Shown here piece after piece: positions 1-64,000 of a stretch of 64,000 nt of DNA (the first letter of the stretch is position 1; the number at the start of each line of letters is the position of its first letter). The notes under the pieces were generated by a model, which was given only the letters and a program-made list of their open reading frames with translations, did not search any database and was not told the DNA's origin. The stretch is from Paracidovorax wautersii. Its GTDB lineage: Bacteria; Pseudomonadota; Gammaproteobacteria; Burkholderiales; Burkholderiaceae_C. The stretch covers positions 3,494,001-3,558,000 of the forward strand of contig NZ_JAVIZX010000001.1 in the NCBI RefSeq assembly GCF_031453675.1. The letters run 5' to 3'. The translations under genes and the position numbers were made by a program.

Positions 1-146
1 AAGCTGGCACACCAGTGGTCGCGGTGAACCAGGGCAAGACCCGCGCTGACGATCTGCTGGCGTTCAAGCTGCACGGCGAAGTGGGTGCCGTGCTTTCTGC
101 GCTGGTGGCGGCTTTGCCGCCCCCGCAGGTTTCGGGTGTGCGCTGA
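1..146 (+). CDS. C-terminal fragment of an unidentified protein
   Basis: An open frame enters from the left edge (codons in phase with base 3) and stops at the TGA at 144-146. About 47 residues are visible, including PVVAVNQGKTRADDLLAF, and they end in an alanine/leucine-rich helix followed by a proline run. The frame has normal coding character, but too little is present to name a family. It runs in the same direction as the AcoR-like regulator that starts about 190 bases later. No terminator is evident between them. Confidence 0.45.
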   Translation, partial: AGTPVVAVNQGKTRADDLLAFKLHGEVGAVLSALVAALPPPQVSGVR

Positions 147-339
147 CGCCCGGCATCGGCTGTGACCGCCGGGGCGCCCCTGGCATCACTAGTGGGGGCT
201 TGATCACGGAAGCCGCACACCCGGTTGCGGAATGCTGCGTACCGCGCAGGCGTTTGGTGCTAAGGTCCGCCTTGCTCCTGCGCAGCGTCGCCGCCATGCA
301 TGCCGCGCAGGCCGTCACAAGATATCGCAAGGAGACGCC

Positions 340-2400
340 ATGCAGGACAACGCATCCTTTGGCGCGTCCGCTGCGGGGCCGGGGCCCGTGTCCGCAGCGG
401 CGCAATTGATCCAGCGTGCACACGAGCGGTCCGCAGCCTTCGGGCTGCAGCGCCATGAAACGGCCGACCTGGAGCCGGTGCGGGCCGACGCGCTGGCCTG
501 GACCGTGGCCCGCAACGAAGCCCTGTGTGCCCATGCCTTGCCCGTGATGGAAACGCTGTCGGCCCAGATCGCCGGTACCCAGAGCATGGTCCTGCTCACC
601 GATGCGCAGGGCGTGATCCTGCATGCGCTGGGCGACGACGAATTCCTCGGCCGTGCCAGCCGCGTCGCTCTGCGCCCGGGCGCCACATGGGCGGAAAGCA
701 GCAAGGGGACCAACGCCATCGGTACGGCACTGGCCATGGGCGAGGCGCTTCAGATCAATGGCAATGAGCACTTTCTCAAAGCGAACGACTTCCTGACCTG
801 TTCCTGCGCTCCGATCCTTGACCCCCAGGGCCTGGTGATCGGTGCGCTGGACGTGAGTGGTGACCACCGCAGCCGCAGCCCCCATACGATGGCGCTGGTG
901 CGCATGTCCGCCAAGATGGTGGAGAACCACCTGTTCGGCAAGGTGTACGAAGACGCCGTACGGCTGCGGTTCCATGCCCGGCCGGAGTTTCTCGGCACCC
1001 TCGTCGAAGGCCTTGCCGCCTTCACGGCGGAGGGCCGGTTCCTCGCCGCCAACCGCAGCGGCCAGTTCCAATTGGGCCTGTCTTCCAAAGCGCTGCAGGC
1101 GCATACCTTCCCATCGCTTTTCGGGATGCCGATGAGCACCCTGCTGGCGCACGCGCGCCAAGGCAATCCGCAACTGCTCACCCTGCGTTTGCCCGGGGGC
1201 GTGACCGTGCATGCCGAGGTGGAGCACCGGGCTCGCCCTGGGGCGTTGCTGGCAGCGCTACCCGCAGAGCCTGCGGCCGGTGCCAGCGACGCGGCTAGGC
1301 CGCACCAGGGTGCTCATGGTGCTTCGGCTGCGACCCAGGCTGGCATCGCGCCGGGACTGTCGAGCCTCAGGTACCTGAATACCGGCGACGCCCACCTGGC
1401 CCAGGTGATCGAAAGGGTCACGCGGCTTCTGGGGCGCGACGTACCCACCATGATCCTCGGCGAGACCGGCACAGGCAAGGAACTGCTGGCGCGGGCCATC
1501 CACCATGATGGGCCGCGGGGGCGCAAGCCTTTCGTGGCCGTCAACTGCGCGTCGATACCCGAAACGCTCATCGAGGCGGAGCTCTTCGGCTATGAAGAGG
1601 GGGCCTTCACCGGCGCACGGCGCAAGGGCAGCACGGGCAAGATCGTCCAGGCGCACGGCGGAACGCTCTTCTTGGACGAGATCGGGGACATGCCGCTGTC
1701 GATGCAGGCGCGCCTGCTGCGCGTGCTGCAGGAGCGCAGCGTGGCGCCGTTGGGGGCCACGCGCGAGATCCAGGTGGATGTCAACGTCGTGTGCGCCACC
1801 CACCGCAACCTGCGGGAGATGATGGCGCAAGGGCAATTCCGGGAGGATCTGTACTACCGCTTGAACGGATTGGTGGTGCGCCTGCCCGCTTTGCGGGAGC
1901 GTTCCGACCTGTCCGTCATCGTGCAGCGGTTGCTGCAGGCCCAACGCGACGGTGGCGCAGCCCATGCACCCATGATTCGGGTGTCGCCCGAGGTCATGGA
2001 CCTGTTTGCCGCCCACGCCTGGCCCGGCAACCTGCGCCAGTTGGCCAACGTGTTGCGCACGGCTGCGCTGATGGCGGAGGGCGATGGCGACGGCAGCACC
2101 GTGCGCAAACAACACCTGCCGGACGATTTCCTGGGCGAATGCGAGGGTGCTCTGCCGTCGCCAGAGTACCTTCGGCACGCCGTCGACATCCTCCAGCAAG
2201 GTCCCAGGCCCGCCGCAGTGAACGCTGCGGTACGTGGGGGTGTGCGTTCCCTGGGCGACGTGACCGCCGTTGCCTTGCAGGAGGCTCTGCGTGCGCATGC
2301 GGGCAATGTCTCGGCCGCCGCGCGTGCGTTGGGCGTTTCCCGCAACACCGTGTACCGGCATCTGCGCGCGGCGTCCGTCCGGGCAGCCCCTCCGGGCTGA
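340..2400 (+). CDS. acoR: Sigma-54-dependent AcoR-family transcriptional activator
   Basis: A 686-residue enhancer-binding activator. An N-terminal GAF-type sensor region (roughly residues 70-210) precedes an AAA+ sigma-54 interaction domain with Walker A GETGTGKE, the sigma-54-contacting GAFTGA loop and Walker B GGTLFLDEIGD. A Fis-type helix-turn-helix (VSAAARALGVSRNTVYRHL) ends the protein. The open frame extends upstream to 232, but the ATG at 340 is preceded by AAGGAG and is the better start. The gene faces the aldehyde/alcohol dehydrogenase operon, whose promoter is of the sigma-54 type, so that operon is the likely target. The inducer (acetoin, ethanol or another small alcohol or aldehyde) cannot be read from sequence. 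A hairpin terminator follows the stop. Confidence 0.9.
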   Translation: MQDNASFGASAAGPGPVSAAAQLIQRAHERSAAFGLQRHETADLEPVRADALAWTVARNEALCAHALPVMETLSAQIAGTQSMVLLTDAQGVILHALGDDEFLGRASRVALRPGATWAESSKGTNAIGTALAMGEALQINGNEHFLKANDFLTCSCAPILDPQGLVIGALDVSGDHRSRSPHTMALVRMSAKMVENHLFGKVYEDAVRLRFHARPEFLGTLVEGLAAFTAEGRFLAANRSGQFQLGLSSKALQAHTFPSLFGMPMSTLLAHARQGNPQLLTLRLPGGVTVHAEVEHRARPGALLAALPAEPAAGASDAARPHQGAHGASAATQAGIAPGLSSLRYLNTGDAHLAQVIERVTRLLGRDVPTMILGETGTGKELLARAIHHDGPRGRKPFVAVNCASIPETLIEAELFGYEEGAFTGARRKGSTGKIVQAHGGTLFLDEIGDMPLSMQARLLRVLQERSVAPLGATREIQVDVNVVCATHRNLREMMAQGQFREDLYYRLNGLVVRLPALRERSDLSVIVQRLLQAQRDGGAAHAPMIRVSPEVMDLFAAHAWPGNLRQLANVLRTAALMAEGDGDGSTVRKQHLPDDFLGECEGALPSPEYLRHAVDILQQGPRPAAVNAAVRGGVRSLGDVTAVALQEALRAHAGNVSAAARALGVSRNTVYRHLRAASVRAAPPG

Positions 2401-2429
2401 ACATCGGCCACCTTGGCCAGCGGGCGTGC

Positions 2430-2467
2430 GTCCCGTCCCCGTCGTGCAGGGGCCGGGGGGACTTTTT
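2430..2467 (+). terminator. Rho-independent terminator after the AcoR-like gene
   Basis: GTCCC-GT-CCCC and GGGG-CC-GGGGGGAC form a strong stem around an 8-base loop and are followed directly by TTTTT at 2463-2467. The element lies between the AcoR-like stop and the stop codon of the convergent DUF779 gene, so it probably separates the two transcription units. Confidence 0.75.
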
Positions 2468-2906
2468 AAGCCGCTCCGCTGGGCGGAGGACCCATCGCCT
2501 GGATGGATGCCCACTCCGCATCGCTGTACAGCCGTGAGCGTGTCAGAAAGCGCAGGCCCGTGGGACGTTCCAGCGAGAACATGCCGCCGTTTCCGGGGAC
2601 TGCATCGATGATGATGTGGGTGTGTTCCCAGTAGGCGAACTGCGAGCGGCTCATGTAGAACGGCGTGCCGGCGATGTGGCCCAGAAGCACGTCGGAATCC
2701 CCGACCAGGAACTCCCCCCGGGCAAAGCACATCGGAGCGCTGCCGTCGCAGCATCCGCCCGACTGGTGGAACATGAGCGGGCCGTGTTGTGCGGCCAGCC
2801 GGGCGATGAGGTCGGTGGCGGCAGGGGTGGCCGACACGCGGGTGACTTGGGCGGCCACCGCGTCGGCCGAGCCGCCCTCACTGCTAGGGAATGCCGTGGT
2901 TTCCAT
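2466..2906 (-). CDS. DUF779 family protein
   Basis: A 146-residue protein with the features of DUF779: the cysteine pair in MFHQSGGCCDGS, an aromatic/histidine stretch YWEHTHIIID, then GGMFSLE and LRFLTRSRL. DUF779 proteins are encoded beside AcoR-type activators and aldehyde dehydrogenases in proteobacteria and actinobacteria; their biochemical role is not settled. It is the last gene of the three-gene minus-strand operon, 35 bases after the alcohol dehydrogenase. The paired cysteines and histidine suggest metal or thiol chemistry, which is inference. Confidence 0.85.
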   Translation of the reverse strand: METTAFPSSEGGSADAVAAQVTRVSATPAATDLIARLAAQHGPLMFHQSGGCCDGSAPMCFARGEFLVGDSDVLLGHIAGTPFYMSRSQFAYWEHTHIIIDAVPGNGGMFSLERPTGLRFLTRSRLYSDAEWASIQAMGPPPSGAA

Positions 2907-2941
2907 GGGTCAGTCTCCTGCAGAGGCCGCCGCCCCGCGTT

Positions 2942-3973
2942 TCAGGCGGCCATGTCCAGCACGATGCGGCCCTGGATCTGGCCTTTGTGCATGCGCGCGA
3001 ACACGTCGTTGATATTTTCCAGCTTCTCGGTGGCCACCGTCGCTTTCACCTGGCCGCGGGCGGCGAAGTCCAGCGACTCCTGCAGGTCCAGGCGCGTACC
3101 CACGATGGAGCCACGGACCGTCACGCCGCGCAGCACCATGTCGAAGATGGGCAGCGGGAAGTTGCCGGGCGGCAGGCCGTTGAGCGACACCGTGCCGCCG
3201 CGACGCACCATCCCCAGCGCCTGTTCGAAGGCCTTGGGCGAGACGGCCGTAACCAGGGCACCATGCGCACCGCCGATCTCCTTTTGCAGGTAGGCGGCCG
3301 GATCGGTGGTCTTGGCGTTGACCGTGACGCTCGCGCCGAGTTTCTTGGCCAGTTCCAGCTTGTCGTCCTCGACGTCCACGGCCGCAACGTTCAGACCCAT
3401 GGCCTTGGCGTATTGCACGGCCATGTGGCCGAGGCCGCCGATGCCCGAGATGACCACCCAGTCACCGGGCCGAGTGTCCGTCACCTTCAGGCCCTTGTAG
3501 ACCGTGACGCCCGCGCACAGCACGGGTGCGATGTCCACGAAGCTGATGTCCTTGGGCAGGTGGCCGACGAAGTTGGGGTCCGCCAGGGCGTAGTCGGCAA
3601 ATCCGCCGTTCACGGAATAGCCGGTGTTGCTCTGCGATTCGCACAGCGTCTCCCAGCCGCCCAGGCAGTGGGTGCAGCAACCACAGGCCGAATGCAGCCA
3701 GGGTACGCCGACCCGGTCGCCTTCCTTGATGTGCTTGACGTTCTTGCCGATGGCCGCCACGAAGCCAACCCCTTCATGACCAGGAATGAACGGCGGGTTG
3801 GGCTTGACCGGCCAGTCGCCCTCGGCGGCATGCAGGTCGGTGTGGCAGACGCCGGACGCTTCGATCTTCACGAGGATCTGGTCGTCTGCAGGCACGGGAA
3901 CGGGCACTTCCTCGATGGTCAGCGGTTTGCCGAATTCACGGACGACAGCGGCTTTCATGGTTTTTGCGGACAT
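2942..3973 (-). CDS. adhP: Zinc-dependent alcohol dehydrogenase (AdhP type)
   Basis: A 343-residue medium-chain dehydrogenase oxidising primary alcohols to aldehydes with NAD+. Catalytic zinc ligands are visible as Cys in SGVCHTD, His in GHEGVG and Cys in VLCAGVT. The four structural-zinc cysteines lie in CGCCTHCLGGWETLC, and the Rossmann motif is GIGGLGHMA. A GTG six bases upstream would lie only three bases from the AAGGAG ribosome site, so the ATG at 3973 is preferred. It lies between the aldehyde dehydrogenase and DUF779 genes, giving a two-step alcohol-to-acid route. The 120-base gap to the dehydrogenase upstream shows no terminator. Confidence 0.9.
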   Translation of the reverse strand: MSAKTMKAAVVREFGKPLTIEEVPVPVPADDQILVKIEASGVCHTDLHAAEGDWPVKPNPPFIPGHEGVGFVAAIGKNVKHIKEGDRVGVPWLHSACGCCTHCLGGWETLCESQSNTGYSVNGGFADYALADPNFVGHLPKDISFVDIAPVLCAGVTVYKGLKVTDTRPGDWVVISGIGGLGHMAVQYAKAMGLNVAAVDVEDDKLELAKKLGASVTVNAKTTDPAAYLQKEIGGAHGALVTAVSPKAFEQALGMVRRGGTVSLNGLPPGNFPLPIFDMVLRGVTVRGSIVGTRLDLQESLDFAARGQVKATVATEKLENINDVFARMHKGQIQGRIVLDMAA

Positions 3974-4093
3974 GGGCACGGACTCCTTGCGGTTGCGAAC
4001 GGATGAAGAGAGAGGGCGGGGCGAACGCTTCCAGAATAGGTACGCCCCGCGCTGCGCCGGTTAATGCAGATCAACCGGGTGCCGATCGGCCGC

Positions 4094-5614
<1,521 letters not shown>

Positions 5615-5683
5615 GGTGCTGTCTCCTGGTTGGAATGGGAAGAGGTCGCTCGTCGCGCTGCGGCGCCGTGCATCCTCTGAAGG

Positions 5684-5698
5684 GCAAGTCGCGTGCCA
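5684..5698 (-). promoter_or_regulatory. Sigma-54 (-24/-12) promoter of the aldehyde dehydrogenase operon
   Basis: Read on the minus strand the bases are TGGCACGCGACTTGC. This matches the sigma-54 consensus TGGCACG-N4-TTGC exactly in both blocks with the right spacing. A transcript would begin near 5672, leaving roughly 58 untranslated bases before the aldehyde dehydrogenase ATG. It fits an operon facing a sigma-54 activator gene. Confidence 0.88.
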
Positions 5699-5840
5699 GA
5701 GCCAGGCAGAGGCATTCGTGCCGACCGGCTGGTGGCTGCCGCCTCGGCTTGGCGGGGCTCGGGGGGCACGGTCGTGCCTTGGTCGCCTGGCCCTGCGCTG
5801 CTTCAGGGTGTGCCGCGTGTTCCATTGCGTGACGCTTCAC

Positions 5841-5857
5841 TGTTCCGTTTCGGAACA
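5841..5857. promoter_or_regulatory. Candidate upstream activator site (perfect palindrome)
   Basis: TGTTCCG-TTT-CGGAACA is a perfect 7-base inverted repeat. It lies about 150 bases upstream of the sigma-54 promoter, a usual distance for enhancer binding by a GAFTGA-type activator. A second TGTTCC half-site lies at 5818-5823, 23 bases away (about two helical turns). Assignment to the AcoR-like protein is inference. Confidence 0.6.
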
Positions 5858-6066
5858 ATGGAGCAGGTGTGCGCGGGTCAACGACCGGAAGATGCCGCCT
5901 GGGGAGCGGGCCGCGCCAGGACAGAAGAGGTGCGGATCCACGGCAGGGTGGTGGAGCACCGTGCACAGCCCGGCCTCGATGGGGACGGCGCAGTCATCAG
6001 GGCGGCTTCGCGGCGGGGCCTGCGCCGTCACGGCTGCTCTGGCTGCCTTTGCCGGCCAGTCGTCAT

Positions 6067-6083
6067 GCTATTGATTGTGTAGC
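6067..6083. repeat. Dispersed repeat family 1, partial copy (hairpin only)
   Basis: GCTA-TTGATTGTG-TAGC is the AT-rich hairpin half of the family 1 repeat seen at twelve other places in the window. The GC-rich half is missing or unrecognisable here. It lies in the leader between the sigma-54 operon region and the YebC-like gene. The rest of 5699-6189 holds only the activator site. Confidence 0.4.
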
Positions 6084-6189
6084 GATATGCCGCCGTAGAA
6101 TATGCGCTTGCGGCCATTTTGGCTTGCAACCGCGGTGCGGTACGCCCAAGGCGTGCCCGCGGCCTATCCCCTCATTCGCAGGAGGCGCC

Positions 6190-6909
6190 ATGGGTGCGCA
6201 ATGGAAAGCAAAAGGCAAGGCCCAGGTGGCCGACGCCAAGGGCAAGCTGTTTGGCAAGCTGGTCAAGGAAATCATCGTGGCCGCGCGCGGCGGCGCCGAC
6301 CCGGCTGGCAACTCCCGCCTGCGGCTGGCCGTGGAGCAGGCACGCAAGGCGTCCATGCCCAAGGACACGCTGGACCGTGCCATCAAGAAGGGCTCGGGCA
6401 CCGGCACCGATGCCGTGGACTACCAGCGCGTGATCTATGAAGGCTTCGGGCCCCACCAGGTGCCGGTGATGGTCGAATGCCTGACCGACAACGTCAACCG
6501 CACGGCGCCGGAGATGCGCGTGCTGTTCCGCAAGGGCCAGCTGGGCACGTCCGGCTCGGTGTCGTGGGACTTCAACCACGTGGGGCTGATCGAGGCGGAA
6601 CCCACGCCTGGCCATGCCGGTGCAGATGCCGAGGTGGCCGCCATCGAGGCAGGCGCGCAGGACTTCGGCCCGGGCGAGGAAGGGGGCGCGACGCTGTTCG
6701 TGACCGACCCTGCCGATCTCGACCTGGTCAGCCGCGCGCTGCCTGCGCAAGGGTTCACCGTGCTGTCGGCCAAGCTGGGCTACCAGCCCAAGAATCCGGT
6801 GGATCCGGCCAACCTCAGCCCCGAGGCGCTGGAAGAAGTGGAGAGCTTCCTGGCAGCGATCGACGCGCACGACGACGTCCAGGAGATGTTCGTCGGCCTC
6901 AAGGGCTGA
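6190..6909 (+). CDS. YebC/PmpR-family protein, divergent paralogue (YeeN-like)
   Basis: A 239-residue member of the YebC family, which covers transcriptional regulators and translation factors such as TACO1. The fold is recognisable from [16 protein letters not shown], the central YEGFG and TDNVNRT motifs and [10 protein letters not shown]. The N-terminus [12 protein letters not shown] lacks the GHSKWANI block of canonical YebC, which is encoded separately at 25355. The open frame reaches back to 5869, but AGGAGG just before the ATG at 6190 fixes the start. It is flanked by non-coding DNA on both sides and appears monocistronic. Confidence 0.85.
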
Positions 6910-7624
6910 CGCTGCGGTCTGGCGCCCCGGCGCGCGGTGGCGCCGCCGCCTCTGTTCCCGTCAGTCGCAAGCCGCGACGCTTTCGAATGGGGATGCCATG
7001 AGCGACCAGTTGGCCGCCACCGGGAGGGCGGCGGGTTGCGGCCGCGATGGCATCGGAACCCGCGTCCAGCGGTGCAGAGCGTAGTCGCCCCCGCTGGCGG
7101 CGGACGAGAGGTCGTGAGCAGACGATCCTCCCTAGGGTGCCTAGACCAGCGCCGTGCGTTCAGGGGCGTCCACTTCAACGTCCCGGTCGCGGTATCCCAA
7201 TCGCCCCCGCGTTCCCGGGCAGGTGCTGATGTGCAAGGTGCAGTGTTGGCTACACCGCTGCTTCGGGCACGGACGGGCGCGCTCGGCCCCGCCTTCGTCC
7301 TGCCCAGGCCGGGCAAGGGGATTGCACACCGACCTTCTCTTCAAGATCAACCTTCGTGACTCGGACCGCCCTGATGGCCGAGCATGCGGTAGCGGGCGGG
7401 TGGTACGCCTGCGGAGCGCCGCGGCCATTCTGCGGCCGTGGCTTGCGGATGGCGGCCCTTTGGCCGCGAATTCGGCGCATGCTGCCTGACGGAATGACGT
7501 GGCCCGTGGAGCCTGTAACCTCGAATGCATACCGGTTGGGCCCTCCCTCGCGGCCACTGTGGCTTGCTGTGCCCATCCGATATCCATAAGATAACGTTCT
7601 GATTAATCCGATAGATATCCACTA
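6910..7624. other. 715-base stretch with no supported gene
   Basis: Several open frames cross this region on both strands. None has a ribosome site, a recognisable domain or a convincing amino acid composition, and they overlap one another. No tRNA, hairpin terminator or repeat copy was recognised. Only the last 50 bases, AT-rich and next to the TetR gene, look like a promoter region. Confidence 0.5.
7575..7622. promoter_or_regulatory. Candidate TetR autoregulatory operator
   Basis: Two related boxes, ATCCGATATCCA at 7575 and ATCCGATAGATATCCA at 7606, flank an AT-rich core directly upstream of the TetR start. GATATC is itself symmetrical. The second box ends three bases before the ATG at 7625, so binding there would block both transcription and ribosome access. 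Assignment rests on position and symmetry only. Confidence 0.4.
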
Positions 7625-8284
7625 ATGCCCACGCGAAACAAGGCCGGCGAGAGCAGTGCGGTTGTATCGCGCAAGCCCCAGCAGGAACGCAGCCTGGTGC
7701 GCTACAACCTGTTGCTGGATGCAGCGAACGAATTGCTGCTCACCCAGGACATCGCAGAGATCGGGCTGTACCAGGTCGCGGACCGCGCGGGGGTGCCCGC
7801 TGCGTCGGCATACCACTTCTTTCCTTCGCCGGGGGCTGTCTTCACTGCGCTGGCAGAGCGATACCAGATCGAACTCGCCTCCGTGATGGAAAGCGCGAGG
7901 CCGCCGGCCGACGGCCGCTGGCAGACCCTGCTGAGCGAGATGGCTGCCGTGTTCGTGCGGTGCTACAACCAGAATCTGCCGATGAGCAAGGTGATTCTGG
8001 GCGGTGCTGCGCGCCAGGACCTGGCGCTTTTCGATGAGCGGTTCATCGAAGCGCTGTCGATGCGCTTGGTCGTTCTTTGCGATGCGCTGTACCACATGCC
8101 GATGATCCGTGATCTGCAGCACCGGCTGCATGTCATGCTCACCATCGTCAACGGCATCTGGTCCCTGTCGTTTTCCCGGCATGGCCAGATCACGAAGGAA
8201 TTCGAGGCTGAAGCCGCGGTCGCAGCCATCGCGTACTGCCGGACCTTCCTGCCCGAGTTCATGGAGCCGAAGACCTTTCCCTGA
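7625..8284 (+). CDS. TetR/AcrR-family transcriptional regulator
   Basis: A 219-residue regulator. The N-terminal helix-turn-helix spans about residues 25-70 (LLLTQDIAEIGLYQVADR then GVPAASAYHFFPS) with the typical YHFF end of the recognition helix. The C-terminal ligand domain is unassigned. No clear Shine-Dalgarno sequence precedes the ATG; the upstream bases are instead repeated boxes that may be its operator. No adjacent enzyme or pump gene identifies the regulon. The downstream neighbour is a membrane EAL protein about 260 bases away. Confidence 0.85.
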   Translation: MPTRNKAGESSAVVSRKPQQERSLVRYNLLLDAANELLLTQDIAEIGLYQVADRAGVPAASAYHFFPSPGAVFTALAERYQIELASVMESARPPADGRWQTLLSEMAAVFVRCYNQNLPMSKVILGGAARQDLALFDERFIEALSMRLVVLCDALYHMPMIRDLQHRLHVMLTIVNGIWSLSFSRHGQITKEFEAEAAVAAIAYCRTFLPEFMEPKTFP

Positions 8285-8548
8285 GCTGCTGAGGGTTGTT
8301 GCCCGGCGCTCCGACGATCTCGCATGATGCCGTTTGACGGGTGTCGCGCCTGCCTCTTCGCTCGTAACAAAAGGTGTGCAAAAATAGATAAATATCTGCT
8401 TTAGCCACACGCCCATGCCTAGCTGCTGCCCCTTGTCGAGCCGTGAACCCGCCGTCGCCTGCGAGACGGGAATCTGCTGCGGATGCCAGCGGGCGCGGCC
8501 GGGGAGCCCGGTGCGTGCTGCGCATGGCAGGTGCCCCGGAGCTTCCGC

Positions 8549-10312
8549 GTGAATCCGGACGCCGTGCTTTCCACGCTGGCGACGCTTCGTGGCGGCCTGG
8601 GCCCCTGGGCGATGGATCCCGCGAGCTTGCCCGTCTGGCAGGCCCTGGCGTTCTGGATCGCGGCGTCCCTGGTGCTGTACGGCACCAACCGCCTGGCGGT
8701 CTATGTGTCCCTGTCCGTGGACGACGCCAGCCGCCGCGTCTCCGAATCCCTGGCCTCCGTCGGGATCGGCGCGCTGTCCTGGGGCCTGGACATGGCCGCC
8801 TGTTTCCTGCGGTCCGACGTCGACCCCCAGGAGTGGAGCCTGCTGCCGGCCCTGTCTTCCCTGATCGTGATGGTGGTCACGTGCCGCATCGCCGTGCCCG
8901 TACTGCTCACCCGGGACAACCGCTGGTGCCTGGGCGGCGCCAGCATCGGCATGGCTTTCGGGGTGGCGTTCGCCCACACGATCCTGATGACCGGCCATTT
9001 CTTCCAGCCGGCGATCATCCAGGCCGTGCCTTTCGTGCTGGCCTGCCTGGTGGTGGCGGCACTGGTCTTCCGTGTGGCCCGCCGCTACCAGCGTGCACGC
9101 GTGCGCAGCCGCAGCTCGGCCCCCTGGCGCTTCTGGGGGGGCTGCGGGGCCGTGGTCGTCTTGATCGAATGGCTGTTTTTCCAGGCCTTTGCCCACCCTC
9201 CGCCCTCTGGCGAGCGCAGCCAGGCCGGACTGCAAGGGGCCGAGGTCATGCTGGTCGTCGGCCTCTTCAGCGGCCTGATGTTCATCGAGCAGATGGTCAA
9301 CATGCGCTCGGACCGGGGTCGCCAGCATCTCTTCCACCGCGGTCTCTCGCTCATCCGGTCCGGGGCCGAAACGGGAGGCGCGCAGTCGGACGCACGGCTG
9401 TCGCTGATCGCGGACCACCTGCGCGAACTGGTGGTGCCGGAGCGGCTGGAACTGCACTTCCAGCCCATCGCCAACCTCCGTGTGCAAAGCGTTCACCTGG
9501 AGGCCCTGCTGCGGCTGGAGCACCCCTTGCTGGGCCGCATCAACCCCGAACAATTCTTCCTGGCGTGCGAGCTGCGGGGCTGGACCCCCCAGGCCGACCG
9601 CCTGATCCTGCGCAACGCCCTCGATCTGCTGCGGACCTGGCGCGCCCAGTGTCTGGACGTGCCGGTGAACGTGAACGTGGCGCCCGAGACCTTGATGGTT
9701 CCGGGTTTTGCCGAATGGCTGGGCCAGGAGATCGCAAGCCGCGGCCTGGTGCCCGAGGACGTGCGGCTGGAGCTGACCGAGCACGCCATCACCGCCTGCG
9801 GTGGGCCGCTGCGGCGCAGCGTGGACGAATTGCACGCGGCGGGCGTGCAAGTGGTGATGGACGACTTCGGCGTCGGCTACTCGTCGCTGGGCGTGCTCGC
9901 CGACCTGAAGCTGGCCGGACTGAAATGCGACCGTCTGCTGCTGCGCGATGTGGCCCTGGACCCAAGGCGCCAGGCGTTGCTGCGCAATGTCGCGGCCATG
10001 GGGCGCGATCTCGGCCTGCCGGTGACCGTGGAGGGCATTGAAACCGCGGCCGAACTGCGCTGTGCCGTGCAATGTGGCATCGACAGCATCCAGGGCTATC
10101 TGTTCGCGCGGCCGGTGCCCGCGGCCGATGTGATGCGCTGGCTGCATGAAAGCCGCGCAGAGCGGATGCGGGCGCTGGTGCGCCTATTGGCCGCAGCGGA
10201 CGGGACCGAAGAGCCTGCGGCGTGGGGCCCGCAGAAAAGCGTCGGCGCAACGCCGGTGCTCATCGAGGGCGACGACCCGTCCCGGGGCTGGAGCGCCAAG
10301 CCGGCGGCTTGA
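8549..10312 (+). CDS. Membrane EAL-domain c-di-GMP phosphodiesterase with MHYT-like sensor
   Basis: 587 residues from a GTG start that has GGAG seven bases upstream; the frame is open back to an ATG at 8483. The first ~250 residues form about seven membrane helices laid out like an MHYT sensor. The C-terminal EAL domain keeps the signature residues: EALLRLEHP, NVNVAPETL, ELTEHAI, MDDFGVGYSSL, VEGIET and QGYLFARP. It should therefore hydrolyse cyclic di-GMP. There is no GGDEF domain. The sensor repeats are degenerate: SWGLDMAAC stands where MHF/MHYT would be expected. Target and signal are unknown. Confidence 0.82.
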   Translation: MNPDAVLSTLATLRGGLGPWAMDPASLPVWQALAFWIAASLVLYGTNRLAVYVSLSVDDASRRVSESLASVGIGALSWGLDMAACFLRSDVDPQEWSLLPALSSLIVMVVTCRIAVPVLLTRDNRWCLGGASIGMAFGVAFAHTILMTGHFFQPAIIQAVPFVLACLVVAALVFRVARRYQRARVRSRSSAPWRFWGGCGAVVVLIEWLFFQAFAHPPPSGERSQAGLQGAEVMLVVGLFSGLMFIEQMVNMRSDRGRQHLFHRGLSLIRSGAETGGAQSDARLSLIADHLRELVVPERLELHFQPIANLRVQSVHLEALLRLEHPLLGRINPEQFFLACELRGWTPQADRLILRNALDLLRTWRAQCLDVPVNVNVAPETLMVPGFAEWLGQEIASRGLVPEDVRLELTEHAITACGGPLRRSVDELHAAGVQVVMDDFGVGYSSLGVLADLKLAGLKCDRLLLRDVALDPRRQALLRNVAAMGRDLGLPVTVEGIETAAELRCAVQCGIDSIQGYLFARPVPAADVMRWLHESRAERMRALVRLLAAADGTEEPAAWGPQKSVGATPVLIEGDDPSRGWSAKPAA

Positions 10313-10352
10313 GCGCCAGGCATTTGCCGGACCTGCCGCACGGTGAGGGTGC

Positions 10353-10772
10353 TTAATTGCGGCCGCGGTGGCGATCGTCGTCGCGCTCACCGATCAGTTC
10401 GGCCCCCTGGCGCGAGGACAGCGGTGTGTCCTTGTGCCGCTCGCCGCCGTAGTCCAGGCCCAGCGCACGGGCGGAGCCGGAAGCATCCACGGCGCTGATT
10501 GGTCCGGAGACCTGGCTGACCGGGCGTTGCCCGTCATCCGCGGGCGGCACGTTGGCGTACGAGGACAGGTCGCCCCCCGATCCGAATTGGCGCGGCCCTT
10601 CGCCCGTGCCAGGGTTCTCGCCATCGATCTGGTTCTGGCCCCGCGGGTCATCGCGCATGCCGTACTGGTTGAAGTGGCCGCGGTCCTGCATCCGCTCCTG
10701 CAGGTCCGGCTGGTCCGGGGCGTCGGCGGGGTGCTGTGCGGCGTGGGCGGGGCTTGGGGTGGGACGTGACAT
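10353..10772 (-). CDS. Hydrophilic hypothetical protein, probably disordered
   Basis: 139 residues rich in Gly, Asp, Gln, Arg and Pro, with no hydrophobic segment and no recognised domain. The composition (HFNQYGMRDDPRGQNQ near the N-terminus, GERDDDRHRGRN at the end) suggests an intrinsically disordered soluble protein. The ATG at 10772 has AGGAG six bases upstream, so translation is credible; the frame also extends to 10796 without a better site. It converges on the EAL gene and stands alone. Confidence 0.6.
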   Translation of the reverse strand: MSRPTPSPAHAAQHPADAPDQPDLQERMQDRGHFNQYGMRDDPRGQNQIDGENPGTGEGPRQFGSGGDLSSYANVPPADDGQRPVSQVSGPISAVDASGSARALGLDYGGERHKDTPLSSRQGAELIGERDDDRHRGRN

Positions 10773-10945
10773 AGGTTCTCCTGGTGACGCCCCCATGCTG
10801 CGAAGCGGGCCGCGAAGAGGGTGTAGGACGGCGTCCGCGTCCCCTATCGTGCGATCGCCCAGGGAGCCCGTGCCAAGGTTCCTTAGCCCGCGTCCAAGGG
10901 CGCGCCAGGGCTCCTGAATCTGCGGCCCGTCACGCGTGCAGATTT

Positions 10946-10975
10946 GCTATGAAATTAGTAGCTTTCTGCGCAATG
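10946..10975 (-). repeat. Dispersed repeat family 1, short copy
   Basis: GCTATGAAATTAGTAGC forms the AT-rich hairpin and is followed by TTTCTGCGC in place of the usual TGCTTGCGC. The rest of the element is degraded. It lies between the stop of the cytosine deaminase-like gene and the upstream region of the hydrophilic protein gene. Confidence 0.6.
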
Positions 10976-11030
10976 AGGACGGGCGCAAAGGGCCATTTTG
11001 ATGAGATACGCCGATGGCGCGGCGGCCCGA

Positions 11031-12314
11031 TCAGACCGGCCGCTGACGCAGCAGGTTGACGGCGCCGGGCCGTCCAGGCACCGACAGCTGCGCCACGGGC
11101 GCGGGGCTGGCGGCCACCTGCCGGCCTCGGCGCCAGACGGCCAGCCGCGTGGCGCGCAGGCGGATCGCCTCCACCGGGTCTTGCGCATGCAGCAGCACCA
11201 GATCGGCGTGGCAGCCGGGCGCGATGCCGTAGCCTTCCAGGCCCAGCAGCTTTGCCGGGTGGACCGTGACGGCCTCGAAGCACTGGCGCATGGCGCTTTG
11301 GCTGGTCATCTGCGCCACGTGCAGGCCCATGTGGGCCGACTCCAGCATGTCCGCGCTGCCGCCGCCGTACCAGGGGTCCATCACGCAGTCATGCCCGAAA
11401 GCGACCGTGATGCCGGCCCCGAGCAGCTCGGGAACGCGCGTCATGCCGCGGCGCTTGGGGTAGGTGTCGTGCCGGCCCTGCAATGTGATGTTGATCAGCG
11501 GATTGGCCACCACGCCCAACTGCGCCTCGGCCATCAAGGGGATCAGCTTGCTCACGTAGTAATTGTCCATGCTGTGCATGGAGGTGAGGTGCGAGCCCAC
11601 CACCCGGCCGTGCAGGCCCAGCCGCTGCGTCTCGAAGGCCAGCGTTTCCACGTGGCGCGAATGCGGGTCGTCGCTCTCGTCGCAGTGCATGTCCACCCGC
11701 TTGCCGCGCTCGGCCGCCAGTTCGCACAGGATGCGCACGCTCTCCGCGCCCTGGGCCATCGTGCGTTCGAAGTGGGGAATGCCGCCGACCACGTCCACGC
11801 CCAAGTCCAGCGCGCGGGTCAGGTTGGCGAGGCCGCCCGGGCTGCGCAGCACGCCGTCCTGCGGAAAGGCGACGAGCTGCAGGTCGAGGTAGGGCGCCAC
11901 GCGCCGTTTCACCTCCATCAGGGCGTGCACGGGCAGCAGGCTGGGATCGCTGGTGTCCACGTGGCTGCGGATGGCGAGCAGCCCGCGCGCCACGGCCCAG
12001 TCGCAGTAGGCCAGTGCCCGCTCGACGATGGCGCCGTGCTGCAGCGTGGGCTTGAGTTCGCCCCACAGCGCGATGCCTTCCAGCAGCGTGCCGCTCTCGT
12101 TCACCCGCGGCTGGCCGTAGCTGAGGGTGGAGTCCATGTGGAAGTGCGCATCCACGAACGGCGGGCTCAGCAGCAGGCCACCTGCATCCACCGTTTCGTG
12201 CGCGGGCGCGTGCAGCCCTTCGGTCACCTCGGCGATGCGGCCGTCCTGCACTGCCACCGACATGGAGGTGCGGCCGTCGGGGAGGGTGGCGTTGTGGATC
12301 AGCAGATCGAGCAT
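11031..12314 (-). CDS. codA: Cytosine deaminase-like metal-dependent amidohydrolase
   Basis: 427 residues, the length of E. coli CodA, with the same motif order: DAHFHMD (metal HxH), HCDESDD, GSHLTSMH and FGHDCVMDPW near the C-terminus (E. coli has FGHDDVFDPW). The metal-binding and catalytic histidine, glutamate and aspartate positions are present, so deamination of cytosine or a related cyclic amide is likely. Substrate choice within this family varies. The region also encodes a BMP-type importer and uracil phosphoribosyltransferase on the same strand, consistent with pyrimidine salvage, although four other genes intervene. Confidence 0.8.
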   Translation of the reverse strand: MLDLLIHNATLPDGRTSMSVAVQDGRIAEVTEGLHAPAHETVDAGGLLLSPPFVDAHFHMDSTLSYGQPRVNESGTLLEGIALWGELKPTLQHGAIVERALAYCDWAVARGLLAIRSHVDTSDPSLLPVHALMEVKRRVAPYLDLQLVAFPQDGVLRSPGGLANLTRALDLGVDVVGGIPHFERTMAQGAESVRILCELAAERGKRVDMHCDESDDPHSRHVETLAFETQRLGLHGRVVGSHLTSMHSMDNYYVSKLIPLMAEAQLGVVANPLINITLQGRHDTYPKRRGMTRVPELLGAGITVAFGHDCVMDPWYGGGSADMLESAHMGLHVAQMTSQSAMRQCFEAVTVHPAKLLGLEGYGIAPGCHADLVLLHAQDPVEAIRLRATRLAVWRRGRQVAASPAPVAQLSVPGRPGAVNLLRQRPV

Positions 12315-12466
12315 GGGGTCACCGGAGTTCGTGTAGGGGGCAATTTGGGGCAGGCGTTAGGCAGTACGTACCCGACCGCATATTCTGGGCCAGGCAACGT
12401 ACGTGGCCGTTCACCGCCGGTACAACGCCCCACTTCAGGCCGGGAACGACTGCAGCGGCTGCAGAA

Positions 12467-13033
12467 TCACCTCGGTGCTCGCTGGCGTTTTACTCGCAGT
12501 GGCTTAAACCGGGCGCATGACCTTTTCGAACAGGAACGCATCATTGTTGTCCCCCGGCAGATCGTCCTGCTCGGGCTGGCCAGGGTCCGGATGGTGCGGG
12601 TTGAAGACTCGATGATGCTGAAGCCGCACTTGTTCACGTAGAAGTGGATGTTGCGCTTCTCAAAGTAGGGGGTGTGCGTCCGCCAGGTGAGGGTTTCGGG
12701 GTACTTCTGCTCGATGGCTCGCCAGGCTTGGCCGCCGATGCCGCGGCCTTCTTCGCCCACTTTCAGAAAGAAGAGATCGAGCGTGTTGTTGTGGGTGGGG
12801 TGGATGCTGAGCACGGCACCGCCGACCTTCCGGCCGTTGCGGAGTATGCGCAGCGCCACGGCGTTCGGGGCATGCATCGCGCTGTCGAGGGAATGGTCGG
12901 ATGGGATCGGCCCGTCCGGCTGCGCTCCGAAGGCGTCGGCCACCGCAACGGCGAAAGCGCTCTGCAGTTCTGCTTTGAAATTGGCCACGTCAGCGGGTTG
13001 CACGACCGCCAGGGTGATGGAATCTCCGGTCAT
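12467..13033 (-). pseudogene. GNAT acetyltransferase with a 3' frameshift
   Basis: The first part reads as a GNAT acetyltransferase ([18 protein letters not shown] is the acetyl-CoA loop; [12 protein letters not shown] is the final strand). After GFSIIE the open frame turns into an arginine/serine-rich tail. Shifting by one base near 12604-12610 restores a plausible ending, [18 protein letters not shown] then [13 protein letters not shown], stopping at 12504. One missing T in GAGTTCTTCAAC explains it. The intact gene would be about 176 residues. The damage lies after the catalytic core, so partial function is possible; a sequencing error is the alternative. Confidence 0.7.
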
Positions 13034-13499
13034 GGCGGCGTGTATATCACCAACGGAACGCCACGCGGCGCTTGCTCCTGCTCCACCCGGCAGTCTCGCG
13101 ATAATTCCCCCCAAGCAATTCGCCTACACCATCCTCTACGTCCAGGACGTCGCCCGGTCCATCGCTTTCTACGAAGCCGCCTTCGGCCTGCAGCGCCGCT
13201 TTGTGCATGACGGTGGCGACTATGGCGAGCTGGAAACGGGAGCCACCACCCTGGCGTTTTCGTCCCACCAGCTCATGGCGCAGCTGGGCAAGAACCCGCG
13301 GCGCGCCAGCGCCGATGCGCCCAGTTTCGAGATCGCGCTGACGACGGACGACGTGCCTGCCGCGCTGGCGCGCGCCGTGGCCGCCGGCGCCCGGCAGGTG
13401 CGTGCGCCGGAGAAGATGCCCTGGGGCCAGACCATTGCCTATGTGGAAGATGGCGACGGAGTGCTGGTGGAGTTGTGCACGCCGGTGCGGCCGGCCTGA
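13032..13499 (+). CDS. VOC-family (glyoxalase/bleomycin-resistance-like) protein
   Basis: A vicinal oxygen chelate protein with two beta-alpha-beta-beta-beta modules: [20 protein letters not shown] opens the first, and [20 protein letters not shown] closes the second. The conserved core starts about 27 residues after the only upstream in-frame ATG (13032). Relatives begin directly at the core, so the true start may be a non-ATG codon near 13110. If 13032 is used, its ATG overlaps the start codon of the divergent acetyltransferase in the shared CATG. Substrate unknown. Confidence 0.75.
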
Positions 13500-13519
13500 G
13501 ATCGCTCGCGCAGGGTGGC

Positions 13520-14173
13520 TCAGGCAGCTGCGGTTGGCCCTGCCCAGTCAGTGCGCGCCAGGCGGTAGAGGACATGCGGCCGCACCGCATGGCCCTCGGG
13601 CACGGACGGGTGCTCGAACGCCTCCGTGGGTGATTCGATCATGCCCAGGCGTTCCATCACCGCGCGCGAGCGGTGGTTGCGCTGCGCGGTGAAGGCCACG
13701 ATGTCATGAAAGCCCAGTGCATCGAAGCCCGCCCGCAGCGCCAGCCGCGCTCCCTCGGTAGCCAGCCCTTGGCCCCAGAACGGCCGCGCGAGCCGCCAGC
13801 CGATCTCCACGCAGGGTGCGAACGGCAATGGTGCCGTGGGCCGGTTCAATCCGACGAAGCCCATGAAGGCTCCTTTGGCGATGCCTTCGCTGTCCGTGCG
13901 TTCCACGAACTCGGCCGCCCAGAAACCCCAGCCTTGCCGGTCGATCAGCGCTTCGATGCGGTCGGCCAGGGCATCGCTTTCGGCGCGGTCCAGCGGTGCC
14001 GGAAAGTGCTCCATGACCTCGGGGTCGGCATTCAGCGCAGCGAACGGCGCGCGGTCCGCGGGCATCCATTGGCGCAGGCGCACGCGGGGCGAGCGCAGCA
14101 GGGCGGGATCGATGGAGGCGGGATTTGCTGGAATGGGGGCCGGGGCGGCAGGGTCTTGTCGTGCGGTCGGCAT
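13520..14173 (-). CDS. RimJ/RimL-type GNAT acetyltransferase
   Basis: 217 residues. After a ~27-residue Ala/Pro-rich lead the protein follows the RimJ/RimL pattern: RLRQWMPADRAPFAALNADP, then IGWRLARPFWGQGLATEG (acetyl-CoA pyrophosphate loop), then VAFTAQRNHRSRAVMERLGM. Such enzymes N-acetylate protein N-termini or small molecules; the substrate cannot be inferred. It converges with the VOC gene and lies downstream of the ABC permease operon on the same strand, with 57 bases between. Confidence 0.85.
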   Translation of the reverse strand: MPTARQDPAAPAPIPANPASIDPALLRSPRVRLRQWMPADRAPFAALNADPEVMEHFPAPLDRAESDALADRIEALIDRQGWGFWAAEFVERTDSEGIAKGAFMGFVGLNRPTAPLPFAPCVEIGWRLARPFWGQGLATEGARLALRAGFDALGFHDIVAFTAQRNHRSRAVMERLGMIESPTEAFEHPSVPEGHAVRPHVLYRLARTDWAGPTAAA

Positions 14174-14230
14174 CTGCCGATAGTAGTGCGCCGCGTTGCC
14201 GTAGGGGGAAGGCTAGCCGTACGCCGGCTC

Positions 14231-15154
14231 TTACCGCTCGCCCTTGCGGTAGGGCTTCATCAGCGCCTGCGGATAAGCAGCCTTGCGGGCCACCAGCACC
14301 AGCGCCAGGATGGAGAGCAGGTAGGGCAGCATCAAATACACCTGGTAGGGCAGCCAGGCGCCGCCCGCCTGCTGCAGGCGCAGCTGCAGTGCATCGAAGA
14401 ACGCGAAGAGCAGCGCACCCAGCAGGGCCTTGCCCGGCCGCCAGGAGGCGAACACGACCAGGGCCACGCAGATCCAGCCGCGGCCGTTCACCATGTTGAA
14501 GAAGAAGGCGTTGAACGCCGACAGCGTGAGAAAGCTGCCGGCCACGCCCATCAGGGCCGAGCCGGCGACGATGGCGCCCGTGCGCGTGGCCGCGACCGAG
14601 ATGCCCTGGCCTTCGGCCGCCTGCGGGTTCTCTCCCACCATGCGCACGGCCAGCCCCAGCGGCGTGCGGTACAGGGCCCAGGCCAGCAGCGGCACCAGCG
14701 CCAGCGCCAGCAGCGTGAGCGGCGTCTGCGCCGAGAGCAGCGGCACGGGCAGCCAGTCCATGGGCGCGAAGGGCGTGATCGTGGGCGGCGTGTTCACCTT
14801 AGGGAAGCCCACGCGGTAGCCGTAGTAGCTCAGTGCCGTGGCCAGCAGCGTGATGCCCAGCCCCGAGACGTGCTGCGACAGTGCCAGCCCCACGGTGAGC
14901 CAGGCATGGAGCAGACCGAAGACGCCGCCGGTGAGGGCCGCTACCAGCACGCCCGCCCACAGGCCGTAGCCGGCATATACCGTGAGCCAGCCGGCAAAAG
15001 CGCCCGCGACCATGATCCCTTCGATGCCCAGGTTGAGCACCCCGGCGCGCTCGCACAGCAGCACGCCCAGCGTGCCCAGGATGAGGGGCGTCGCCACGCG
15101 CAGCGTGGCGATCCAGAACGCGCTGTTGCTGAGAATGTCGAGCAGTTCGGTCAT
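14231..15154 (-). CDS. ABC transporter permease, BMP/nucleoside type, second subunit
   Basis: 307 residues, almost entirely membrane helices, in the BPD_transp_2 permease family. The motif ERAGVLNLGIEGIMVAGAF is the signature of the short permease of nucleoside/nucleobase importers (NupQ/YufQ type). It completes a full importer with the ATPase, first permease and BMP receptor upstream. A family 1 repeat and about 190 bases separate it from the first permease, unusual for subunits of one transporter. Confidence 0.88.
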   Translation of the reverse strand: MTELLDILSNSAFWIATLRVATPLILGTLGVLLCERAGVLNLGIEGIMVAGAFAGWLTVYAGYGLWAGVLVAALTGGVFGLLHAWLTVGLALSQHVSGLGITLLATALSYYGYRVGFPKVNTPPTITPFAPMDWLPVPLLSAQTPLTLLALALVPLLAWALYRTPLGLAVRMVGENPQAAEGQGISVAATRTGAIVAGSALMGVAGSFLTLSAFNAFFFNMVNGRGWICVALVVFASWRPGKALLGALLFAFFDALQLRLQQAGGAWLPYQVYLMLPYLLSILALVLVARKAAYPQALMKPYRKGER

Positions 15155-15158
15155 CAGG

Positions 15159-15213
15159 TCACTATGAATTCAGTAGCTGCTTGCGCTTTGTGGATAAGCG
15201 CTGGAGGCCCATT
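15159..15213 (-). repeat. Dispersed repeat family 1, full copy inside an ABC operon
   Basis: ACTATGAATTCAGTAGCTGC is followed by TTGCGCTTTGTGGATAAGCG and CTGGAGGCCC. Both hairpins are recognisable (CTATGAATTCAGTAG, and GCGCTTTGTGGATAAGCGC). It lies just upstream of the second permease gene and downstream of the first. Confidence 0.8.
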
Positions 15214-15344
15214 GGGCTTGAAGTGTGCGACGGCGACGGCGTGTGCCGCGCTCTTGTCGAAGCGTTGGGACGGCGTTGCCAGGCCGCTGTGGCGTCCCTC
15301 TCCCGCAGGCGAGGGGCAAGACGCGAAGCCGCTCAGGGAGTGAT

Positions 15345-16403
15345 TCATTTCCTGATGCGGTACTGCGTCAGCAGTCCGGCCACCAGCACGGCGATCAGCG
15401 AGGCGGCGACGATCACGTCCGCGATATACGTCGGCACGCCGATGGCGCGGCTCATGCTGTCCGCGCCCACCAGTACGCCCGCCACGAAGATGCCCGCCGC
15501 CACCACGCCCAGCGGATGCAGCCCGGCCAGCATGGCGATCACGATGCCGCTGTAGCCATAGCCGGGCGACATGTCCAGCGTGACGTAGCCGGTGCGGCCC
15601 GCCACTTCGATGGCGCCCGCCAGCCCCGCCAGCCCGCCCGAGAGCAGGGCTACCAGCACCACGGTGCGTGTGACCGGCACGCCGGCGAAGGCCGCGGCGC
15701 GTGGATTGGCACCGGCCGCGCGGATGTCGAAGCCCGGCACCGTGCGCGCCAGCAGCGCCCACAGCAGCACGGCCAGTCCCACGGCAAACAGCAGCCCGGT
15801 GTGCAGGCGCGAGCCCGGGACCAGCCGCCACAGTTCCAGGTCACCCTGCAACGCCACGCTCTGCGGCCAGCCCAGTGCCAGCGGGTCCTTCATGGGCCCG
15901 TCCAGCAGGGCCGACACCAGCAGCAGCATCACGAAGTTGAGCAGCAGCGTGGTCACCACTTCGTCCACGCCCAGGCGCGCCTTCATCAGCGCCGGGCCCA
16001 GCAGCAATGCGGCGCCTGCCAGCGCGGCAGCCAGCAGCATCAGCGGGAACAGCACCCAGGGCGACCATTCCAGGCCGGTGCCGCCGTGCAGGCCACCCAC
16101 GGCCACGGCGGCGATGGCGCCCGCATACAGCTGCCCTTCGGCGCCGATGTTGAACAGCCGCGCCCGGAAGGCCACGGCCGCGGCCAGCCCGGTCAGGATG
16201 AGCGGCGTCGCCCGCGTCAGCGTCTCGGTCAGCGCGAAGACCGAGCCGAACGCACCCTGGGCCAGCAGCGCATACGTCTGGCCGACCGGTGCGCCGGCCC
16301 ACAGCACCAGCAGGCTGCTGACCAGCAGCGTGAAGACGATGGCACCCAGCGGGGCCGCCACATAGGCGGCGGCCGAGGGGCGGTTGCGTTTTTCGAGTCT
16401 CAT
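15345..16403 (-). CDS. ABC transporter permease, BMP/nucleoside type, first subunit
   Basis: 352 residues with about nine hydrophobic helices. Conserved permease motifs include RLFNIGAEGQLYAGAIAA, LLLNFVMLLLVSALLDG and ANPRAAAFAGVPV. It is the larger permease of a BMP-type (nucleoside or nucleobase) importer. The ATG at 16403 overlaps the ATPase stop codon in ATGA, so the two are translationally coupled; the longer open frame to 17702 merely runs through the ATPase gene in another phase. Confidence 0.88.
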   Translation of the reverse strand: MRLEKRNRPSAAAYVAAPLGAIVFTLLVSSLLVLWAGAPVGQTYALLAQGAFGSVFALTETLTRATPLILTGLAAAVAFRARLFNIGAEGQLYAGAIAAVAVGGLHGGTGLEWSPWVLFPLMLLAAALAGAALLLGPALMKARLGVDEVVTTLLLNFVMLLLVSALLDGPMKDPLALGWPQSVALQGDLELWRLVPGSRLHTGLLFAVGLAVLLWALLARTVPGFDIRAAGANPRAAAFAGVPVTRTVVLVALLSGGLAGLAGAIEVAGRTGYVTLDMSPGYGYSGIVIAMLAGLHPLGVVAAGIFVAGVLVGADSMSRAIGVPTYIADVIVAASLIAVLVAGLLTQYRIRK

Positions 16404-18025
16404 GCGCAGGCCTTCGCCACAGGGGTTGCGGCCGGTTCGATGGGAGATGCCGCGGCGCCGGCCATGGCCAGCCCGATGGCCTCGCGGGTCCACTGCGCGG
16501 CGGGCAGGGCTGCAGTCAGGTGCCCGCCGTGCATCACCGCCACCCGGTCGCCCAGGGCCAGCACTTCGTCCAGGTCGTCGGAGATCAGGAGGACGGCCGC
16601 CCCGGCGTCGCGCGCCGCAATAAGCTGTTGCTGCACGAAGGTGACGGCGCCGATGTCCAGGCCCCAGGTGGGCTGGTGGGCGACGATGAGGTCCGGAGCC
16701 GCAGCACCCCCCGCCGCGGAGCCGGTCCCGGGCGGCATCAGCGCGCGGCCCAGGATCAGCTTCTGCATGTTGCCGCCGGACAGCGACCGCGCCGGGCTGT
16801 CCAGCCCGCCGCCGCGCACATCGAAGGTTTCCGCGATGTGCCGCGCATGGGCACGGGCTGCGCCGCGCTTGATCCAGAAGCCGGAAAACCAGGGGTGCGA
16901 AAACCAGCGGCTCGACAGGCGCTCGGACACCGCGTTCTCCCACACGGGCAGGTCGCCCACCACCCCTACGGCATGCCGGTCTTCGGGAATGCGCGCCACG
17001 CCCCGGGCCACCAGGGCCTGGGGGCGGGCGATGAGCGGCTGGCCGCGCAATGTGGCCCGGCCCGAGGACGGCGTGCGAACGCCGCAGAGCACGTCGGCCA
17101 GCGCCACCTGGCCGTTGCCAGAGACACCGGCGATCGCCACGATCTCGCCAGCGTGCAAGGCCAGGTCCACGCCGTGCAAGGCGTCGCGGGCGTTGCCGCC
17201 GCCAGCGCCGCGCGCGGTTGCGGGCGGCTGGGTGCTCACGCGCTCCAGCACGCAGACGGGCGCACCAACGGCGCCTGCAGGGCGGCGCTGCGCGGCCTCG
17301 ACGGCATGGCCCACCATCCACTGCGCCAGCTGCGCCTGGGTGGTGCCCGCGGCCGGCGCCTCGGCCACGAGCCGGCCCTGGCGCAGCACGGCCACGCGAT
17401 GCGACACGCGCAGCACCTCGCCCAGCTTGTGGCTGATGAAGATGATCGACAGGCCCTCGGCCACCATGTGCGAGAGCGTGGCGAAGAGGGCTTCGCTCTC
17501 CTGCGGCGTAAGCACGGCCGTGGGTTCGTCCAGGATGAGGATGCGGGCGCCGCGGTACAGCGCCTTGAGGATCTCCACGCGCTGGCGCTCGCCCACGGAA
17601 AGATCGCCGACGCGCGCCTCCGGCGCCACCGGCAGGCCAAAGCGCTGAGACACGGCCAGCAGCCGGTCGCGTGCCGCGCCGCGGCGCGAGAACGGCTGCC
17701 ACAGCGGTTCGCTGCCCAGCAGCACGTTGTCGAGCACGCTCAGGTTGTCCGCCAGCGTGAAGTGCTGGTGCACCATGCCGATGCCCGCCGCCAGCGCCGC
17801 GCGGGGCTGGCCCGGCGGCAGCGGCTGGCCGAACGCCTCGATGTGGCCCGCGTCCGCCACGTAGTGGCCGAAGAGGATGGACATCAGCGTGGACTTGCCC
17901 GCGCCGTTCTCGCCCAGCAAGGCCAGCACCTCGCCGCGTGCCAGCGTGAGCGATATGCCGTCGTTGGCCACCAGCGCGCCGAAGCGTTTGGTGATGCCTT
18001 CCAGGCGGAGGACGGGCTCGTTCAT
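16400..18025 (-). CDS. ABC transporter ATP-binding protein with two ATPase domains
   Basis: 541 residues with two fused nucleotide-binding domains, as in sugar and nucleoside importers of the RbsA/NupO type. Domain 1 has Walker A GENGAGKS, signature LSVGERQR and Walker B ILILDEP. Domain 2 has a weakened Walker A (AGVSGNGQVALADVL) and signature LSGGNMQKLILGRAL, a usual asymmetry in this class. The ATG at 18025 overlaps the stop of the preceding hydrolase gene by four bases, and its own stop overlaps the next permease start. Confidence 0.92.
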   Translation of the reverse strand: MNEPVLRLEGITKRFGALVANDGISLTLARGEVLALLGENGAGKSTLMSILFGHYVADAGHIEAFGQPLPPGQPRAALAAGIGMVHQHFTLADNLSVLDNVLLGSEPLWQPFSRRGAARDRLLAVSQRFGLPVAPEARVGDLSVGERQRVEILKALYRGARILILDEPTAVLTPQESEALFATLSHMVAEGLSIIFISHKLGEVLRVSHRVAVLRQGRLVAEAPAAGTTQAQLAQWMVGHAVEAAQRRPAGAVGAPVCVLERVSTQPPATARGAGGGNARDALHGVDLALHAGEIVAIAGVSGNGQVALADVLCGVRTPSSGRATLRGQPLIARPQALVARGVARIPEDRHAVGVVGDLPVWENAVSERLSSRWFSHPWFSGFWIKRGAARAHARHIAETFDVRGGGLDSPARSLSGGNMQKLILGRALMPPGTGSAAGGAAAPDLIVAHQPTWGLDIGAVTFVQQQLIAARDAGAAVLLISDDLDEVLALGDRVAVMHGGHLTAALPAAQWTREAIGLAMAGAAASPIEPAATPVAKACA

Positions 18026-18741
18026 GCGGTGGCGGCGGAGTTCAGGGAGCGGCAGAACTGCGCGATGGCCTGCGCGCAGCGCTCGGGTGCGGCCTGCAGC
18101 AGGCCGTGGGGGCCGGGCAGGTCGAGGGTCTGCAGTCCCGGCTGGGCCCGCGCCATGGCCTGCGCGGCCGAGCGGGGAACCAGCCGGTCGTCCCGCGCCG
18201 TCAAGGCCAGCATGGGCAGTTGGACGGCGCTCAACTGGTCCATCACGTCGACCCGCGCGACGGCCCGCATCCGCTGCGCCAGCACCTGCGGTGCGACCTG
18301 GCGCAAGGCCTGGTCCAGCCGTTGCCGCAGCGGCCGGGTGGCATAGGCGCCGAGCAGGGCCGTGCCGAGGAGGCCGGCGGCCCAGGAGCGCGTGGCGAGC
18401 CAGGCCATGGCAGGGGCCGCAGGCGCGTGCAATGCCGTCAGCAGGGCGCTGGGACTGCGCGCGAACGTGCAGCACAGGATCAAGCCTTGCAGCTGCGGCG
18501 GGGGATCGACCGCTATGGCAATCGTCAGGGGGCCGGAGAACGATTCGCCGAGCAGGACGAACGGCTCCTGGGGCAGGCGAGGGCGGAGCCAGCGTTCGAG
18601 CTGCGCGTAATCGAGAGGCTCGTCCACTGGATAGCGCATGCGGTGCACGGTAACGGCCTGGCCCAGCGCATGCTCCAGGGGAGCGAACAACTCGCCCGTT
18701 CCATCCATCCCCGGAAGCAGCACCAGATGCAAGGCCGTCAC
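18022..18741 (-). CDS. Alpha/beta hydrolase within the BMP importer operon
   Basis: 239 residues with an alpha/beta-hydrolase fold: oxyanion stretch LLPGMDGTGELFAPL, nucleophile elbow GESFSG, acid region LALTARDDRLVP and a late histidine in LPGPHGLLQAA. It is squeezed between the BMP receptor (one base before its start codon) and the ATPase (four-base overlap). It must be co-translated with the importer, which suggests a job on the imported compound, perhaps hydrolysis of an ester or amide. The substrate is unknown. Confidence 0.85.
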   Translation of the reverse strand: MTALHLVLLPGMDGTGELFAPLEHALGQAVTVHRMRYPVDEPLDYAQLERWLRPRLPQEPFVLLGESFSGPLTIAIAVDPPPQLQGLILCCTFARSPSALLTALHAPAAPAMAWLATRSWAAGLLGTALLGAYATRPLRQRLDQALRQVAPQVLAQRMRAVARVDVMDQLSAVQLPMLALTARDDRLVPRSAAQAMARAQPGLQTLDLPGPHGLLQAAPERCAQAIAQFCRSLNSAATA

Positions 18742-18742
18742 A

Positions 18743-19753
18743 TCACTTGGCCGTGGACTTGGGCTGGCTGTCGTCCACCTTCACGGTGAACTGGCCGGAC
18801 AGGATTGCGGCCTCCTTGGCCTTGACCTTGGCGACGATGCCGGCCGGCACCTTCTTCTCGAACGTGCCCAGGGCGCTGAGGGACGAGCCCTTGTGTTTCA
18901 TCATCGAGTACGGGCCGTAGTCCTCGGCCGCGAACTTGCCCGCCTTCACGAGCCCGATGGCGCGGTCCACGCTGGGTTCCATATGCCACAGGGCCGAGGC
19001 GATCACGGTGTCGGGGTACTGGGGCTGGGTGTCGATCACGTTGCCGATGGCCAGCTTGCCCTTTTCCTTGGCCGCGTCGCTCACGCCGAAGCGCTCGGCA
19101 TACAGCACGTCCGCGCCCTTGTCGATCATGGCGAAGGTGGCTTCCTTGGCCTTGGGCGGGTCGAACCAGCTGTTGATGAAGGTGATGGTGAACTCCACCT
19201 TAGGGTTCACTTCCTTGGCGCCCGCCATGAAGGCGTGCATCAGGCGGTTCACTTCGGGGATGGGAAAGCCGCCGACCATGCCGATCTTGTTCGTCTTGGT
19301 CATGCCGCCGGCGATCATGCCGGTCAGGTAGGCGGGCTCCTGGATGTAGTTGTCGAAGACGCTGAAGTTGGGGGCCTGTGGCTTGCCCGAGGAACCCATG
19401 ACGAAGGCGGTCTTGGGGAAGTCCTTGGCCACCTTGCGGGCGGCCGACTCCACGCCGAACACCTCGCCGAAGATGAGCTGGTTACCGCCGTTGGCGTACT
19501 CGCGCATCACGCGCTCGTAGTCGGCGTTGGCCACGTTCTCGCTGCTCTTGTACTCGATGTCACCCCGCGCTTCCGCAGCCTTGAGCGCCTTGTGGATGCG
19601 GCTCACCCACTGCTGCTCGTAGGGCACCGTGTAGATGCCGGCCACCTTCAGCTTGGCCTGCGCCCGGGCGAGCGTGGGCGCCAGGCCCAGCGTGGCGGAG
19701 ATGGCGAGCGAGGTGCAGAGCAGGCGGCCGGTGAAGATGCGGCGAGAGGTCAT
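18743..19753 (-). CDS. BMP-family ABC transporter substrate-binding protein
   Basis: 336 residues. A signal peptide (MTSRRIFTGRLLCTSLAISA, cleavage near ARAQA) precedes a BMP/PnrA-type binding domain with KVAGIYTVPYEQQWVSRIHK, GEVFGVESAARKVAKDFP and IGMVGGFPIPEVNRLMHAF. Relatives bind purine or pyrimidine nucleosides or nucleobases. No cysteine follows the signal region, so it is periplasmic rather than a lipoprotein. It is the first gene of the importer operon; uracil phosphoribosyltransferase lies about 200 bases upstream on the same strand. Confidence 0.88.
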   Translation of the reverse strand: MTSRRIFTGRLLCTSLAISATLGLAPTLARAQAKLKVAGIYTVPYEQQWVSRIHKALKAAEARGDIEYKSSENVANADYERVMREYANGGNQLIFGEVFGVESAARKVAKDFPKTAFVMGSSGKPQAPNFSVFDNYIQEPAYLTGMIAGGMTKTNKIGMVGGFPIPEVNRLMHAFMAGAKEVNPKVEFTITFINSWFDPPKAKEATFAMIDKGADVLYAERFGVSDAAKEKGKLAIGNVIDTQPQYPDTVIASALWHMEPSVDRAIGLVKAGKFAAEDYGPYSMMKHKGSSLSALGTFEKKVPAGIVAKVKAKEAAILSGQFTVKVDDSQPKSTAK

Positions 19754-19956
19754 GGACGGTCCTTGGCGGCAGGGTGGAGAAATCAGGTCCAGGCCTTGCA
19801 TGCAAGATGCGCGCCAGTGGCCTGCTCGGAGAAGGGTGGGCGCGAGCCCTGCGAAACCACCCGGGCGGGGCAGCGCATCGACGGCAGCGCGGAGGGTGCG
19901 TGACGATGTGCCATGCGCGCCAGGCCGTGTCCGTGGTGCCGCCTTTTTCTTTCCTC

Positions 19957-20586
19957 TTACTTGGTGCCGAAGATGCGGTCGCCCGCGTCGCCCAGGCCCG
20001 GCAGGATGTAGCCGTGGTCGTTCAGCTCGCGGTCGATGGCCGCGGTGTAGATCGGCACGTCGGGGTGGGCCTTCTGCAGCGTGGCCACGCCTTCGGGGGC
20101 CGCCAGCAGGCACACGAACTTGATCGAGCGCGGCTTGAGCTGCTTGAGCCGTGCCACGGCGGCGGCGGCGGAGTTGCCGGTGGCCAGCATCGGATCGACC
20201 ACGATGATGTCGCGCTCTTCCATCTCGGACGGCATCTTGAAGTAGTACTCGACGGGCTGCAGCGTCTCGGGGTCGCGGTACAGGCCGATATGGCCGATGC
20301 GGGCGCCCGGGATCACGTTCAGCATGCCGTCCAGGAAGCCGTTGCCGGCGCGCAGGATGGACACCAGCACCTGCTTCTTGCCGTCGATGACCTTGCCGGT
20401 CATGGTTTCCAGCGGGGTTTCGACCTCGATGTCCTGCAGCGGCATGTCGCGCGTGATCTCATAGGCCATCAGGGTGCTCAGCTCGCCCAGCAGGCGGCGG
20501 AAGCTGTTGGTGCTGGCGTCCTTGCGGCGCATCAGGGTCAGCTTGTGCTGCACCAGGGGATGGTCGATGACGTGGACGTTGCTCAT
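19957..20586 (-). CDS. upp: Uracil phosphoribosyltransferase
   Basis: 209 residues, normal length for UPRTase, which converts uracil and PRPP to UMP. Visible motifs are the N-terminal [18 protein letters not shown], the [12 protein letters not shown] segment, the PRPP loop [15 protein letters not shown] and the C-terminal [13 protein letters not shown]. It lies just upstream of the BMP-type importer on the same strand and probably uses uracil taken up by it or released by the cytosine deaminase-like enzyme. A GC-rich inverted repeat near 20645-20680 separates it from the dehydratase upstream. Confidence 0.97.
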
Positions 20587-20672
20587 GGGCGAAGGCCTCT
20601 TCTTGGGAAATGAATGGGAAAGGGGAAATCCGGACCCCCGATTTTGCCCGCAGCGCGGGGCGCGGTGCCCCG

Positions 20673-21647
20673 CTATTCGCCCAGGAAGCGGGCGTAGCGC
20701 GCCAGATCGACGTTGCCGCCGCTGATGACGATGCCCACGCGCTTGCCGTGCAGCTCCGCGCCGCCGTGCTGCGCACCGGCAAAGGCCAGAGCTCCGGTCG
20801 GCTCCACCACGATCTTCATGCGCTCGGCAAAGAAGCGCAGCGCGTCCACCAGCTGTTCGTCGGTCACGGTGAGGATGTCGGCCACGTCGCGCTGGATGAT
20901 GGGAAAGGTGAGCTCCCCCAGCGAGGGCGTCTGCGCGCCATCGGCGATGGTGCGCGGCGTCTCGATGCGCACGATGTGCCCGGCCCGCAGGGACTGCTGC
21001 GCGTCGTTGCCGGCCTGCGGCTCCACGCCGATCACCTGGCAGCCGGGCGCCAGCGCCTTGGCGGCCAGCAGGCAGCCCGACAGCAGGCCGCCGCCGCCCA
21101 GGCAGACGAAGAGGTAGTCGAGGTCAGGCACCTCCTCAAACAGTTCCTTCGCCACCGTGCCCTGGCCGGCGATGACGTGCGGGTGGTCGAACGGCGGCAC
21201 CAGCGTCATGCCGCGCTCGGTCGCCAGGCGGCGGCTGATGGCCTCGCGGTCTTCGGTGAAGCGGTTGTAGGTCACCACCTGGGCGCCGTACTCGCGCGTG
21301 GCGGCCATCTTGGCGGCCGGCGCGTCCTCGGGCATGACGATCACGGCCGGCATGTCCAGCAGCCGGGCCGACAGGGCGATGGCCTGGGCGTGGTTGCCGG
21401 AGGAGAAGGCGAGCACGCCGCGCTCGCGCTGCGCATCCGAGAACTGCGACAGCGCGTTGTAGGCGCCGCGGAACTTGAAGGCGCCCATGCGCTGCAGGTT
21501 CTCGCACTTGAAGAACAGCTGCGCGCCCACCCGGGCATCCGCCGTGCTGGAACGCAGCACCGGCGTGCGGTGCGCCACGCCGTCGAGACGCCGGGCCGCT
21601 GCGGCGACGTCGTCGTAGGTGGGAAGGGCCGGGGTGTGCGTGTCCAT
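20673..21647 (-). CDS. PLP-dependent serine/threonine dehydratase-like enzyme
   Basis: 324 residues in the threonine dehydratase/serine racemase fold. The Schiff-base lysine lies in [12 protein letters not shown], substrate-binding [16 protein letters not shown] follows, and the phosphate loop is [12 protein letters not shown]. There is no ACT regulatory domain, so it resembles the catabolic or hydroxyaspartate dehydratase type rather than IlvA. The ATG at 21647 has GAGG upstream; a start at 21674 is less likely. It is monocistronic, with a family 1 repeat about 80 bases upstream. Confidence 0.85.
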
Positions 21648-21725
21648 GGCGTCATCCTCGCGTAGGTGGTCCAAGGACCGGGGTGCCGCATCATAGACCG
21701 CCCGCTGCGGTCTGAGGGCGAAAAG

Positions 21726-21775
21726 TGCCTCCAGCGCGCTTGTAGCAAGCGCAGGCAGCTATCGAAATTGATAGC
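21726..21775 (+). repeat. Dispersed repeat family 1, full copy
   Basis: GCCTCCAGCGCGCTTGTAGC, then AAGCGCAGGCAGCTATCG, then AAATTGATAGC. Hairpin 1 is GCGCTTG...CAAGCGC and hairpin 2 is GCTATC...GATAGC. It lies between the dienoyl-CoA isomerase stop and the dehydratase promoter region. Confidence 0.8.
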
Positions 21776-21850
21776 CGGAGCGCACGGCCCCCTCAAGGCC
21801 AGCAAGGCCCGCGAGGGGCGCGGGCGGTGGCCGGCCGCAACCTGCGGGGC

Positions 21851-22705
21851 TCAGCCCTGCTCGCTGAAGCGCTGCACGGGCGCCAGGTCGGGGAAGCCGC
21901 CCGCACGGCGCTCGCGCATCGCGCCCACGGCCTCGCCCACGTGGCGATTGCTCCAGATGGCGCCCTGCAGCCAGCCCATCTGGCGCAGGCTGTCGTCCAC
22001 GGAATGGTCGCGTGCGTAATGCACGGCCTGCTTGGTGCCCCAGATGGCTACCGGCGGCTTGGCGGCGATCTCGCGCGCGCAGGCCAGAGCGGCGTCCACC
22101 ATCGCCGCCTGCGTGTCGAAGACCTCGTTCACCAGCCCGCAGGCCAGGGCGCGCTGCGCGGGCAGGCGCCGGCCGGTGTAGGCGAGTTCCTTGACGATGC
22201 CCAGCGGGATCAGCTTGGGCAGGCGCTGCAGCGTGCCCACGTCGGCCACCATGCCGATGTTGATCTCCTGGATGCAGAAGAAGGCGTCCGCGGTGGCGTA
22301 GCGGATGCAGGCCGCCGTCACCATGTCCACCGCGCCGCCGATGCAGCCGCCGTGGATGGCGGCGATCACCGGGATGCGCAGCGATTCGATGCGCGTGAAG
22401 GTAGCCTGCATGTCGGTCAGCAGGTCGAAGATGGCGGCCCGGCCCTCGGGGGTCTGGTCGTCCATGGCGACGGCGCCGCCGAAGGTTTCCAGCGCCATGC
22501 CGGCCGAAAAGTGCTTGCCCGTGCTGCTGATGACCAGCGCCCGCGCCTCGCCCGAGCGGTGCAGCCGCGCGAGCACAGCGTCCAGCTCGCGCCAGAAGGT
22601 CGGGTGCATGGTGTTGAGGGCATCCGGGCGGTCGAGCACGAGGTGCGCGACCTGGTCCGTGACGGTCAGGCGAAAGCAGGTGAGGGCGGCGGTATCGGGG
22701 TTCAT
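21851..22705 (-). CDS. Enoyl-CoA hydratase/isomerase, dienoyl-CoA isomerase type
   Basis: 284 residues in the crotonase fold. The block HGGCIGGAVDM...CIQE...VADVGTLQRLPK matches rat ECH1 (delta3,5-delta2,4-dienoyl-CoA isomerase). The three catalytic acids (Asp176, Glu196, Asp204 in rat) are all present at the same 20- and 8-residue spacing. It is therefore likely to shift double bonds during beta-oxidation of unsaturated fatty acids rather than hydrate crotonyl-CoA. The ATG at 22705 is preferred to 22714 by family length. It stands alone, without a beta-oxidation neighbour. Confidence 0.88.
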   Translation of the reverse strand: MNPDTAALTCFRLTVTDQVAHLVLDRPDALNTMHPTFWRELDAVLARLHRSGEARALVISSTGKHFSAGMALETFGGAVAMDDQTPEGRAAIFDLLTDMQATFTRIESLRIPVIAAIHGGCIGGAVDMVTAACIRYATADAFFCIQEINIGMVADVGTLQRLPKLIPLGIVKELAYTGRRLPAQRALACGLVNEVFDTQAAMVDAALACAREIAAKPPVAIWGTKQAVHYARDHSVDDSLRQMGWLQGAIWSNRHVGEAVGAMRERRAGGFPDLAPVQRFSEQG

Positions 22706-22778
22706 GCGGCGCACTCTAGGCCGCCCGGCGCACGCCGCGCCGTCACCTGCGCGACGGATCGCGCGGCGGCCGCCGCCT

Positions 22779-23480
22779 TCAGCGCCGCACGGTGCTGGCG
22801 TCCTGCCCGAACAGCACCTTCTTCGCGTCCTCGTCCACCGTCGGTGCGGTGTTCACGGTCTTCACCAGGTCGTAGGCGCGCACCGTGGCCGGGCGGGCCT
22901 GGATGCGGGCGAACCACTGCGCCAGGTGCGGAAAGTCCTTCAGGTCCTGGCGCTGCTTCTCGTGCGGCACGATCCACGGGTAGCTGGCCATGTCGGCGAT
23001 GGAGTAGCTGCCGGCGATGTACTCGCGGCCATCGGACAGGTGCTTGTCGAGTACGCCGTAGAGGCGGGCCGTCTCCTTCACGTAGCGGTCGATGGCGTAG
23101 GGCACGGGCTCGGGCGCGTACTGCGTGAAGTGGTGGTTCTGCCCGGCCATGGGCCCCAGGCCGCCCATCTGCCAGAACAGCCACTGCAGCGCCTCGGTGC
23201 GGCCGCGCAGGTCCTGGGGGATGAACTGGCCGGTCTTGTCGGCCAGGTACAGCAGGATGGCGCCGGACTCGAACACGGACACCGGCTCGCCGCCGCCGGC
23301 CGGGGCGTGGTCGACGATGGCGGGGATGCGGTTGTTGGGGGCGATGCGCAGAAAGTCGGGCTGGAACTGCTCGCCGCGGCCGATGTTCACCGGCAGCAGG
23401 CGGTAGGGCAGGCCGGCCTCCTCCAGGAACAGGGTGATCTTGTGGCCGTTGGGCGTGGTCCAGTAATGCAGGTCGATCAT
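22779..23480 (-). CDS. Glutathione S-transferase, YfcG/YghU (nu-class) type
   Basis: 233 residues. A thioredoxin-like N-terminal domain (WTTPNGHKITLFLEE; PNNRIPAIVDH with the cis-proline; SVFESGAILLYLADK) is followed by an all-helical C-terminal domain (YIAGSYSIADMASYPWI). The TPNGHK motif in place of a catalytic Tyr/Ser/Cys is typical of YfcG and YghU, which have disulfide-bond reductase activity with glutathione. A family 1 repeat lies directly upstream of the start, possibly overlapping the leader. Confidence 0.9.
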   Translation of the reverse strand: MIDLHYWTTPNGHKITLFLEEAGLPYRLLPVNIGRGEQFQPDFLRIAPNNRIPAIVDHAPAGGGEPVSVFESGAILLYLADKTGQFIPQDLRGRTEALQWLFWQMGGLGPMAGQNHHFTQYAPEPVPYAIDRYVKETARLYGVLDKHLSDGREYIAGSYSIADMASYPWIVPHEKQRQDLKDFPHLAQWFARIQARPATVRAYDLVKTVNTAPTVDEDAKKVLFGQDASTVRR

Positions 23481-23498
23481 GCGGGGCTCCGGATGTTT

Positions 23499-23535
23499 GC
23501 TATCAACAAAATAGCTGCTTGCGCTTGCTGTGCGG
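23499..23535 (-). repeat. Dispersed repeat family 1 copy upstream of the GST gene
   Basis: GCTATCAACAAAATAGC is followed by TGCTTGCGCTTGCTG. The AT-rich hairpin is intact; the second hairpin is eroded. It begins 18 bases upstream of the glutathione transferase start codon, so it may lie in its leader RNA. Confidence 0.75.
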
Positions 23536-23652
23536 ACCCCTTTAGGTCTTTTGGCATGGAACTCAAGGCGCAACAAGCGCGAGCAGCTCCTGGAACCATA
23601 GCGCGCCTGCGGAGACCGTGCAGCGGCGGGGCCGCATGCCCCCAGGCGCCGG

Positions 23653-25266
23653 TCAGCGCTTCTTCTTGGCGCCGCCGAACACGCTGCCCAGCACGCCGCG
23701 CAGGATCTCGCGCCCCAGCGACGTGCCCATGGTGCGCACCGCCGACTTGGCCATGGTCTGCACCAGGCCGTCGCGCTTGCCACCGCGCGGGCCGGTGGTG
23801 CCGAACAGCACGTCGTTGAGCCCGCCCATCAGGCCACCGCCGCTGTCGTCGCTGGCCGGAGAGGCTGCCGTGCCCCGGCCGGGCTGGGCGGCCGCGGCTT
23901 GGTCCGCTGCCTCGGCCGTGCGGCCCTTGAGCTTTTCGTAGGCCGACTCGCGGTCCACCACCTTCTCGTACACGCCGGCCACCAGCGATTGGGCCAGCAG
24001 GGCCTGGCGCTGCTGCGGCGTGATGGGGCCGATCTGGCTCCCCGGCGGCAGCACGAAGACCCGCTCGGTGATGCTGGGGCGGCCTTTCGCATCCAGAAAG
24101 CTCACCAGCGCCTCGCCCACGGCCAGTTCGGTGATCGCGGCCTCGATGTCCAGGCCCGGCTTGGGCCGCATCGTGGTCGCCGTGGCCTTCACGGCCTTCT
24201 GGTCGCGCGGCGTGAAGGCGCGCAGCGCGTGCTGCACGCGGTTGCCCAGCTGGGCCAGCACGCTGTCGGGAATGTCCAGCGGGTTCTGGGTGACGAAGTA
24301 CACGCCCACGCCCTTGGAGCGCACCAGGCGCACCACCAGCTCGATGCGCTCGACCAGCACCTTGGGCGCCTCGTTGAACAGCAGGTGGGCCTCGTCGAAG
24401 AAGAACACCAGCTTAGGCTTTTCGGGGTCGCCGATCTCGGGCAGGGTCTCGAACAGCTCGGACAGCATCCACAGCAGGAAGGTGGCGTACAGGCGCGGCG
24501 AATTCATGAGCTTGTCGGCCGCCAGGATGTTGATGACGCCCATCTGCCGCGACGAGCCGCCTCTAGCGGCAGATGCTCCCCCTTGGGGGGACGACGCCGA
24601 AGGCGTCTCGGGGGCGACATTCACGTCGACGGTCTGCATGAAGTCGTTGATGTCGAGCATCGGCTCGCCGAAGAACCGGTCGCCGCCCTGGGTCTCGATC
24701 TGCAGCAGCCCGCGCTGGATGGCTCCCACGCTAGCGGCGCTGATGTTGCCGTACTCGGTGGTGAACTCCTTTGCGTTGTCGCCCACGTAGGTGAGCATGG
24801 CGCGCAGGTCCTTCAGGTCGAGCAGCAGCAGGCCGTTGTCGTCGGCGATCTTGAACACCAGGTTCAGCACGCCCAGCTGCGTCTCGTTGAGGTTGAGCAT
24901 GCGGCCCAGCAGCAGCGGGCCCATGTCGGACACGGTGGCCCGCACCGGGTGGCCCTGCTCGCCGAACACGTCCCACAGCGTGGTCGGGCAGCGGCCGGGC
25001 GTGGGCAGGGCCAGGCCGCGCTCCTGCAGCGTGGCTGCCAGCTTGGGCGCGATGCTGCCGGTCTGGCTGATGCCCGTGAGGTCGCCCTTCACGTCGGCCA
25101 TGAACACCGGCACGCCGATGCGCGAGAACTGCTCGGCCAGGGTCTGCAGCGTGACGGTCTTGCCGGTGCCCGTGGCCCCGGTGATCAGGCCGTGGCGGTT
25201 GGCCAGGCCCGGCAGCAGTTGGCATTCGGTGGCGCCCGACTGGGCAATCAGCAGAGGTTCGGCCAT
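23653..25266 (-). CDS. yjgR: YjgR/DUF853 HerA-like ATPase
   Basis: 537 residues in the DUF853 family of HerA/FtsK-type P-loop ATPases. Walker A is GATGTGKT and Walker B is [21 protein letters not shown] and [11 protein letters not shown] are family signatures. The C-terminus is low-complexity and basic (GGAKKKR). The cellular role is unknown. Residues about 218-240 (near [13 protein letters not shown]) interrupt the region that in E. coli YjgR passes directly to GVINILAA. This stretch is encoded by a family 2 repeat and looks like an in-frame insertion. The next gene upstream is divergent yebC. Confidence 0.88.
24541..24613 (+). repeat. Dispersed repeat family 2 copy inside yjgR
   Basis: Three nested hairpins: CATCTGCCGC/GCGGCAGATG (24541-24550 with 24566-24575), CCCCC-TT-GGGGG, and GACGCC-GAA-GGCGTC (24593-24607). 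The GGGGGACGACGCC core is shared with the intergenic copy at 27352. The reading frame of yjgR stays open on the opposite strand. Confidence 0.7.
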
Positions 25267-25354
25267 GGCGGTGTGAGAAAGGTGAGGGAAGGGCGGGAAC
25301 GTAAAATCCCGGGCAGTGGATTATTAAATCAATACCCGTACCGAAGGACTCTCT

Positions 25355-26074
25355 GTGGCAGGACACAGTAAATGGGCGAACATCCAGCACCGCAAGGGGC
25401 GGCAGGATGAGAAGCGCGGCAAGATCTGGACCCGGATCATTCGTGAAATCACCGTGGCGGCCCGCGCCGGTGGCGGTGACGTGTCGGCCAACCCCCGCCT
25501 GCGCCTGGCGATCGACAAGGCCAAGGCCGCCAACATGCCGGCGGACCGCATCAAGTACAACATCGACAAGGCCACCGGCAATGCCGAAGGCCTGACCTAC
25601 GAGGAAATCCGCTACGAGGGCTACGGCATCGGCGGCGCGGCGATCATCGTGGACACCATGACCGACAACCGCGTGCGCACCGTGGCCGAAGTGCGCCATG
25701 CGTTCAGCAAGCACGGCGGCAACATGGGCACCGAGGGCTCGGTGGCCTTCCAGTTCAAGCACGTGGGCCAGCTGATCTTCGCCCCGGGCACGAACGAGGA
25801 CAAGGTCATGGAAGTAGCGCTGGAAGCCGGCGCCGAGGACGTGGTCACCGGCGACGACGGCGCCATCGAGGTGCTGACGGCCCCGGCCGACTTCGAGGCC
25901 GTGAAGAACGCCCTGGAAGCCGCGGGCCTGGCGCCCGACGTGGCCGATGTCACCATGCGTCCCGACGTCACCATCGAGCTGGCCGGCGAGGACGCCGAGC
26001 GCATGCAGAAACTGCTGGACATCATCGAAGACCTGGACGACGTGCAAGAGGTCTACCACAACGCTGCCTTATGA
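25355..26074 (+). CDS. yebC: YebC/PmpR-family regulator, canonical copy
   Basis: 239 residues with the classical N-terminus [17 protein letters not shown], the central YEGYG and [12 protein letters not shown] motifs and the [10 protein letters not shown]-terminus. Members act as DNA-binding regulators or, as recent work on TACO1/YebC relatives shows, help ribosomes through proline stretches. The start is a GTG with AAGGA about eight bases upstream. The stop overlaps the purD start in ATGA, so the two genes are coupled. A divergent paralogue lies at 6190. Confidence 0.95.
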
Positions 26075-27348
26075 AAATTCTTGTGATTGGTGGCGGCGGC
26101 CGAGAACACGCGATGGCCTGGAAGATCAGCCAGTCTCCCAAGGCCACGAAGGTCTACGTGGCGCCGGGCAACGGCGGCACCGCCCTGAACCCCAAGCTGG
26201 AGAACATCGAGATCACCGACGTGCAGGCCCTGCGGGTCTGGGCGCAGGAAAACAAGATCGGCCTCACGGTGGTCGGCCCCGAGGCCCCCCTGGCCGCCGG
26301 CGTGGTGGACGAGTTCCGTGCGCACGGCCTGCGCATCTTCGGCCCGACCAAGGCCGCCGCGCAGCTCGAAAGCTCCAAGGCTTTCTCCAAAGCCTTCATG
26401 CGCCGCCACGGCATTCCCACGGCCGACTACGACACCTTCACCGAGCCCGCCGCGGCCCATGCCTTCGTGGACCGCCTGGGCGCGCCCATCGTCATCAAGG
26501 CCGACGGCCTGGCGGCCGGCAAGGGCGTGGTGGTGGCCATGACGCTGCAGGAGGCGCATGACGCGGTCGACTTCATGCTGGTGGACAACAAGTACGGCGT
26601 GGCCCACAACGACGGCGGCGCCCGCGTGGTGATCGAGGAGTTCCTCGAAGGCGAGGAAGCCTCCTTCATCGTGCTGTGCGACGGCAAGAACGTCACGGCC
26701 CTGGCCACCAGTCAGGACCACAAGCGCCTGAAGGATGGCGACGAGGGCCCGAACACCGGCGGCATGGGCGCGTACTCGCCCGCCCCCGTGGTCACGGCCG
26801 ACGTGCACGCCCGCGCCATGCGCGAGATCATCCTGCCGACCATCCGCGGCATGGAAAAGGACGGCATTCCGTACACCGGCTTCCTGTACGCGGGCCTGAT
26901 GATCGACGCCAGCGGCCACCCCAAGACGCTGGAGTTCAACTGCCGCATGGGCGACCCCGAGACCCAGCCCATCCTGATGCGCCTGAAGAGCGACATGGTG
27001 GACCTGCTGGGCGCGGCCGTGGACGGCAAACTCGACCAGGTGGACCTGCAATGGGACCGCCGCCCCGCGCTGGGCGTGGTCATGGCCGCCCACGGCTACC
27101 CCGAGAACCCGCGCAAGGGCGACGCCATCACCGGCCTGCCGGCCGATGCCGACGATGCCGTGGTCTTCCATGCCGGCACGGCCCTGAAGGATGGCGTGCC
27201 GCACACGACGGGCGGCCGCGTGCTGTGCGTGACGGCGCTGGCCGACAGCGTGAAGCTCGCGCAGCAGAAGGTGTACGACGTGGCGCGCGGCGTGCATTTC
27301 GACGGCGCGCAGTACCGGCGCGACATCGGCTACCGGGCGGTGAAGTGA
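26071..27348 (+). CDS. purD: Phosphoribosylamine-glycine ligase
   Basis: 425 residues, standard for PurD, which joins glycine to phosphoribosylamine in purine synthesis. N-domain [11 protein letters not shown]-grasp motifs [11 protein letters not shown] and GGMGAYSP, and the metal-binding [13 protein letters not shown] are all intact. It is translationally coupled to yebC through a four-base overlap. A family 2 hairpin repeat begins four bases after the stop codon and may end or stabilise the transcript before hemF. Confidence 0.97.
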
Positions 27349-27351
27349 CGA

Positions 27352-27465
27352 CAACCCCCTGAGGCGCTGTGCGCCTTCCCCCTTCTCTCGACCCGCGCAG
27401 CGAGTCGGGAAGGGGGACGACGCCAGTGGCCGGGCAAAGCCCGTTCCACGGCGTCTGCTGAGATG
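27352..27465 (+). repeat. Dispersed repeat family 2, full intergenic copy (purD-hemF)
   Basis: Two strong stem-loops in series. The first is CCCCCTTC (27378-27385) paired with GAAGGGGG (27409-27416). The second is GACGCCAGTGG-CCGGGC-AAA-GCCCG-TT-CCACGGCGTC. The second loop reappears at 30716 with paired base changes, which supports a real structure. It fills the purD-hemF gap. Confidence 0.75.
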
Positions 27466-27493
27466 GGCCGCAGTGGCCTGGAGGCCCCTCCCA

Positions 27494-28444
27494 ATGACGA
27501 CATCTGATTCTGAAACTTCCCAGCCGGCCTTGGTTCGCGAATACCTGGCGGGGCTGCAGTCGCGCATCATCGATGCGATCGAGGCCGTCGAGGGGCCGGT
27601 GGAGCAGGGCGGGGCGCGCTGCGTGACGGATGCCTGGGCCAAGGCGCCGGGCGAGCCGCTGCAGGGCGACGGCGTCACGCGCATCATGGAAGGCGGGCGG
27701 GTGTTCGAGCGTGCCGGCTGCGGGTTCTCGCACGTGCGCGGCGCGCAACTGCCGCCCTCGGCCACCCAGCACCGGCCGGGACTGGCCGGCGCGCCGTTCG
27801 AGGCCATGGGCGTGTCGCTGGTGTTCCACCCGCGCAACCCGTACGCCCCGACGGTGCACATGAACGTGCGCATGATCGCGGCCGGCCATCCGGGTGAGGC
27901 GCCCGTGTGCTGGTTCGGCGGCGGCATGGACCTGACGCCCTACTACGCCTTCGAAGAGGACGCCGTGCATTTCCACCGCGCCTGCCGCGACGCGCTGGCG
28001 CCGTTCGGGGACGACAAGTACCCCCGCTTCAAGCGCTGGTGCGACGAGTATTTCTTCCTCAAGCACCGCAGCGAGCAGCGGGGCATCGGGGGCATCTTCT
28101 TCGACGACTTCTCCGAGCTGGGTTTCGGCCCGGGTTTCGCCATGACGCAGGCCGTGGGCGACGCCTTCCTGGGCGCCTACCTGCCCATCCTGGAGAGCCG
28201 CCAGCACACGCCCTATGGCGAGCGTGAGCGCACCTTCCAGCTCTACCGCCGCGGGCGCTACGTAGAGTTCAACCTGGTGTGGGACCGGGGCACGCACTTC
28301 GGCCTGCAGTCGGGCGGCCGCACGGAGTCCATCCTGCTGTCGATGCCGCCGCTGGCGAGCTGGGCCTACCGTGCCGAGCCGGCGCCGGGCACGCCAGAGG
28401 CCGAGCTGACGGAGCGCTTCCTCCAGCGCCGCGAATGGCTCTGA
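27494..28444 (+). CDS. hemF: Oxygen-dependent coproporphyrinogen III oxidase
   Basis: 316 residues. HemF decarboxylates coproporphyrinogen III to protoporphyrinogen IX using oxygen. Family motifs are [34 protein letters not shown] and [19 protein letters not shown]. The ATG at 27494 has GGAGG ten bases upstream and matches the family length; an in-frame start at 27473 is less likely. It lies in the conserved purD-hemF-rsfS run and is followed by a family 1 repeat. Confidence 0.97.
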
Positions 28445-28464
28445 AAGCGCCTTGGCACCGCTGA

Positions 28465-28515
28465 ACTATAATTTTGATAGCTGCCGGCGCTCGCCAATCC
28501 GGCGCAGGCCGCCCG
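28465..28515 (-). repeat. Dispersed repeat family 1 copy (hemF-rsfS gap)
   Basis: ACTATAATTTTGATAGCTGC, then CGGCGCTCGCCAATCCGGCG. The first hairpin is shortened, and the GC-rich half is diverged but recognisable. It sits where nadD would be expected between hemF and rsfS. Confidence 0.65.
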
Positions 28516-28627
28516 AAAGGCCTGTCCCTCCAGCGCCGCGAAGCGCGGGGCCGCTGCGGAACTGTCCTACTGGCTCCCGCGCGGCTTGCACGCTATATTG
28601 ATCCGAACCTTCTCTGAATACCGCCTG

Positions 28628-29419
28628 ATGACCACTTCCACGCAATCGGAAACCGCCGCCAAAAAAGACGTGACCAAGCTCCAGCGCGCCATCGTCGATG
28701 GCCTGGAGGACGTCAAGGCGCAAGACATCCAGGTCTTCAACACCGAGCACCTCTCGCCCCTGTTCGAGCGCGTGATCGTGGCATCGGGCACCTCCAACCG
28801 CCAGACCAAGGCGCTCGCCTCCAGCGTGCGCGATGCCGTGCGCGAAGCCGGGTTTTCCAAGCCCCGCACCGAGGGCGAGGACAACGGCGAGTGGATCATC
28901 GTGGACTGCGGCGCGGCCGTGGTGCACGTCATGCAGCCGGCCATCCGCCAGTACTACCGCCTCGAAGAGATCTGGGGCGACAAGCCCGTGCGCCTGAAGA
29001 TCGGTGCGCCCAAGCCGGCGGCTGCGGCCGGCACGGCATCCTCCGGCGCCAAGAAGAAGACGACGGCGGCCGCCAAGAAGGGTGCCCAGGCCGAACCGGC
29101 GGCCGTGCCTGCCAAGCGGGTGATCGCCAAGGCCACGGCCAAGACGTCGGCGGCTGGCGCTGCCGCCAAGAAGGCCGCTGCCAAGACGCCCGCACCCGCC
29201 AAGAAAGCGGCGGTGAAGACGGCGGCCAAGGCGGCACCGAAGGCCGCCGCGAAGACCTCCGCCAAGGCGCCGGCCAAGAAGGCGCCGGTGAAAACCGTGG
29301 TGGTGAAGCCGGCCGCCAAGAAGGCGTCCGGCAAAGCCACGGCGCCGCGAGCCGCCGCGAAGAAGGCCGCTACCGCGCGCAAGCCTGCGGCCAAGAAGGC
29401 CCCGGCACGCAAGGCCTGA
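28628..29419 (+). CDS. rsfS: Ribosome silencing factor RsfS with a long histone H1-like tail
   Basis: 263 residues. Residues about 15-125 are a normal RsfS/YbeB domain (TKLQRAIVDGLEDVKAQDI, FERVIVASGTSNRQTKALA, EWIIVDCGAAVVHVMQP, YYRLEEIWG), which binds ribosomal protein L14 and blocks subunit joining in starvation. The final ~130 residues are lysine/alanine/proline repeats (AAKKAAAKT, PAKKAPVKT, ending APARKA) like histone H1. RsfS proteins are usually about 105-130 residues, so the tail doubles the size. Start at MTTSTQ; no strong ribosome site is visible. Confidence 0.92.
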   Translation: MTTSTQSETAAKKDVTKLQRAIVDGLEDVKAQDIQVFNTEHLSPLFERVIVASGTSNRQTKALASSVRDAVREAGFSKPRTEGEDNGEWIIVDCGAAVVHVMQPAIRQYYRLEEIWGDKPVRLKIGAPKPAAAAGTASSGAKKKTTAAAKKGAQAEPAAVPAKRVIAKATAKTSAAGAAAKKAAAKTPAPAKKAAVKTAAKAAPKAAAKTSAKAPAKKAPVKTVVVKPAAKKASGKATAPRAAAKKAATARKPAAKKAPARKA

Positions 29420-29468
29420 GGCAGCGTCCGCCCGTCCGTTTCAGTCCGTTCTGTTGCACGCCTGACCG

Positions 29469-29936
29469 ATGAAGCTGCTCATCGTGGCCGTGGGCCAGCG
29501 CGTGCCCGACTGGGCGCAGACGGCCTATGACGACTACGCCAAGCGCTTTCCGCCCGAGCTGAAGGTCGAACTCAAGGCCGTCAAGACCGAGCCGCGCGGC
29601 TCCAAGACGCTCGAGACGCTCTACGCCGCCGAGCGCGAGCGCATCGAAGCCGCCATTCCGCGCGGCACGCGCGTGGTGGTGCTGGACGAGCGCGGCACCA
29701 ACCTCACCACCAAGGCCTTGGCACAGCGCCTGAAGGATTGGCAGATGGGCGGGGACGACGTGGCGCTGGTGATCGGCGGTCCCGATGGACTGGAGCCGGC
29801 CTTCCGCCAGGCGGCGCACGAGCGCATCCGCCTCTCCGACCTGACCTTGCCGCACGCCATGGTGCGCGTGCTGCTCATCGAACAGCTCTACCGCGCCTGG
29901 TCGGTGAACGCGGGGCACCCCTACCACCGCGAGTGA
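29469..29936 (+). CDS. rlmH: 23S rRNA pseudouridine-1915 N3-methyltransferase
   Basis: 155 residues, the usual length of this small SPOUT methyltransferase. The knotted SAM site is visible as VIGGPDGLE and the C-terminal [16 protein letters not shown]. It methylates the pseudouridine at position 1915 in helix 69 of 23S rRNA. It lies 49 bases after rsfS in the same direction, the usual order in Burkholderiales. Confidence 0.96.
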
Positions 29937-30028
29937 GGCGGGGCCGGCGACGGGCCGGGCACTCCGACGGGCCGGTCGGGCGGGATGCGCGAACGCTGCG
30001 GGGCAGGCACTGCCGCGGCGTTTCAGGT

Positions 30029-30080
30029 ACTATGGTTTTCATAGCTGCATGCGCAGGTGTTTGCTGCGCTGACGGCACTT
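30029..30080 (-). repeat. Dispersed repeat family 1 copy (rlmH-maf gap)
   Basis: CTATGGTTTTCATAGCTGCA, then TGCGCAGGTGTTTGCTGCGC. Hairpin CTATG...CATAG is intact; the GC-rich half keeps TGCGCAG...CTGCGC complementarity. It ends 14 bases before the maf start and would be in its leader. Confidence 0.7.
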
Positions 30081-30093
30081 TTCACTCCAAGCC

Positions 30094-30708
30094 ATGCCCG
30101 ACTTCATCTACCTCGCTTCCCAGAGCCCGCGCCGCCGTCAACTGCTGGAACAGCTCGGCATCCGCCACGAACTGCTGCTGCCCAATGCGGAGGGTGACGA
30201 GCCCGAGGATGCCGAGGCCATCGAAGTGGTGCTGCCCGCCGAGGCGCCCACCGCCTACGTGGAGCGCGTCACCGGCCTCAAGCTCGATGCCGCCGTGGCC
30301 CGCCGGGCGCGGCGCGGCCTGCCGGAGGCGCCCATCCTGTGTTCCGACACCACGGTTGCCCTGGGCCGCACGATCTACGGCAAGCCCGAAGACGCCCGCG
30401 ACGCCGCGCGCATGCTGGCCGAACTGTCCGGGCAGGAACACCGCGTGCTGACCGCCGTGGCCCTGCAGGTGGGCGCCCAACGGCTGGCGGCGCTGTCGGT
30501 GTCACGCGTGCGTTTCGCGCCCATGACGGCCTCGCAGATCGACGCCTACGTGGCCACCGGCGAGCCGCTGGGCAAGGCCGGCGCCTATGGCATCCAGGGC
30601 CGCGCGGCGGCCTACGTGGAGCAACTCGCGGGCAGCTATTCAGGCATCATGGGCCTTCCGATGTACGAGACGGCGCAACTGCTGCGGGCAGCGGGGTTCG
30701 CGGTGTGA
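30094..30708 (+). CDS. maf: Maf-family nucleoside triphosphate pyrophosphatase
   Basis: 204 residues with the Maf signature SQSPRRRQLLEQLGI at the N-terminus, CSDTTVALG and the GEPLGKAGAYGIQG loop. Maf proteins hydrolyse non-canonical or specific pyrimidine nucleotides (dTTP/UTP type) and were first noted as septum inhibitors. The loop after SQSPRR resembles the dTTP/UTP pyrophosphatase (YhdE) branch, but subfamily assignment is tentative. It lies between rlmH and rng as in related genomes. Confidence 0.93.
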   Translation: MPDFIYLASQSPRRRQLLEQLGIRHELLLPNAEGDEPEDAEAIEVVLPAEAPTAYVERVTGLKLDAAVARRARRGLPEAPILCSDTTVALGRTIYGKPEDARDAARMLAELSGQEHRVLTAVALQVGAQRLAALSVSRVRFAPMTASQIDAYVATGEPLGKAGAYGIQGRAAAYVEQLAGSYSGIMGLPMYETAQLLRAAGFAV

Positions 30709-30715
30709 CCTTCTC

Positions 30716-30802
30716 CTGAGTCGCCTGCGGCGCCTTGCCCCAGGGGGGACCCCGCCAGGGGCCTGGCAAAGCCGGTTCCCCGGCGGCCCGGGTCTGGCGC
30801 CT
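30716..30802 (+). repeat. Dispersed repeat family 2 copy (maf-rng gap)
   Basis: GGGGGGACCCCGCCAGGGGC followed by CTGGCAAAGCCGGTTCCCCG. It folds as CCGCC-AGGGG-CCTGGC-AAA-GCCGG-TT-CCCC-GGCGG. Compared with 27352, a T:A pair has become G:C and another pair a G:T wobble, so pairing is kept. Confidence 0.75.
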
Positions 30803-30861
30803 CGGTGATTCCAAAGTCCAAAGGCGGAACAAGCGCGACCGATTCCAGAAAAGAAGAAGCC

Positions 30862-32349
30862 ATGCAACAAGACATCCTCATCAACTGGTCCCCCCAGGAA
30901 ACCCGCGTGGCCGTGGTCGAGCATGGCGCCGTGCAGGAGCTGCACGTGGAACGCACGCTGGAGCGCGGCCTGGTGGGCAACGTCTATCTGGGCAAGGTCT
31001 CGCGCGTGCTCCCGGGCATGCAGTCGGCCTTCATCGACATCGGCCTGGAGCGCGCGGCCTTTCTGCACGTGGCGGACGTGTGGCAGCGCCAGGAGGGCGG
31101 CGAGGCCCCCATGTTCAGCCGCAAGGGCGAGCCGCCCGTGCCCATCGAGAAGCAGGTGTTCGAAGGCCAGTCGCTGATGGTGCAGGTCATCAAGGACCCC
31201 ATCGGCACCAAGGGCGCGCGGCTGTCCACGCAGATCAGCATCGCCGGGCGGCTGCTGGTCTTTCTGCCGCAGGACGACCATGTGGGCGTGTCGCAGAAGA
31301 TTCCGGCCAACGATCGCGACGCCCTGCGCGCGCGGCTGCAGGCGCTGGTGGGCGACAAGTCCACGGGTGGTGGCGGCGGCTTCATCCTGCGCACGAACGG
31401 CGAAGACTCGACCGATGCCGAGCTGACCGAAGACATCGCCTACCTGCGCAAGACCTGGGCGCGCATCAAGGAAGCCGCGCTGCGCCAGCCGCCGGCTTCG
31501 CTGCTGCACCAGGACCTGAGCCTGCTGCAGCGCGTGCTGCGCGATCTGGTGGGCGAGGAGACCACCAGCATCCGCTTGGATTCGCGCGAGCAGTTCGCCA
31601 CGCTGCAGGCCTTCGGCCGCGAGTTCATGCCGGCGGCGGTCCCCAAGCTGCAGCTGTACAAGGGCGAGCGGCCCATCTTCGACCTGTATTCCATCGACGA
31701 GGACGTGGCGCGTGCGCTGGGCCGGCGCGTGGATCTGAAGTCCGGCGGCTACCTCATCGTGGACCAGACCGAGGCGCTGACCACCATCGACGTGAACACC
31801 GGCGGCTACGTCGGCGCGCGCAATTTCGACGACACCATCTTCAAGACCAACCTGGAGGCGGCCGGCGCCATCGCCCGGCAACTGCGGCTGCGCAACCTGG
31901 GCGGCATCATCATCGCGGACTTCATCGACATGGCGCGCGAAGACCACCAGCAGGCCGTGCTGGCCGAGTTCCGCAAGCAGTTGGCGCGCGACCGCGTGAA
32001 GACCATGGCGGGCGGCTTCTCGCAGCTGGGCCTGGTGGAGATGACGCGCAAGCGCACGCGCGAATCACTGGCCCACATGCTGTGCGAGCCCTGCGCCGTC
32101 TGCCAGGGCAAGGGCAGCGTGAAGACCGCGCGCAGCGTGTGCTACGACATCCTGCGCGAGATCCTGCGCGAGGCGCGGCAGTTCAATCCGCGCGAGTTCC
32201 GCGTGGTGGCCTCGCCCAAGGTGGTGGAGCTGTTTCTGGACGAGGAAAGCCAGCACCTGGCCGGGCTGTCCGACTTCATCGGCAAGCCCATCTCGCTGCA
32301 GGCCGAAAGCGCCATGGGGCAGGAGCAGTACGACATCGTGCTGCTCTGA
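30862..32349 (+). CDS. rng: Ribonuclease G
   Basis: 495 residues, typical of RNase G, the endonuclease that matures the 5' end of 16S rRNA and degrades some mRNAs. The S1 RNA-binding segment is VYLGKVSRVLPGMQSAFIDI, the catalytic aspartates are in TTIDVNTGGYVG and IADFIDM, and the zinc-link cysteines are in CEPCAVCQGKG. The frame opens at 30805 (TTG/ATT region), but the ATG at 30862 (MQQDILINW) matches family N-termini. It follows the family 2 repeat. Confidence 0.96.
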   Translation: MQQDILINWSPQETRVAVVEHGAVQELHVERTLERGLVGNVYLGKVSRVLPGMQSAFIDIGLERAAFLHVADVWQRQEGGEAPMFSRKGEPPVPIEKQVFEGQSLMVQVIKDPIGTKGARLSTQISIAGRLLVFLPQDDHVGVSQKIPANDRDALRARLQALVGDKSTGGGGGFILRTNGEDSTDAELTEDIAYLRKTWARIKEAALRQPPASLLHQDLSLLQRVLRDLVGEETTSIRLDSREQFATLQAFGREFMPAAVPKLQLYKGERPIFDLYSIDEDVARALGRRVDLKSGGYLIVDQTEALTTIDVNTGGYVGARNFDDTIFKTNLEAAGAIARQLRLRNLGGIIIADFIDMAREDHQQAVLAEFRKQLARDRVKTMAGGFSQLGLVEMTRKRTRESLAHMLCEPCAVCQGKGSVKTARSVCYDILREILREARQFNPREFRVVASPKVVELFLDEESQHLAGLSDFIGKPISLQAESAMGQEQYDIVLL

Positions 32350-32371
32350 CCGGACACGCCAATTGATAACT

Positions 32372-32995
32372 ATGCAAGCCGATCCTTCCACTTCTTCTAC
32401 TTCTTCCAACGACGAGCACCACCTGGTCGAGCACCTGGTACGCAGCGACCGGGTGCTGGATGGCAGCTTTCTGCAGGTGCGGCGCGACACCGTGCGCCTG
32501 CCGCATGGCGGCGAGGCCACGCGGGAATACGTCGTGCACCCCGGCGCCGTGGTCGTCGTGCCCCTGCTGGACGATGGCCGCGTGCTGATGGAACGGCAGT
32601 ACCGCTACCCGGTGGGCCGGGTGATGACGGAGTTTCCCGCCGGCAAGCTCGACGCGGGCGAGGCGCCGCTGCGCTGCGGCCAGCGCGAGCTGCTGGAAGA
32701 GACCGGCTACACCGCCCGCGAATGGGCGTACGCCGGCGCCATGCACCTGGCGATCGCCTATTCCACCGAGGTCATCCACGTGTACTTCGCGCGCGGTCTG
32801 CAGGCAGGGGCGCAGCAGCTGGATGTGGACGAGTTCCTGGATGTCTGTGCGCTGGCCCCGGCGGACCTGCTGGAGGGCTGCTGCAGCGGCGCCGTGACCG
32901 ATGCCAAGACGCTGACCTGCTGCCTGTGGCTGCAGAACGTGCTGAGCGGCGCGTGGACGCTGGACTGGAAGCCTGCCGCGGACTCCGCCGACTGA
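32372..32995 (+). CDS. Nudix hydrolase, ADP-ribose pyrophosphatase type
   Basis: 207 residues. The full Nudix box GX5EX7REUXEEXGU reads GKLDAGEAPLRCGQRELLEE followed by TGY. N-terminal GGEATREYVVHPGAVVVVPL and FPAGKLD match the ADP-ribose diphosphatase group (NudF/YqiE). It likely cleaves ADP-ribose or a related nucleotide sugar to AMP. The ATG at 32372 is chosen over a TTG at 32363. It lies 22 bases after rng and may share its transcript. Confidence 0.9.
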   Translation: MQADPSTSSTSSNDEHHLVEHLVRSDRVLDGSFLQVRRDTVRLPHGGEATREYVVHPGAVVVVPLLDDGRVLMERQYRYPVGRVMTEFPAGKLDAGEAPLRCGQRELLEETGYTAREWAYAGAMHLAIAYSTEVIHVYFARGLQAGAQQLDVDEFLDVCALAPADLLEGCCSGAVTDAKTLTCCLWLQNVLSGAWTLDWKPAADSAD

Positions 32996-33036
32996 GCCTG
33001 GACGTGCCGCACGGGCCGTCACAGGGATTGGGGTCC

Positions 33037-33090
33037 AATCGGCTTCCAGCGCTTTACCTATAAGCGCATTCAGCTATTGAAAATATAGCG
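33037..33090 (+). repeat. Dispersed repeat family 1, full copy (Nudix-rlmB gap)
   Basis: AATCGGCTTCCAGCGCTTTA, CCTATAAGCGCATTCAGCTA, TTGAAAATATAGC. GCGCTTTA...TAAGCGC and GCTAT...ATAGC are both intact hairpins. It ends about 60 bases before rlmB. Confidence 0.85.
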
Positions 33091-33148
33091 GTACCGGAGT
33101 TTGCGCAATCCGCGTTGGCGCGCCTGCGCCGGCGCGGATAATCCTGGC

Positions 33149-33898
33149 ATGTCCAGCCCCAAAGTCCTCTTCGGCTTCCACGCCGTCGGCGTGCGCCTGA
33201 AGACCGCGCCCCAGTCCATCATCGAGATCTACTACGAGGCCACGCGCCGCGATGCGCGCATGCGCCAGTTCCTGGACCGTGCCCGCGAAGCCGGTGCCCG
33301 GCTCATCGAGGCCGACAGCGAGCGCATCGCCAAGCTGGCCGGCAGCCACGGCCACCAGGGCGTGGCGGCGCGGGTGGAGGCGCTCAAGCAGGTCACCTCG
33401 CTCGACGAACTGCTGGAAGACCTGGAGGCCGCTGGCATCGAGCAGCCCCTGCTGCTGGTGCTGGATGGGGTGACCGATCCGCACAACCTGGGCGCCTGCC
33501 TGCGCGTGGCCGACGGCGCCGGCGCCCATGCCGTCATCGCCCCCAAGGACCATGCCGTGGGGCTGAACGCCACCGTGGCCAAGGTGGCCAGCGGCGCCGC
33601 CGACACGGTGCCGTACTTCATGGTGACGAACCTGGCGCGCACGCTGGGCGAGCTCAAGGAACGCAACATCTGGTGCATCGGCACCAGCGGCGATGCCGAC
33701 AAGAGCATCTACCAGGTGGACCTGAAAGGCCCCGTGGCGCTGGTGCTGGGCGCCGAGGGCGACGGCATGCGCCAGCTCACGCGCAAGACCTGCGACGAAC
33801 TGGTCTCCATCCCCATGAAGGGCGGGGTGGAAAGCCTGAACGTGTCGGTGGCCAGCGGCGTGTGCCTGTACGAGGCGCTGCGCCAGCGCGGCGGCTGA
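33149..33898 (+). CDS. rlmB: 23S rRNA 2'-O-ribose methyltransferase (G2251)
   Basis: 249 residues. An N-terminal substrate-binding domain ([12 protein letters not shown]) is joined to a SPOUT/TrmH catalytic domain with the three signature motifs: [28 protein letters not shown] and [17 protein letters not shown]. It methylates the ribose of G2251 in the peptidyl-transferase loop. The ATG at 33149 is chosen by family N-terminus; the frame extends to 33101. Confidence 0.95.
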
Positions 33899-33910
33899 GG
33901 CGGCCGGCCG

Positions 33911-34657
33911 ATGGCGACCGTGCCCGGCTGCTCCATGGACGATGTGGCCGGCTGGGTCGCGCAGGCCGACCGCATCGCGGTGCTGACCGGCGCCGGCGTC
34001 AGCGCCGAATCGGGCGTGCCGACCTTCCGCGATGCCCAGACCGGCTACTGGGCGGAGTTCCGCCCCGAGGACATGGCCAGCGAGGCGGGCTTTCGCGCCC
34101 ATCCGCAGCGCGTGTGGGACTGGTACCAGCACCGCCGCGACGGGTTGCGTGCCGTCGATCCGAATGCCGGGCACCGGGCGCTGGCGGACTTCGGCCGCCG
34201 CCATCCCGGGCGGCTCACGCTGATCACCCAGAACGTGGACGGCCTGCACCAGCGCGCCGGGAGTGAAGAGGTGCTGTGCCTGCACGGCGACCTGTTCGCC
34301 GACCGCTGGCTGGAGCCGCCCCGCGAATGCTGCCGCCGGGATACGCCGGAGCCCGGCCGGCCGCCACGCTGTTGCCAGTGCGGCAATCTGGTGCGCCCTG
34401 GCGTGGTGTGGTTCGGCGAGGCCCTGCCGACGGACGTGTGGGCTGCGGCCCAGGCCGCTGCGCAGCACTGTGCGCTGATGCTGGTGGTGGGCACGGCAGG
34501 CGCCGTCTACCCGGCAGCGGGCCTGGCGCATGCAGCCCGCGACGCGGGCGCCCACGTGGTGGTGCTCAACCCGGCCGAGAGTGCGCTGGATGCCGGCGCC
34601 CACGCCGTGCTGCGCGGCACGGCTGCGCAGGCGCTGCCGCGCATTCTCGCGGCCTGA
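33911..34657 (+). CDS. Sirtuin-family NAD-dependent protein deacylase
   Basis: 248 residues. NAD-binding GAGVSAESGVPTFRD and TQNVDGLHQ, catalytic His in CLHGDLF, zinc ligands within RECCRRDT and RCCQCGN, and the late GTAGAVYPAAGLA motif are present. The segment WYQHRR resembles the Tyr-x-x-Arg pair of class III sirtuins (SIRT5, CobB), which prefer succinyl and malonyl lysine; that preference is inference. Neighbours in the cysteine clusters (CC and CCQC) are unusual. It starts 13 bases after rlmB and is probably co-transcribed. Confidence 0.9.
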   Translation: MATVPGCSMDDVAGWVAQADRIAVLTGAGVSAESGVPTFRDAQTGYWAEFRPEDMASEAGFRAHPQRVWDWYQHRRDGLRAVDPNAGHRALADFGRRHPGRLTLITQNVDGLHQRAGSEEVLCLHGDLFADRWLEPPRECCRRDTPEPGRPPRCCQCGNLVRPGVVWFGEALPTDVWAAAQAAAQHCALMLVVGTAGAVYPAAGLAHAARDAGAHVVVLNPAESALDAGAHAVLRGTAAQALPRILAA

Positions 34658-34743
34658 ATTCCGCGACGGCGCCTGGCGCGCGGGTGACAGCGGCGCCGGT
34701 CCCGGACGAAACAAGGTTTTAGTACGGGCCGATAATCGGCGGG

Positions 34744-34930
34744 TCTTCAGGGCGGGGTGAAACTCCCCACCGGCGGTAGGCGGCACGCCTGGGTTTCCAG
34801 GCAGGCCGCGAGCCCGCGAGCGCCCTGGCGGGGTTTTCCGATCCTGCCAGGGGTCAGCAGATCCAGTGCGATGCGGCGCCAGCCGCGTCCAGTCTGGAGC
34901 CGACGGTCACAGTCCGGATGAAAGAAGATG
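34744..34930 (+). promoter_or_regulatory. FMN riboswitch (RFN element) controlling ribB
   Basis: The conserved RFN blocks occur in order: AGGGCGGGGTGAAACTCCCC, ACCGGCGGTA, GAGCGCC, GGTCAGCAGATCCAGTG, GAGCCGACGGTCACAGTCC and GGATGAAAGAAG. FMN binding would lower ribB expression. A GATAAT -10 box at 34731-34736 places the transcript start at the 5' edge of the element. Translation of ribB starts about 150 bases downstream. Confidence 0.96.
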
Positions 34931-34934
34931 TGCG

Positions 34935-34967
34935 GTGCAAGGCCGGCCAGCAAGGCAGGCTTTGCAC
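34935..34967 (+). promoter_or_regulatory. Hairpin directly after the FMN aptamer (expression platform candidate)
   Basis: GTGCAAGGCC (34935-34944) pairs with GGCTTTGCAC (34958-34967), ten pairs with one G:T, around a partly paired loop. It begins immediately after the aptamer's closing stem. A U-run (TTTTTT near 35060) is too far away for a simple terminator, so anti-terminator or RNA-stability roles are open. Confidence 0.5.
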
Positions 34968-35078
34968 AGCCGTGTGTCCGTGCGCGTCCGCTGGCGTCTG
35001 CCAGCAGGGTTGCGCGTGGATGCTTCTTGCATGCACAGCCTTGGGGCGTTTCTTTCAATCTTTTTTGAGGAGCGTTCT

Positions 35079-35774
35079 ATGCCTTCCCCCGTGTCTTTTC
35101 CTTCCGCGCTGGCTTGCGACGCCGGCGTGCCGCTGGCGCCTCTGCCGGAGGTGATCGCGGCCATCGCCGCGGGCCAGCCGGTGCTGGTGCTCGACGATGC
35201 CGACCGCGAGAACGAGGCCGACCTGGTCTGCGCCGCCGCGAACATGAGCGAGGCCACCATGGCGCTCATGATCCGCGAGGGCAGCGGGATCGTCTGCCTG
35301 TGCCTGCGGCCCGACCATGCGCGGGCCCTGGGCCTGAGGCCCATGGTCGAGGTCAACCGTTCCGCCTTTTCCACGGCGTTCACCCAGTCCATCGAGGCGG
35401 CGCACGGCGTGTCCACCGGCGTATCGGCGGCCGACCGGCTGCAGACGGTGCGCTGCGCGCTGCGCATTCCCGCGCCGGGCCAGGCGCCCGAGGTGGTGAG
35501 CCCGGGCCACATGTTTCCGCTGGTGGCCCGCGCTGGCGGCGTGCTGGAGCGCCAGGGCCATACCGAATCGGCGGTGGATCTGGCCGTGCTGGCCGGGCTG
35601 CCGCCCGCCGGTGTGCTGTGCGAGCTGATGAACCCCGACGGCAGCATGGCCCGCGGCGCGCAGGTGGCGGAGTTCGCCGCGCGCCACGGCCTGCTGTGCA
35701 CGACGGTGCAGGCGCTGGTGGCTTATCGCCAAGCGCTGGCGCAGGACGCTGCGGCCGCGCTGGAACCGGCCTGA
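35079..35774 (+). CDS. ribB: 3,4-dihydroxy-2-butanone 4-phosphate synthase
   Basis: 231 residues containing only the DHBP synthase domain; there is no GTP cyclohydrolase II half. It makes the four-carbon precursor of riboflavin from ribulose 5-phosphate. Motifs are [29 protein letters not shown] and [17 protein letters not shown] precedes the ATG at 35079. Expression is set by the FMN riboswitch upstream. A GC-rich hairpin at 35781-35798 with three Ts follows the stop and may act as a weak terminator shared with the convergent reductase. Confidence 0.96.
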
Positions 35775-35787
35775 GGCAGCCCGCCGC

Positions 35788-36759
35788 TCAGGCGGCGGTT
35801 TCCGCGCTGGCCTGGCTCAGCGACTCCAGCGCATCCGCGTCCAGTTGCAGTTGGGCGGCCTTCACCAGGCCCTCCAGCTGCTCCAGCGAGGTGGCGCTGG
35901 CGATCGGCGCCGTGATGCCGGGCTGCACTAGCTGCCAGGCGATGGCCACCTGGGCGGGCGTGGCCTCGTAGCGCTCGGCCACCTCGTCCAGCTCGGCCAG
36001 GATGCGCAGGCCGCGCTCGTTGAGGTACAGGCCCACGGTCTTGGGGCCGCGGGCGCTCTTGCCGACGTCCGCCTCGGTGCGGTACTTGCCGGTGAGAAAA
36101 CCGGCCGCCAGCGCATAGAAGTTGATGACGCCGACGCCGTGCTCCAGGCACAGCGGACGCAGCGCGTCCTCGAACACGGCGCGGTCGTACAGGTTGTACA
36201 GCGGCTGCAGGCTCTCGTAGCGCGGCAGGCCGTGCCGGGCGCTCACCTGCAGTGCCTCGGCCAGGCGCGGCGCGGTGTAGTTGGAGGCGCCGATGGCGCG
36301 CACCTTGCCCGCCTGGATCAGGTCGGCATAGGCGCCCAGCGTGTCCTCCAGCGGCGTGCCGGTGTCGTCGTCGTGCGACTGGTACAGATCGATCACATCC
36401 GTCTGCAGGCGGCGCAGGGAGTCTTCCACCGCCTGGCGGATGTAGGCCGGCTTCAGGCCCACCTTGCCGTCGCCCATGTCCTTGCCCACCTTGGTGGCCA
36501 GCACCACGCGGTCCCGCTTGCCGCTGGCCTTGAGCCACTTGCCGATCACCGTCTCGGACTCGCCGCCGGCGTGTCCGGGCACCCAGCGGGAGTACACGTC
36601 GGCCGTGTCGATGAAGTTGAAGCCGGCGTCCACCCAGGCGTCCAGCAGCGAGAACGACGTGGCCTCGTCCACCGTCCAGCCGAACACATTGCCGCCGAAG
36701 CACAGCGGGGAAACCTGCAGGCCGGAACGGCCGAGCGCACGAAAAGCCGGAGTCGTCAT
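35788..36759 (-). CDS. Aldo/keto reductase
   Basis: 323 residues forming a TIM-barrel aldo/keto reductase that reduces carbonyls with NADPH. The catalytic tetrad is visible as Asp and Tyr in DTADVYSRWVPG, Lys in ATKVGKD and His in LYQSHDDD. It resembles the YajO/Tas-like bacterial group. The ATG at 36759 has AGAGGA eight bases upstream; longer frames upstream are low-complexity. It converges with ribB. Substrate unknown. Confidence 0.92.
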   Translation of the reverse strand: MTTPAFRALGRSGLQVSPLCFGGNVFGWTVDEATSFSLLDAWVDAGFNFIDTADVYSRWVPGHAGGESETVIGKWLKASGKRDRVVLATKVGKDMGDGKVGLKPAYIRQAVEDSLRRLQTDVIDLYQSHDDDTGTPLEDTLGAYADLIQAGKVRAIGASNYTAPRLAEALQVSARHGLPRYESLQPLYNLYDRAVFEDALRPLCLEHGVGVINFYALAAGFLTGKYRTEADVGKSARGPKTVGLYLNERGLRILAELDEVAERYEATPAQVAIAWQLVQPGITAPIASATSLEQLEGLVKAAQLQLDADALESLSQASAETAA

Positions 36760-36925
36760 GGAATTCCTCTGGATGGGTGGCACAGGTAGGTGCCGGGCGC
36801 CGCGGCCGGGAGGTCCGGTACGGCAGATAGGTAGGTACCAACGCATTCTTGCGCCGGTGCGATGGCCCCGTGGCGGGGTGCGGCATTGCGGCCGGTGGGG
36901 GCCGGGCGGGCAGGGCACAGAGGGC

Positions 36926-37528
36926 TCAGACCCAGCCCAGTGCGCCCAGCAACGCTCCTGCGCCCAGCAGCCACAGCAGGTGGATGCGCGTGCGCCAGAC
37001 CAGCACGGTGGCGACGGCGGTCACCGTCCACAGCGGCCAGTCGGTGAGCGGGTTGCCATGGGCGCTGCCCAGCACCCAGGCCGTGGCCAGCAGCAGCCCG
37101 ATGACCAGCGGCGCCATGCCCTGCTTGAAGGCGCGCACCGAACGGCGGTCGCGGTTGCGGTGCGCCCAGCGTGTGGCGAACCAGGTGAGCAGGCTGCTGG
37201 GCAGCATCACGCCCACCATGCACAGCGCCACCCCGAGGGCGCCCAGCGCCCAGCCTGCGGGCCCGTGGCCGCCGGCATTGAGCCCGACGTTCCAGCCCAG
37301 CAGGGCAATGAACAGCACGTTGGGCCCGGGCGCCGACTGGGCGATGGCGACGGAGGCGCTGAACTGGGCGTCGGTGAGCCAGCCCTGGCGGTCCACCAGA
37401 AAACGGTGCATGTCGGGCGCCGTGGCGATGGCGCCGCCCACCGCCAGCAGCGACAACGAGGCGTAGTACAGGAACAGGTGCAGCCAATCGAGCGGCTGCA
37501 GGCTCAGCACCAAAGGCATGGCCGGCAT
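36926..37528 (-). CDS. Chromate transporter, short subunit (CHR family)
   Basis: 200 residues with about six membrane helices. The CHR-domain motif IAQSAPGPNVLFIALLG and the FLVDRQGWLTDAQF segment are present. It is a half-size CHR protein and pairs with the neighbouring short CHR gene; such pairs work as one chromate or sulfate-like anion transporter. About 290 bases including a family 2 repeat separate the two. The start may be at 37528 or a few codons later. Confidence 0.85.
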   Translation of the reverse strand: MPAMPLVLSLQPLDWLHLFLYYASLSLLAVGGAIATAPDMHRFLVDRQGWLTDAQFSASVAIAQSAPGPNVLFIALLGWNVGLNAGGHGPAGWALGALGVALCMVGVMLPSSLLTWFATRWAHRNRDRRSVRAFKQGMAPLVIGLLLATAWVLGSAHGNPLTDWPLWTVTAVATVLVWRTRIHLLWLLGAGALLGALGWV

Positions 37529-37689
37529 GTCAGGACTCCCCAGGCGCTGCGCGCCCCTTGCGGGCCGCGCGATCGGCGCGATGCAGATCAGAGCCTCCGA
37601 ACGGCGGCCGGCGCGCAGCGCAGAGGAGTATCGACTCTAGCGCAGGGGTGACGTTCGGGCGGTCAAACATCGTATGAGGCCTTGGGAAG

Positions 37690-37815
37690 GCGCGCGGTCC
37701 AACCCAGCGGCAGCCAAGCAAGGGCCGCCCCGCAGCGAGGGCTGCGTCCCCCTGCCCGCGGGGCGAAGCCCTGCGAGAGCGGGGGGAAGGCCCAAAGGGC
37801 CTCAGGGGGGTGTTC
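37690..37815 (-). repeat. Dispersed repeat family 2 copy between the chromate transporter genes
   Basis: On the minus strand it begins TGAGGCCCTTTGGGCCTTCC and continues with CCCC, a variable loop, GCAGGGGGACGCAGCC and GCTGCGGGGCGGCCCTTGC. The opening and the GGGGGACG core match the purD-hemF copy; the second hairpin has a different sequence. It begins immediately after the stop of the upstream transporter gene. Confidence 0.65.
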
Positions 37816-37816
37816 T

Positions 37817-38407
37817 TCATGCCTTCAGCTTTCGCCACGTCAGCACGCAGGCGGTGCCGCCCACCACCGGCAGGATCCACATCAGCGGCCAGCGCAACAC
37901 CACCATCGCCACGAAGGTGACGGTGGCCACGGCCGCGCAGACCAGCGGCCCGAGCGGATGGCGCGCCAGCGAGGCCGCCAGCTTGCAGCCCACGCCGGCC
38001 ACCAGTCCCGCCGCCACGGCGCCCATGCCGCGCAGCGCCCCCGCTACCGCCGGGGTGTCGGAAAAGCGGGCATAGGCCACGGCCAGCGCCAGCACCAGCA
38101 GCATGGGCAGCAGCAGCATGCCCGCCACGGCCACCACCGCCCCGCGGAAGCCGAAATACCGGTCGCCGATCATGATGGCCAGGTTGACCACGTTGGGACC
38201 CGGCATGATCTGCGCCACGGCCCAGTCCTCGACGAACTCGTCGTTGTCCATCCAGCGCTTCTTTTCCACCAGTTCCCGCTGCACCACGGCCAGCACGCCG
38301 CCGAAGCCTTGCAGGGCCAGCCAGGTGAAGGCCCAGAAGAGTTCGGCCAGCGATTCGGGCCGGGGACGGGGCGTATCGGACGGGCCGGTGGCGGGGGGCG
38401 GTGTCAT
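37817..38407 (-). CDS. Chromate transporter, short subunit (CHR family), first gene
   Basis: 196 residues. After a Pro/Thr-rich lead the protein has LFWAFTWLALQGFGGVLAVV, then KKRWMDNDEFVEDWAVAQ and IMPGPNVVNLAIMIG, which are the N-type CHR motifs. Together with the next gene it should form a two-component chromate efflux or anion transporter. It is transcribed towards the second half, with a family 2 repeat between them. No chrB-type regulator is adjacent. Confidence 0.88.
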   Translation of the reverse strand: MTPPPATGPSDTPRPRPESLAELFWAFTWLALQGFGGVLAVVQRELVEKKRWMDNDEFVEDWAVAQIMPGPNVVNLAIMIGDRYFGFRGAVVAVAGMLLLPMLLVLALAVAYARFSDTPAVAGALRGMGAVAAGLVAGVGCKLAASLARHPLGPLVCAAVATVTFVAMVVLRWPLMWILPVVGGTACVLTWRKLKA

Positions 38408-38747
38408 GGGAGGAAGGCGGTGGCCGCGCAGGGCGCGCGGAGGGAGTGCGGCGATCGTACGGCAAGGGGCTTGCCGTGGCGGCCCGCACCGGCCATCTGC
38501 AACCGCGATAGGCGCATCGGCGCGCGCGATGGCTCGGCAGCGCGCCGGGGTTCCGCTGGGTAGAATGGCTCTCGTTCTTCTTCGTGTTCCCCGTCGTTTT
38601 CCCCTTCAGGCGACAGCGCACCGCCCTGGCCCCACGGCCACTGCGCGGCGCCGCCCCCACCGGGCCGCCTCACACACACATTGCATGCCTGATTCCTGGC
38701 GCTCGGCCGCTACGCCGGCCGATCCTTCTCTCTCCCTTCCCCCCTTC
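38408..38747. other. Divergent promoter region, no gene seen
   Basis: This 340-base gap separates the divergent chromate transporter and membrane protein genes. TAGAAT at about 38561 could be a -10 box for the rightward gene. An alternative rightward start (ATG at 38685, in frame) would shorten the gap. No repeat or RNA gene was recognised. Confidence 0.4.
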
Positions 38748-39434
38748 ATGAGCCACCCCGACGGCGCCGCGCGCTGGATGCGCTGGCTGGCCATCGCGAT
38801 GCTGCTGGCCACGTACCCGGCGCAGGCCTGGCTGCCCTCCATGGCGGCGTGGGAGAACCATTGGGTCGAGAACACCCAGGTCGTGGTGCTGGGCGGCGGG
38901 CTGCTGCTGGCGCTGGTGTGGTGCCACGCCAGCGCGGACGCCCGGGTTCGCGCGTTGTGCCGGGCGGCGGCGGTCCTGTGGGCCATCCTGATGGCGCGGG
39001 AGTTGAGCTGGGGCGGGGCCTTCCTGCCGCCGGTCGGGTTTTCGTCGGAAGGACCGTTCTATTCGTCGCGGGCGCTCTGGTACAAGCCGTACGTCTATCC
39101 GGTGCTGGCCCTGCTGCTGGCCTATAGCGGGTATTGCATCGTGCGCTGGCGGCTGGACCGCATCGTGGTGCGCTGCGTGCCCACAGTGGGGTTCGAGGCG
39201 CTGCTCATCGCCGCAGGTATCGCCCTCAGCACCTGCGCCGAAGGCCACGGGCCCGACTTTTTGACGGCGTGGATGGGCAGCAACCCGCTGGTGGTGGAGG
39301 AGTGGGCCGAACTGGCGGCCTATGCCGCCTTGGTCTCAGCGCAGTGGCGCGTGCTGGTGCGGTGGCATGCGCTCAGCCGGGCGGCTGCAGCGCCGGGTAC
39401 GCCCCCCGCCCATTCCACACGCTCCCCGCACTGA
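38748..39434 (+). CDS. Integral membrane protein of unknown function
   Basis: 228 residues from MSHPDGAARW with about six hydrophobic segments. Charged residues sit at helix ends in patterns such as LMARELSWGGAFLP and LVVEEWAELAAYAALV; the paired glutamates and RELSWG may be functional. No named family recognised. The ATG at 38685 (MPDSWRSAA) is an alternative start giving 21 more residues. It stands alone between the chromate genes and the fumarylacetoacetase-like gene. Confidence 0.65.
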   Translation: MSHPDGAARWMRWLAIAMLLATYPAQAWLPSMAAWENHWVENTQVVVLGGGLLLALVWCHASADARVRALCRAAAVLWAILMARELSWGGAFLPPVGFSSEGPFYSSRALWYKPYVYPVLALLLAYSGYCIVRWRLDRIVVRCVPTVGFEALLIAAGIALSTCAEGHGPDFLTAWMGSNPLVVEEWAELAAYAALVSAQWRVLVRWHALSRAAAAPGTPPAHSTRSPH

Positions 39435-39581
39435 CCACCAGGCCTCGGCGGCTTCGCGGCACCGTGGCCGCGCCTGCGGTTCCCCCACGCGCCTTGAACC
39501 TGTTTACGATCGGGCGGCGCGCAGGTGCGCCGCGGGTGCGCTGGTGATGGCGGCACCCGCGCTTCCAGGGAGACACCGACC

Positions 39582-40427
39582 ATGAAACTCGTCCGCTATG
39601 GACAGCCGGGCGCCGAGCGCGCCGGCCTGCTGGATGCGCAGGGCACGCTGCGCGATGTGTCCATGCTGTTGCCCGACATCGGCCCGGAGCAGCTCGCCCC
39701 GCGCACGCTGGAAGGCTTGGCCGCGCTGGACCCCACCCGGCTGCCGGCCGTGGAGGGCGCCGTTCGTCTGGGCTGCCCCATCGCGCGCATCGGCAAGATC
39801 GTGTGCGTGGGCCTGAACTACGCCGACCACGCTGCCGAGGCCGGCCTGACCGCGCCCGCGGAGCCGGTGCTGTTCATGAAAGCCACCAGCGCGCTGAGCG
39901 GGCCCACCGACCCCGTGCGCCTGCCGCCGGGCGCGCAGAAGGTGGACTGGGAGGTGGAGCTGGGCGTGGTGATCGGCACGCGGGCGCGCGGCGTGTCCGA
40001 ACAGGCCGCCCTGCAGCACGTGGCCGGCTACGTACTGGCCAACGATGTCTCCGAGCGCAGCTACCAGATGGAGCGCGGCGGCCAGTGGGACAAGGGCAAG
40101 GGCTGCGACACCTTCGCGCCGCTGGGCCCGTGGCTGGTGACGGCGGGCGAGGTGCCCGACCCGCACGCCATCGATCTGTGGCTGGAGGTCAACGGCCAGC
40201 GCATGCAGAGCGGCAGCACGCGCGACTTCATCTTCGGCGTGCCCCAGGTGGTGTCGTACATCAGCGCCTTCATGACGCTGGAGCCGGGCGACGTGATCCT
40301 GACCGGAACGCCGGCGGGCGTGGGCCTGGGGCGCAAGCCGCAGCCGGTCTTTCTGCAGCCGGGCGATGTGATGCGCCTGGGGGCGACCGGCCTGGGTGAG
40401 CAGCGGCTGACCTGCGTGGGCGGCTGA
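39582..40427 (+). CDS. Fumarylacetoacetate hydrolase-family protein
   Basis: 281 residues. The C-terminal FAH domain starts at KIVCVGLNYADHAAEAG and carries the metal-binding acids in DWEVELGVVIG and NDVSERSYQ, then GDVILTGTPAGVGLG. Family members act as ureidoglycolate lyases, 2-keto-4-pentenoate-type hydratases or oxaloacetate decarboxylases. The N-terminal ~60 residues (MKLVRYGQPGAERAGLLDAQ) match the ureidoglycolate-lyase-like subgroup. AGGGAGA precedes the ATG at 39582. The exact reaction is not decided by context. Confidence 0.88.
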   Translation: MKLVRYGQPGAERAGLLDAQGTLRDVSMLLPDIGPEQLAPRTLEGLAALDPTRLPAVEGAVRLGCPIARIGKIVCVGLNYADHAAEAGLTAPAEPVLFMKATSALSGPTDPVRLPPGAQKVDWEVELGVVIGTRARGVSEQAALQHVAGYVLANDVSERSYQMERGGQWDKGKGCDTFAPLGPWLVTAGEVPDPHAIDLWLEVNGQRMQSGSTRDFIFGVPQVVSYISAFMTLEPGDVILTGTPAGVGLGRKPQPVFLQPGDVMRLGATGLGEQRLTCVGG

Positions 40428-40461
40428 GCGCTCATTTCGCACCACAAGTTTTGAGTAAAAC

Positions 40462-40510
40462 GGGCTGTGGCTCTCGCAGATACTGCGCAGGCAGCTATTG
40501 AAATAGTAGC
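40462..40510 (+). repeat. Dispersed repeat family 1 copy
   Basis: GGGCTGTGGCTCTCGCAGAT, then ACTGCGCAGGCAGCTATTGA, then AATAGTAGC. The AT-rich hairpin GCTATTGAAATAGTAGC is intact; the first half has diverged. It lies between two convergent genes. Confidence 0.65.
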
Positions 40511-40511
40511 G

Positions 40512-40904
40512 CTACGCCGCATGCCGGCGGCCGCTGGCGCAGGGCCCCACGGCGGGCGTGTGCACCGTCTGCTCGCTGGCCAGCACCCGCTGTGCGTTCA
40601 GGCTGCCGATGGGAATGGACACGTCCTGCGGAATGCCGCCCGACAGCTGCAGGGCCACGTAACGGCCGCAGCACACGCGCAGGAACGAGGCGAAGTTCTC
40701 CACGCTGCCGCGCTGCCCGGCCAGTTCGTCATGCAGCCGGGCGCACAGCTGCGGCACGCTGAGGCCGTCCCGCTCGGCGATCTCGGCCAGCACCTGCCAG
40801 AAGAAGTTCTCCAGCCGGATGCTGGTGGCCACGCCATGCAGCCGCACGGAGCGCGCCCGGCTGTCGTAGAGCGCCGGGTCGGCGCTGATGAATACCTCGC
40901 ACAT
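40512..40904 (-). CDS. Ribbon-helix-helix domain protein
   Basis: 130 residues from MCEVFISADP. Residues about 15-60 (RSVRLHGVATSIRLENFFWQ then LAEIAERDGLSVPQLCARLH) match the RHH_4 type ribbon-helix-helix domain. The tail is unassigned. AGGAG lies seven bases before the ATG; the longer upstream frame is spurious. It probably regulates transcription, but no target is evident; the upstream gene is a DJ-1-type protein on the same strand. Confidence 0.75.
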   Translation of the reverse strand: MCEVFISADPALYDSRARSVRLHGVATSIRLENFFWQVLAEIAERDGLSVPQLCARLHDELAGQRGSVENFASFLRVCCGRYVALQLSGGIPQDVSIPIGSLNAQRVLASEQTVHTPAVGPCASGRRHAA

Positions 40905-40960
40905 CGGGGCTCTCCTGCGTGATGGCGCGGCCGGGGGCCGCCTGGCCGTGCATTGTGCTC

Positions 40961-40995
40961 CGGCCAGCGGCCAGCGGCCAGCGGCCAGCGGCGAG
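40961..40995. repeat. Short tandem repeat, 7-base unit
   Basis: Four exact units of CGGCCAG followed by one changed unit (CGGCGAG). The array lies between the ribbon-helix-helix and DJ-1 genes, which are on the same strand. The unit length is not a multiple of three but the array is non-coding, so slippage would only change spacing. Confidence 0.8.
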
Positions 40996-41067
40996 CGCTG
41001 CGGCAGGCCGATCCGGCCGCGCTGGCGGTGCGGTCTGAGCCAGGCCGCGGCGAGAAGGCGGAGCGCC

Positions 41068-41649
41068 TCAGTGCGCGACGCGCGTGCCCAGCACCGACAG
41101 GAACTGCGCAAGCCACGCCGGGTGGGCGGGCCAGGCGGGCGCGGTGACCAGGTTGCCATCGGTATGGGCCTGATCCACGGCGATGTCGGCGTAGCGGCCG
41201 CCGGCCAGCTCCACCTCGGCGCGGCAGGCGGGGTAGGCCGAGCAGGTGCGGCCCTGCAGCACGCCCGCCGCGGCCAGCAGCTGCGCGCCGTGGCAGACGG
41301 CGGCCACGGGCTTGCCCGTGTCGAAGAAATGGCGCACGGCGGCGATCACGGCCGGGTCATTGCGCAGATACTCGGGGCCGCGGCCGCCGGGGATGACGAG
41401 CGCGTCGTAGTCGGCCGCCTGCAGGCCGGCGAAGCTGGCGTTCAGCGTGAAGCGGTGGCCAGGCTTCTCGCTATAGGTCTGCGCACCCTCGAAGTCGTGG
41501 ATGGCCGTGTGGATGTACTCGCCCGCGGCCTTGCCGGGGCAGGCAGCGTGCACCTGGTGGCCCACAGCCTGCAGCGCCTGGAAGGGCACCATGGTTTCGT
41601 AGTCCTCGCAGTAGTCGCCGCAGATCATCAGAATCTTCTTCGCTGCCAT
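41068..41649 (-). CDS. DJ-1/PfpI-family protein
   Basis: 193 residues in the DJ-1/PfpI fold. The conserved glutamate is in GDYCEDYE and the reactive cysteine sits in the nucleophile elbow AVCHGAQL, with LVIPGGRGPEYL between. Members act as glyoxalases, chaperones or deglycase-like enzymes; which applies here is unknown. The ATG at 41649 has AGGAGAC upstream. A 7-base tandem repeat lies after it. Confidence 0.9.
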   Translation of the reverse strand: MAAKKILMICGDYCEDYETMVPFQALQAVGHQVHAACPGKAAGEYIHTAIHDFEGAQTYSEKPGHRFTLNASFAGLQAADYDALVIPGGRGPEYLRNDPAVIAAVRHFFDTGKPVAAVCHGAQLLAAAGVLQGRTCSAYPACRAEVELAGGRYADIAVDQAHTDGNLVTAPAWPAHPAWLAQFLSVLGTRVAH

Positions 41650-41829
41650 GGGTGTCTCCTGGTTGTGTGGTTTGCAAAGGCCAGGGCCATTCTTGCCAGC
41701 GGTGGCGCAGCGCGGGTGTTAGCGGGCTACTACAGAACGGCAGGCGGCTTTCGGGCCTCCCGCTGACAGCCGGCCTGGCCGCGGGTCTGCACACTCGGCG
41801 GCATCTTTGCTCCACCGCAGGCCGCCACC

Positions 41830-43233
41830 ATGCCGCAGACCCCTCTTTGCTTTTTTGCTGCTTCGCCGTTGTTCCATCGGCGCCCTTGGCGGCTCGCCTC
41901 AGGCGTGGGCGCCGCCGCGTTGCTGCTGGGCTTGGCGGGCTGCGGCGACACCGCGCGCCTGCCGGCCGAGGCCGGCGTGGGCCCCTCGCCTGAACTGCCC
42001 GAGCCGCGCAAGGGGCTGATTCCCACGGTACACATCGCGCCGGCCAAGGGCTGGCCCGAGGGCGGGCAGCCGCAGCCCATGCAGGGGATGCAGGTGACGC
42101 CGTTCGCCAAGGGGCTGGACCATCCGCGCTGGGTCTATGTGCTGCCCAACGGCGATGTGCTGGTGGCCGAGAGCGACAAGCCCGCCAAGCCGCAGGCCGA
42201 GCAGGAGAGCCAGGGCCTGGCTAAGAAGGTGCGCAACTGGGTGATGGGCAAGGTCATGGCCCGCGCGGGCTCGGGCGTGCCGTCGGCCAACCGCATCACG
42301 CTGCTGCGCGACGCGGACGGCGACGGCGTGGCCGAGACGCGCAGCGTGTTCCTGCAGGGCCTGCACTCGCCCTTCGGCATGGCGCTGGTGGGCAGCGATT
42401 TCTACGTGGCCAACACCGATGCGGTGGTGCGCTTTCCGTACGCGGCGGGCCAGACGCAGATCACCGCGGCGCCCACGCGGGTGACCGATCTGCCCGCCCT
42501 GCCGATCAACCACCACTGGACCAAGAACCTCATCGCCAGCCCGGATGGCAGCAAGCTCTACGTGACCGTGGGCTCCAACAGCAACGTGGCCGAGAACGGC
42601 ATGGCCGCCGAGGAGGGCCGCGCCGCCATCTGGGAGCTGGACCGCGCCAGCGGCGCCAAGCGGCTTTTCGCCACGGGCCTGCGCAACCCCAACGGCATGG
42701 GCTGGGCGCCCGGCACCAACGTGCTGTGGACGGTGGTGAACGAGCGCGACGAGATCGGCAGCGATCTGGTGCCCGACTACCTGACTTCGGTGCGGGACGG
42801 CGGCTTCTACGGCTGGCCCTACAGCTACTTCGGCCAGCGTGTGGACGCGCGTGTGCAGCCGCCGCAGCCCGATCTGGTGGCCAAGGCCATCGTGCCCGAG
42901 TACGCGCTGGGCAACCACGTCGCCCCGCTGGGCCTGGCGTTTGCCGGCCCGCAGAGCGCCAACGGCCTGCCGCCGCAGCTGGCGCAGGGCGCGTTCATCG
43001 GTCTGCACGGCTCATGGAACCGCAAGCCACGCAGCGGCTACAAGGTGATCTTCGTGCCGTTCCAAGCGGGCCAGCCCCAGGGCATGCCGCTGGACGTGCT
43101 CACCGGTTTCGTCAGCCCGGAGGGCGATGCCTGGGGCCGGCCGGTGGGCGTGGCGCTGGACGGCAAGGGCGGCGTGCTGGTGGCGGACGATGTGGGCAAC
43201 ACGCTCTGGCGGGTGAGCGCCGCGCGGCCCTGA
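41830..43233 (+). CDS. Lipoprotein sorbosone dehydrogenase-like PQQ-type sugar dehydrogenase
   Basis: 467 residues. The signal region ends in a lipobox (LLLGLAGC), so the mature protein is probably anchored in a membrane facing the periplasm. The rest forms a beta-propeller of the GDH/sorbosone dehydrogenase family: [65 protein letters not shown] and [18 protein letters not shown] is the expected cofactor and an aldose or sorbosone-type sugar the substrate, both by family. It converges with hipA. Confidence 0.85.
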
Positions 43234-43255
43234 CGTGCAAGCGGCCGGCTGCGTT

Positions 43256-44578
43256 TCAGCGTGCGGGCCTCGCCAGGGCCACGCCGCCCTGCAGCCGCGC
43301 CAGCACCACGGCGTGCATGGACGGCGGCGCATGCTGCTCCAGCAGCGCGGGCCACTGCTGCTGCGCCTGCGCGGCCGCCTCGCGCGCCCACGCCAGGTAG
43401 CGCGGCACGCGCATCAGCCCGGCGGACTGCAGCAGCGCCTCCAGCTCGGTCCAGTCGAAGGCGCGCAGTGTGGTGTCGATGGCGCGGTTGACGGCGTACT
43501 GCCAGGGCGGCGTGCCGTCGAAGAAGGCCGCCACGCACACCGGGTCGTACAGCGGGGCCAGCCGGGGCGTGCGGCCGTCGGGGTAGACCAAGGCCCAGTT
43601 CTTCAGATGCGCGTCCGTGTTGCCCATGAGGATGAACGCCACCATGCGGCCGATGAACTCGCGCACGTCGGCCACGGGCTGGTCGCTCAGGCGGTCCAGC
43701 ACGCGCAGCATGGTCGCCCAGTCCTTGGCGATGGACTGGCCGTACTTCTGGCGCGGCGCATAGCTCAGCGCCTGGTTGAACTCTTCCATGTGCACGCGCG
43801 ATCCGTCGGGCAGGTGGTCGAAGCGCTGCACGGCCAGGATGTCGTCGAAGGGCACGGACTCGGGCAGCTCGGCCTGGGCGCGGTGGATGACGGTGGCCTG
43901 GGCGCAGTGCAGGCCCAGCGCCAGGCTGAGCTGGTAGCAGGCGTATTCGTTGGCGACCAGATCCGGGTGCGCCGTGGTGGGCAACTTGAGGATCACGCTG
44001 CCGGCCGCGCCGCGGCGCTTGACGATGTAGCGGCGCCCGTCCTGTACGGCGCTGAACTTGGTCACCACGCCGGGCAGCGAAGCCGCGTCCTCCACCGGAA
44101 ACTCCACGAAGCCCGGCTCCAGCACGTCCAGCCCCTGCGTGGTGTGCCAGTGGCGCACCACGTCGGGCACGCCCTCGCGGGCGGGCACGGGCTCGACCTC
44201 CAGCGCGCCCATCAGGTCATGGCCGGCGGCGGCCAGCAGCTCGAACTCGTCGTCGGGGCCGCAGCCACGTTCGCGCGCCAGGCGGTCGCGGTTGTGGCCT
44301 TCGGGCAGTAGGTTCTGGAAGTAGGGCGGCCAGCGGCCGTCGGTGCGCACCAGGCGGGCATCGCGGGCGGACTGCAGGATCTGGCGCGTGGCGGCCTCGG
44401 TCTCGCCGCGGTAGCTCAGCGACAGCGTGGGCCGCTGCGGGTCGTTGACATAGGCCTCGTCGAAGGACACGCGCAGGATGTCCCCGTACTGCGAGAGATA
44501 GCCGATCGCCCGGCGCCCGCCACCCTGCGCGGCCGGCAGGTGCATGTATAGGCGCAGGTAGCGGATGGCGGTGGACAT
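43256..44578 (-). CDS. hipA: HipA-family serine/threonine kinase toxin
   Basis: 440 residues with HipA organisation: N-terminal HipA_N domain (GYLSQYGDILRVSFDE, FQNLLPEG), then the kinase with ILKLPT, NEYACYQLSLALGL, the catalytic loop MGNTDAHLKNWAL and the metal-binding LAPLYD. Related toxins phosphorylate aminoacyl-tRNA synthetases and cause dormancy. The P-loop region usually read as GVQxK appears as PGVVTKFSAV here, so the activation loop differs from E. coli HipA. It follows hipB by 30 bases. Confidence 0.9.
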   Translation of the reverse strand: MSTAIRYLRLYMHLPAAQGGGRRAIGYLSQYGDILRVSFDEAYVNDPQRPTLSLSYRGETEAATRQILQSARDARLVRTDGRWPPYFQNLLPEGHNRDRLARERGCGPDDEFELLAAAGHDLMGALEVEPVPAREGVPDVVRHWHTTQGLDVLEPGFVEFPVEDAASLPGVVTKFSAVQDGRRYIVKRRGAAGSVILKLPTTAHPDLVANEYACYQLSLALGLHCAQATVIHRAQAELPESVPFDDILAVQRFDHLPDGSRVHMEEFNQALSYAPRQKYGQSIAKDWATMLRVLDRLSDQPVADVREFIGRMVAFILMGNTDAHLKNWALVYPDGRTPRLAPLYDPVCVAAFFDGTPPWQYAVNRAIDTTLRAFDWTELEALLQSAGLMRVPRYLAWAREAAAQAQQQWPALLEQHAPPSMHAVVLARLQGGVALARPAR

Positions 44579-44608
44579 GGTGCGGGCGCAGGAAGGTTTG
44601 CGCTGGTC

Positions 44609-44911
44609 TCAGCGCAGCTGGTCGACCACCGACGGCGGCGCATCCGCGCCCACCGGCTGGCCCAGGAATTTGCCGCCGGCCTGGATGAAGGCCTCCAGCT
44701 CCGGCCGCAGCGCGGCGGGGACGGCGATCAGCTCCATGCCCAGCACGCGCGCCATCTCGGCGAGGGTGGAAAAGCGCGGATCCACGTCGCCCGTTTCCGT
44801 GCGCTGCACCGCCATGCGGGACAGGCCGGCCCGGTCTGCCAGGTCGGCCTGGGTCATCTTTTGCGCCTTGCGGCTGGCTGCCAAGGTAGTGATCAGATCA
44901 TGCATGCTCAT
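44609..44911 (-). CDS. hipB: HipB-like antitoxin, XRE-type DNA-binding protein
   Basis: About 100 residues from MSMHDLI with a Cro/C1-type helix-turn-helix (MTQADLADRAGLSRMAVQRT) and a C-terminal tail that may contact HipA. It should neutralise HipA and repress the operon. ATGs at 44905 and 44911 are both plausible; the frame reaches 44953. A CGCTTTT...AAAAGCG inverted repeat lies just upstream, as expected for autoregulation. Confidence 0.88.
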   Translation of the reverse strand: MSMHDLITTLAASRKAQKMTQADLADRAGLSRMAVQRTETGDVDPRFSTLAEMARVLGMELIAVPAALRPELEAFIQAGGKFLGQPVGADAPPSVVDQLR

Positions 44912-44918
44912 GTTTATA

Positions 44919-44938
44919 CGCTTTTTATTTGAAAAGCG
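44919..44938. promoter_or_regulatory. Candidate HipB operator
   Basis: CGCTTTT-TATTTG-AAAAGCG is a perfect 7-base inverted repeat eight bases upstream of the hipB start, in the AT-rich promoter. A second small palindrome GCATT-A-AATGC (44938-44948) abuts it. E. coli HipB uses a different palindrome (TATCC-N8-GGATA), so identity is by position. Confidence 0.5.
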
Positions 44939-44953
44939 CATTAAATGCTGCAT

Positions 44954-45904
44954 TTATGGTGGGTTGGGCAGCACGGTCTGGCGCAGCGCCATGAAGCGCC
45001 GGGCTTCATCGGCCAGCCACTCCTGAACCCGCAGCATGGCCGGACTGGGCTGCGGCGTGGTGACGAAGGAATAGCTCGCGCGGGAGCGCACGCTGCCGAA
45101 CAAAGGCACCAGCCGGCCGGCCGCCACGTCGTCCAGCACCAAGGCCGCGCGGCCCATGGCCACCCCCTGGCCGGCGAGCGCGGCCCCCAGCGCCAGCTGC
45201 GACAGATTGAACTGCTGGCCTTGCGCCCATGCAAGGCTGTCCATGCCGTTCTGCGCGGCCCAGTGCTGCCATTCCTCGAAGGCGCCGGCGCCTTCCCAGG
45301 GGCTGCTGTCGTGCAGCAGCCATTCGGGCTGCAGTTGCCGGGGCGAATCCAGGGCAGGCTGCGCTGCCAGGAAAGCCGGGCTCGCGACCGGCATCAGCCA
45401 CTCGTCCAAAAAAGCGGTGGCACGCAGGTCGTCGTAGCCGCCCAGATCGAAGCGCACGGCGGCCTCGATCCCATCACGCACCATGCGGGTGCGATCCAGC
45501 CGGTGGAATTCGCCGAACACGCGCAGACCCAGATCGGGGTACTGGCGGAAGAAATCGCCCATGCGCGGCGTCAGCCACTGCATGGCGAAGGAGGGCGAAC
45601 AGCTCAGCGTGGCCGGGGGCGCTTCGCCGGCCAGGCGCATCTGCGCCAGCGTGCCCTCGATGGCCTCGAAGCTCTCGCGCAGCACCACCGACAGCCATTT
45701 GCCCTCCGGCGTGGGCACCAGCGTGCGCGGCGTGCGCAGGAACACCGGGCGGCCCAGCCACTGCTCCAACTGCTTCACCTGCTGGCTGACGGCGCCCTGG
45801 GTGATGCACAGCTCGGCAGCGGCACGTGTGAAGCTGCCATGCCGGGCCGCTGCATCAAAACAGCGCAGCCAGGCGAGCAGGGACGGGGAAAGGCGGATAT
45901 CCAT
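44954..45904 (-). CDS. dsdC: LysR-family regulator, DsdC-like
   Basis: 316 residues from MDIRLSPSL. The N-terminal winged helix-turn-helix is FDAAARHGSFTRAAAELCITQGAVSQQVKQLE, split in two here for reading, and a type 2 periplasmic-like effector domain follows. It is divergent from D-serine dehydratase, the standard DsdC arrangement, so D-serine or a related D-amino acid is the likely effector. A TTG at 45928 is an alternative start. Its own start codon overlaps a LysR-type T-N11-A palindrome. Confidence 0.88.
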   Translation of the reverse strand: MDIRLSPSLLAWLRCFDAAARHGSFTRAAAELCITQGAVSQQVKQLEQWLGRPVFLRTPRTLVPTPEGKWLSVVLRESFEAIEGTLAQMRLAGEAPPATLSCSPSFAMQWLTPRMGDFFRQYPDLGLRVFGEFHRLDRTRMVRDGIEAAVRFDLGGYDDLRATAFLDEWLMPVASPAFLAAQPALDSPRQLQPEWLLHDSSPWEGAGAFEEWQHWAAQNGMDSLAWAQGQQFNLSQLALGAALAGQGVAMGRAALVLDDVAAGRLVPLFGSVRSRASYSFVTTPQPSPAMLRVQEWLADEARRFMALRQTVLPNPP

Positions 45905-45917
45905 TACTGAGACTAAT
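45903..45917. promoter_or_regulatory. LysR-type T-N11-A box between dsdC-like gene and dsdA
   Basis: ATTACTGAGACTAAT has perfect ATTA/TAAT ends and the T-N11-A pattern of LysR-type boxes. It overlaps the regulator's start codon and lies about 100 bases upstream of the dsdA ATG. A 12-of-15 match on the other strand, ATTAGTCTCGATGAT, occurs at 46147-46161 inside dsdA. Confidence 0.6.
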
Positions 45918-46014
45918 GTTGGCGTCAATATAAATGAGTTGTGCGGACGGCGTCACGCTCGAAGAATGCAGCTTATCGATCGATCACCACCGCATGCCGG
46001 ACTGCACCGAATCC

Positions 46015-47376
46015 ATGACTTCTGCCGCCACCCACCTTGAAGAAAGCCCGACGCTCGCCGCCCTGCGCGGCGCCGAGCCCTGCCTGTGGCTCAACCCCCG
46101 TCGCCAGGCAGAGCCGGCCGCACAGCAGCGGGCGCTAGGGGAAACCATTAGTCTCGATGATACGAAAGCCGCGGCGGCCCGCTTTGAACGTTTTGCTCCG
46201 CTGCTCGCCCAGCTCTTTCCGGAACTCGCCGAGACCCAGGGCGTGATCGAGTCGCCCCTGGTGCCCGCCGCTGCGCTGCAGCCGGACGTGGGCTTGCCGG
46301 CAGGGCGGGGTGCGTTGTGGATCAAGGCCGATCACAGCCTGCCGGTGGCAGGTTCCATCAAGGCCCGCGGCGGCATCCATGAAGTGCTGGAGTTCGCCGA
46401 GCGGCTGGCGCTGGAGCAGGGACTGCTCACGCCCGCCTCCGGCCCGGAGGAGTACCGGCAGCTGGCCTCGCCCGCCGCGCGGGCCGTGTTCGGCCGCTAC
46501 CAGGTGGCCGTGGGTTCCACCGGCAACCTGGGCCTGAGCATCGGCGTGGCCGCGTCCGCTCTGGGCTTTCGCGCCGCGGTGCACATGTCGGCCGATGCCA
46601 AGGAATGGAAGAAGGAGCGCCTGCGCCGCCGCGGCGTCGAGGTGGTCGAGCACGCCGGCGACTACGAAAAAGCCGTGGCCGCCGGCCGCACCCAGGCCGA
46701 GGCCGACCCGTTCTGCCACTTCGTGGACGATGAGCGCTCCCTGTCGCTGCTGTTGGGCTACAGCGCTGCCGCGCTGCACCTGCGCACGCAGCTGGCCGAC
46801 GCGGGCATCGCCATCGATGCCGAGCACCCGCTGTTCGTCTACCTGCCCTGCGGCGTGGGCGGCGCGCCGGCCGGCATCGCCTTCGGGCTGCGCCAGCTGC
46901 TGGGCCCGCATGTGCATTGCCTGTTTGCCGAGCCGGTCCAGTCGCCCTGTTTCCTGGTGCAGATGCTGGCCGGGGAGGGCGCCCACCCCTCGGTCTACGA
47001 CCTGGGCCTGAACAACCGCACGGAGGCCGATGGCCTGGCCGTGCCCCGGGCGTCCCTGCTGGCGGCCGCGCTCATGCAGCCGCTGCTGTCCGGCTCTTTC
47101 ACGGTGCGTGACGAGACCTTGTTCGAGCAGCTGGTGCAGGTGCTGGACGCCACCGGCGCGCGCATCGAACCTTCGGCGGCCGCGGGCTGCGGCGGACCGG
47201 CGATGCTGACCGGCTCCCCGGCCGGCCAGGCCTGGCTGCAGGCGCAGGGCCTGGCGCCGCATCTGGCGCAGGCCACGCACGTCGTCTGGACCACCGGCGG
47301 CCTGTTCGTGCCGCCCGAAGAGTACGAGCGCTTCGTCGCCCGCGGGCGCGCGCTGCTGCAGGCGCAGGGCCGCTGA
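46015..47376 (+). CDS. dsdA: D-serine ammonia-lyase (dehydratase)
   Basis: 453 residues from [10 protein letters not shown]. It follows E. coli DsdA throughout: LWLNPRRQ, the PLP lysine in [56 protein letters not shown] and [13 protein letters not shown]. It converts D-serine to pyruvate and ammonia. Alternative starts at 45994 and 45934 would add residues with no DsdA counterpart. The divergent LysR gene probably controls it. It heads a run with a receptor, amidase and FAD oxidoreductase. Confidence 0.95.
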
Positions 47377-47436
47377 CCCCGTCGCGCTGCACTTTCCTTT
47401 TGTTTTTCACCCCCCGCTAGCTCCCTGGAGATCGCC

Positions 47437-48414
47437 ATGAACCGCAAGATGATGTTGTCCGCACTGCTGTGCGCCATGGGCGCTGCCGCCTTCGCCCCGG
47501 CCTTCGCGCAGGACAAGTTTCCGAGCAAGCCCATCACGCTGGTGATCCCTTTCCCGCCCGGTGGCGCCACCGACGTGCTGGGCCGCCTCATCGGCAAGAA
47601 GCTGGGCGACAAGCTGGGCCAGAGCGTGGTGATCGACAACCGCGCCGGTGCAGGCACCGTGATCGGCGCCACCTACGTGGCCAAGGCGGCGCCGGACGGC
47701 TACACGCTGCTGCTCAGTTCGGGCACGACCTTCACGGTCAACCCGGCCGTGCGCCCCAAGCTGCCGTACGACCCGGTCAAGAGCTTCGAGCCCATCGGCA
47801 TCGCCGGCCGCACGGGCCTGATCCTGCTGGCCAACAAGAACGTGCCGGTCAATGACGTGAAGCAGTTCGTGAGCACGGTGAAGGCCGCACCGGAGAAGTA
47901 TTCGTACGGCTCCTTCGGCGCGGGCACCACCTCGCAGTTCGCGGCCGAGCTGTTCTTCCACGCCGCCGGCGTGAAGGTGCAGCACGTGCCGTACAAGGGC
48001 AGCGCGCCCGCGATGGTCGACCTGATGGGCGGGCAGATCCCGTTCACGGTGGACACCGTTTCCGCCGCCGTGCCCCAGCTCAAGGACGGCAAGATCAAGG
48101 CCATCGCCGTCACCTCGGCCAAGCGCTCGCCCCTGCTGCCGACGGTGCCCACGCTGGCCGAAAGCGGCTTTCCCGGCGTGGAGATGGACACCTGGCTGGC
48201 GATGATGGCGCCCGCCGGCCTGCCGCCCGCCGTCAAGTCCCACCTCGAACTGGCCCTGGCCCAGGTCGTGTCGGACCCGGAGATGCGTGACAAGATGCTC
48301 GCCAACGGTTTCGAGCCGGCCTATGCGTCCTCCAAGGCCGTGAGCGCGCTGATCGAAAAGGAGCTGCCGCTGATGCGCGCCGTCGCCCAACGGGCCGGCA
48401 TCACGGCGGACTGA
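47437..48414 (+). CDS. Bug/TctC-family tripartite tricarboxylate transporter receptor
   Basis: 325 residues. A signal peptide (MNRKMMLSALLCAMGAAAFA, cleavage near FAQDK) precedes a Bug-type periplasmic binding protein: ITLVIPFPPGGATDVLGR, VIDNRAGAGTVIGATYVAK, VPYKGSAPAMVDLMGGQI and RSPLLPTVPTLAESGFPG. The ligand-binding aspartate pocket that fixes carboxylates or amides varies among the many Bug proteins of Burkholderiales. No TctA/TctB membrane genes are adjacent. Its position between dsdA and an amidase suggests it captures an amino acid or amide (inference). Confidence 0.92.
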   Translation: MNRKMMLSALLCAMGAAAFAPAFAQDKFPSKPITLVIPFPPGGATDVLGRLIGKKLGDKLGQSVVIDNRAGAGTVIGATYVAKAAPDGYTLLLSSGTTFTVNPAVRPKLPYDPVKSFEPIGIAGRTGLILLANKNVPVNDVKQFVSTVKAAPEKYSYGSFGAGTTSQFAAELFFHAAGVKVQHVPYKGSAPAMVDLMGGQIPFTVDTVSAAVPQLKDGKIKAIAVTSAKRSPLLPTVPTLAESGFPGVEMDTWLAMMAPAGLPPAVKSHLELALAQVVSDPEMRDKMLANGFEPAYASSKAVSALIEKELPLMRAVAQRAGITAD

Positions 48415-48478
48415 GCGGTGCAGCGCCGTCCTCCGCGTCACGCAGCGTTGATGGCTGCGGTGCCAGACTGTGGCATCC

Positions 48479-48541
48479 ACTATCGAAACAATAGCTGGCT
48501 GCGCTTGCCCTGATTGCGATGCAGCCAGTTTTGTGCTTGAA
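48479..48541 (-). repeat. Dispersed repeat family 1 copy (receptor-amidase gap)
   Basis: CACTATCGAAACAATAGCTG, then GCTGCGCTTGCCCTGATTGC, then GATGCAGCCAGTTTTGTGC. The AT-rich hairpin is slightly shortened; GGCTGC...GCAGCC forms the second stem. It fills the middle of a 299-base gap that otherwise holds no recognised feature. Confidence 0.7.
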
Positions 48542-48713
48542 CATGAGGAAAGACCAGCGCCACCCGCTATGCTTTTCATAGAGAACCCCTCGCGCCGCGC
48601 CGGCCCGTCCGGCCGCGCGGCCAGACCCGCCCGCCCCACCGGCGCAGCCACCGCTGTGCCGAGCGGCGGGCCTTGCGCCTTTTTTCGCCCAACCCCTTGC
48701 CGACCCACTTGCC

Positions 48714-50264
48714 ATGACCACTGACACCCGCCTGGTGGAGCTGTCCGCCAACGAACTGCGCCACCGCATCGGCACGCGCGAGATCTCGCCCGTCGAACTG
48801 CTGGAGGCGTGCATCGATCGCATCGAGGCCGTGAACCCGTACGTGAACGCCGTCACCGCCACCTGCTTCGACCGCGCCCGCGCGGAGGCCAAGGCGGCCG
48901 AGAAGGCCGTGCTGGCCGGCGAACCGCTGGGCCTGCTGCACGGTCTGCCGATGGGCGTGAAGGACCTCGAAGCCACGGCCGGCCTGCTGACCACCTACGG
49001 CTCGCAGATCTACCGCGAGAACGTGCCCACGCAGGACAACGTGCTGGTCGCGCGCCTGCGTGCGGCCGGCGCCATCGTCACCGGCAAGACCAATATTCCC
49101 GACATGGGCGCGGGTGCCAATTCGCGCAACACGGTGTGGGGCGCCACGGGCAACCCGTTCAATCCCAACCTGAACGCGGGTGGCTCGTCCGGCGGCGCCG
49201 CGGCGGCGCTGGCCTGCGACATGCTGCCTGTGTGCACGGGCTCCGATACCGGCGGCTCGCTGCGCATCCCGGCCGCCAAGTGCGGCGTGGTGGGCTTCCG
49301 GCCTTCGCCCGGCGTGGTGCCCAGCTCGCGCAAGCTGCTGGGCTGGACGCCGATCTCCGTCGTCGGCCCCATGGGCCGCACGGTGGCCGAGGCCTGCCTG
49401 CAGCTGGCCGCGTCCGCAGGCATGTCGGCCGGCGACCCGCTGACCTATCCGCTCGACCCGCTGAGCTTTCTGAACCCCGAAGCGGTCGATCTCGGCAGCC
49501 TGCGCGTGGGCTTCACCGAAGACTTCGGCGCCTGCGATGTGGACGACGGCATCCGCAGCGTGTTCCGTCGCAAGATCGCCTCCATGCGCCATCTGTTCAA
49601 GAGCTGCGACGAGATCCGCTTCGACCTGGGCGACGTGCACCGCTGCTTCGACGTGCTGCGGGCGGAGGCCTTCGTGGCCAGCACGCGCGACGCCTATGCG
49701 CGCGACCCGGCGAGCCTGGGCCCCAACACCCGCGCCAACTACGAGATGGGCGCCGCCATGTCGCTGCTGGACAGCGCCTGGGCGCAGGCCGAGCAGACGC
49801 GCATCCTGGCGCGCTTCCAGCAGGCGTTCGAGGAATTCGACATCATCCTCGCGCCCACCACGCCCGTGTCGCCTTTCCCCTGGACGGAGCTGTACGCCAG
49901 CCACATCAACGGCCAGCCGCAGGCCAACTACTACCGCTGGCTGGCACTGACCTACGTGACCACGCTGACCACGCACCCCTCGCTGTCCCTGCCGTGCGGC
50001 CGCGACACCGCAGGCATGCCCTTCGGCCTGCAGGTGGTGGGGCGCTTCCGCGACGATCACCGCACGCTGGGCGTCGGGCACGCGCTGGAGCAGGCCTTCG
50101 CCGCCATTCCCGAGCTGCAGCGGCCCCGCCCCGCGCTGGACCAACTGGTGCATGCGCAGCCCTCGCTCAAGTCCATCGTGACCGAAGCGCCGCACATCGA
50201 CGATGCCCGGGGCATTCCCCGCGCCGGCCGCTCGGCCTCGGCGGGTGAAGCCTCCGCCGTCTGA
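48714..50264 (+). CDS. Amidase (amidase-signature family)
   Basis: 516 residues with the amidase-signature catalytic triad: Lys in GLPMGVKDLE, cis-Ser in the glycine/serine loop NAGGSSGGAAAAL and the nucleophile in GSDTGGSLRIPAAKCG. Such enzymes hydrolyse linear amides to acid and ammonia. The C-terminal third (ILAPTTPVSPFPWTE) is also family-like. Start at 48714 follows a TTGCC leader with a weak ribosome site. Its place between a Bug receptor and a D-amino-acid-oxidase-like protein suggests an amino acid amide as substrate. Confidence 0.9.
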   Translation: MTTDTRLVELSANELRHRIGTREISPVELLEACIDRIEAVNPYVNAVTATCFDRARAEAKAAEKAVLAGEPLGLLHGLPMGVKDLEATAGLLTTYGSQIYRENVPTQDNVLVARLRAAGAIVTGKTNIPDMGAGANSRNTVWGATGNPFNPNLNAGGSSGGAAAALACDMLPVCTGSDTGGSLRIPAAKCGVVGFRPSPGVVPSSRKLLGWTPISVVGPMGRTVAEACLQLAASAGMSAGDPLTYPLDPLSFLNPEAVDLGSLRVGFTEDFGACDVDDGIRSVFRRKIASMRHLFKSCDEIRFDLGDVHRCFDVLRAEAFVASTRDAYARDPASLGPNTRANYEMGAAMSLLDSAWAQAEQTRILARFQQAFEEFDIILAPTTPVSPFPWTELYASHINGQPQANYYRWLALTYVTTLTTHPSLSLPCGRDTAGMPFGLQVVGRFRDDHRTLGVGHALEQAFAAIPELQRPRPALDQLVHAQPSLKSIVTEAPHIDDARGIPRAGRSASAGEASAV

Positions 50265-50299
50265 TCGTCTGACTCGCCTTCCTGGAACCGCCTTCGCCC

Positions 50300-51427
50300 A
50301 TGCAAACCACCGACTTCGCCATCATCGGTGCCGGCATCGCCGGCGCCTCCATCGGCTGGCAGCTCGCCAGCGCCGGCAGCGTGCTGCTGCTGGAGCGTGA
50401 ATCCCAGCCCGGATACCACACCACCGGCCGCTCGGCCGCGCTGTTCATGGAGACCTACGGCACGCCCAATATCCAGGCGCTCACGCGCGCCAGCCGGGCC
50501 TTCTACGACGCGCCGCCGGCCGAGTTCGGGGGTGACCCGCTGCTGTCGCCGCGCGGCGTGGTCTACGTGGCCGGGCCCGACCAGCTCGACCTGCTGGACG
50601 CGCATGTCGCCGATGCCTTGGCGCGCTCGCCCAACGTGCAGCGCGTGGACAAAGAGCCGCTGCTGCAGATGCTGCCTTGCCTGCGCGAAGAAGCCGTGGC
50701 CGCCGGCATGAGCGAGCCCGACGCCGCCGACATCGACGTGCACGCCCTGCACCAGGGCTACCTGCGCGGCCTGCGCCAGCGCGGCGGGCAGGTACGCACG
50801 GGGGCCGAGGTGACGGGCCTCGCGCGGGAGGGCGGCGCCTGGCGCATCACGCTCGCCGACGGCAGCACGGTGCACGCGCGCACCGTGGTGAACGCGGCTG
50901 GCGCCTGGGCCGACGTGATTGCCGGGCTGGCCGGCGTGCCGCCGATCGGGCTGGAGCCGCGCCGGCGCACGGCCTTCACCTTTCCGGTGCCGGACGGCAT
51001 GGATGCGCACGGCTGGCCGGCCGTGGTGGCGATCGACGAATCGTTCTATTTCAAGCCCGACGCGGGGCAGCTGCTGGGATCGCCCGCCAATGCCGATCCC
51101 ACCCACCCGCACGACGTGGTGCCCGAAGAGCTGGACGTGGCCACCGGCATCTACCACATCGAGCAGATGACGACCTTCCAGATCCGCCGCCCTTCGCACA
51201 CCTGGGCGGGGCTGCGCTCCTTCGTGCCCGACGGCGATCTGGTGATCGGCTGGGACAACCATGTGCCCGGCTTCTTCTGGCTGGCCGCGCAGGGTGGCTA
51301 CGGTATCCAGAGCGCGGCGGGCGCCTCGCTGCTGGCGCGGCAGCTGGTACTGGGCGAGCCGCTGGATGCGGCGCTGGTGCAGGAAGGGGTGGACGTGCCG
51401 GGCCTGTCGCCCGCACGGCTGCGCTAG
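50300..51427 (+). CDS. FAD-dependent oxidoreductase, DAO/glycine oxidase type
   Basis: 375 residues. The dinucleotide-binding motif IIGAGIAGASIGWQLAS opens the protein, VVNAAGAWADVIAGLAG is the second FAD segment, and VIGWDNHVPGFFWLAAQGGYG is the substrate-side C-terminal motif of D-amino acid dehydrogenases and related amine oxidases. It begins 36 bases after the amidase and is presumably co-transcribed. It likely oxidises a D-amino acid or N-alkyl amino acid to a keto acid; the natural substrate is unknown. Confidence 0.9.
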   Translation: MQTTDFAIIGAGIAGASIGWQLASAGSVLLLERESQPGYHTTGRSAALFMETYGTPNIQALTRASRAFYDAPPAEFGGDPLLSPRGVVYVAGPDQLDLLDAHVADALARSPNVQRVDKEPLLQMLPCLREEAVAAGMSEPDAADIDVHALHQGYLRGLRQRGGQVRTGAEVTGLAREGGAWRITLADGSTVHARTVVNAAGAWADVIAGLAGVPPIGLEPRRRTAFTFPVPDGMDAHGWPAVVAIDESFYFKPDAGQLLGSPANADPTHPHDVVPEELDVATGIYHIEQMTTFQIRRPSHTWAGLRSFVPDGDLVIGWDNHVPGFFWLAAQGGYGIQSAAGASLLARQLVLGEPLDAALVQEGVDVPGLSPARLR

Positions 51428-51633
51428 GGAGTCAGGGCGCTGGGACGCAAATGGGGGGGCGCGGCCCGAGCGGCCGCGCCGCGTGCTTGCGCAGGCACGG
51501 GCCGTTGGGGCCCTGGCCCACGTGGGCAACTGCGGCGGCAACCGCTGCGCTGGGAGGGCCTGCAGTTCCTGCAGGGCGGCAGCGCTGGCTTGCCGCACGG
51601 TCCGCGCAGCCCGCTGCAGGCTGCCGGCGGCTT

Positions 51634-51696
51634 ATGAGTGAAATCAGCCTCTGGCGCTTATGCAGAAAGCGCCGGTAGCTATGAAAATTATAGTGT
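51634..51696 (+). repeat. Dispersed repeat family 1, full copy
   Basis: GAGTGAAATCAGCCTCTGGC, GCTTATGCAGAAAGCGCCGG, TAGCTATGAAAATTATAG. GGCGCTT...AAAGCGCC and CTAT...ATAG stems are intact. It lies in the 286-base gap between the oxidoreductase and YjfB genes; the rest of that gap shows nothing recognisable. Confidence 0.8.
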
Positions 51697-51713
51697 CCGG
51701 GTGGCCGCGCCGT

Positions 51714-51917
51714 TCAGGCGAACGTGTTCACCTGGGTGCCCAGGCTGCCCGAGGTGGCCAGCTGCGGCTGGGGCAGGGCGCTGATCAGGGTGGCGGCGGT
51801 GCTGGCCTGGATGTCCAGCGCCTTCTTCAGCACGGCGGTGTTGACGGCGTCGGACGTCTCCTGCTGGGTCTGTGCGACAGCGGTGTTGACGATGGCATTG
51901 GTGAGCGAAACGTCCAT
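51714..51917 (-). CDS. YjfB-family putative motility protein
   Basis: 67 residues from MDVSLTNAIVNTAVAQTQQE. The Gln/Thr/Ala-rich body with TAVLKKALDIQASTAATLI is typical of the small YjfB family found near or co-regulated with flagellar and chemotaxis genes. AGGAG lies seven bases before the ATG at 51917. A chemoreceptor gene lies about 4 kb away. Molecular function unknown. Confidence 0.8.
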   Translation of the reverse strand: MDVSLTNAIVNTAVAQTQQETSDAVNTAVLKKALDIQASTAATLISALPQPQLATSGSLGTQVNTFA

Positions 51918-52079
51918 GGCGATCTCCTGCGGTAATCCCTGGTTATCGGCCACCGGCGCCGCAGGTTGAGGGTTTTCTGCGCCGCGGCGGGCAGGGTGGT
52001 GCTGCAGCGGGCCCTGCCGTCACCGTGTTTCCAGGATCGCGCCTGATCGCCGGGGGCCGGCGCGGGCGCCCGCCGTCGC

Positions 52080-53492
52080 TCAGTCCAGCGCGCTGGCGCC
52101 GAAGGCGCCGCAGGCGGCGAGGTCGGAGTCGCTGATGCGCGGCAGATGGGATGCCGCGTCGCGCAGCGCCGTCCGCAGGCCTTCCTCCAGCACCGGGTGG
52201 TAGAACGGCATGCCCAGCATTTCCTGCACGGTCAGTTCCTGGCCGATCGCCAGCGCCAGCAGGTGCGCCATGTGTTCGCCGGCCGGGGCGCACAGCTCGG
52301 CGCCCAGCAGCTTGCCCGTGCTGCGCTCGGCATACACATGCAGCCGGCCGGCGGCGCTCTGCGCCACGCGGGCCCGGCCCTGGCGGGCGAAATCCACCCG
52401 GCCCGTCACCACATCCTCGTCCTTCAGCGCGGCGTGGCGCCGCCCCACCACGGCGGCCTGCGGCTGGCAGAAGGTGATGGCCAGGCGCGTGCGGCGGCGA
52501 AAGCCCCGCGGCTCGGACGACACGGCGTTCAGCCCGGCGATATGGCCTTCGTCCGCCGCCTCGTGCAGCAGCGAGCGGTCGCCGTCCGCATCGCCCGCCA
52601 CAAACACCGGCAGGTCGCCGATCTGCAGCGAGCGCGGATCGATGGGCGGCAGGCCCTTGTCGTCCAGCTCCACGCCCAGGGTGTCCAGGCCCAGGTGCTC
52701 CAGGTTGGGGCGGCGGCCCATGGCGGCCAGCACCTGGTCCACCACCACGGTGGCCGAGCCGTTGCGCACCTCGATGCCGCCGGCCACCTCGCGCAGCTCG
52801 ACGTCGTCGCCGATGGAGACGGTGAACTCGGCCTGCAGCAGCTTGAGCATCGTGTCGTTGAGTTCCGGATCCGTCAGGCCGGCCACGGCCTTCTGCGTGC
52901 CGAACGCGGTCACCTCGACGCCGAGGCGCTTCAGCGCCTGCGCCATCTCCACACCCAGCGGGCCCAGTCCGATCACCGCCATGCGCGGGCCCAGCGTGGG
53001 CTGCTCGAACAGGGTGTCGGTCGTCAGGATGCGGTCACCGAAGGCCAGCCAGGGTTCCGGCACGGTCGGCCGCGAGCCCGTGGCGATGACGATGCTGCGG
53101 GTGGCATGCACCTGGCCGTTGACCTCCACGCGGTGCGCATCCAGCAGCCGCCCCCGGCCGGATATCACGCGCTCATCGTCGTTGGTGGATTTCATCGTGC
53201 CGGACACGAAGTCGTCACGCAGTTCGCGCACGCGCGCCAGCACCGCAGGCATGTCCACGCGCAGCCCGTCGCCGCCGCGGATGCCGAAGGTGTCCAGCTT
53301 GCGCCGGGCCTCGAAGGCATTGGCCGCCTCTATGAGCATCTTGGACGGCATGCAGCCCACCCGGGCGCAGGTGGTGCCCCAGGGTCCGTCGTTCACCAGC
53401 AGGTAGCGGTCCGTGCGCTTGCGCACCTCGCGCAGGGCCGCCAGCCCCGCGGTTCCCCCGCCGATGATCACCGCGTCCAGCATCTCGCTCAT
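52080..53492 (-). CDS. Dihydrolipoamide dehydrogenase-like flavin disulfide reductase
   Basis: 470 residues of the class I pyridine nucleotide-disulfide oxidoreductase family. FAD motif VIIGGGTAGLAALRE, redox-active disulfide in CARVGCMPSK, NAD motif VIGLGPLGVEMAQ, second FAD motif VFVAGDADG and the C-terminal catalytic pair in FYHPVLEEGLRTAL are present. CARVGC replaces the CLNVGC of classical Lpd, and no 2-oxo acid dehydrogenase genes are near. It is therefore probably a stand-alone reductase (dihydrolipoamide, mercuric or another thiol/disulfide). Start at 53492 (MSEMLDAV). Confidence 0.88.
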   Translation of the reverse strand: MSEMLDAVIIGGGTAGLAALREVRKRTDRYLLVNDGPWGTTCARVGCMPSKMLIEAANAFEARRKLDTFGIRGGDGLRVDMPAVLARVRELRDDFVSGTMKSTNDDERVISGRGRLLDAHRVEVNGQVHATRSIVIATGSRPTVPEPWLAFGDRILTTDTLFEQPTLGPRMAVIGLGPLGVEMAQALKRLGVEVTAFGTQKAVAGLTDPELNDTMLKLLQAEFTVSIGDDVELREVAGGIEVRNGSATVVVDQVLAAMGRRPNLEHLGLDTLGVELDDKGLPPIDPRSLQIGDLPVFVAGDADGDRSLLHEAADEGHIAGLNAVSSEPRGFRRRTRLAITFCQPQAAVVGRRHAALKDEDVVTGRVDFARQGRARVAQSAAGRLHVYAERSTGKLLGAELCAPAGEHMAHLLALAIGQELTVQEMLGMPFYHPVLEEGLRTALRDAASHLPRISDSDLAACGAFGASALD

Positions 53493-53746
53493 GGCACACC
53501 CCGTTTGTTTTTGGCAAGGCTCCGAGTGTCGTGGGCGCCGTGCCGAGGCCGTGTAGGTGTGCAGGCCTAGCGGCTGCGCGCCGTCAGGGCAACGCTGGAC
53601 AAGTCCCCGCGATGGAGGCCGTTCTGCTGGGTGTGGCCCGCAAAGAGCAAACCACGGCCATAGCCGCTGAGGTGGCGAGGATGTGCAACGCGTCGAACCG
53701 CTCCCAGCGCAGGTGCGCAGCGCGTGAGAGGCTGGTTCAGCATGTC

Positions 53747-54352
53747 TTACGGGTTCATTCCGTCTGCGCCATCGGCCCACGCAACCCGGCCCTGGCCAGC
53801 CTCGCTGGCTTCGACCATGAACGCCTGCGCCTGGGATTGCGGCAGCCGCATCTGCAGTCGTACCAGCGTGCCATGCTCGACCTGCAGCAGTTCGGCTCCG
53901 GCCGCTTCGATGCGGCGGCGCAGCATGCCTTCCAGGGCGTAGGGCACCTCGCACGCCAGCAGCGCCATCCGCTGCAGCGGCACCTTGTCGGCCGTCAACA
54001 AGGCCTGCGCGATGGTGTCGGTATAGGCGCGTACCAGGCCGCCCGCGCCCAGCTTCACGCCGCCGAAGTAGCGCACCACGGTGGCCAGAACGCCCTCCAG
54101 ATCCTGGTGGCGCAGCACGTCCAGCATCGGCCGTCCGGCCGTGCCCCCGGGCTCGCCGTCGTCCACAGCGGCAGACTGGCCGCCGGCCAGCAGCGCCCAG
54201 CACACGTGCGCTGCGCCCGGGTGTTGCTTCCACAGCGTGTCCACGATGGCCTGCGCCGCCGCGCGGTCCGCCACCGGCTGGACGCAGCCGATGAAGCGGC
54301 TTTTCTTGATGATGAGTTCGCTGTGGAAGGGCGCGGCGAGGGTGTGAGGCAT
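53747..54352 (-). CDS. yigZ: IMPACT/YigZ-family protein
   Basis: 201 residues from MPHTLAAPFH. The N-terminal IMPACT domain shows KKSRFIGCVQPVADRAAAQA, DDGEPGGTAGRPML and VVRYFGGVKLGAGGLVRAY; a shorter C-terminal DUF1949 domain follows. Bacterial YigZ is of uncertain function; the eukaryotic relative regulates translation. The frame extends to 54451, but the N-terminus matches at 54352. It is divergent from azurin; the FNR site between them is about 90 bases upstream of its start. Confidence 0.9.
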   Translation of the reverse strand: MPHTLAAPFHSELIIKKSRFIGCVQPVADRAAAQAIVDTLWKQHPGAAHVCWALLAGGQSAAVDDGEPGGTAGRPMLDVLRHQDLEGVLATVVRYFGGVKLGAGGLVRAYTDTIAQALLTADKVPLQRMALLACEVPYALEGMLRRRIEAAGAELLQVEHGTLVRLQMRLPQSQAQAFMVEASEAGQGRVAWADGADGMNP

Positions 54353-54437
54353 GTCGGTGGAAGTGTAGGTGCCGCGGTGGGCCCTTAGCGATGCATCGCC
54401 GTCCCCCCGGACCCGATCCCTCTTGATCTCTGCCAAC

Positions 54438-54479
54438 TTGATGCACATCAAATCGCCGGCCAGACCGCCTGCCTAAGAT
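54438..54479 (+). promoter_or_regulatory. FNR/ANR-type box with matched -10 (azurin promoter)
   Basis: TTGAT-GCAC-ATCAA (54438-54451) is a perfect FNR/ANR palindrome. TAAGAT at 54474-54479 is a -10 box. With transcription from 54486 the box centre falls at -41.5 exactly, the class II position for FNR-type activators. This predicts oxygen-limited induction of azurin. Confidence 0.85.
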
Positions 54480-54555
54480 GGCTCCACGAAGCACGCAAGA
54501 CCGGCGCTAGCGGGTCTGGAACCGGGCTTCGACTCTTTCTGAAAGGTGAGAACAA

Positions 54556-55011
54556 ATGGCAAGAATCTGGAAACCCCTGGCAGTGGTCGCTCTGTGTGTG
54601 GGCGCCGCCCCGGTTTGGGCCGCCGATTGCGCGGTCGAGATCGAGGGCAATGACGCAATGCAGTTCAACAAGCCCACGATCTCCGTGCCGGCCAGTTGCA
54701 AGGAATTCACCGTCAAGCTCAAGCACGTGGGCAAACTGCCCAAGACCGCCATGGGCCACAACTGGGTGCTGACCAAGACGGCAGACGTGCAGCCCGTCGC
54801 CAACGACGGCATTCCCGCCGGCGCGGCCAAGGACTATGTGAAAGACGGCGACGCCCGCGTGATCGCCCACACCAAGCTGATCGGCGGCGGCGAGTCCGAC
54901 TCCGTCAAGTTCGCCGTGAGCAAGCTGAAAGCCGGTGATTCGTACACCTATTTCTGCTCGTTCCCCGGCCACTCGGCCATCATGAAGGGCACGTTGACGC
55001 TGGCCAAGTAA
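54556..55011 (+). CDS. azu: Azurin (blue copper protein)
   Basis: 151 residues with a signal peptide (cleavage near [13 protein letters not shown]). The copper ligands are visible: His in MGHNWV, Cys and His in YFCSFPGH and Met in AIMKG. The N-terminal disulfide pair is also present (DCAVEIEG and PASCKEF). Azurin shuttles electrons in the periplasm, for example to nitrite reductase or peroxidase. It is monocistronic, with an FNR/ANR promoter upstream and a strong terminator after it. No denitrification gene is in the window. Confidence 0.97.
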
Positions 55012-55033
55012 GCACGGGTGCCAAGCACCCCAC

Positions 55034-55063
55034 AAAAAAGCAGCCCGATGGGCTGCTTTTTTT
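55034..55063. terminator. Bidirectional rho-independent terminator after azurin
   Basis: AAAAAA-GCAGCCC-GAT-GGGCTGC-TTTTTTT: a 7-pair GC-rich stem with a 3-base loop flanked by A and T runs. It can stop transcription in both directions. It ends the azurin transcript 22 bases after the stop codon. Confidence 0.95.
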
Positions 55064-55227
55064 ATGGACGGGGGCCGGCGCACGAGATGCTTCCATGCGA
55101 CGTGGTCTGAACGCGACGACTGCATTCCACAGAGGGCCTTTGCGGCGCAGACCTACAGGGCTGCGCCAGGGCGGCCGCTTAGGCTTCAGGCACACGTTGT
55201 TACGCCATCCGCCGTCAGGAGCCCGCC

Positions 55228-55428
55228 ATGTTCTCGATCCCGCTGCCCGTCACGCTGAACCAGATGTTCTCGGCTTCCTTCGTGGCCCGCTCGCGCGGGG
55301 CTGAAGCCAACGCCGGCGCGCCGGCCCGGGTGGCCCCCCGTGCCCCGGTGCCGACGCCCCTGATGTCCGCCTACGAGGATCCGCTGCCCGATCTGGACCA
55401 GCGCGTGCGCAGTCTGGGCGAGTGGTAG
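55228..55428 (+). CDS. Small hypothetical protein
   Basis: 66 residues (MFSIPLPVTLNQMFSASFVA then an Ala/Pro/Arg-rich middle and DPLPDLDQRVRSLGEW). AGGAG seven bases before the ATG and a sharp stop make translation likely. No family recognised. An N-terminal amphipathic stretch and a polar tail are visible. It lies between the azurin terminator and the convergent chemoreceptor gene. Confidence 0.55.
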   Translation: MFSIPLPVTLNQMFSASFVARSRGAEANAGAPARVAPRAPVPTPLMSAYEDPLPDLDQRVRSLGEW

Positions 55429-55476
55429 CCGCTGGATCCTCGGCAGGCCGGCCCCTGGCGGGGCGGGCCTGCGACG

Positions 55477-57075
55477 TCAGGTCGCCGCGAGTTGCAGGCT
55501 GTGGTGGTGCAGCTTGAAGAGCGACACGGCCTGAACCAGATCCTTCGCCTGCTGCTGCAGGCTCTGCGCCGCCACGGCGCTTTCTTCCACCAGCGAGGCG
55601 TTCTGCTGGGTGGTCTGATCCATCTGGGCCACGGCCTGGCCCACCTGTTCCACGCCGGAGCTTTGTTCGCGGCTGGCCGTGCTGATCTCCGCCATGATTT
55701 CCGTCACACGCTGGATGGCGGTCACCACCTCCTGCATGGTGGTGCCGGCCTGGTCCACCAGTGACGTACCCGCCTGCACCTGGGACACGCTGTCCGAGAT
55801 CAGCGTCTTGATCTCCCGGGCCGCCTGGGCGCTGCGCTGGGCCAGGTTGCGCACTTCCGACGCCACCACGGCAAACCCCCGGCCCTGGTCGCCCGCGCGG
55901 GCGGCTTCGACTGCGGCGTTGAGCGCGAGGATGTTGGTCTGGAAGGCAATGGAATCGATCACACCGATGATGTCCTCGATGCGCTTGGAGCTGTCGTTGA
56001 TGGCGCGCATCGTGGACACCACCTGGCCGACCACATCGCCGCCCCTGGCTGCGACCTGCGAGGCGCCCTGTGCCAGTTCGTTGGCGCGTCCTGCGTTCTC
56101 GGCGTTGTGACGCACCGTGTTGCTGAGTTCGTCCATGGTCGCAGCGGTTTCCTGCAGCGCGCTGGCCTGCACCTCGGTGCGCTGGCTCAGGTCCGCACTG
56201 CCGGCGGCGATCTCCGTGGAACCCGTGGCGATGGAATCGGACGCGCCCCGTACCTGCACCACGATGCCCGCCAGGCTGCGCTGCATCACGGCCAGGGACG
56301 ACAGCACGCTGCCTTGCGGCGCGCGGTGCTCTTCGTCCAGAGGCCGCAGGTCGCCATCGGCGACGCGCTGCGCGGCCTGGCCCAGTTCTGCGGGCTCGGC
56401 ACCTAGGGCGCGGGTGAGGCCGCGGGTGATCACGAACCCGGCGACGGCGGCCAGCGCCAGCGCCAGCATGCAGGCAATCATCAGGACCATGCGCTGTACG
56501 GCAAAGCGCTCGTTGGCCTGGGTCTTCAGTTCATCGGCGTGCTCGGTGGCGTACTGCGCAAACTCCGACACCTTGGCCAGCAGTTGGGCCAGCAGCGGGC
56601 GGCACTCGTTGTTCATCTTCGTGATGGCGCGCTCGTGATCGCCGTCCACGGCCAGCCGCACGATGTCGCGCGCCACGGGCCCATACAGGCTTTCGATCCG
56701 TTCGAGCTCCACGATCATCTGCCGCGCGGCAGGCGGGGCCTGCGTGTCCACTGCGAACAGCTTCTTGAGGCCGTCGAGCTGTTGCATGACGTCCTCATCC
56801 GCCTTGAGCACCAGCGCTTTTTCCTTCGCCAGGTCGGCAGCGTCCCGTACCAGGACCAGGTTGCGCGCGGCCACGGCGCGGCGGTTCACTGCATTGCGCA
56901 TGCCTTCCGCAAAATTGACCTGCGCATTGATGCCACTGACGTACTGGGAAAACGCCGAGTCGGCATCTCCGAGCGACTTGAGTGAGAGCCCGGAAACGAT
57001 GAGAACCATGATGGCGAGCGCGCTGAAGGCGGCGGCGAGCTTGGTTCCTACTTTCATGGTGGAGGTGGTGTTCAT
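55477..57075 (-). CDS. Methyl-accepting chemotaxis protein
   Basis: 532 residues from [10 protein letters not shown]. One membrane helix near residues 10-30, a four-helix-bundle ligand domain (to about residue 185), a second helix near 190-212, a HAMP linker ([20 protein letters not shown]) and a long cytoplasmic coiled coil follow. The kinase-control tip is [20 protein letters not shown] and [17 protein letters not shown], the Tsr-class hairpin. The ligand is unknown. The start at 57075 is chosen over 57132 because the N-terminal positive residues lead straight into the first helix. Confidence 0.93.
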
Positions 57076-57147
57076 GGCGCGGTGGTCGTAGGTCAGGGGA
57101 GGCTGGGCAGCGTTTTGGCGCAGACTGCGCACCGGCGATCAATCAGG

Positions 57148-57192
57148 TTAGAAACTATCGCTTTCTAATTGTCTCAATACGTAAACGATTGA
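57148..57192. promoter_or_regulatory. Nested inverted repeats upstream of the chemoreceptor
   Basis: TTAGAAA-CTATCGC-TTTCTAA (57148-57168) is a perfect 7-base inverted repeat and is followed by TCAAT-ACGTAAACG-ATTGA (57174-57192). Both lie in the 320-base AT-richer gap between the divergent chemoreceptor and ygiQ genes. No clear flagellar sigma-28 promoter was found. The rest of 57076-57395 shows nothing recognisable. Confidence 0.4.
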
Positions 57193-57395
57193 GCATTGGA
57201 TCAGGTTCACACAATGTGCGCCAGTCCTCGGAAAAAGGTCGAAATGGGCTGGTTTCGCCTGACGATTGGCAACGATTGACCGTATCAACGACATTCCGCT
57301 GGCAGTAACGAGGCTACGGCCGCCGTTTAAGACCCCGCGGCGGCACGGATAGACAGAACCTTCTAAAATTTGCGGCCCTCCCCCAAAGCCCCCCG

Positions 57396-59843
<2,448 letters not shown>

Positions 59844-59844
59844 T

Positions 59845-59862
59845 CCGGCTGGGTTCAGCCGG
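59845..59862 (+). terminator. GC-rich hairpin after ygiQ
   Basis: CCGGCTG-GGTT-CAGCCGG is a perfect 7-base stem with a 4-base loop, two bases after the ygiQ stop codon. No U-run follows, so it may protect the 3' end or act only as a weak terminator. Confidence 0.5.
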
Positions 59863-59901
59863 CCTTGACTCGGATCGGGGCGCGCGCCGGCGCCGCAGGT
59901 G

Positions 59902-60315
59902 TCAGCGCACGGGCAGGGGGATCAGGTCTTCTATGATCAGCTTGCGGTAGTAGAACGCGGCCTCGGCACCGAGCGGCTCCAGAGCCGCCTGCAGGCTTTC
60001 GGGGCTGTCTTCGTCCCGCGCCGCGAAGAACAGCGCGTGCCGGCCCGCGGCGGCCAGATCCGCAATGCGGCGCACGATCACGCCCTCGGCGCCTACGGAG
60101 GGCAGGGGTTCGTCCGCGTTGCCCAGGGTGCGCACCACGTGCTGCAGGATGGTTTCCGGCGCCGCATGGGCGATGTCGGTATGCCCTTGGTCCGTCAGGG
60201 CTTGCCCGGCACGGCGCGCGGCGTTTTCATCGGGGAACAGTGCGAAGACGTGGCCGGTGGGATAGAAGGTGCCAGCGGCAGAGGTCATCTCCGGTTGCAG
60301 GGCGAAGGGCTTCAT
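59902..60315 (-). CDS. Hypothetical protein
   Basis: 137 residues from MKPFALQPEM. The sequence alternates short hydrophobic strands and helices (GHVFALFPDENAARRAGQAL, EGVIVRRIADLAAAGRHALF, EAAFYYRKLIIEDLIPLP), a pattern of small stress- or flavin-related alpha/beta proteins, but no family is recognised. The frame extends to 60471; the start is chosen where an AAAGACC leader precedes the ATG. It converges with ygiQ. A family 1 repeat lies upstream. Confidence 0.6.
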   Translation of the reverse strand: MKPFALQPEMTSAAGTFYPTGHVFALFPDENAARRAGQALTDQGHTDIAHAAPETILQHVVRTLGNADEPLPSVGAEGVIVRRIADLAAAGRHALFFAARDEDSPESLQAALEPLGAEAAFYYRKLIIEDLIPLPVR

Positions 60316-60426
60316 GGCAGGTCTTTCTATAGCGGTGCAATCGATCCGACCATTGGGCCGAGCGCTTGCGTGGCGCGCTGTAGGGCGCTGCAGCGCCCTG
60401 GTGTGGGACGCTGTGCCAAGCTCCTC

Positions 60427-60490
60427 TGATTTGAAAGAAATCCGGCTCCAGCGCTTATCGGATAAGCGCATGCAGCTATCGATTGAATAG
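60427..60490 (+). repeat. Dispersed repeat family 1, best-preserved copy
   Basis: GATTTGAAAGAAATCCGGCT, CCAGCGCTTATCGGATAAGC, GCATGCAGCTATCGATTGAA, TAGC. Both hairpins are intact: GCGCTTATC-GGATAAGCGC and GCTATCGATTGAATAGC. It abuts the stop codon of the cold-shock/DUF1294 gene and lies in the upstream region of the hypothetical protein gene. Confidence 0.88.
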
Positions 60491-60492
60491 CA

Positions 60493-61188
60493 TCAGGCTT
60501 TCAGCCGGTAGACGGCCAGCGCAAGGGCGGCGCAGTGCACGACGACGGTGGCCCAGTACACCGTGCGAAAGGATGGCTTGCTCGACTTGTGGCGCAGCCA
60601 CTGCTGGGCGACCCATGCGCCGGGCCAGCCACCGGCCAGCGCGAGCAGGTGCAGGCGCTGTTCGCTCGTGCGCCAGCCGCCGGTGCGCGCGGCCTGCTTG
60701 TCCAGCGCGTAGGCGGCGAGGGTGACGACGTTGATCGCGGCAGCGGCCGCCAGCGTCCATCCCGGCAGGTACCGGGCATATACCAGCCAGAGCAGGGCCG
60801 CCGCCCACACCGCCATCAAGCCGTACGCCAGCGTGCTGCCGGCCGCAGCCGGGCGCCCGGTAGACCGTGGTGGTCTCCGGTCTGCAGACGCGCGAGGCGT
60901 GCGGTCCGGCCGGGACGGTGCCGACCGTGCGGCACGCGGTCGCGCCGGACCGGACCGGCTGGAAGCCGGCGTCGACGGAGGGGCGGCCAGCGGCCGGACC
61001 GCCATGGCCCGCGGCCCCTTGCCGCCGACGTGGATTTCCTCGAACACCACCGGCATGCCTTCCGCCGGCGGCGCGGTGCCGGCGAAGTCGCGGACGTGGA
61101 AGAACACCTCGGCGAGCGTGTCGGCGCTGCGGATGAAGCCGAAGCCGCGCGGGCCGTTCCAGCGGCTGATATGGCCCTGTTTACGCAT
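60493..61188 (-). CDS. Cold-shock domain fused to a DUF1294 membrane domain
   Basis: 231 residues. Residues about 1-65 are a cold-shock domain (GHISRWNGPRGFGFI, EVFFHVRDF) with the RNP1-like GFGFI and RNP2-like VFFHV. A Pro/Arg/Ser-rich linker (about 70-115) leads to a DUF1294 region of about four membrane helices (YALDKQAARTGGWRTSEQRL, WVAQQWLRHKS). The fusion should bind RNA or single-stranded DNA at the membrane. The gene starts eight bases before the end of the CoA-transferase gene. A family 1 repeat abuts its stop. Confidence 0.85.
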   Translation of the reverse strand: MRKQGHISRWNGPRGFGFIRSADTLAEVFFHVRDFAGTAPPAEGMPVVFEEIHVGGKGPRAMAVRPLAAPPSTPASSRSGPARPRAARSAPSRPDRTPRASADRRPPRSTGRPAAAGSTLAYGLMAVWAAALLWLVYARYLPGWTLAAAAAINVVTLAAYALDKQAARTGGWRTSEQRLHLLALAGGWPGAWVAQQWLRHKSSKPSFRTVYWATVVVHCAALALAVYRLKA

Positions 61189-62077
61189 CGCCGAGCAGGT
61201 GCAGGGGAATGTCGCGGTTGCGCGCGAGCGCCTGCAGGGCAGCGGACGGCTGCGTGCGCAGGAACGCGGCGATGGCGGTGTGGGTCTCCGCAGCGCGTGG
61301 GTCGGTGCCAGGCGGCAGCCCGGCCGCTTCGCACAGCCGCGCCATGAAATGGGGTTCGAGCGCGGCCACAGCCACCCGGCCGTCGGCGCAGGCATACACC
61401 TGGTAGCCGGCATGGGCCCCGCCCACATCGCCGCCGGGCGCCGTCAGGCCCCAGTCACGCGGTCGGGCCAGCCAGGCGGCGGCTTCGGACAGGGCCACCT
61501 CGATGCAGGCGCCGGTGCCGGAGGCGGCCCGGGCGAGCAGCACCTGCAGGACCGCTTCGCTGGCCAGCACGGCGCCACCCATGTCGGCGTAGAGGGTGGG
61601 CGGAACGGCATCGCCTGTGACCAAGCCCGCTTCGGCCAGATAGGTGAGGTCGTGGCCGGGCTCCTCGGCGCGGGCCCCCGGCGCGCCGACGATGCGTACC
61701 AGCGACAACCGCGGGTAGCGTGCCTGCAGATCGGGCCAGTCCAGGCCAAGGCGGGCGAGGGCGGACGGGCGGAAGGAGGTGATCAGCACGTCCGTGCGGG
61801 CGAGCTCCGCGTGCAGCATGGCCTGGCCCGCCTCGGTCTTGAGGTGGCCGTGGACGGTGCGGATGCCTTGGTGCAGCGCCGCGTAGGCCGGCGGGCAGTA
61901 CAGCGCCATCGGATCGGCGCTGGCCTCGCCAGAGGCGGGTGGCGGCTCCAGCTTGGTGCAATCGGCGCCCATCGCGCGGCAGCGCAGCAGGGCGGCCGGC
62001 CCCGGCAGGTTCAGGGCCAGACTCAGGATGTGCGTGCCGCGCAGCGGCTGCAGGGACGAAGCATCGGGCATGGGCAA
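61181..62077 (-). CDS. CaiB/BaiF-family CoA transferase, AMACR-like
   Basis: 298 residues, shorter than the usual 350-400. It has the family N-terminus (LRGTHILSLALNLPGPAALL), catalytic His/Asp region HDLTYLAEAGL and YADMGGAVLA, which match the alpha-methylacyl-CoA racemase His and Asp, and a shortened C-terminal lobe. The reaction may be CoA transfer or epimerisation of 2-methylacyl-CoA. It overlaps the cold-shock/DUF1294 start by eight bases. No other CoA-pathway gene is adjacent. Confidence 0.82.
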   Translation of the reverse strand: MPMPDASSLQPLRGTHILSLALNLPGPAALLRCRAMGADCTKLEPPPASGEASADPMALYCPPAYAALHQGIRTVHGHLKTEAGQAMLHAELARTDVLITSFRPSALARLGLDWPDLQARYPRLSLVRIVGAPGARAEEPGHDLTYLAEAGLVTGDAVPPTLYADMGGAVLASEAVLQVLLARAASGTGACIEVALSEAAAWLARPRDWGLTAPGGDVGGAHAGYQVYACADGRVAVAALEPHFMARLCEAAGLPPGTDPRAAETHTAIAAFLRTQPSAALQALARNRDIPLHLLGDA

Positions 62078-62173
62078 GGCGTTGGAAGCGGATCGGAGCG
62101 AGGAGACTGCCGGATGCAGTCTTGGTGGTACCCGCAGTATCCCGCAGCGGGACCGGCCGGAGCGTTGACATGA

Positions 62174-62196
62174 AAAAAGCCGCCCGGAGGCGGCTT
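62174..62196 (-). terminator. Rho-independent terminator after the aminotransferase
   Basis: Minus strand: GAAAGCCGCC-TCCG-GGCGGC-TTTTTT. A six- to seven-pair GC stem with a 4-base loop and six Us. It lies about 20 bases after the aminotransferase stop. Confidence 0.92.
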
Positions 62197-62216
62197 TCGG
62201 CTGCGAGCGCGGGCGC

Positions 62217-63413
62217 TCAAACCACCTTGGCGATGGCCTGGCAGACGTAGTCGATGTTCTTGCTGTTGAGCGCTGCCACGCACATGCGGCCGGTGTCCGT
62301 ACCGTACACGCCGAACTCGTTGCGCAGGCGCACCATCTGGTCCTTGGACAGGCCCGAGTAGCTGAACATCCCGATCTGCTGGGTGATGAAGGACATGTCC
62401 TGCTGCACGCCGGCGGCCTTCAGGCCATCGACCAGCTTCTGGCGCATGGCCTTGATGCGCACGCGCATCTCGCCCAGTTCCTTTTCCCACAGCGCGCGCA
62501 GCTCGGGGTTGCCCAGGACGGCGGCCACCACGGCACCGCCGTGCGTGGGTGGGTTGGAGTAGTTGGTGCGGATGACGATCTTGAGCTGACTCAGCACGCG
62601 ACCGGCTTCTTCCTTGTCGGCGCACAGCACCGACAGGCCGCCCACGCGCTCGCCGTACAGGCTGAAGCTCTTGGAGAAGGAGGTGGACACGAAGAAGCTC
62701 AGGCCCGCGGCCACGAACTTGTTGATGACGGCACCGTCTTCGGCAATGCCGTGGCCGAAGCCCTGGTAGGCCATGTCGAGGAAAGCCGTCAGGCCCTGGG
62801 CCTTGACCACGGCGATGACCTGGTCCCATTGCTCGGGCGTGATGTCATAGCCGGTGGGGTTGTGGCAGCAGGCATGCAGCACGACGATGGTGCCGGCAGC
62901 GGCGGCCTTCAGGCTGGCCAGCATGCCTTCGAAGTTCACGCCACGCTTGGCCGCGTCGTAGTAGGCGTAGGTGTCGACCGTGAAGCCGGCGTTGGTGAAC
63001 AGCGCGCGGTGGTTTTCCCAGCTCGGGTCGGAGATCAGCACCGTGGCGTTGGGGCTGAGCTTCTTCAGGAAGTCGGCGCCGATCTTCAGGCCGCCGGTAC
63101 CGCCCACGGCCTGCACCGTGGCCACGCGGCCGGAGGTAACGGGCTCGCTGTCGGCACCGAACACCAGCGCCTTGACGGCATTGTCGTACGCCACGATGCC
63201 GTCGATGGGCAGGTAGCCGCGTGCCGTGGGCTTTTCCATCATGGCCTTTTCAGCGGCCTGCACGCACTGCAGCAGGGGCAGCTTGCCGTTGTCGTCGAAA
63301 TACACACCCACGCCGAGGTTGACCTTGTTGGGGTTGGTGTCCGCGTTGTATTGCTCATTCAGACCCAGGATCGGGTCGCGGGGGGCCATTTCGACGGCGG
63401 TGAACAGAGACAT
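62217..63413 (-). CDS. tyrB: Aromatic/aspartate amino acid aminotransferase
   Basis: 398 residues, class I aminotransferase of the AspC/TyrB group. PLP lysine lies in VSTSFSKSFSLYGERVG, HACCHNPTGYDITPEQW and the N-terminal APRDPILGLNEQYNADTNP are group signatures, and the substrate-binding arginine in the C-terminal SGLSK/RMCVAALN region is present. It transaminates aromatic amino acids and aspartate with 2-oxoglutarate. The start at 63413 is preceded by a short leader; a 34-base inverted repeat lies in the divergent promoter shared with uvrB. Confidence 0.93.
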   Translation of the reverse strand: MSLFTAVEMAPRDPILGLNEQYNADTNPNKVNLGVGVYFDDNGKLPLLQCVQAAEKAMMEKPTARGYLPIDGIVAYDNAVKALVFGADSEPVTSGRVATVQAVGGTGGLKIGADFLKKLSPNATVLISDPSWENHRALFTNAGFTVDTYAYYDAAKRGVNFEGMLASLKAAAAGTIVVLHACCHNPTGYDITPEQWDQVIAVVKAQGLTAFLDMAYQGFGHGIAEDGAVINKFVAAGLSFFVSTSFSKSFSLYGERVGGLSVLCADKEEAGRVLSQLKIVIRTNYSNPPTHGGAVVAAVLGNPELRALWEKELGEMRVRIKAMRQKLVDGLKAAGVQQDMSFITQQIGMFSYSGLSKDQMVRLRNEFGVYGTDTGRMCVAALNSKNIDYVCQAIAKVV

Positions 63414-63444
63414 TGAAAAGTCCTTGAGGGTGGAAATCGGGCAA

Positions 63445-63478
63445 GTTGACCTCAGCTACGGTAGGCTTTCAGGTCAAC
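63445..63478. promoter_or_regulatory. Inverted repeat between tyrB and uvrB
   Basis: GTTGACCT (63445-63452) and AGGTCAAC (63471-63478) are perfect 8-base arms 18 bases apart. The spacer holds a nearly symmetrical AGCTAC-G-GTAGGCT. TTGACC resembles a -35 box in both directions, so it may be an operator or a shared promoter element. Confidence 0.5.
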
Positions 63479-63520
63479 CCGAGATTTTAACGGCGGCCCC
63501 CACCGGTTCGCTGACCCACC

Positions 63521-64000
63521 ATGCACGAAGTTACCTCAGAACCGCTCACCGGCCAGTTCGTCACCTTCCCGGGCTCGCCTTTCGAGCTGTACCAGCCGTA
63601 CCCGCCGGCGGGCGATCAGCCCGGGGCGATCGACAAGCTGGTGGAGGGCGTGAACGACGGCGAAGTGTTCCAGACGCTGTTGGGCGTGACAGGTTCCGGC
63701 AAGACCTTCACCATGGCCAACGTCATCGCCCGGCTGGGCCGTCCGGCGATCGTCTTCGCGCCCAACAAGACCCTGGCCGCCCAGCTCTACAGCGAGTTCC
63801 GTGAGTTCTTTCCCAAGAACGCGGTCGAGTACTTCGTCAGCTACTACGACTACTACCAACCCGAGGCCTATGTGCCGCAGCGCGACCTGTTCATCGAGAA
63901 GGACAGTGCCATCAACGAGCACATCGAGCAGATGCGGCTGTCGTGCACCAAGAGCCTGATGGAGCGCCGCGATGTCGTGATCGTGGCCACCGTGTCTGCC
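63521..64000 (+). CDS. uvrB: Excinuclease ABC subunit B (5' part)
   Basis: The first 160 residues run off the right edge. [20 protein letters not shown], Walker [26 protein letters not shown] and the beta-hairpin region [17 protein letters not shown] match UvrB, the damage-verifying helicase-like subunit of nucleotide excision repair. About 20-25 % of the usual ~690 residues is visible. No CTGT-N8-ACAG LexA box was found in the 107 bases upstream. Confidence 0.96.

What the first reader, a model, noticed from the sequence alone, without database searches (positions are those of the whole stretch)
6067..60490. Dispersed repeat family 1: about thirteen 50-60 bp elements with a conserved AGCTAT...ATAGC hairpin
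Read in one orientation the best copies are GGCCTCCAGCGCTTA-loop-TAAGCGC then A/GAGCAGCTAT-loop-ATAGC. Copies lie at 6067, 10946, 15159, 21726, 23499, 28465, 30029, 33037, 40462, 48479, 51634, 58239 and 60427, in both orientations. Arms and ends are conserved while the loops vary, which is expected of REP/MITE-like elements or structured RNA. I know of no named family, though similar sequences appear to be common in Comamonadaceae intergenic DNA.
Basis: partly seen in the sequence, partly recalled or inferred. Interest (0 to 1): 0.75.

Follow-up and report, generated by a model that had tools for sequence, protein, structure and literature searches.

The report
Ancient REP-like repeats of Comamonadaceae
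A short three-part palindromic DNA repeat, present in several hundred copies mostly just after genes in this bacterium and in many of its relatives, looks like an undescribed family of REP elements (small DNA parasites), some copies of which have stayed in the same place across genera as if they had become useful.

Summary
All 13 places carry one asymmetric ~64-nt element (48-66 bits). A sample of the chromosome implies roughly 400-525 copies. The window has no Rfam match to it, and none of six element words (13-16 letters) is printed in the held papers. It occurs in 57 of 150 family genomes (50 of 126 genera) and in 0 of 16 genomes of other families.

Anatomy: three small inverted repeats; one strand reads (A/G)TAGC-linker-GCGC...GCGC, a REP-like tag plus palindrome. 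Copies lie beside stop codons, rarely in divergent (promoter) gaps, and 12 of 84 in called genes. The tagged strand is moderately biased to the lagging-strand template. Each of 24 family genomes has exactly one Y1 transposase gene, here of REP-associated type, but element-free genomes have it too.

Copies are old: none is recent. At the rlmH-maf site consensus columns are conserved across genera while other columns are nearly saturated, which implies selection or conversion. Elements also sit between phage genes. In six Rhodoferax-like species a full element lies inside maf without length change, which I cannot explain.

Best reading: a new variant of the REP kind, spread long ago as single-stranded DNA and retained at some sites. 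A conserved RNA fold is not supported; the transposase link is circumstantial.

The parts
6061..6131 (-). element copy
   Evidence: R1 50.8 bits; the only window copy in a divergent gap by my gene calls
10940..11010 (-). element copy
   Evidence: R1 56.1 bits
15155..15225 (-). element copy, directly before the start of the called gene 14231-15154 (-)
   Evidence: R1 65.7 bits; context
21710..21781 (+). element copy
   Evidence: R1 54.7 bits
23493..23563 (-). element copy; a weak head-to-head partner at 23498-23608 (+) shares its H3
   Evidence: R1 52.0 and 23.1 bits; orthologous gap empty in G002, 3, 5, 6, 7, 16, partial in G009 and G011
28459..28529 (-). element copy between hemF and rsfS; its H3 is kept in 19 of 20 compared genomes
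   Evidence: R1 48.2 bits; gene families
30023..30093 (-). element copy in the rlmH-maf gap, next to the maf start
   Evidence: R1 57.1 bits; orthologous copies in G001, G004, G014, G019, G020 and in 13 of 65 named loci scored
33025..33095 (+). element copy
   Evidence: R1 60.9 bits
40447..40516 (+). element copy, convergent gap
   Evidence: R1 51.6 bits
48473..48543 (-). element copy
   Evidence: R1 52.1 bits
51630..51700 (+). element copy, convergent gap; absent from 10 of 10 compared genomes (G002, 7, 8, 9, 11, 12, 13, 14, 15, 20): nine with gaps of 21-76 bp, G014 with 618 bp
   Evidence: R1 55.7 bits
58233..58303 (-). element copy inside the YgiQ-like radical SAM coding sequence (57396-59843), in frame
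   Evidence: R1 54.9 bits; Pfam (the name YgiQ is recalled)
60427..60497 (+). element copy; same place in G003, G005, G006, G016 (4 of 4 genomes with that gene pair)
   Evidence: R1 60.5 bits

Best explanation
The 13 copies belong to an old REP-type repeat family of Comamonadaceae-type bacteria. I infer that copies were spread as single-stranded DNA by the resident REP-associated tyrosine (Y1, HUH) transposase, preferentially into the lagging-strand template, and that they survived mainly just downstream of stop codons because insertions into promoters and genes were removed. Shown: copy number, placement, a moderate strand bias, age, one Y1 gene per genome, presence in phage DNA, and conservation of consensus columns at an orthologous site. 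Inferred: the transposase as mobiliser, the single-stranded route, and co-option of some copies (for example rlmH-maf, or the H3 palindrome before rsfS, which by eye also reads as a -10 box).
For: Copies: 71 of at least 30 bits in 800 kb outside the window, so about 400 per genome; 92 at E < 0.01, so about 525. Placement: 2 of 95 divergent gaps of at least 60 bp hold a copy, against 18 of 61 convergent and 46 of 310 tandem; median 11 nt from the upstream stop in 48 tandem cases; 9 of 18 convergent copies within 9 nt of a stop. Tag: reverse strand ATAG 57, GTAG 10, GGAG 4, other 4 of 75; bases 49-51 invariant in 75 of 75. Transposase: exactly one Y1_Tnp match in 24 of 24 family genomes; the window genome's protein is NCBIfam REP-associated tyrosine transposase, 81.7 bits, cut-off 80. 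In 8 of 15 inspected genomes of the genus a copy (3, at E < 0.001) or an H3-like palindrome (5, weak) lies upstream of it. Strand bias towards the lagging-strand template for the tagged strand: 54 of 84 sampled copies with the origin set by dnaA, 88-92 of 150 genome-wide hits (overlapping set), 24 of 34 in G019 and 16 of 21 in G020. Mobility in the past: at rlmH-maf 41 of 52 named loci without a copy have gaps of -8 to 37 bp, while gaps with a copy are 60-396 bp; copies between phage genes, for example recT/recE-like and after a portal gene.
Against: The Y1 gene is also single-copy in genomes without the element (G017, G021, G023) and in element-poor species, so it is not sufficient. The element is on one side of it only, in either orientation, and 16% of tandem gaps of 150-299 bp hold a copy anyway; the gene's own flanks carry a different GGGTCAGA / GGGGACATAT motif. 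The tag is ATAG rather than GTAG in 57 of 75 and stands about 6 nt from the palindrome. No recent copies: best pair 81% identical, against column-shuffled maxima of 73-80%. With other origin and terminus choices the sample bias falls to 47-52 of 84, p 0.04-0.33. In tandem gaps copies are not significantly closer to the stop than to the next start (30 against 18, p 0.11). 11 of 52 named loci lacking the element at rlmH-maf have gaps of 43-688 bp, so an empty gap is not always a short one. Selection-like conservation and length-neutral presence in maf are not what a plain parasite predicts.
Confidence: 0.5

Rival explanations
1. A functional cis signal under selection (for example for the 3' ends or junctions of cistrons, or for chromosome organisation), copied long ago but now maintained site by site rather than mobile.
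For: At the rlmH-maf site seven genus representatives are 84% identical in 25 high-information columns but 41% in 15 low-information columns, like unrelated copies within G000 (83% and 32%); column information at that site (17 sequences) correlates with the genome-wide profile, Spearman 0.80. Orthologous in-frame copies in purL of G000, G018, G019, G045, G139 and others. H3 kept at hemF-rsfS in 19 of 20 genomes, including species that have lost almost all other copies. Copies behave almost like independent draws from one profile, with dependence mainly between neighbouring columns.
Against: Species of the same genus do nearly without it (G002, 7, 8, 12, 13, 15), and 76 of 126 genera showed no match. 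The 17 sequences were chosen because an element was visible, which favours conserved columns. The information per copy is far above what a simple binding site needs. At hemF-rsfS the palindrome may be kept as a promoter.
Confidence: 0.27
2. A structured RNA element (terminator, mRNA stabiliser or processing site) in 3' untranslated regions.
For: Position beside stop codons and between cistrons; C65 is T in 17 of 75 while its partner G49 never changes, as if G-U pairs were tolerated; extended H2 stem pairs above shuffles, 59.0 against 57.0%, 1 of 500.
Against: No RNAalifold consensus; no clear covariation for three helices; modest fold energies in both orientations, mean z -1.6 and -1.3 in 60 copies; both orientations relative to genes are common, 29 anti and 19 same in tandem gaps; no Rfam match to it in the window at the gathering score.
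Confidence: 0.12
3. The beta-proteobacterial repeat element BRE of Hot et al. 2011, under another outline.
For: BRE is a dispersed repeat reported in Acidovorax, Polaromonas, Delftia and Bordetella (PMC3110155, section 14).
Against: BRE is described as ~90 bp, 69% GC, often tandem, at most 29 copies per genome, and not co-oriented with the replication fork; window copies here are 45-62% GC and dispersed. The BRE alignment is a figure, not held, so the letters were not compared.
Confidence: 0.04
4. A MITE or relic of an ordinary (DDE) insertion sequence.
For: Dispersed, short, filled and empty sites.
Against: No terminal inverted repeats beyond about TTT/AAA and no sequence conservation outside the element. 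Target duplications were not tested systematically.
Confidence: 0.04

Closest known systems
REP elements of the GTAG/GGAG kind with their RAYT (TnpA-REP) genes (PMC3733652, PMC8266576; passages read)
   Same: Short, high-copy, mainly extragenic, a tag followed by a palindrome, a few weak head-to-head pairs (window 23493/23498; L040 3555/3597), a resident tyrosine transposase, some intragenic copies.
   Different: Tag mostly ATAG and about 6 nt from the palindrome; conserved sequence on both sides of the palindrome (a facing CTAY before the tag, GGCCATTTTG after the palindrome); element on one side of the transposase gene only; copies old and shared at orthologous sites across genera.
BRE, Hot et al. 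2011 (PMC3110155; abstract and section 14 read)
   Same: Dispersed repeat of beta-proteobacteria, intergenic, some in coding sequence.
   Different: ~90 bp, 69% GC, tandem VNTR-like, 1-29 copies per genome, no tag-palindrome plan reported in the part read.
Rickettsia palindromic elements (in-frame habit recalled; a passage of PMC3733652 equates RPE-4 and RPE-6 with CGTC REPs)
   Same: Palindromic repeats, some read in frame inside protein genes.
   Different: Here only 12 of 84 strong copies lie in called genes, and the maf case shows no length change.

Membership tests
REP element (GTAG/GGAG superfamily) | Short palindromic repeat in high copy, mainly extragenic | tested here: met
   About 400-525 copies by extrapolation; 12 of 84 strong copies inside called genes
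REP element (GTAG/GGAG superfamily) | Conserved GTAG-type tetranucleotide directly 5' of the palindrome | tested here: inconclusive
   ATAG 57, GTAG 10, GGAG 4, other 4 of 75; about 6 nt from the GCGC palindrome
REP element (GTAG/GGAG superfamily) | Palindrome kept by compensatory change | tested here: inconclusive
   Extended H2 stem 59.0 against 57.0% paired, 1 of 500 shuffles on two measures, but slides of +1 and -3 score higher on covariation; three-helix model close to shuffles
REP element (GTAG/GGAG superfamily) | RAYT gene in the genome | tested here: met
   One Y1_Tnp gene, NCBIfam REP-associated tyrosine transposase 81.7 bits, cut-off 80; a Y1 gene is also present in element-free genomes
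REP element (GTAG/GGAG superfamily) | RAYT gene flanked by the element (REPtron) | tested here: inconclusive
   Upstream side only, in 8 of 15 inspected genomes of the genus (3 strong, 5 weak); 16% of tandem gaps of 150-299 bp hold a copy anyway
REP element (GTAG/GGAG superfamily) | Binding and cleavage by the RAYT protein | not testable with these tools
   needs protein and oligonucleotides
MITE | Terminal inverted repeats | tested here: not met
   Column profile of 86 copies shows at most TTT/AAA at the ends
MITE | Target-site duplications | not tested
   few clean empty sites; no systematic comparison was made
Structured RNA family | Consensus fold with covariation | tested here: not met
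   RNAalifold -0.48 kcal/mol with 2 pairs; three-helix counts close to shuffles; the extended H2 stem is the one partial exception
Rfam 15 families | Match above gathering score in the window | tested here: not met
   the only match is the FMN riboswitch at 34739-34933
BRE (Hot et al. 2011) | ~90 bp, ~69% GC, tandem-prone, few copies | tested here: not met
   ~64 nt, window copies 45-62% GC, dispersed, hundreds of copies; BRE letters not compared

The most novel reading that the evidence does not exclude
The element is a selected DNA signal that can be written over existing sequence, coding sequence included, without changing its length. In six Rhodoferax-like species a full copy replaces about 64 bp of maf in frame, and the 62 other loci scored show no trace of it at that place. 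That would be a copy-and-replace process at replication forks (for example annealing of single-stranded element DNA to the lagging-strand template), followed by long-term selection at the new site.
Probability: 0.12. Interest if true: 0.85.

Novelty: new variant of a known kind. Interest (0 to 1): 0.55.

Why it matters
It would add a large repeat family, unnamed as far as my searches reach, to a common environmental bacterial family. It gives a data set in which the fate of REP-like elements can be followed across many genera: gain, loss in part of a genus, fixation at the same sites, use inside genes, and passage into phages. The orthologous sites make the old question of whether REP-like repeats are parasites or functional parts directly testable. 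The strand bias predicts which strand the transposase should recognise.

Tried and rejected
MITE: no terminal repeats. Conserved RNA fold: RNAalifold empty, helix counts near shuffles. A first extended-stem count was mis-registered by me and is void; one search repeats it in the right register. Loop inversion: I suspected that hairpin loops flip, since H1 loops are mostly A or, in about a fifth, T. The H2 and H3 loops resemble each other's reverse complements more than the reversed, complemented and shuffled controls, but the H1 loops do not; the H2 test is confounded by stem bases, and exact inverted pairs are few (2 of 75 at H2, 5 at H3). One direct case, the YgiQ H3 in G000 against its relatives, looks inverted. 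Left as a hint. Transposase as sole cause of copy number: rejected, because a Y1 gene is present in 24 of 24 genomes, rich or poor. Viral pattern count: some tens of chance matches are expected by my own rough arithmetic, so the 47 stretches alone mean little; 28 of 47 loci carry a model hit of at least 30 bits, which is the better count. The listing is cut for G000 and G020 (forward matches first) and was not used for strand bias; for G019 100 of 110 rows were listed. A note of mine says 57 species lack the maf copy; the count is 62 loci. Searches (RAYT, REPIN; Rickettsia elements) brought no paper that I used beyond those named.
Full report
WHAT IS THERE. A model built from the 13 reported copies (A1, R1) finds them again at 48.2-65.7 bits, all E <= 9.9e-13, plus one weak head-to-head partner at 23498-23608. 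They match by construction, so the real test lies outside the window. The window is bases 3494001-3558000 of a single 4,571,377-base contig. In 40 stretches of 20 kb spread over that contig plus the window, R1 gives 106 hits at E < 0.01, 92 of them outside the window. Of the 106, 84 reach 30 bits, 71 of them outside the window. Extrapolated, that is about 400 copies per genome by the strict count and about 525 by the loose one, which includes weak and overlapping hits. The window is about 2.3 times denser than the sample. Random sequence of the same dinucleotide make-up never exceeds -1.2 in 20 trials on a 75-copy profile that gives 12 window positions of at least 30 (the profile contains window copies).

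ANATOMY. 86 ungapped hits give columns 3-66 of a 71-column alignment: (T)TTnnGAGtCAAAAtgGCCTCCAGCGCTTatccatcAAGCGCAnGCAGCTATnnnnnnnATAGCA. Three small inverted repeats follow one another: H1 (7-11/18-22, loop mostly A or, in about a fifth, T), H2 (25-30/38-43) and H3 (49-53/61-65). In the 75-copy alignment A3 bases G49, C50 and T51 are invariant, as is G42. Read on the other strand the element is TTTGCTAT-N7-(A/G)TAGC-TGCnT-GCGC...GCGC-TGGAGGCCATTTTG. The tetranucleotide before H2 is ATAG 57, GTAG 10, GGAG 4, other 4 of 75, which resembles the GTAG/GGAG tags of REP elements. Helix support is mixed: the three-helix model is close to shuffles, with H1 only 52% paired; the extended H2 stem exceeds 499 of 500 shuffles on two of five measures, but slides of +1 and -3 columns give higher covariation scores; RNAalifold finds no fold. 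G49 never changes while its partner C65 is T in 17 of 75.

PLACEMENT. With my own gene calls (725 genes; a simple codon-based caller, not checked against an annotation), the 84 strong copies fall into 48 tandem gaps, 18 convergent gaps, 2 divergent gaps, 12 coding sequences and 4 edges. Of gaps of at least 60 bp, 2 of 95 divergent, 18 of 61 convergent and 46 of 310 tandem ones are occupied. The median distance from the upstream stop is 11 nt in 48 tandem cases; 9 of 18 convergent copies lie within 9 nt of a stop. In tandem gaps copies are nearer the stop in 30 and nearer the next start in 18, which is not significant (p 0.11). In tandem gaps 29 copies are antisense and 19 sense to the genes.

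STRAND BIAS. GC skew and dnaA at 1.431 Mb place the origin; the terminus was set opposite. The tagged strand lies on the lagging-strand template (the consensus strand as written here on the lagging strand) in 54 of 84 sampled copies, and in the same direction within antisense (18 of 29), sense (13 of 19) and convergent (11 of 18) groups, so gene direction alone does not explain it. Two-sided p is about 0.01 by my arithmetic. With other origin and terminus choices it is 47-52 of 84 (p 0.04-0.33). For 150 genome-wide R1 hits, a set that overlaps the sample, it is 88-92 (p 0.007-0.04). For an exact half-pattern that I had already seen to look biased it is 24-26 of 31 (31 places from the 33 rows). 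In two other genera, using matches found on one strand only, it is 24 of 34 (G019) and 16 of 21 (G020); a second pattern in G019 gives 59 of 100 listed of 110. The bias is thus modest. The abstract of PMC6006769 (seen in the listing) states that IS608 and ISDra2 target the lagging-strand template.

TRANSPOSASE. The genome has one Y1_Tnp gene, named REP-associated tyrosine transposase by NCBIfam (81.7 bits, cut-off 80). Each of the 24 genomes of the family in that search has exactly one Y1_Tnp match; 20 of the others, compared by tblastn, are 56-77% identical to it. By my reading of the flanks, not by a family search, it usually stands before gltB. In G000, G003 and G004 a model hit lies upstream of it, and in G005, G009, G010, G011 and G014 an H3-like palindrome: 8 of the 15 genus genomes for which I had the locus. 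Against a causal link: genomes without the element (G017, G021, G023) have the gene too, the element is on one side only and in either orientation, 16% of tandem gaps of that size hold a copy anyway, and other motifs (GGGTCAGA, GGGGACATAT) flank the gene.

DISTRIBUTION. Of 40 genomes searched first, 20 have a match at E <= 0.001; the 20 are all in the own family (24 genomes), and none of 16 genomes of other families has one. In the own genus eight genomes saturate the search (114-125 of 125 scored) and nine have 0-15 hits. AGCTAT-N7-ATAGC agrees: 48-166 matches in the eight rich genomes, 5-9 in six of the poor ones, 35-65 in G009-G011; reversed-pattern controls in these are 0-2. A better model (R2) finds the element in 57 of 150 family genomes, 50 of 126 genera (stricter filters and 33 candidates scored per genome, so a lower bound). 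G010's contig has the length of a Paracidovorax anthurii contig (40,403 bases), so the genus is probably Paracidovorax; the window's species is not identified.

AGE AND CONSERVATION. Among 75 copies in G000 the mean identity is 58% and the best pair 81%; 50 column-shuffled sets give maxima of 73-80%, and dependence is mainly between neighbouring columns. So the sample shows no recent copies and almost no subfamilies. Yet sites are shared. The hemF-rsfS site keeps H3 in 19 of 20 genomes compared, even where H1 and H2 have decayed; in more distant named loci it is sometimes absent, for example in Limnohabitans. There the palindrome can, by eye, also be read as a -10 box for rsfS, so this site is a special case. 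The rlmH-maf site holds the element in G000, G001, G004, G014, G019 and G020 and in 13 of the 65 named loci that could be scored (Acidovorax, Comamonas, Simplicispira). Of the 52 without it, 41 have gaps of -8 to 37 bp and 11 have gaps of 43-688 bp; gaps with it are 60-396 bp. For 17 of these 19 copies (L165 and L169 left out), column information correlates with the genome-wide profile (Spearman 0.80). Seven genus representatives are 84% identical in 25 high-information columns and 41% in 15 low-information ones; paralogues in G000 give 83% and 32%. Neutral decay would not spare just those columns. The sequences were chosen because an element was visible, which weakens but does not remove the point. 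Other window sites vary: 60427 is shared by G003, 5, 6, 16 (4 of 4 with that gene pair); 51630 is only in G000 of 11; 23493 is empty in G002, 3, 5, 6, 7, 16 and partial in G009 and G011.

INSIDE GENES. The YgiQ-like gene has the element in frame in G000. Model hits at the same place in G003, G004, G014, G016, G019 and G020 are weak (15-30 bits); in G001, 5, 6, 9, 10 and 11 I see only H3-like remnants, and in G002, 7, 8, 12, 13 and 15 none. The purL gene (named from its motif, recalled) carries it in frame in G000, 1, 3, 4, 5, 6, 14, 16, 18, 19, 45 and 139 (profile 32-61), weaker in G009, 11, 22 (15-28), faint in G010 (1), and not in G002, 7, 8, 12, 13, 15, 17, 21, 23 (-26 to -41). Five of 30 genomes were not located by my motif. 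The six purL genes of this genus that lack it have the same length as those that keep it, as if the sequence had eroded in place. The strangest case is maf. In 68 of 80 named loci that could be scored, six Rhodoferax-like ones (L181, L186, L187, L189, L192, L197) hold a full element (profile 37-52) and 62 score -25 to -71. The protein alignment of 30 loci, five of the six among them, shows no gap there, and L186 has the same 37-residue spacing. The six may descend from one event. I have no shown mechanism for a 64-bp replacement without length change: stepwise evolution, an insertion with a compensating deletion, or copy-and-replace all remain open.

PHAGES. A 16-base pattern hits 47 stretches among 2.9 million viral contigs; 28 of these 47 loci have a model hit of at least 30 bits. 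I looked at six of them; 12 of 20 open reading frames tested match a PHROG. In L268 a copy fills the space between a RecT-like and a RecE-like gene, starting at the stop codon; in L306 one follows a portal gene and a terminator-like hairpin; L298 and L281 carry copies in contigs with an integrase and a repressor-like gene. So the element moves with, or into, phage DNA; whether other contigs are host flanks was not tested.

LITERATURE. Six element words of 13-16 letters are in none of the 5.39 million held papers. Searches on Comamonadaceae repeats, REP, RAYT and REPIN gave BRE (PMC3110155; abstract and section 14 read), GTAG/CGTC REPs (PMC3733652; passages read) and REP recognition (PMC8266576; passages read). 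The main text of the REP survey PMC12306157 contains none of six Comamonadaceae or Burkholderiales terms. BRE differs in length, GC, copy number and tandem habit, but its letters are in a figure and were not compared.

VERDICT. The family works like a REP family and meets part of the definition; tag, structure and REPtron flanks are inconclusive. I file it as a new variant of a known kind, with selection at shared sites and the maf replacement as the parts that a specialist would find surprising.

Noticed in passing
window 34739-34933 (+): FMN riboswitch, 76.4 bits against a gathering score of 66.2.
   Followed up: no
window 29129-29378: The rsfS gene (28628-29419) ends in a long tail with degenerate repeats beyond the RsfS domain (residues 21-116 of 263).
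   Followed up: no
window 27351-27390 and 37774-37813: A second dispersed inverted repeat, 40 nt, 85% complementary.
   Followed up: no
hemF-rsfS gap, window 28444-28628; loci L158-L237: A nadD-like frame (by motif) lies in this region in 24 of 30 inspected loci (Rhodoferax, Limnohabitans, Curvibacter and others), where the hemF-rsfS gap is about 580-790 bp; the gap is only about 170-230 bp in Paracidovorax, Acidovorax, Comamonas and Simplicispira.
   Followed up: partly
nadD codons AIICVA in L181, L189, L192, L197: The conserved codons GCT ATA ATT TGT GTA GC form the H3 palindrome and, by eye, a TGCTATAAT-like -10 box inside the gene.
   Followed up: partly
rlmH-maf gap in G003, G005-G013, G015, G016: An extra stretch of about 680-800 bp between rlmH and maf where other species have the element; from its look probably a gene, perhaps an acetyltransferase (no family search made).
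   Followed up: no
L009 1000-1140 and flanks of its relatives: The single-copy Y1 transposase gene is flanked by GGGTCAGA / GGGGACATAT motifs with AT-rich spacers, seen in many of the 21 loci printed.
   Followed up: no
L268 4002-4072, L306 11035-11105, L298 2310-2380: Elements placed exactly between adjacent phage reading frames; in L306 directly after an intrinsic-terminator-like hairpin.
   Followed up: partly
A3 columns 12-15: The H1 loop is mostly A in about 80% and mostly T in about 20% of copies, with strong dependence between neighbouring columns.
   Followed up: partly
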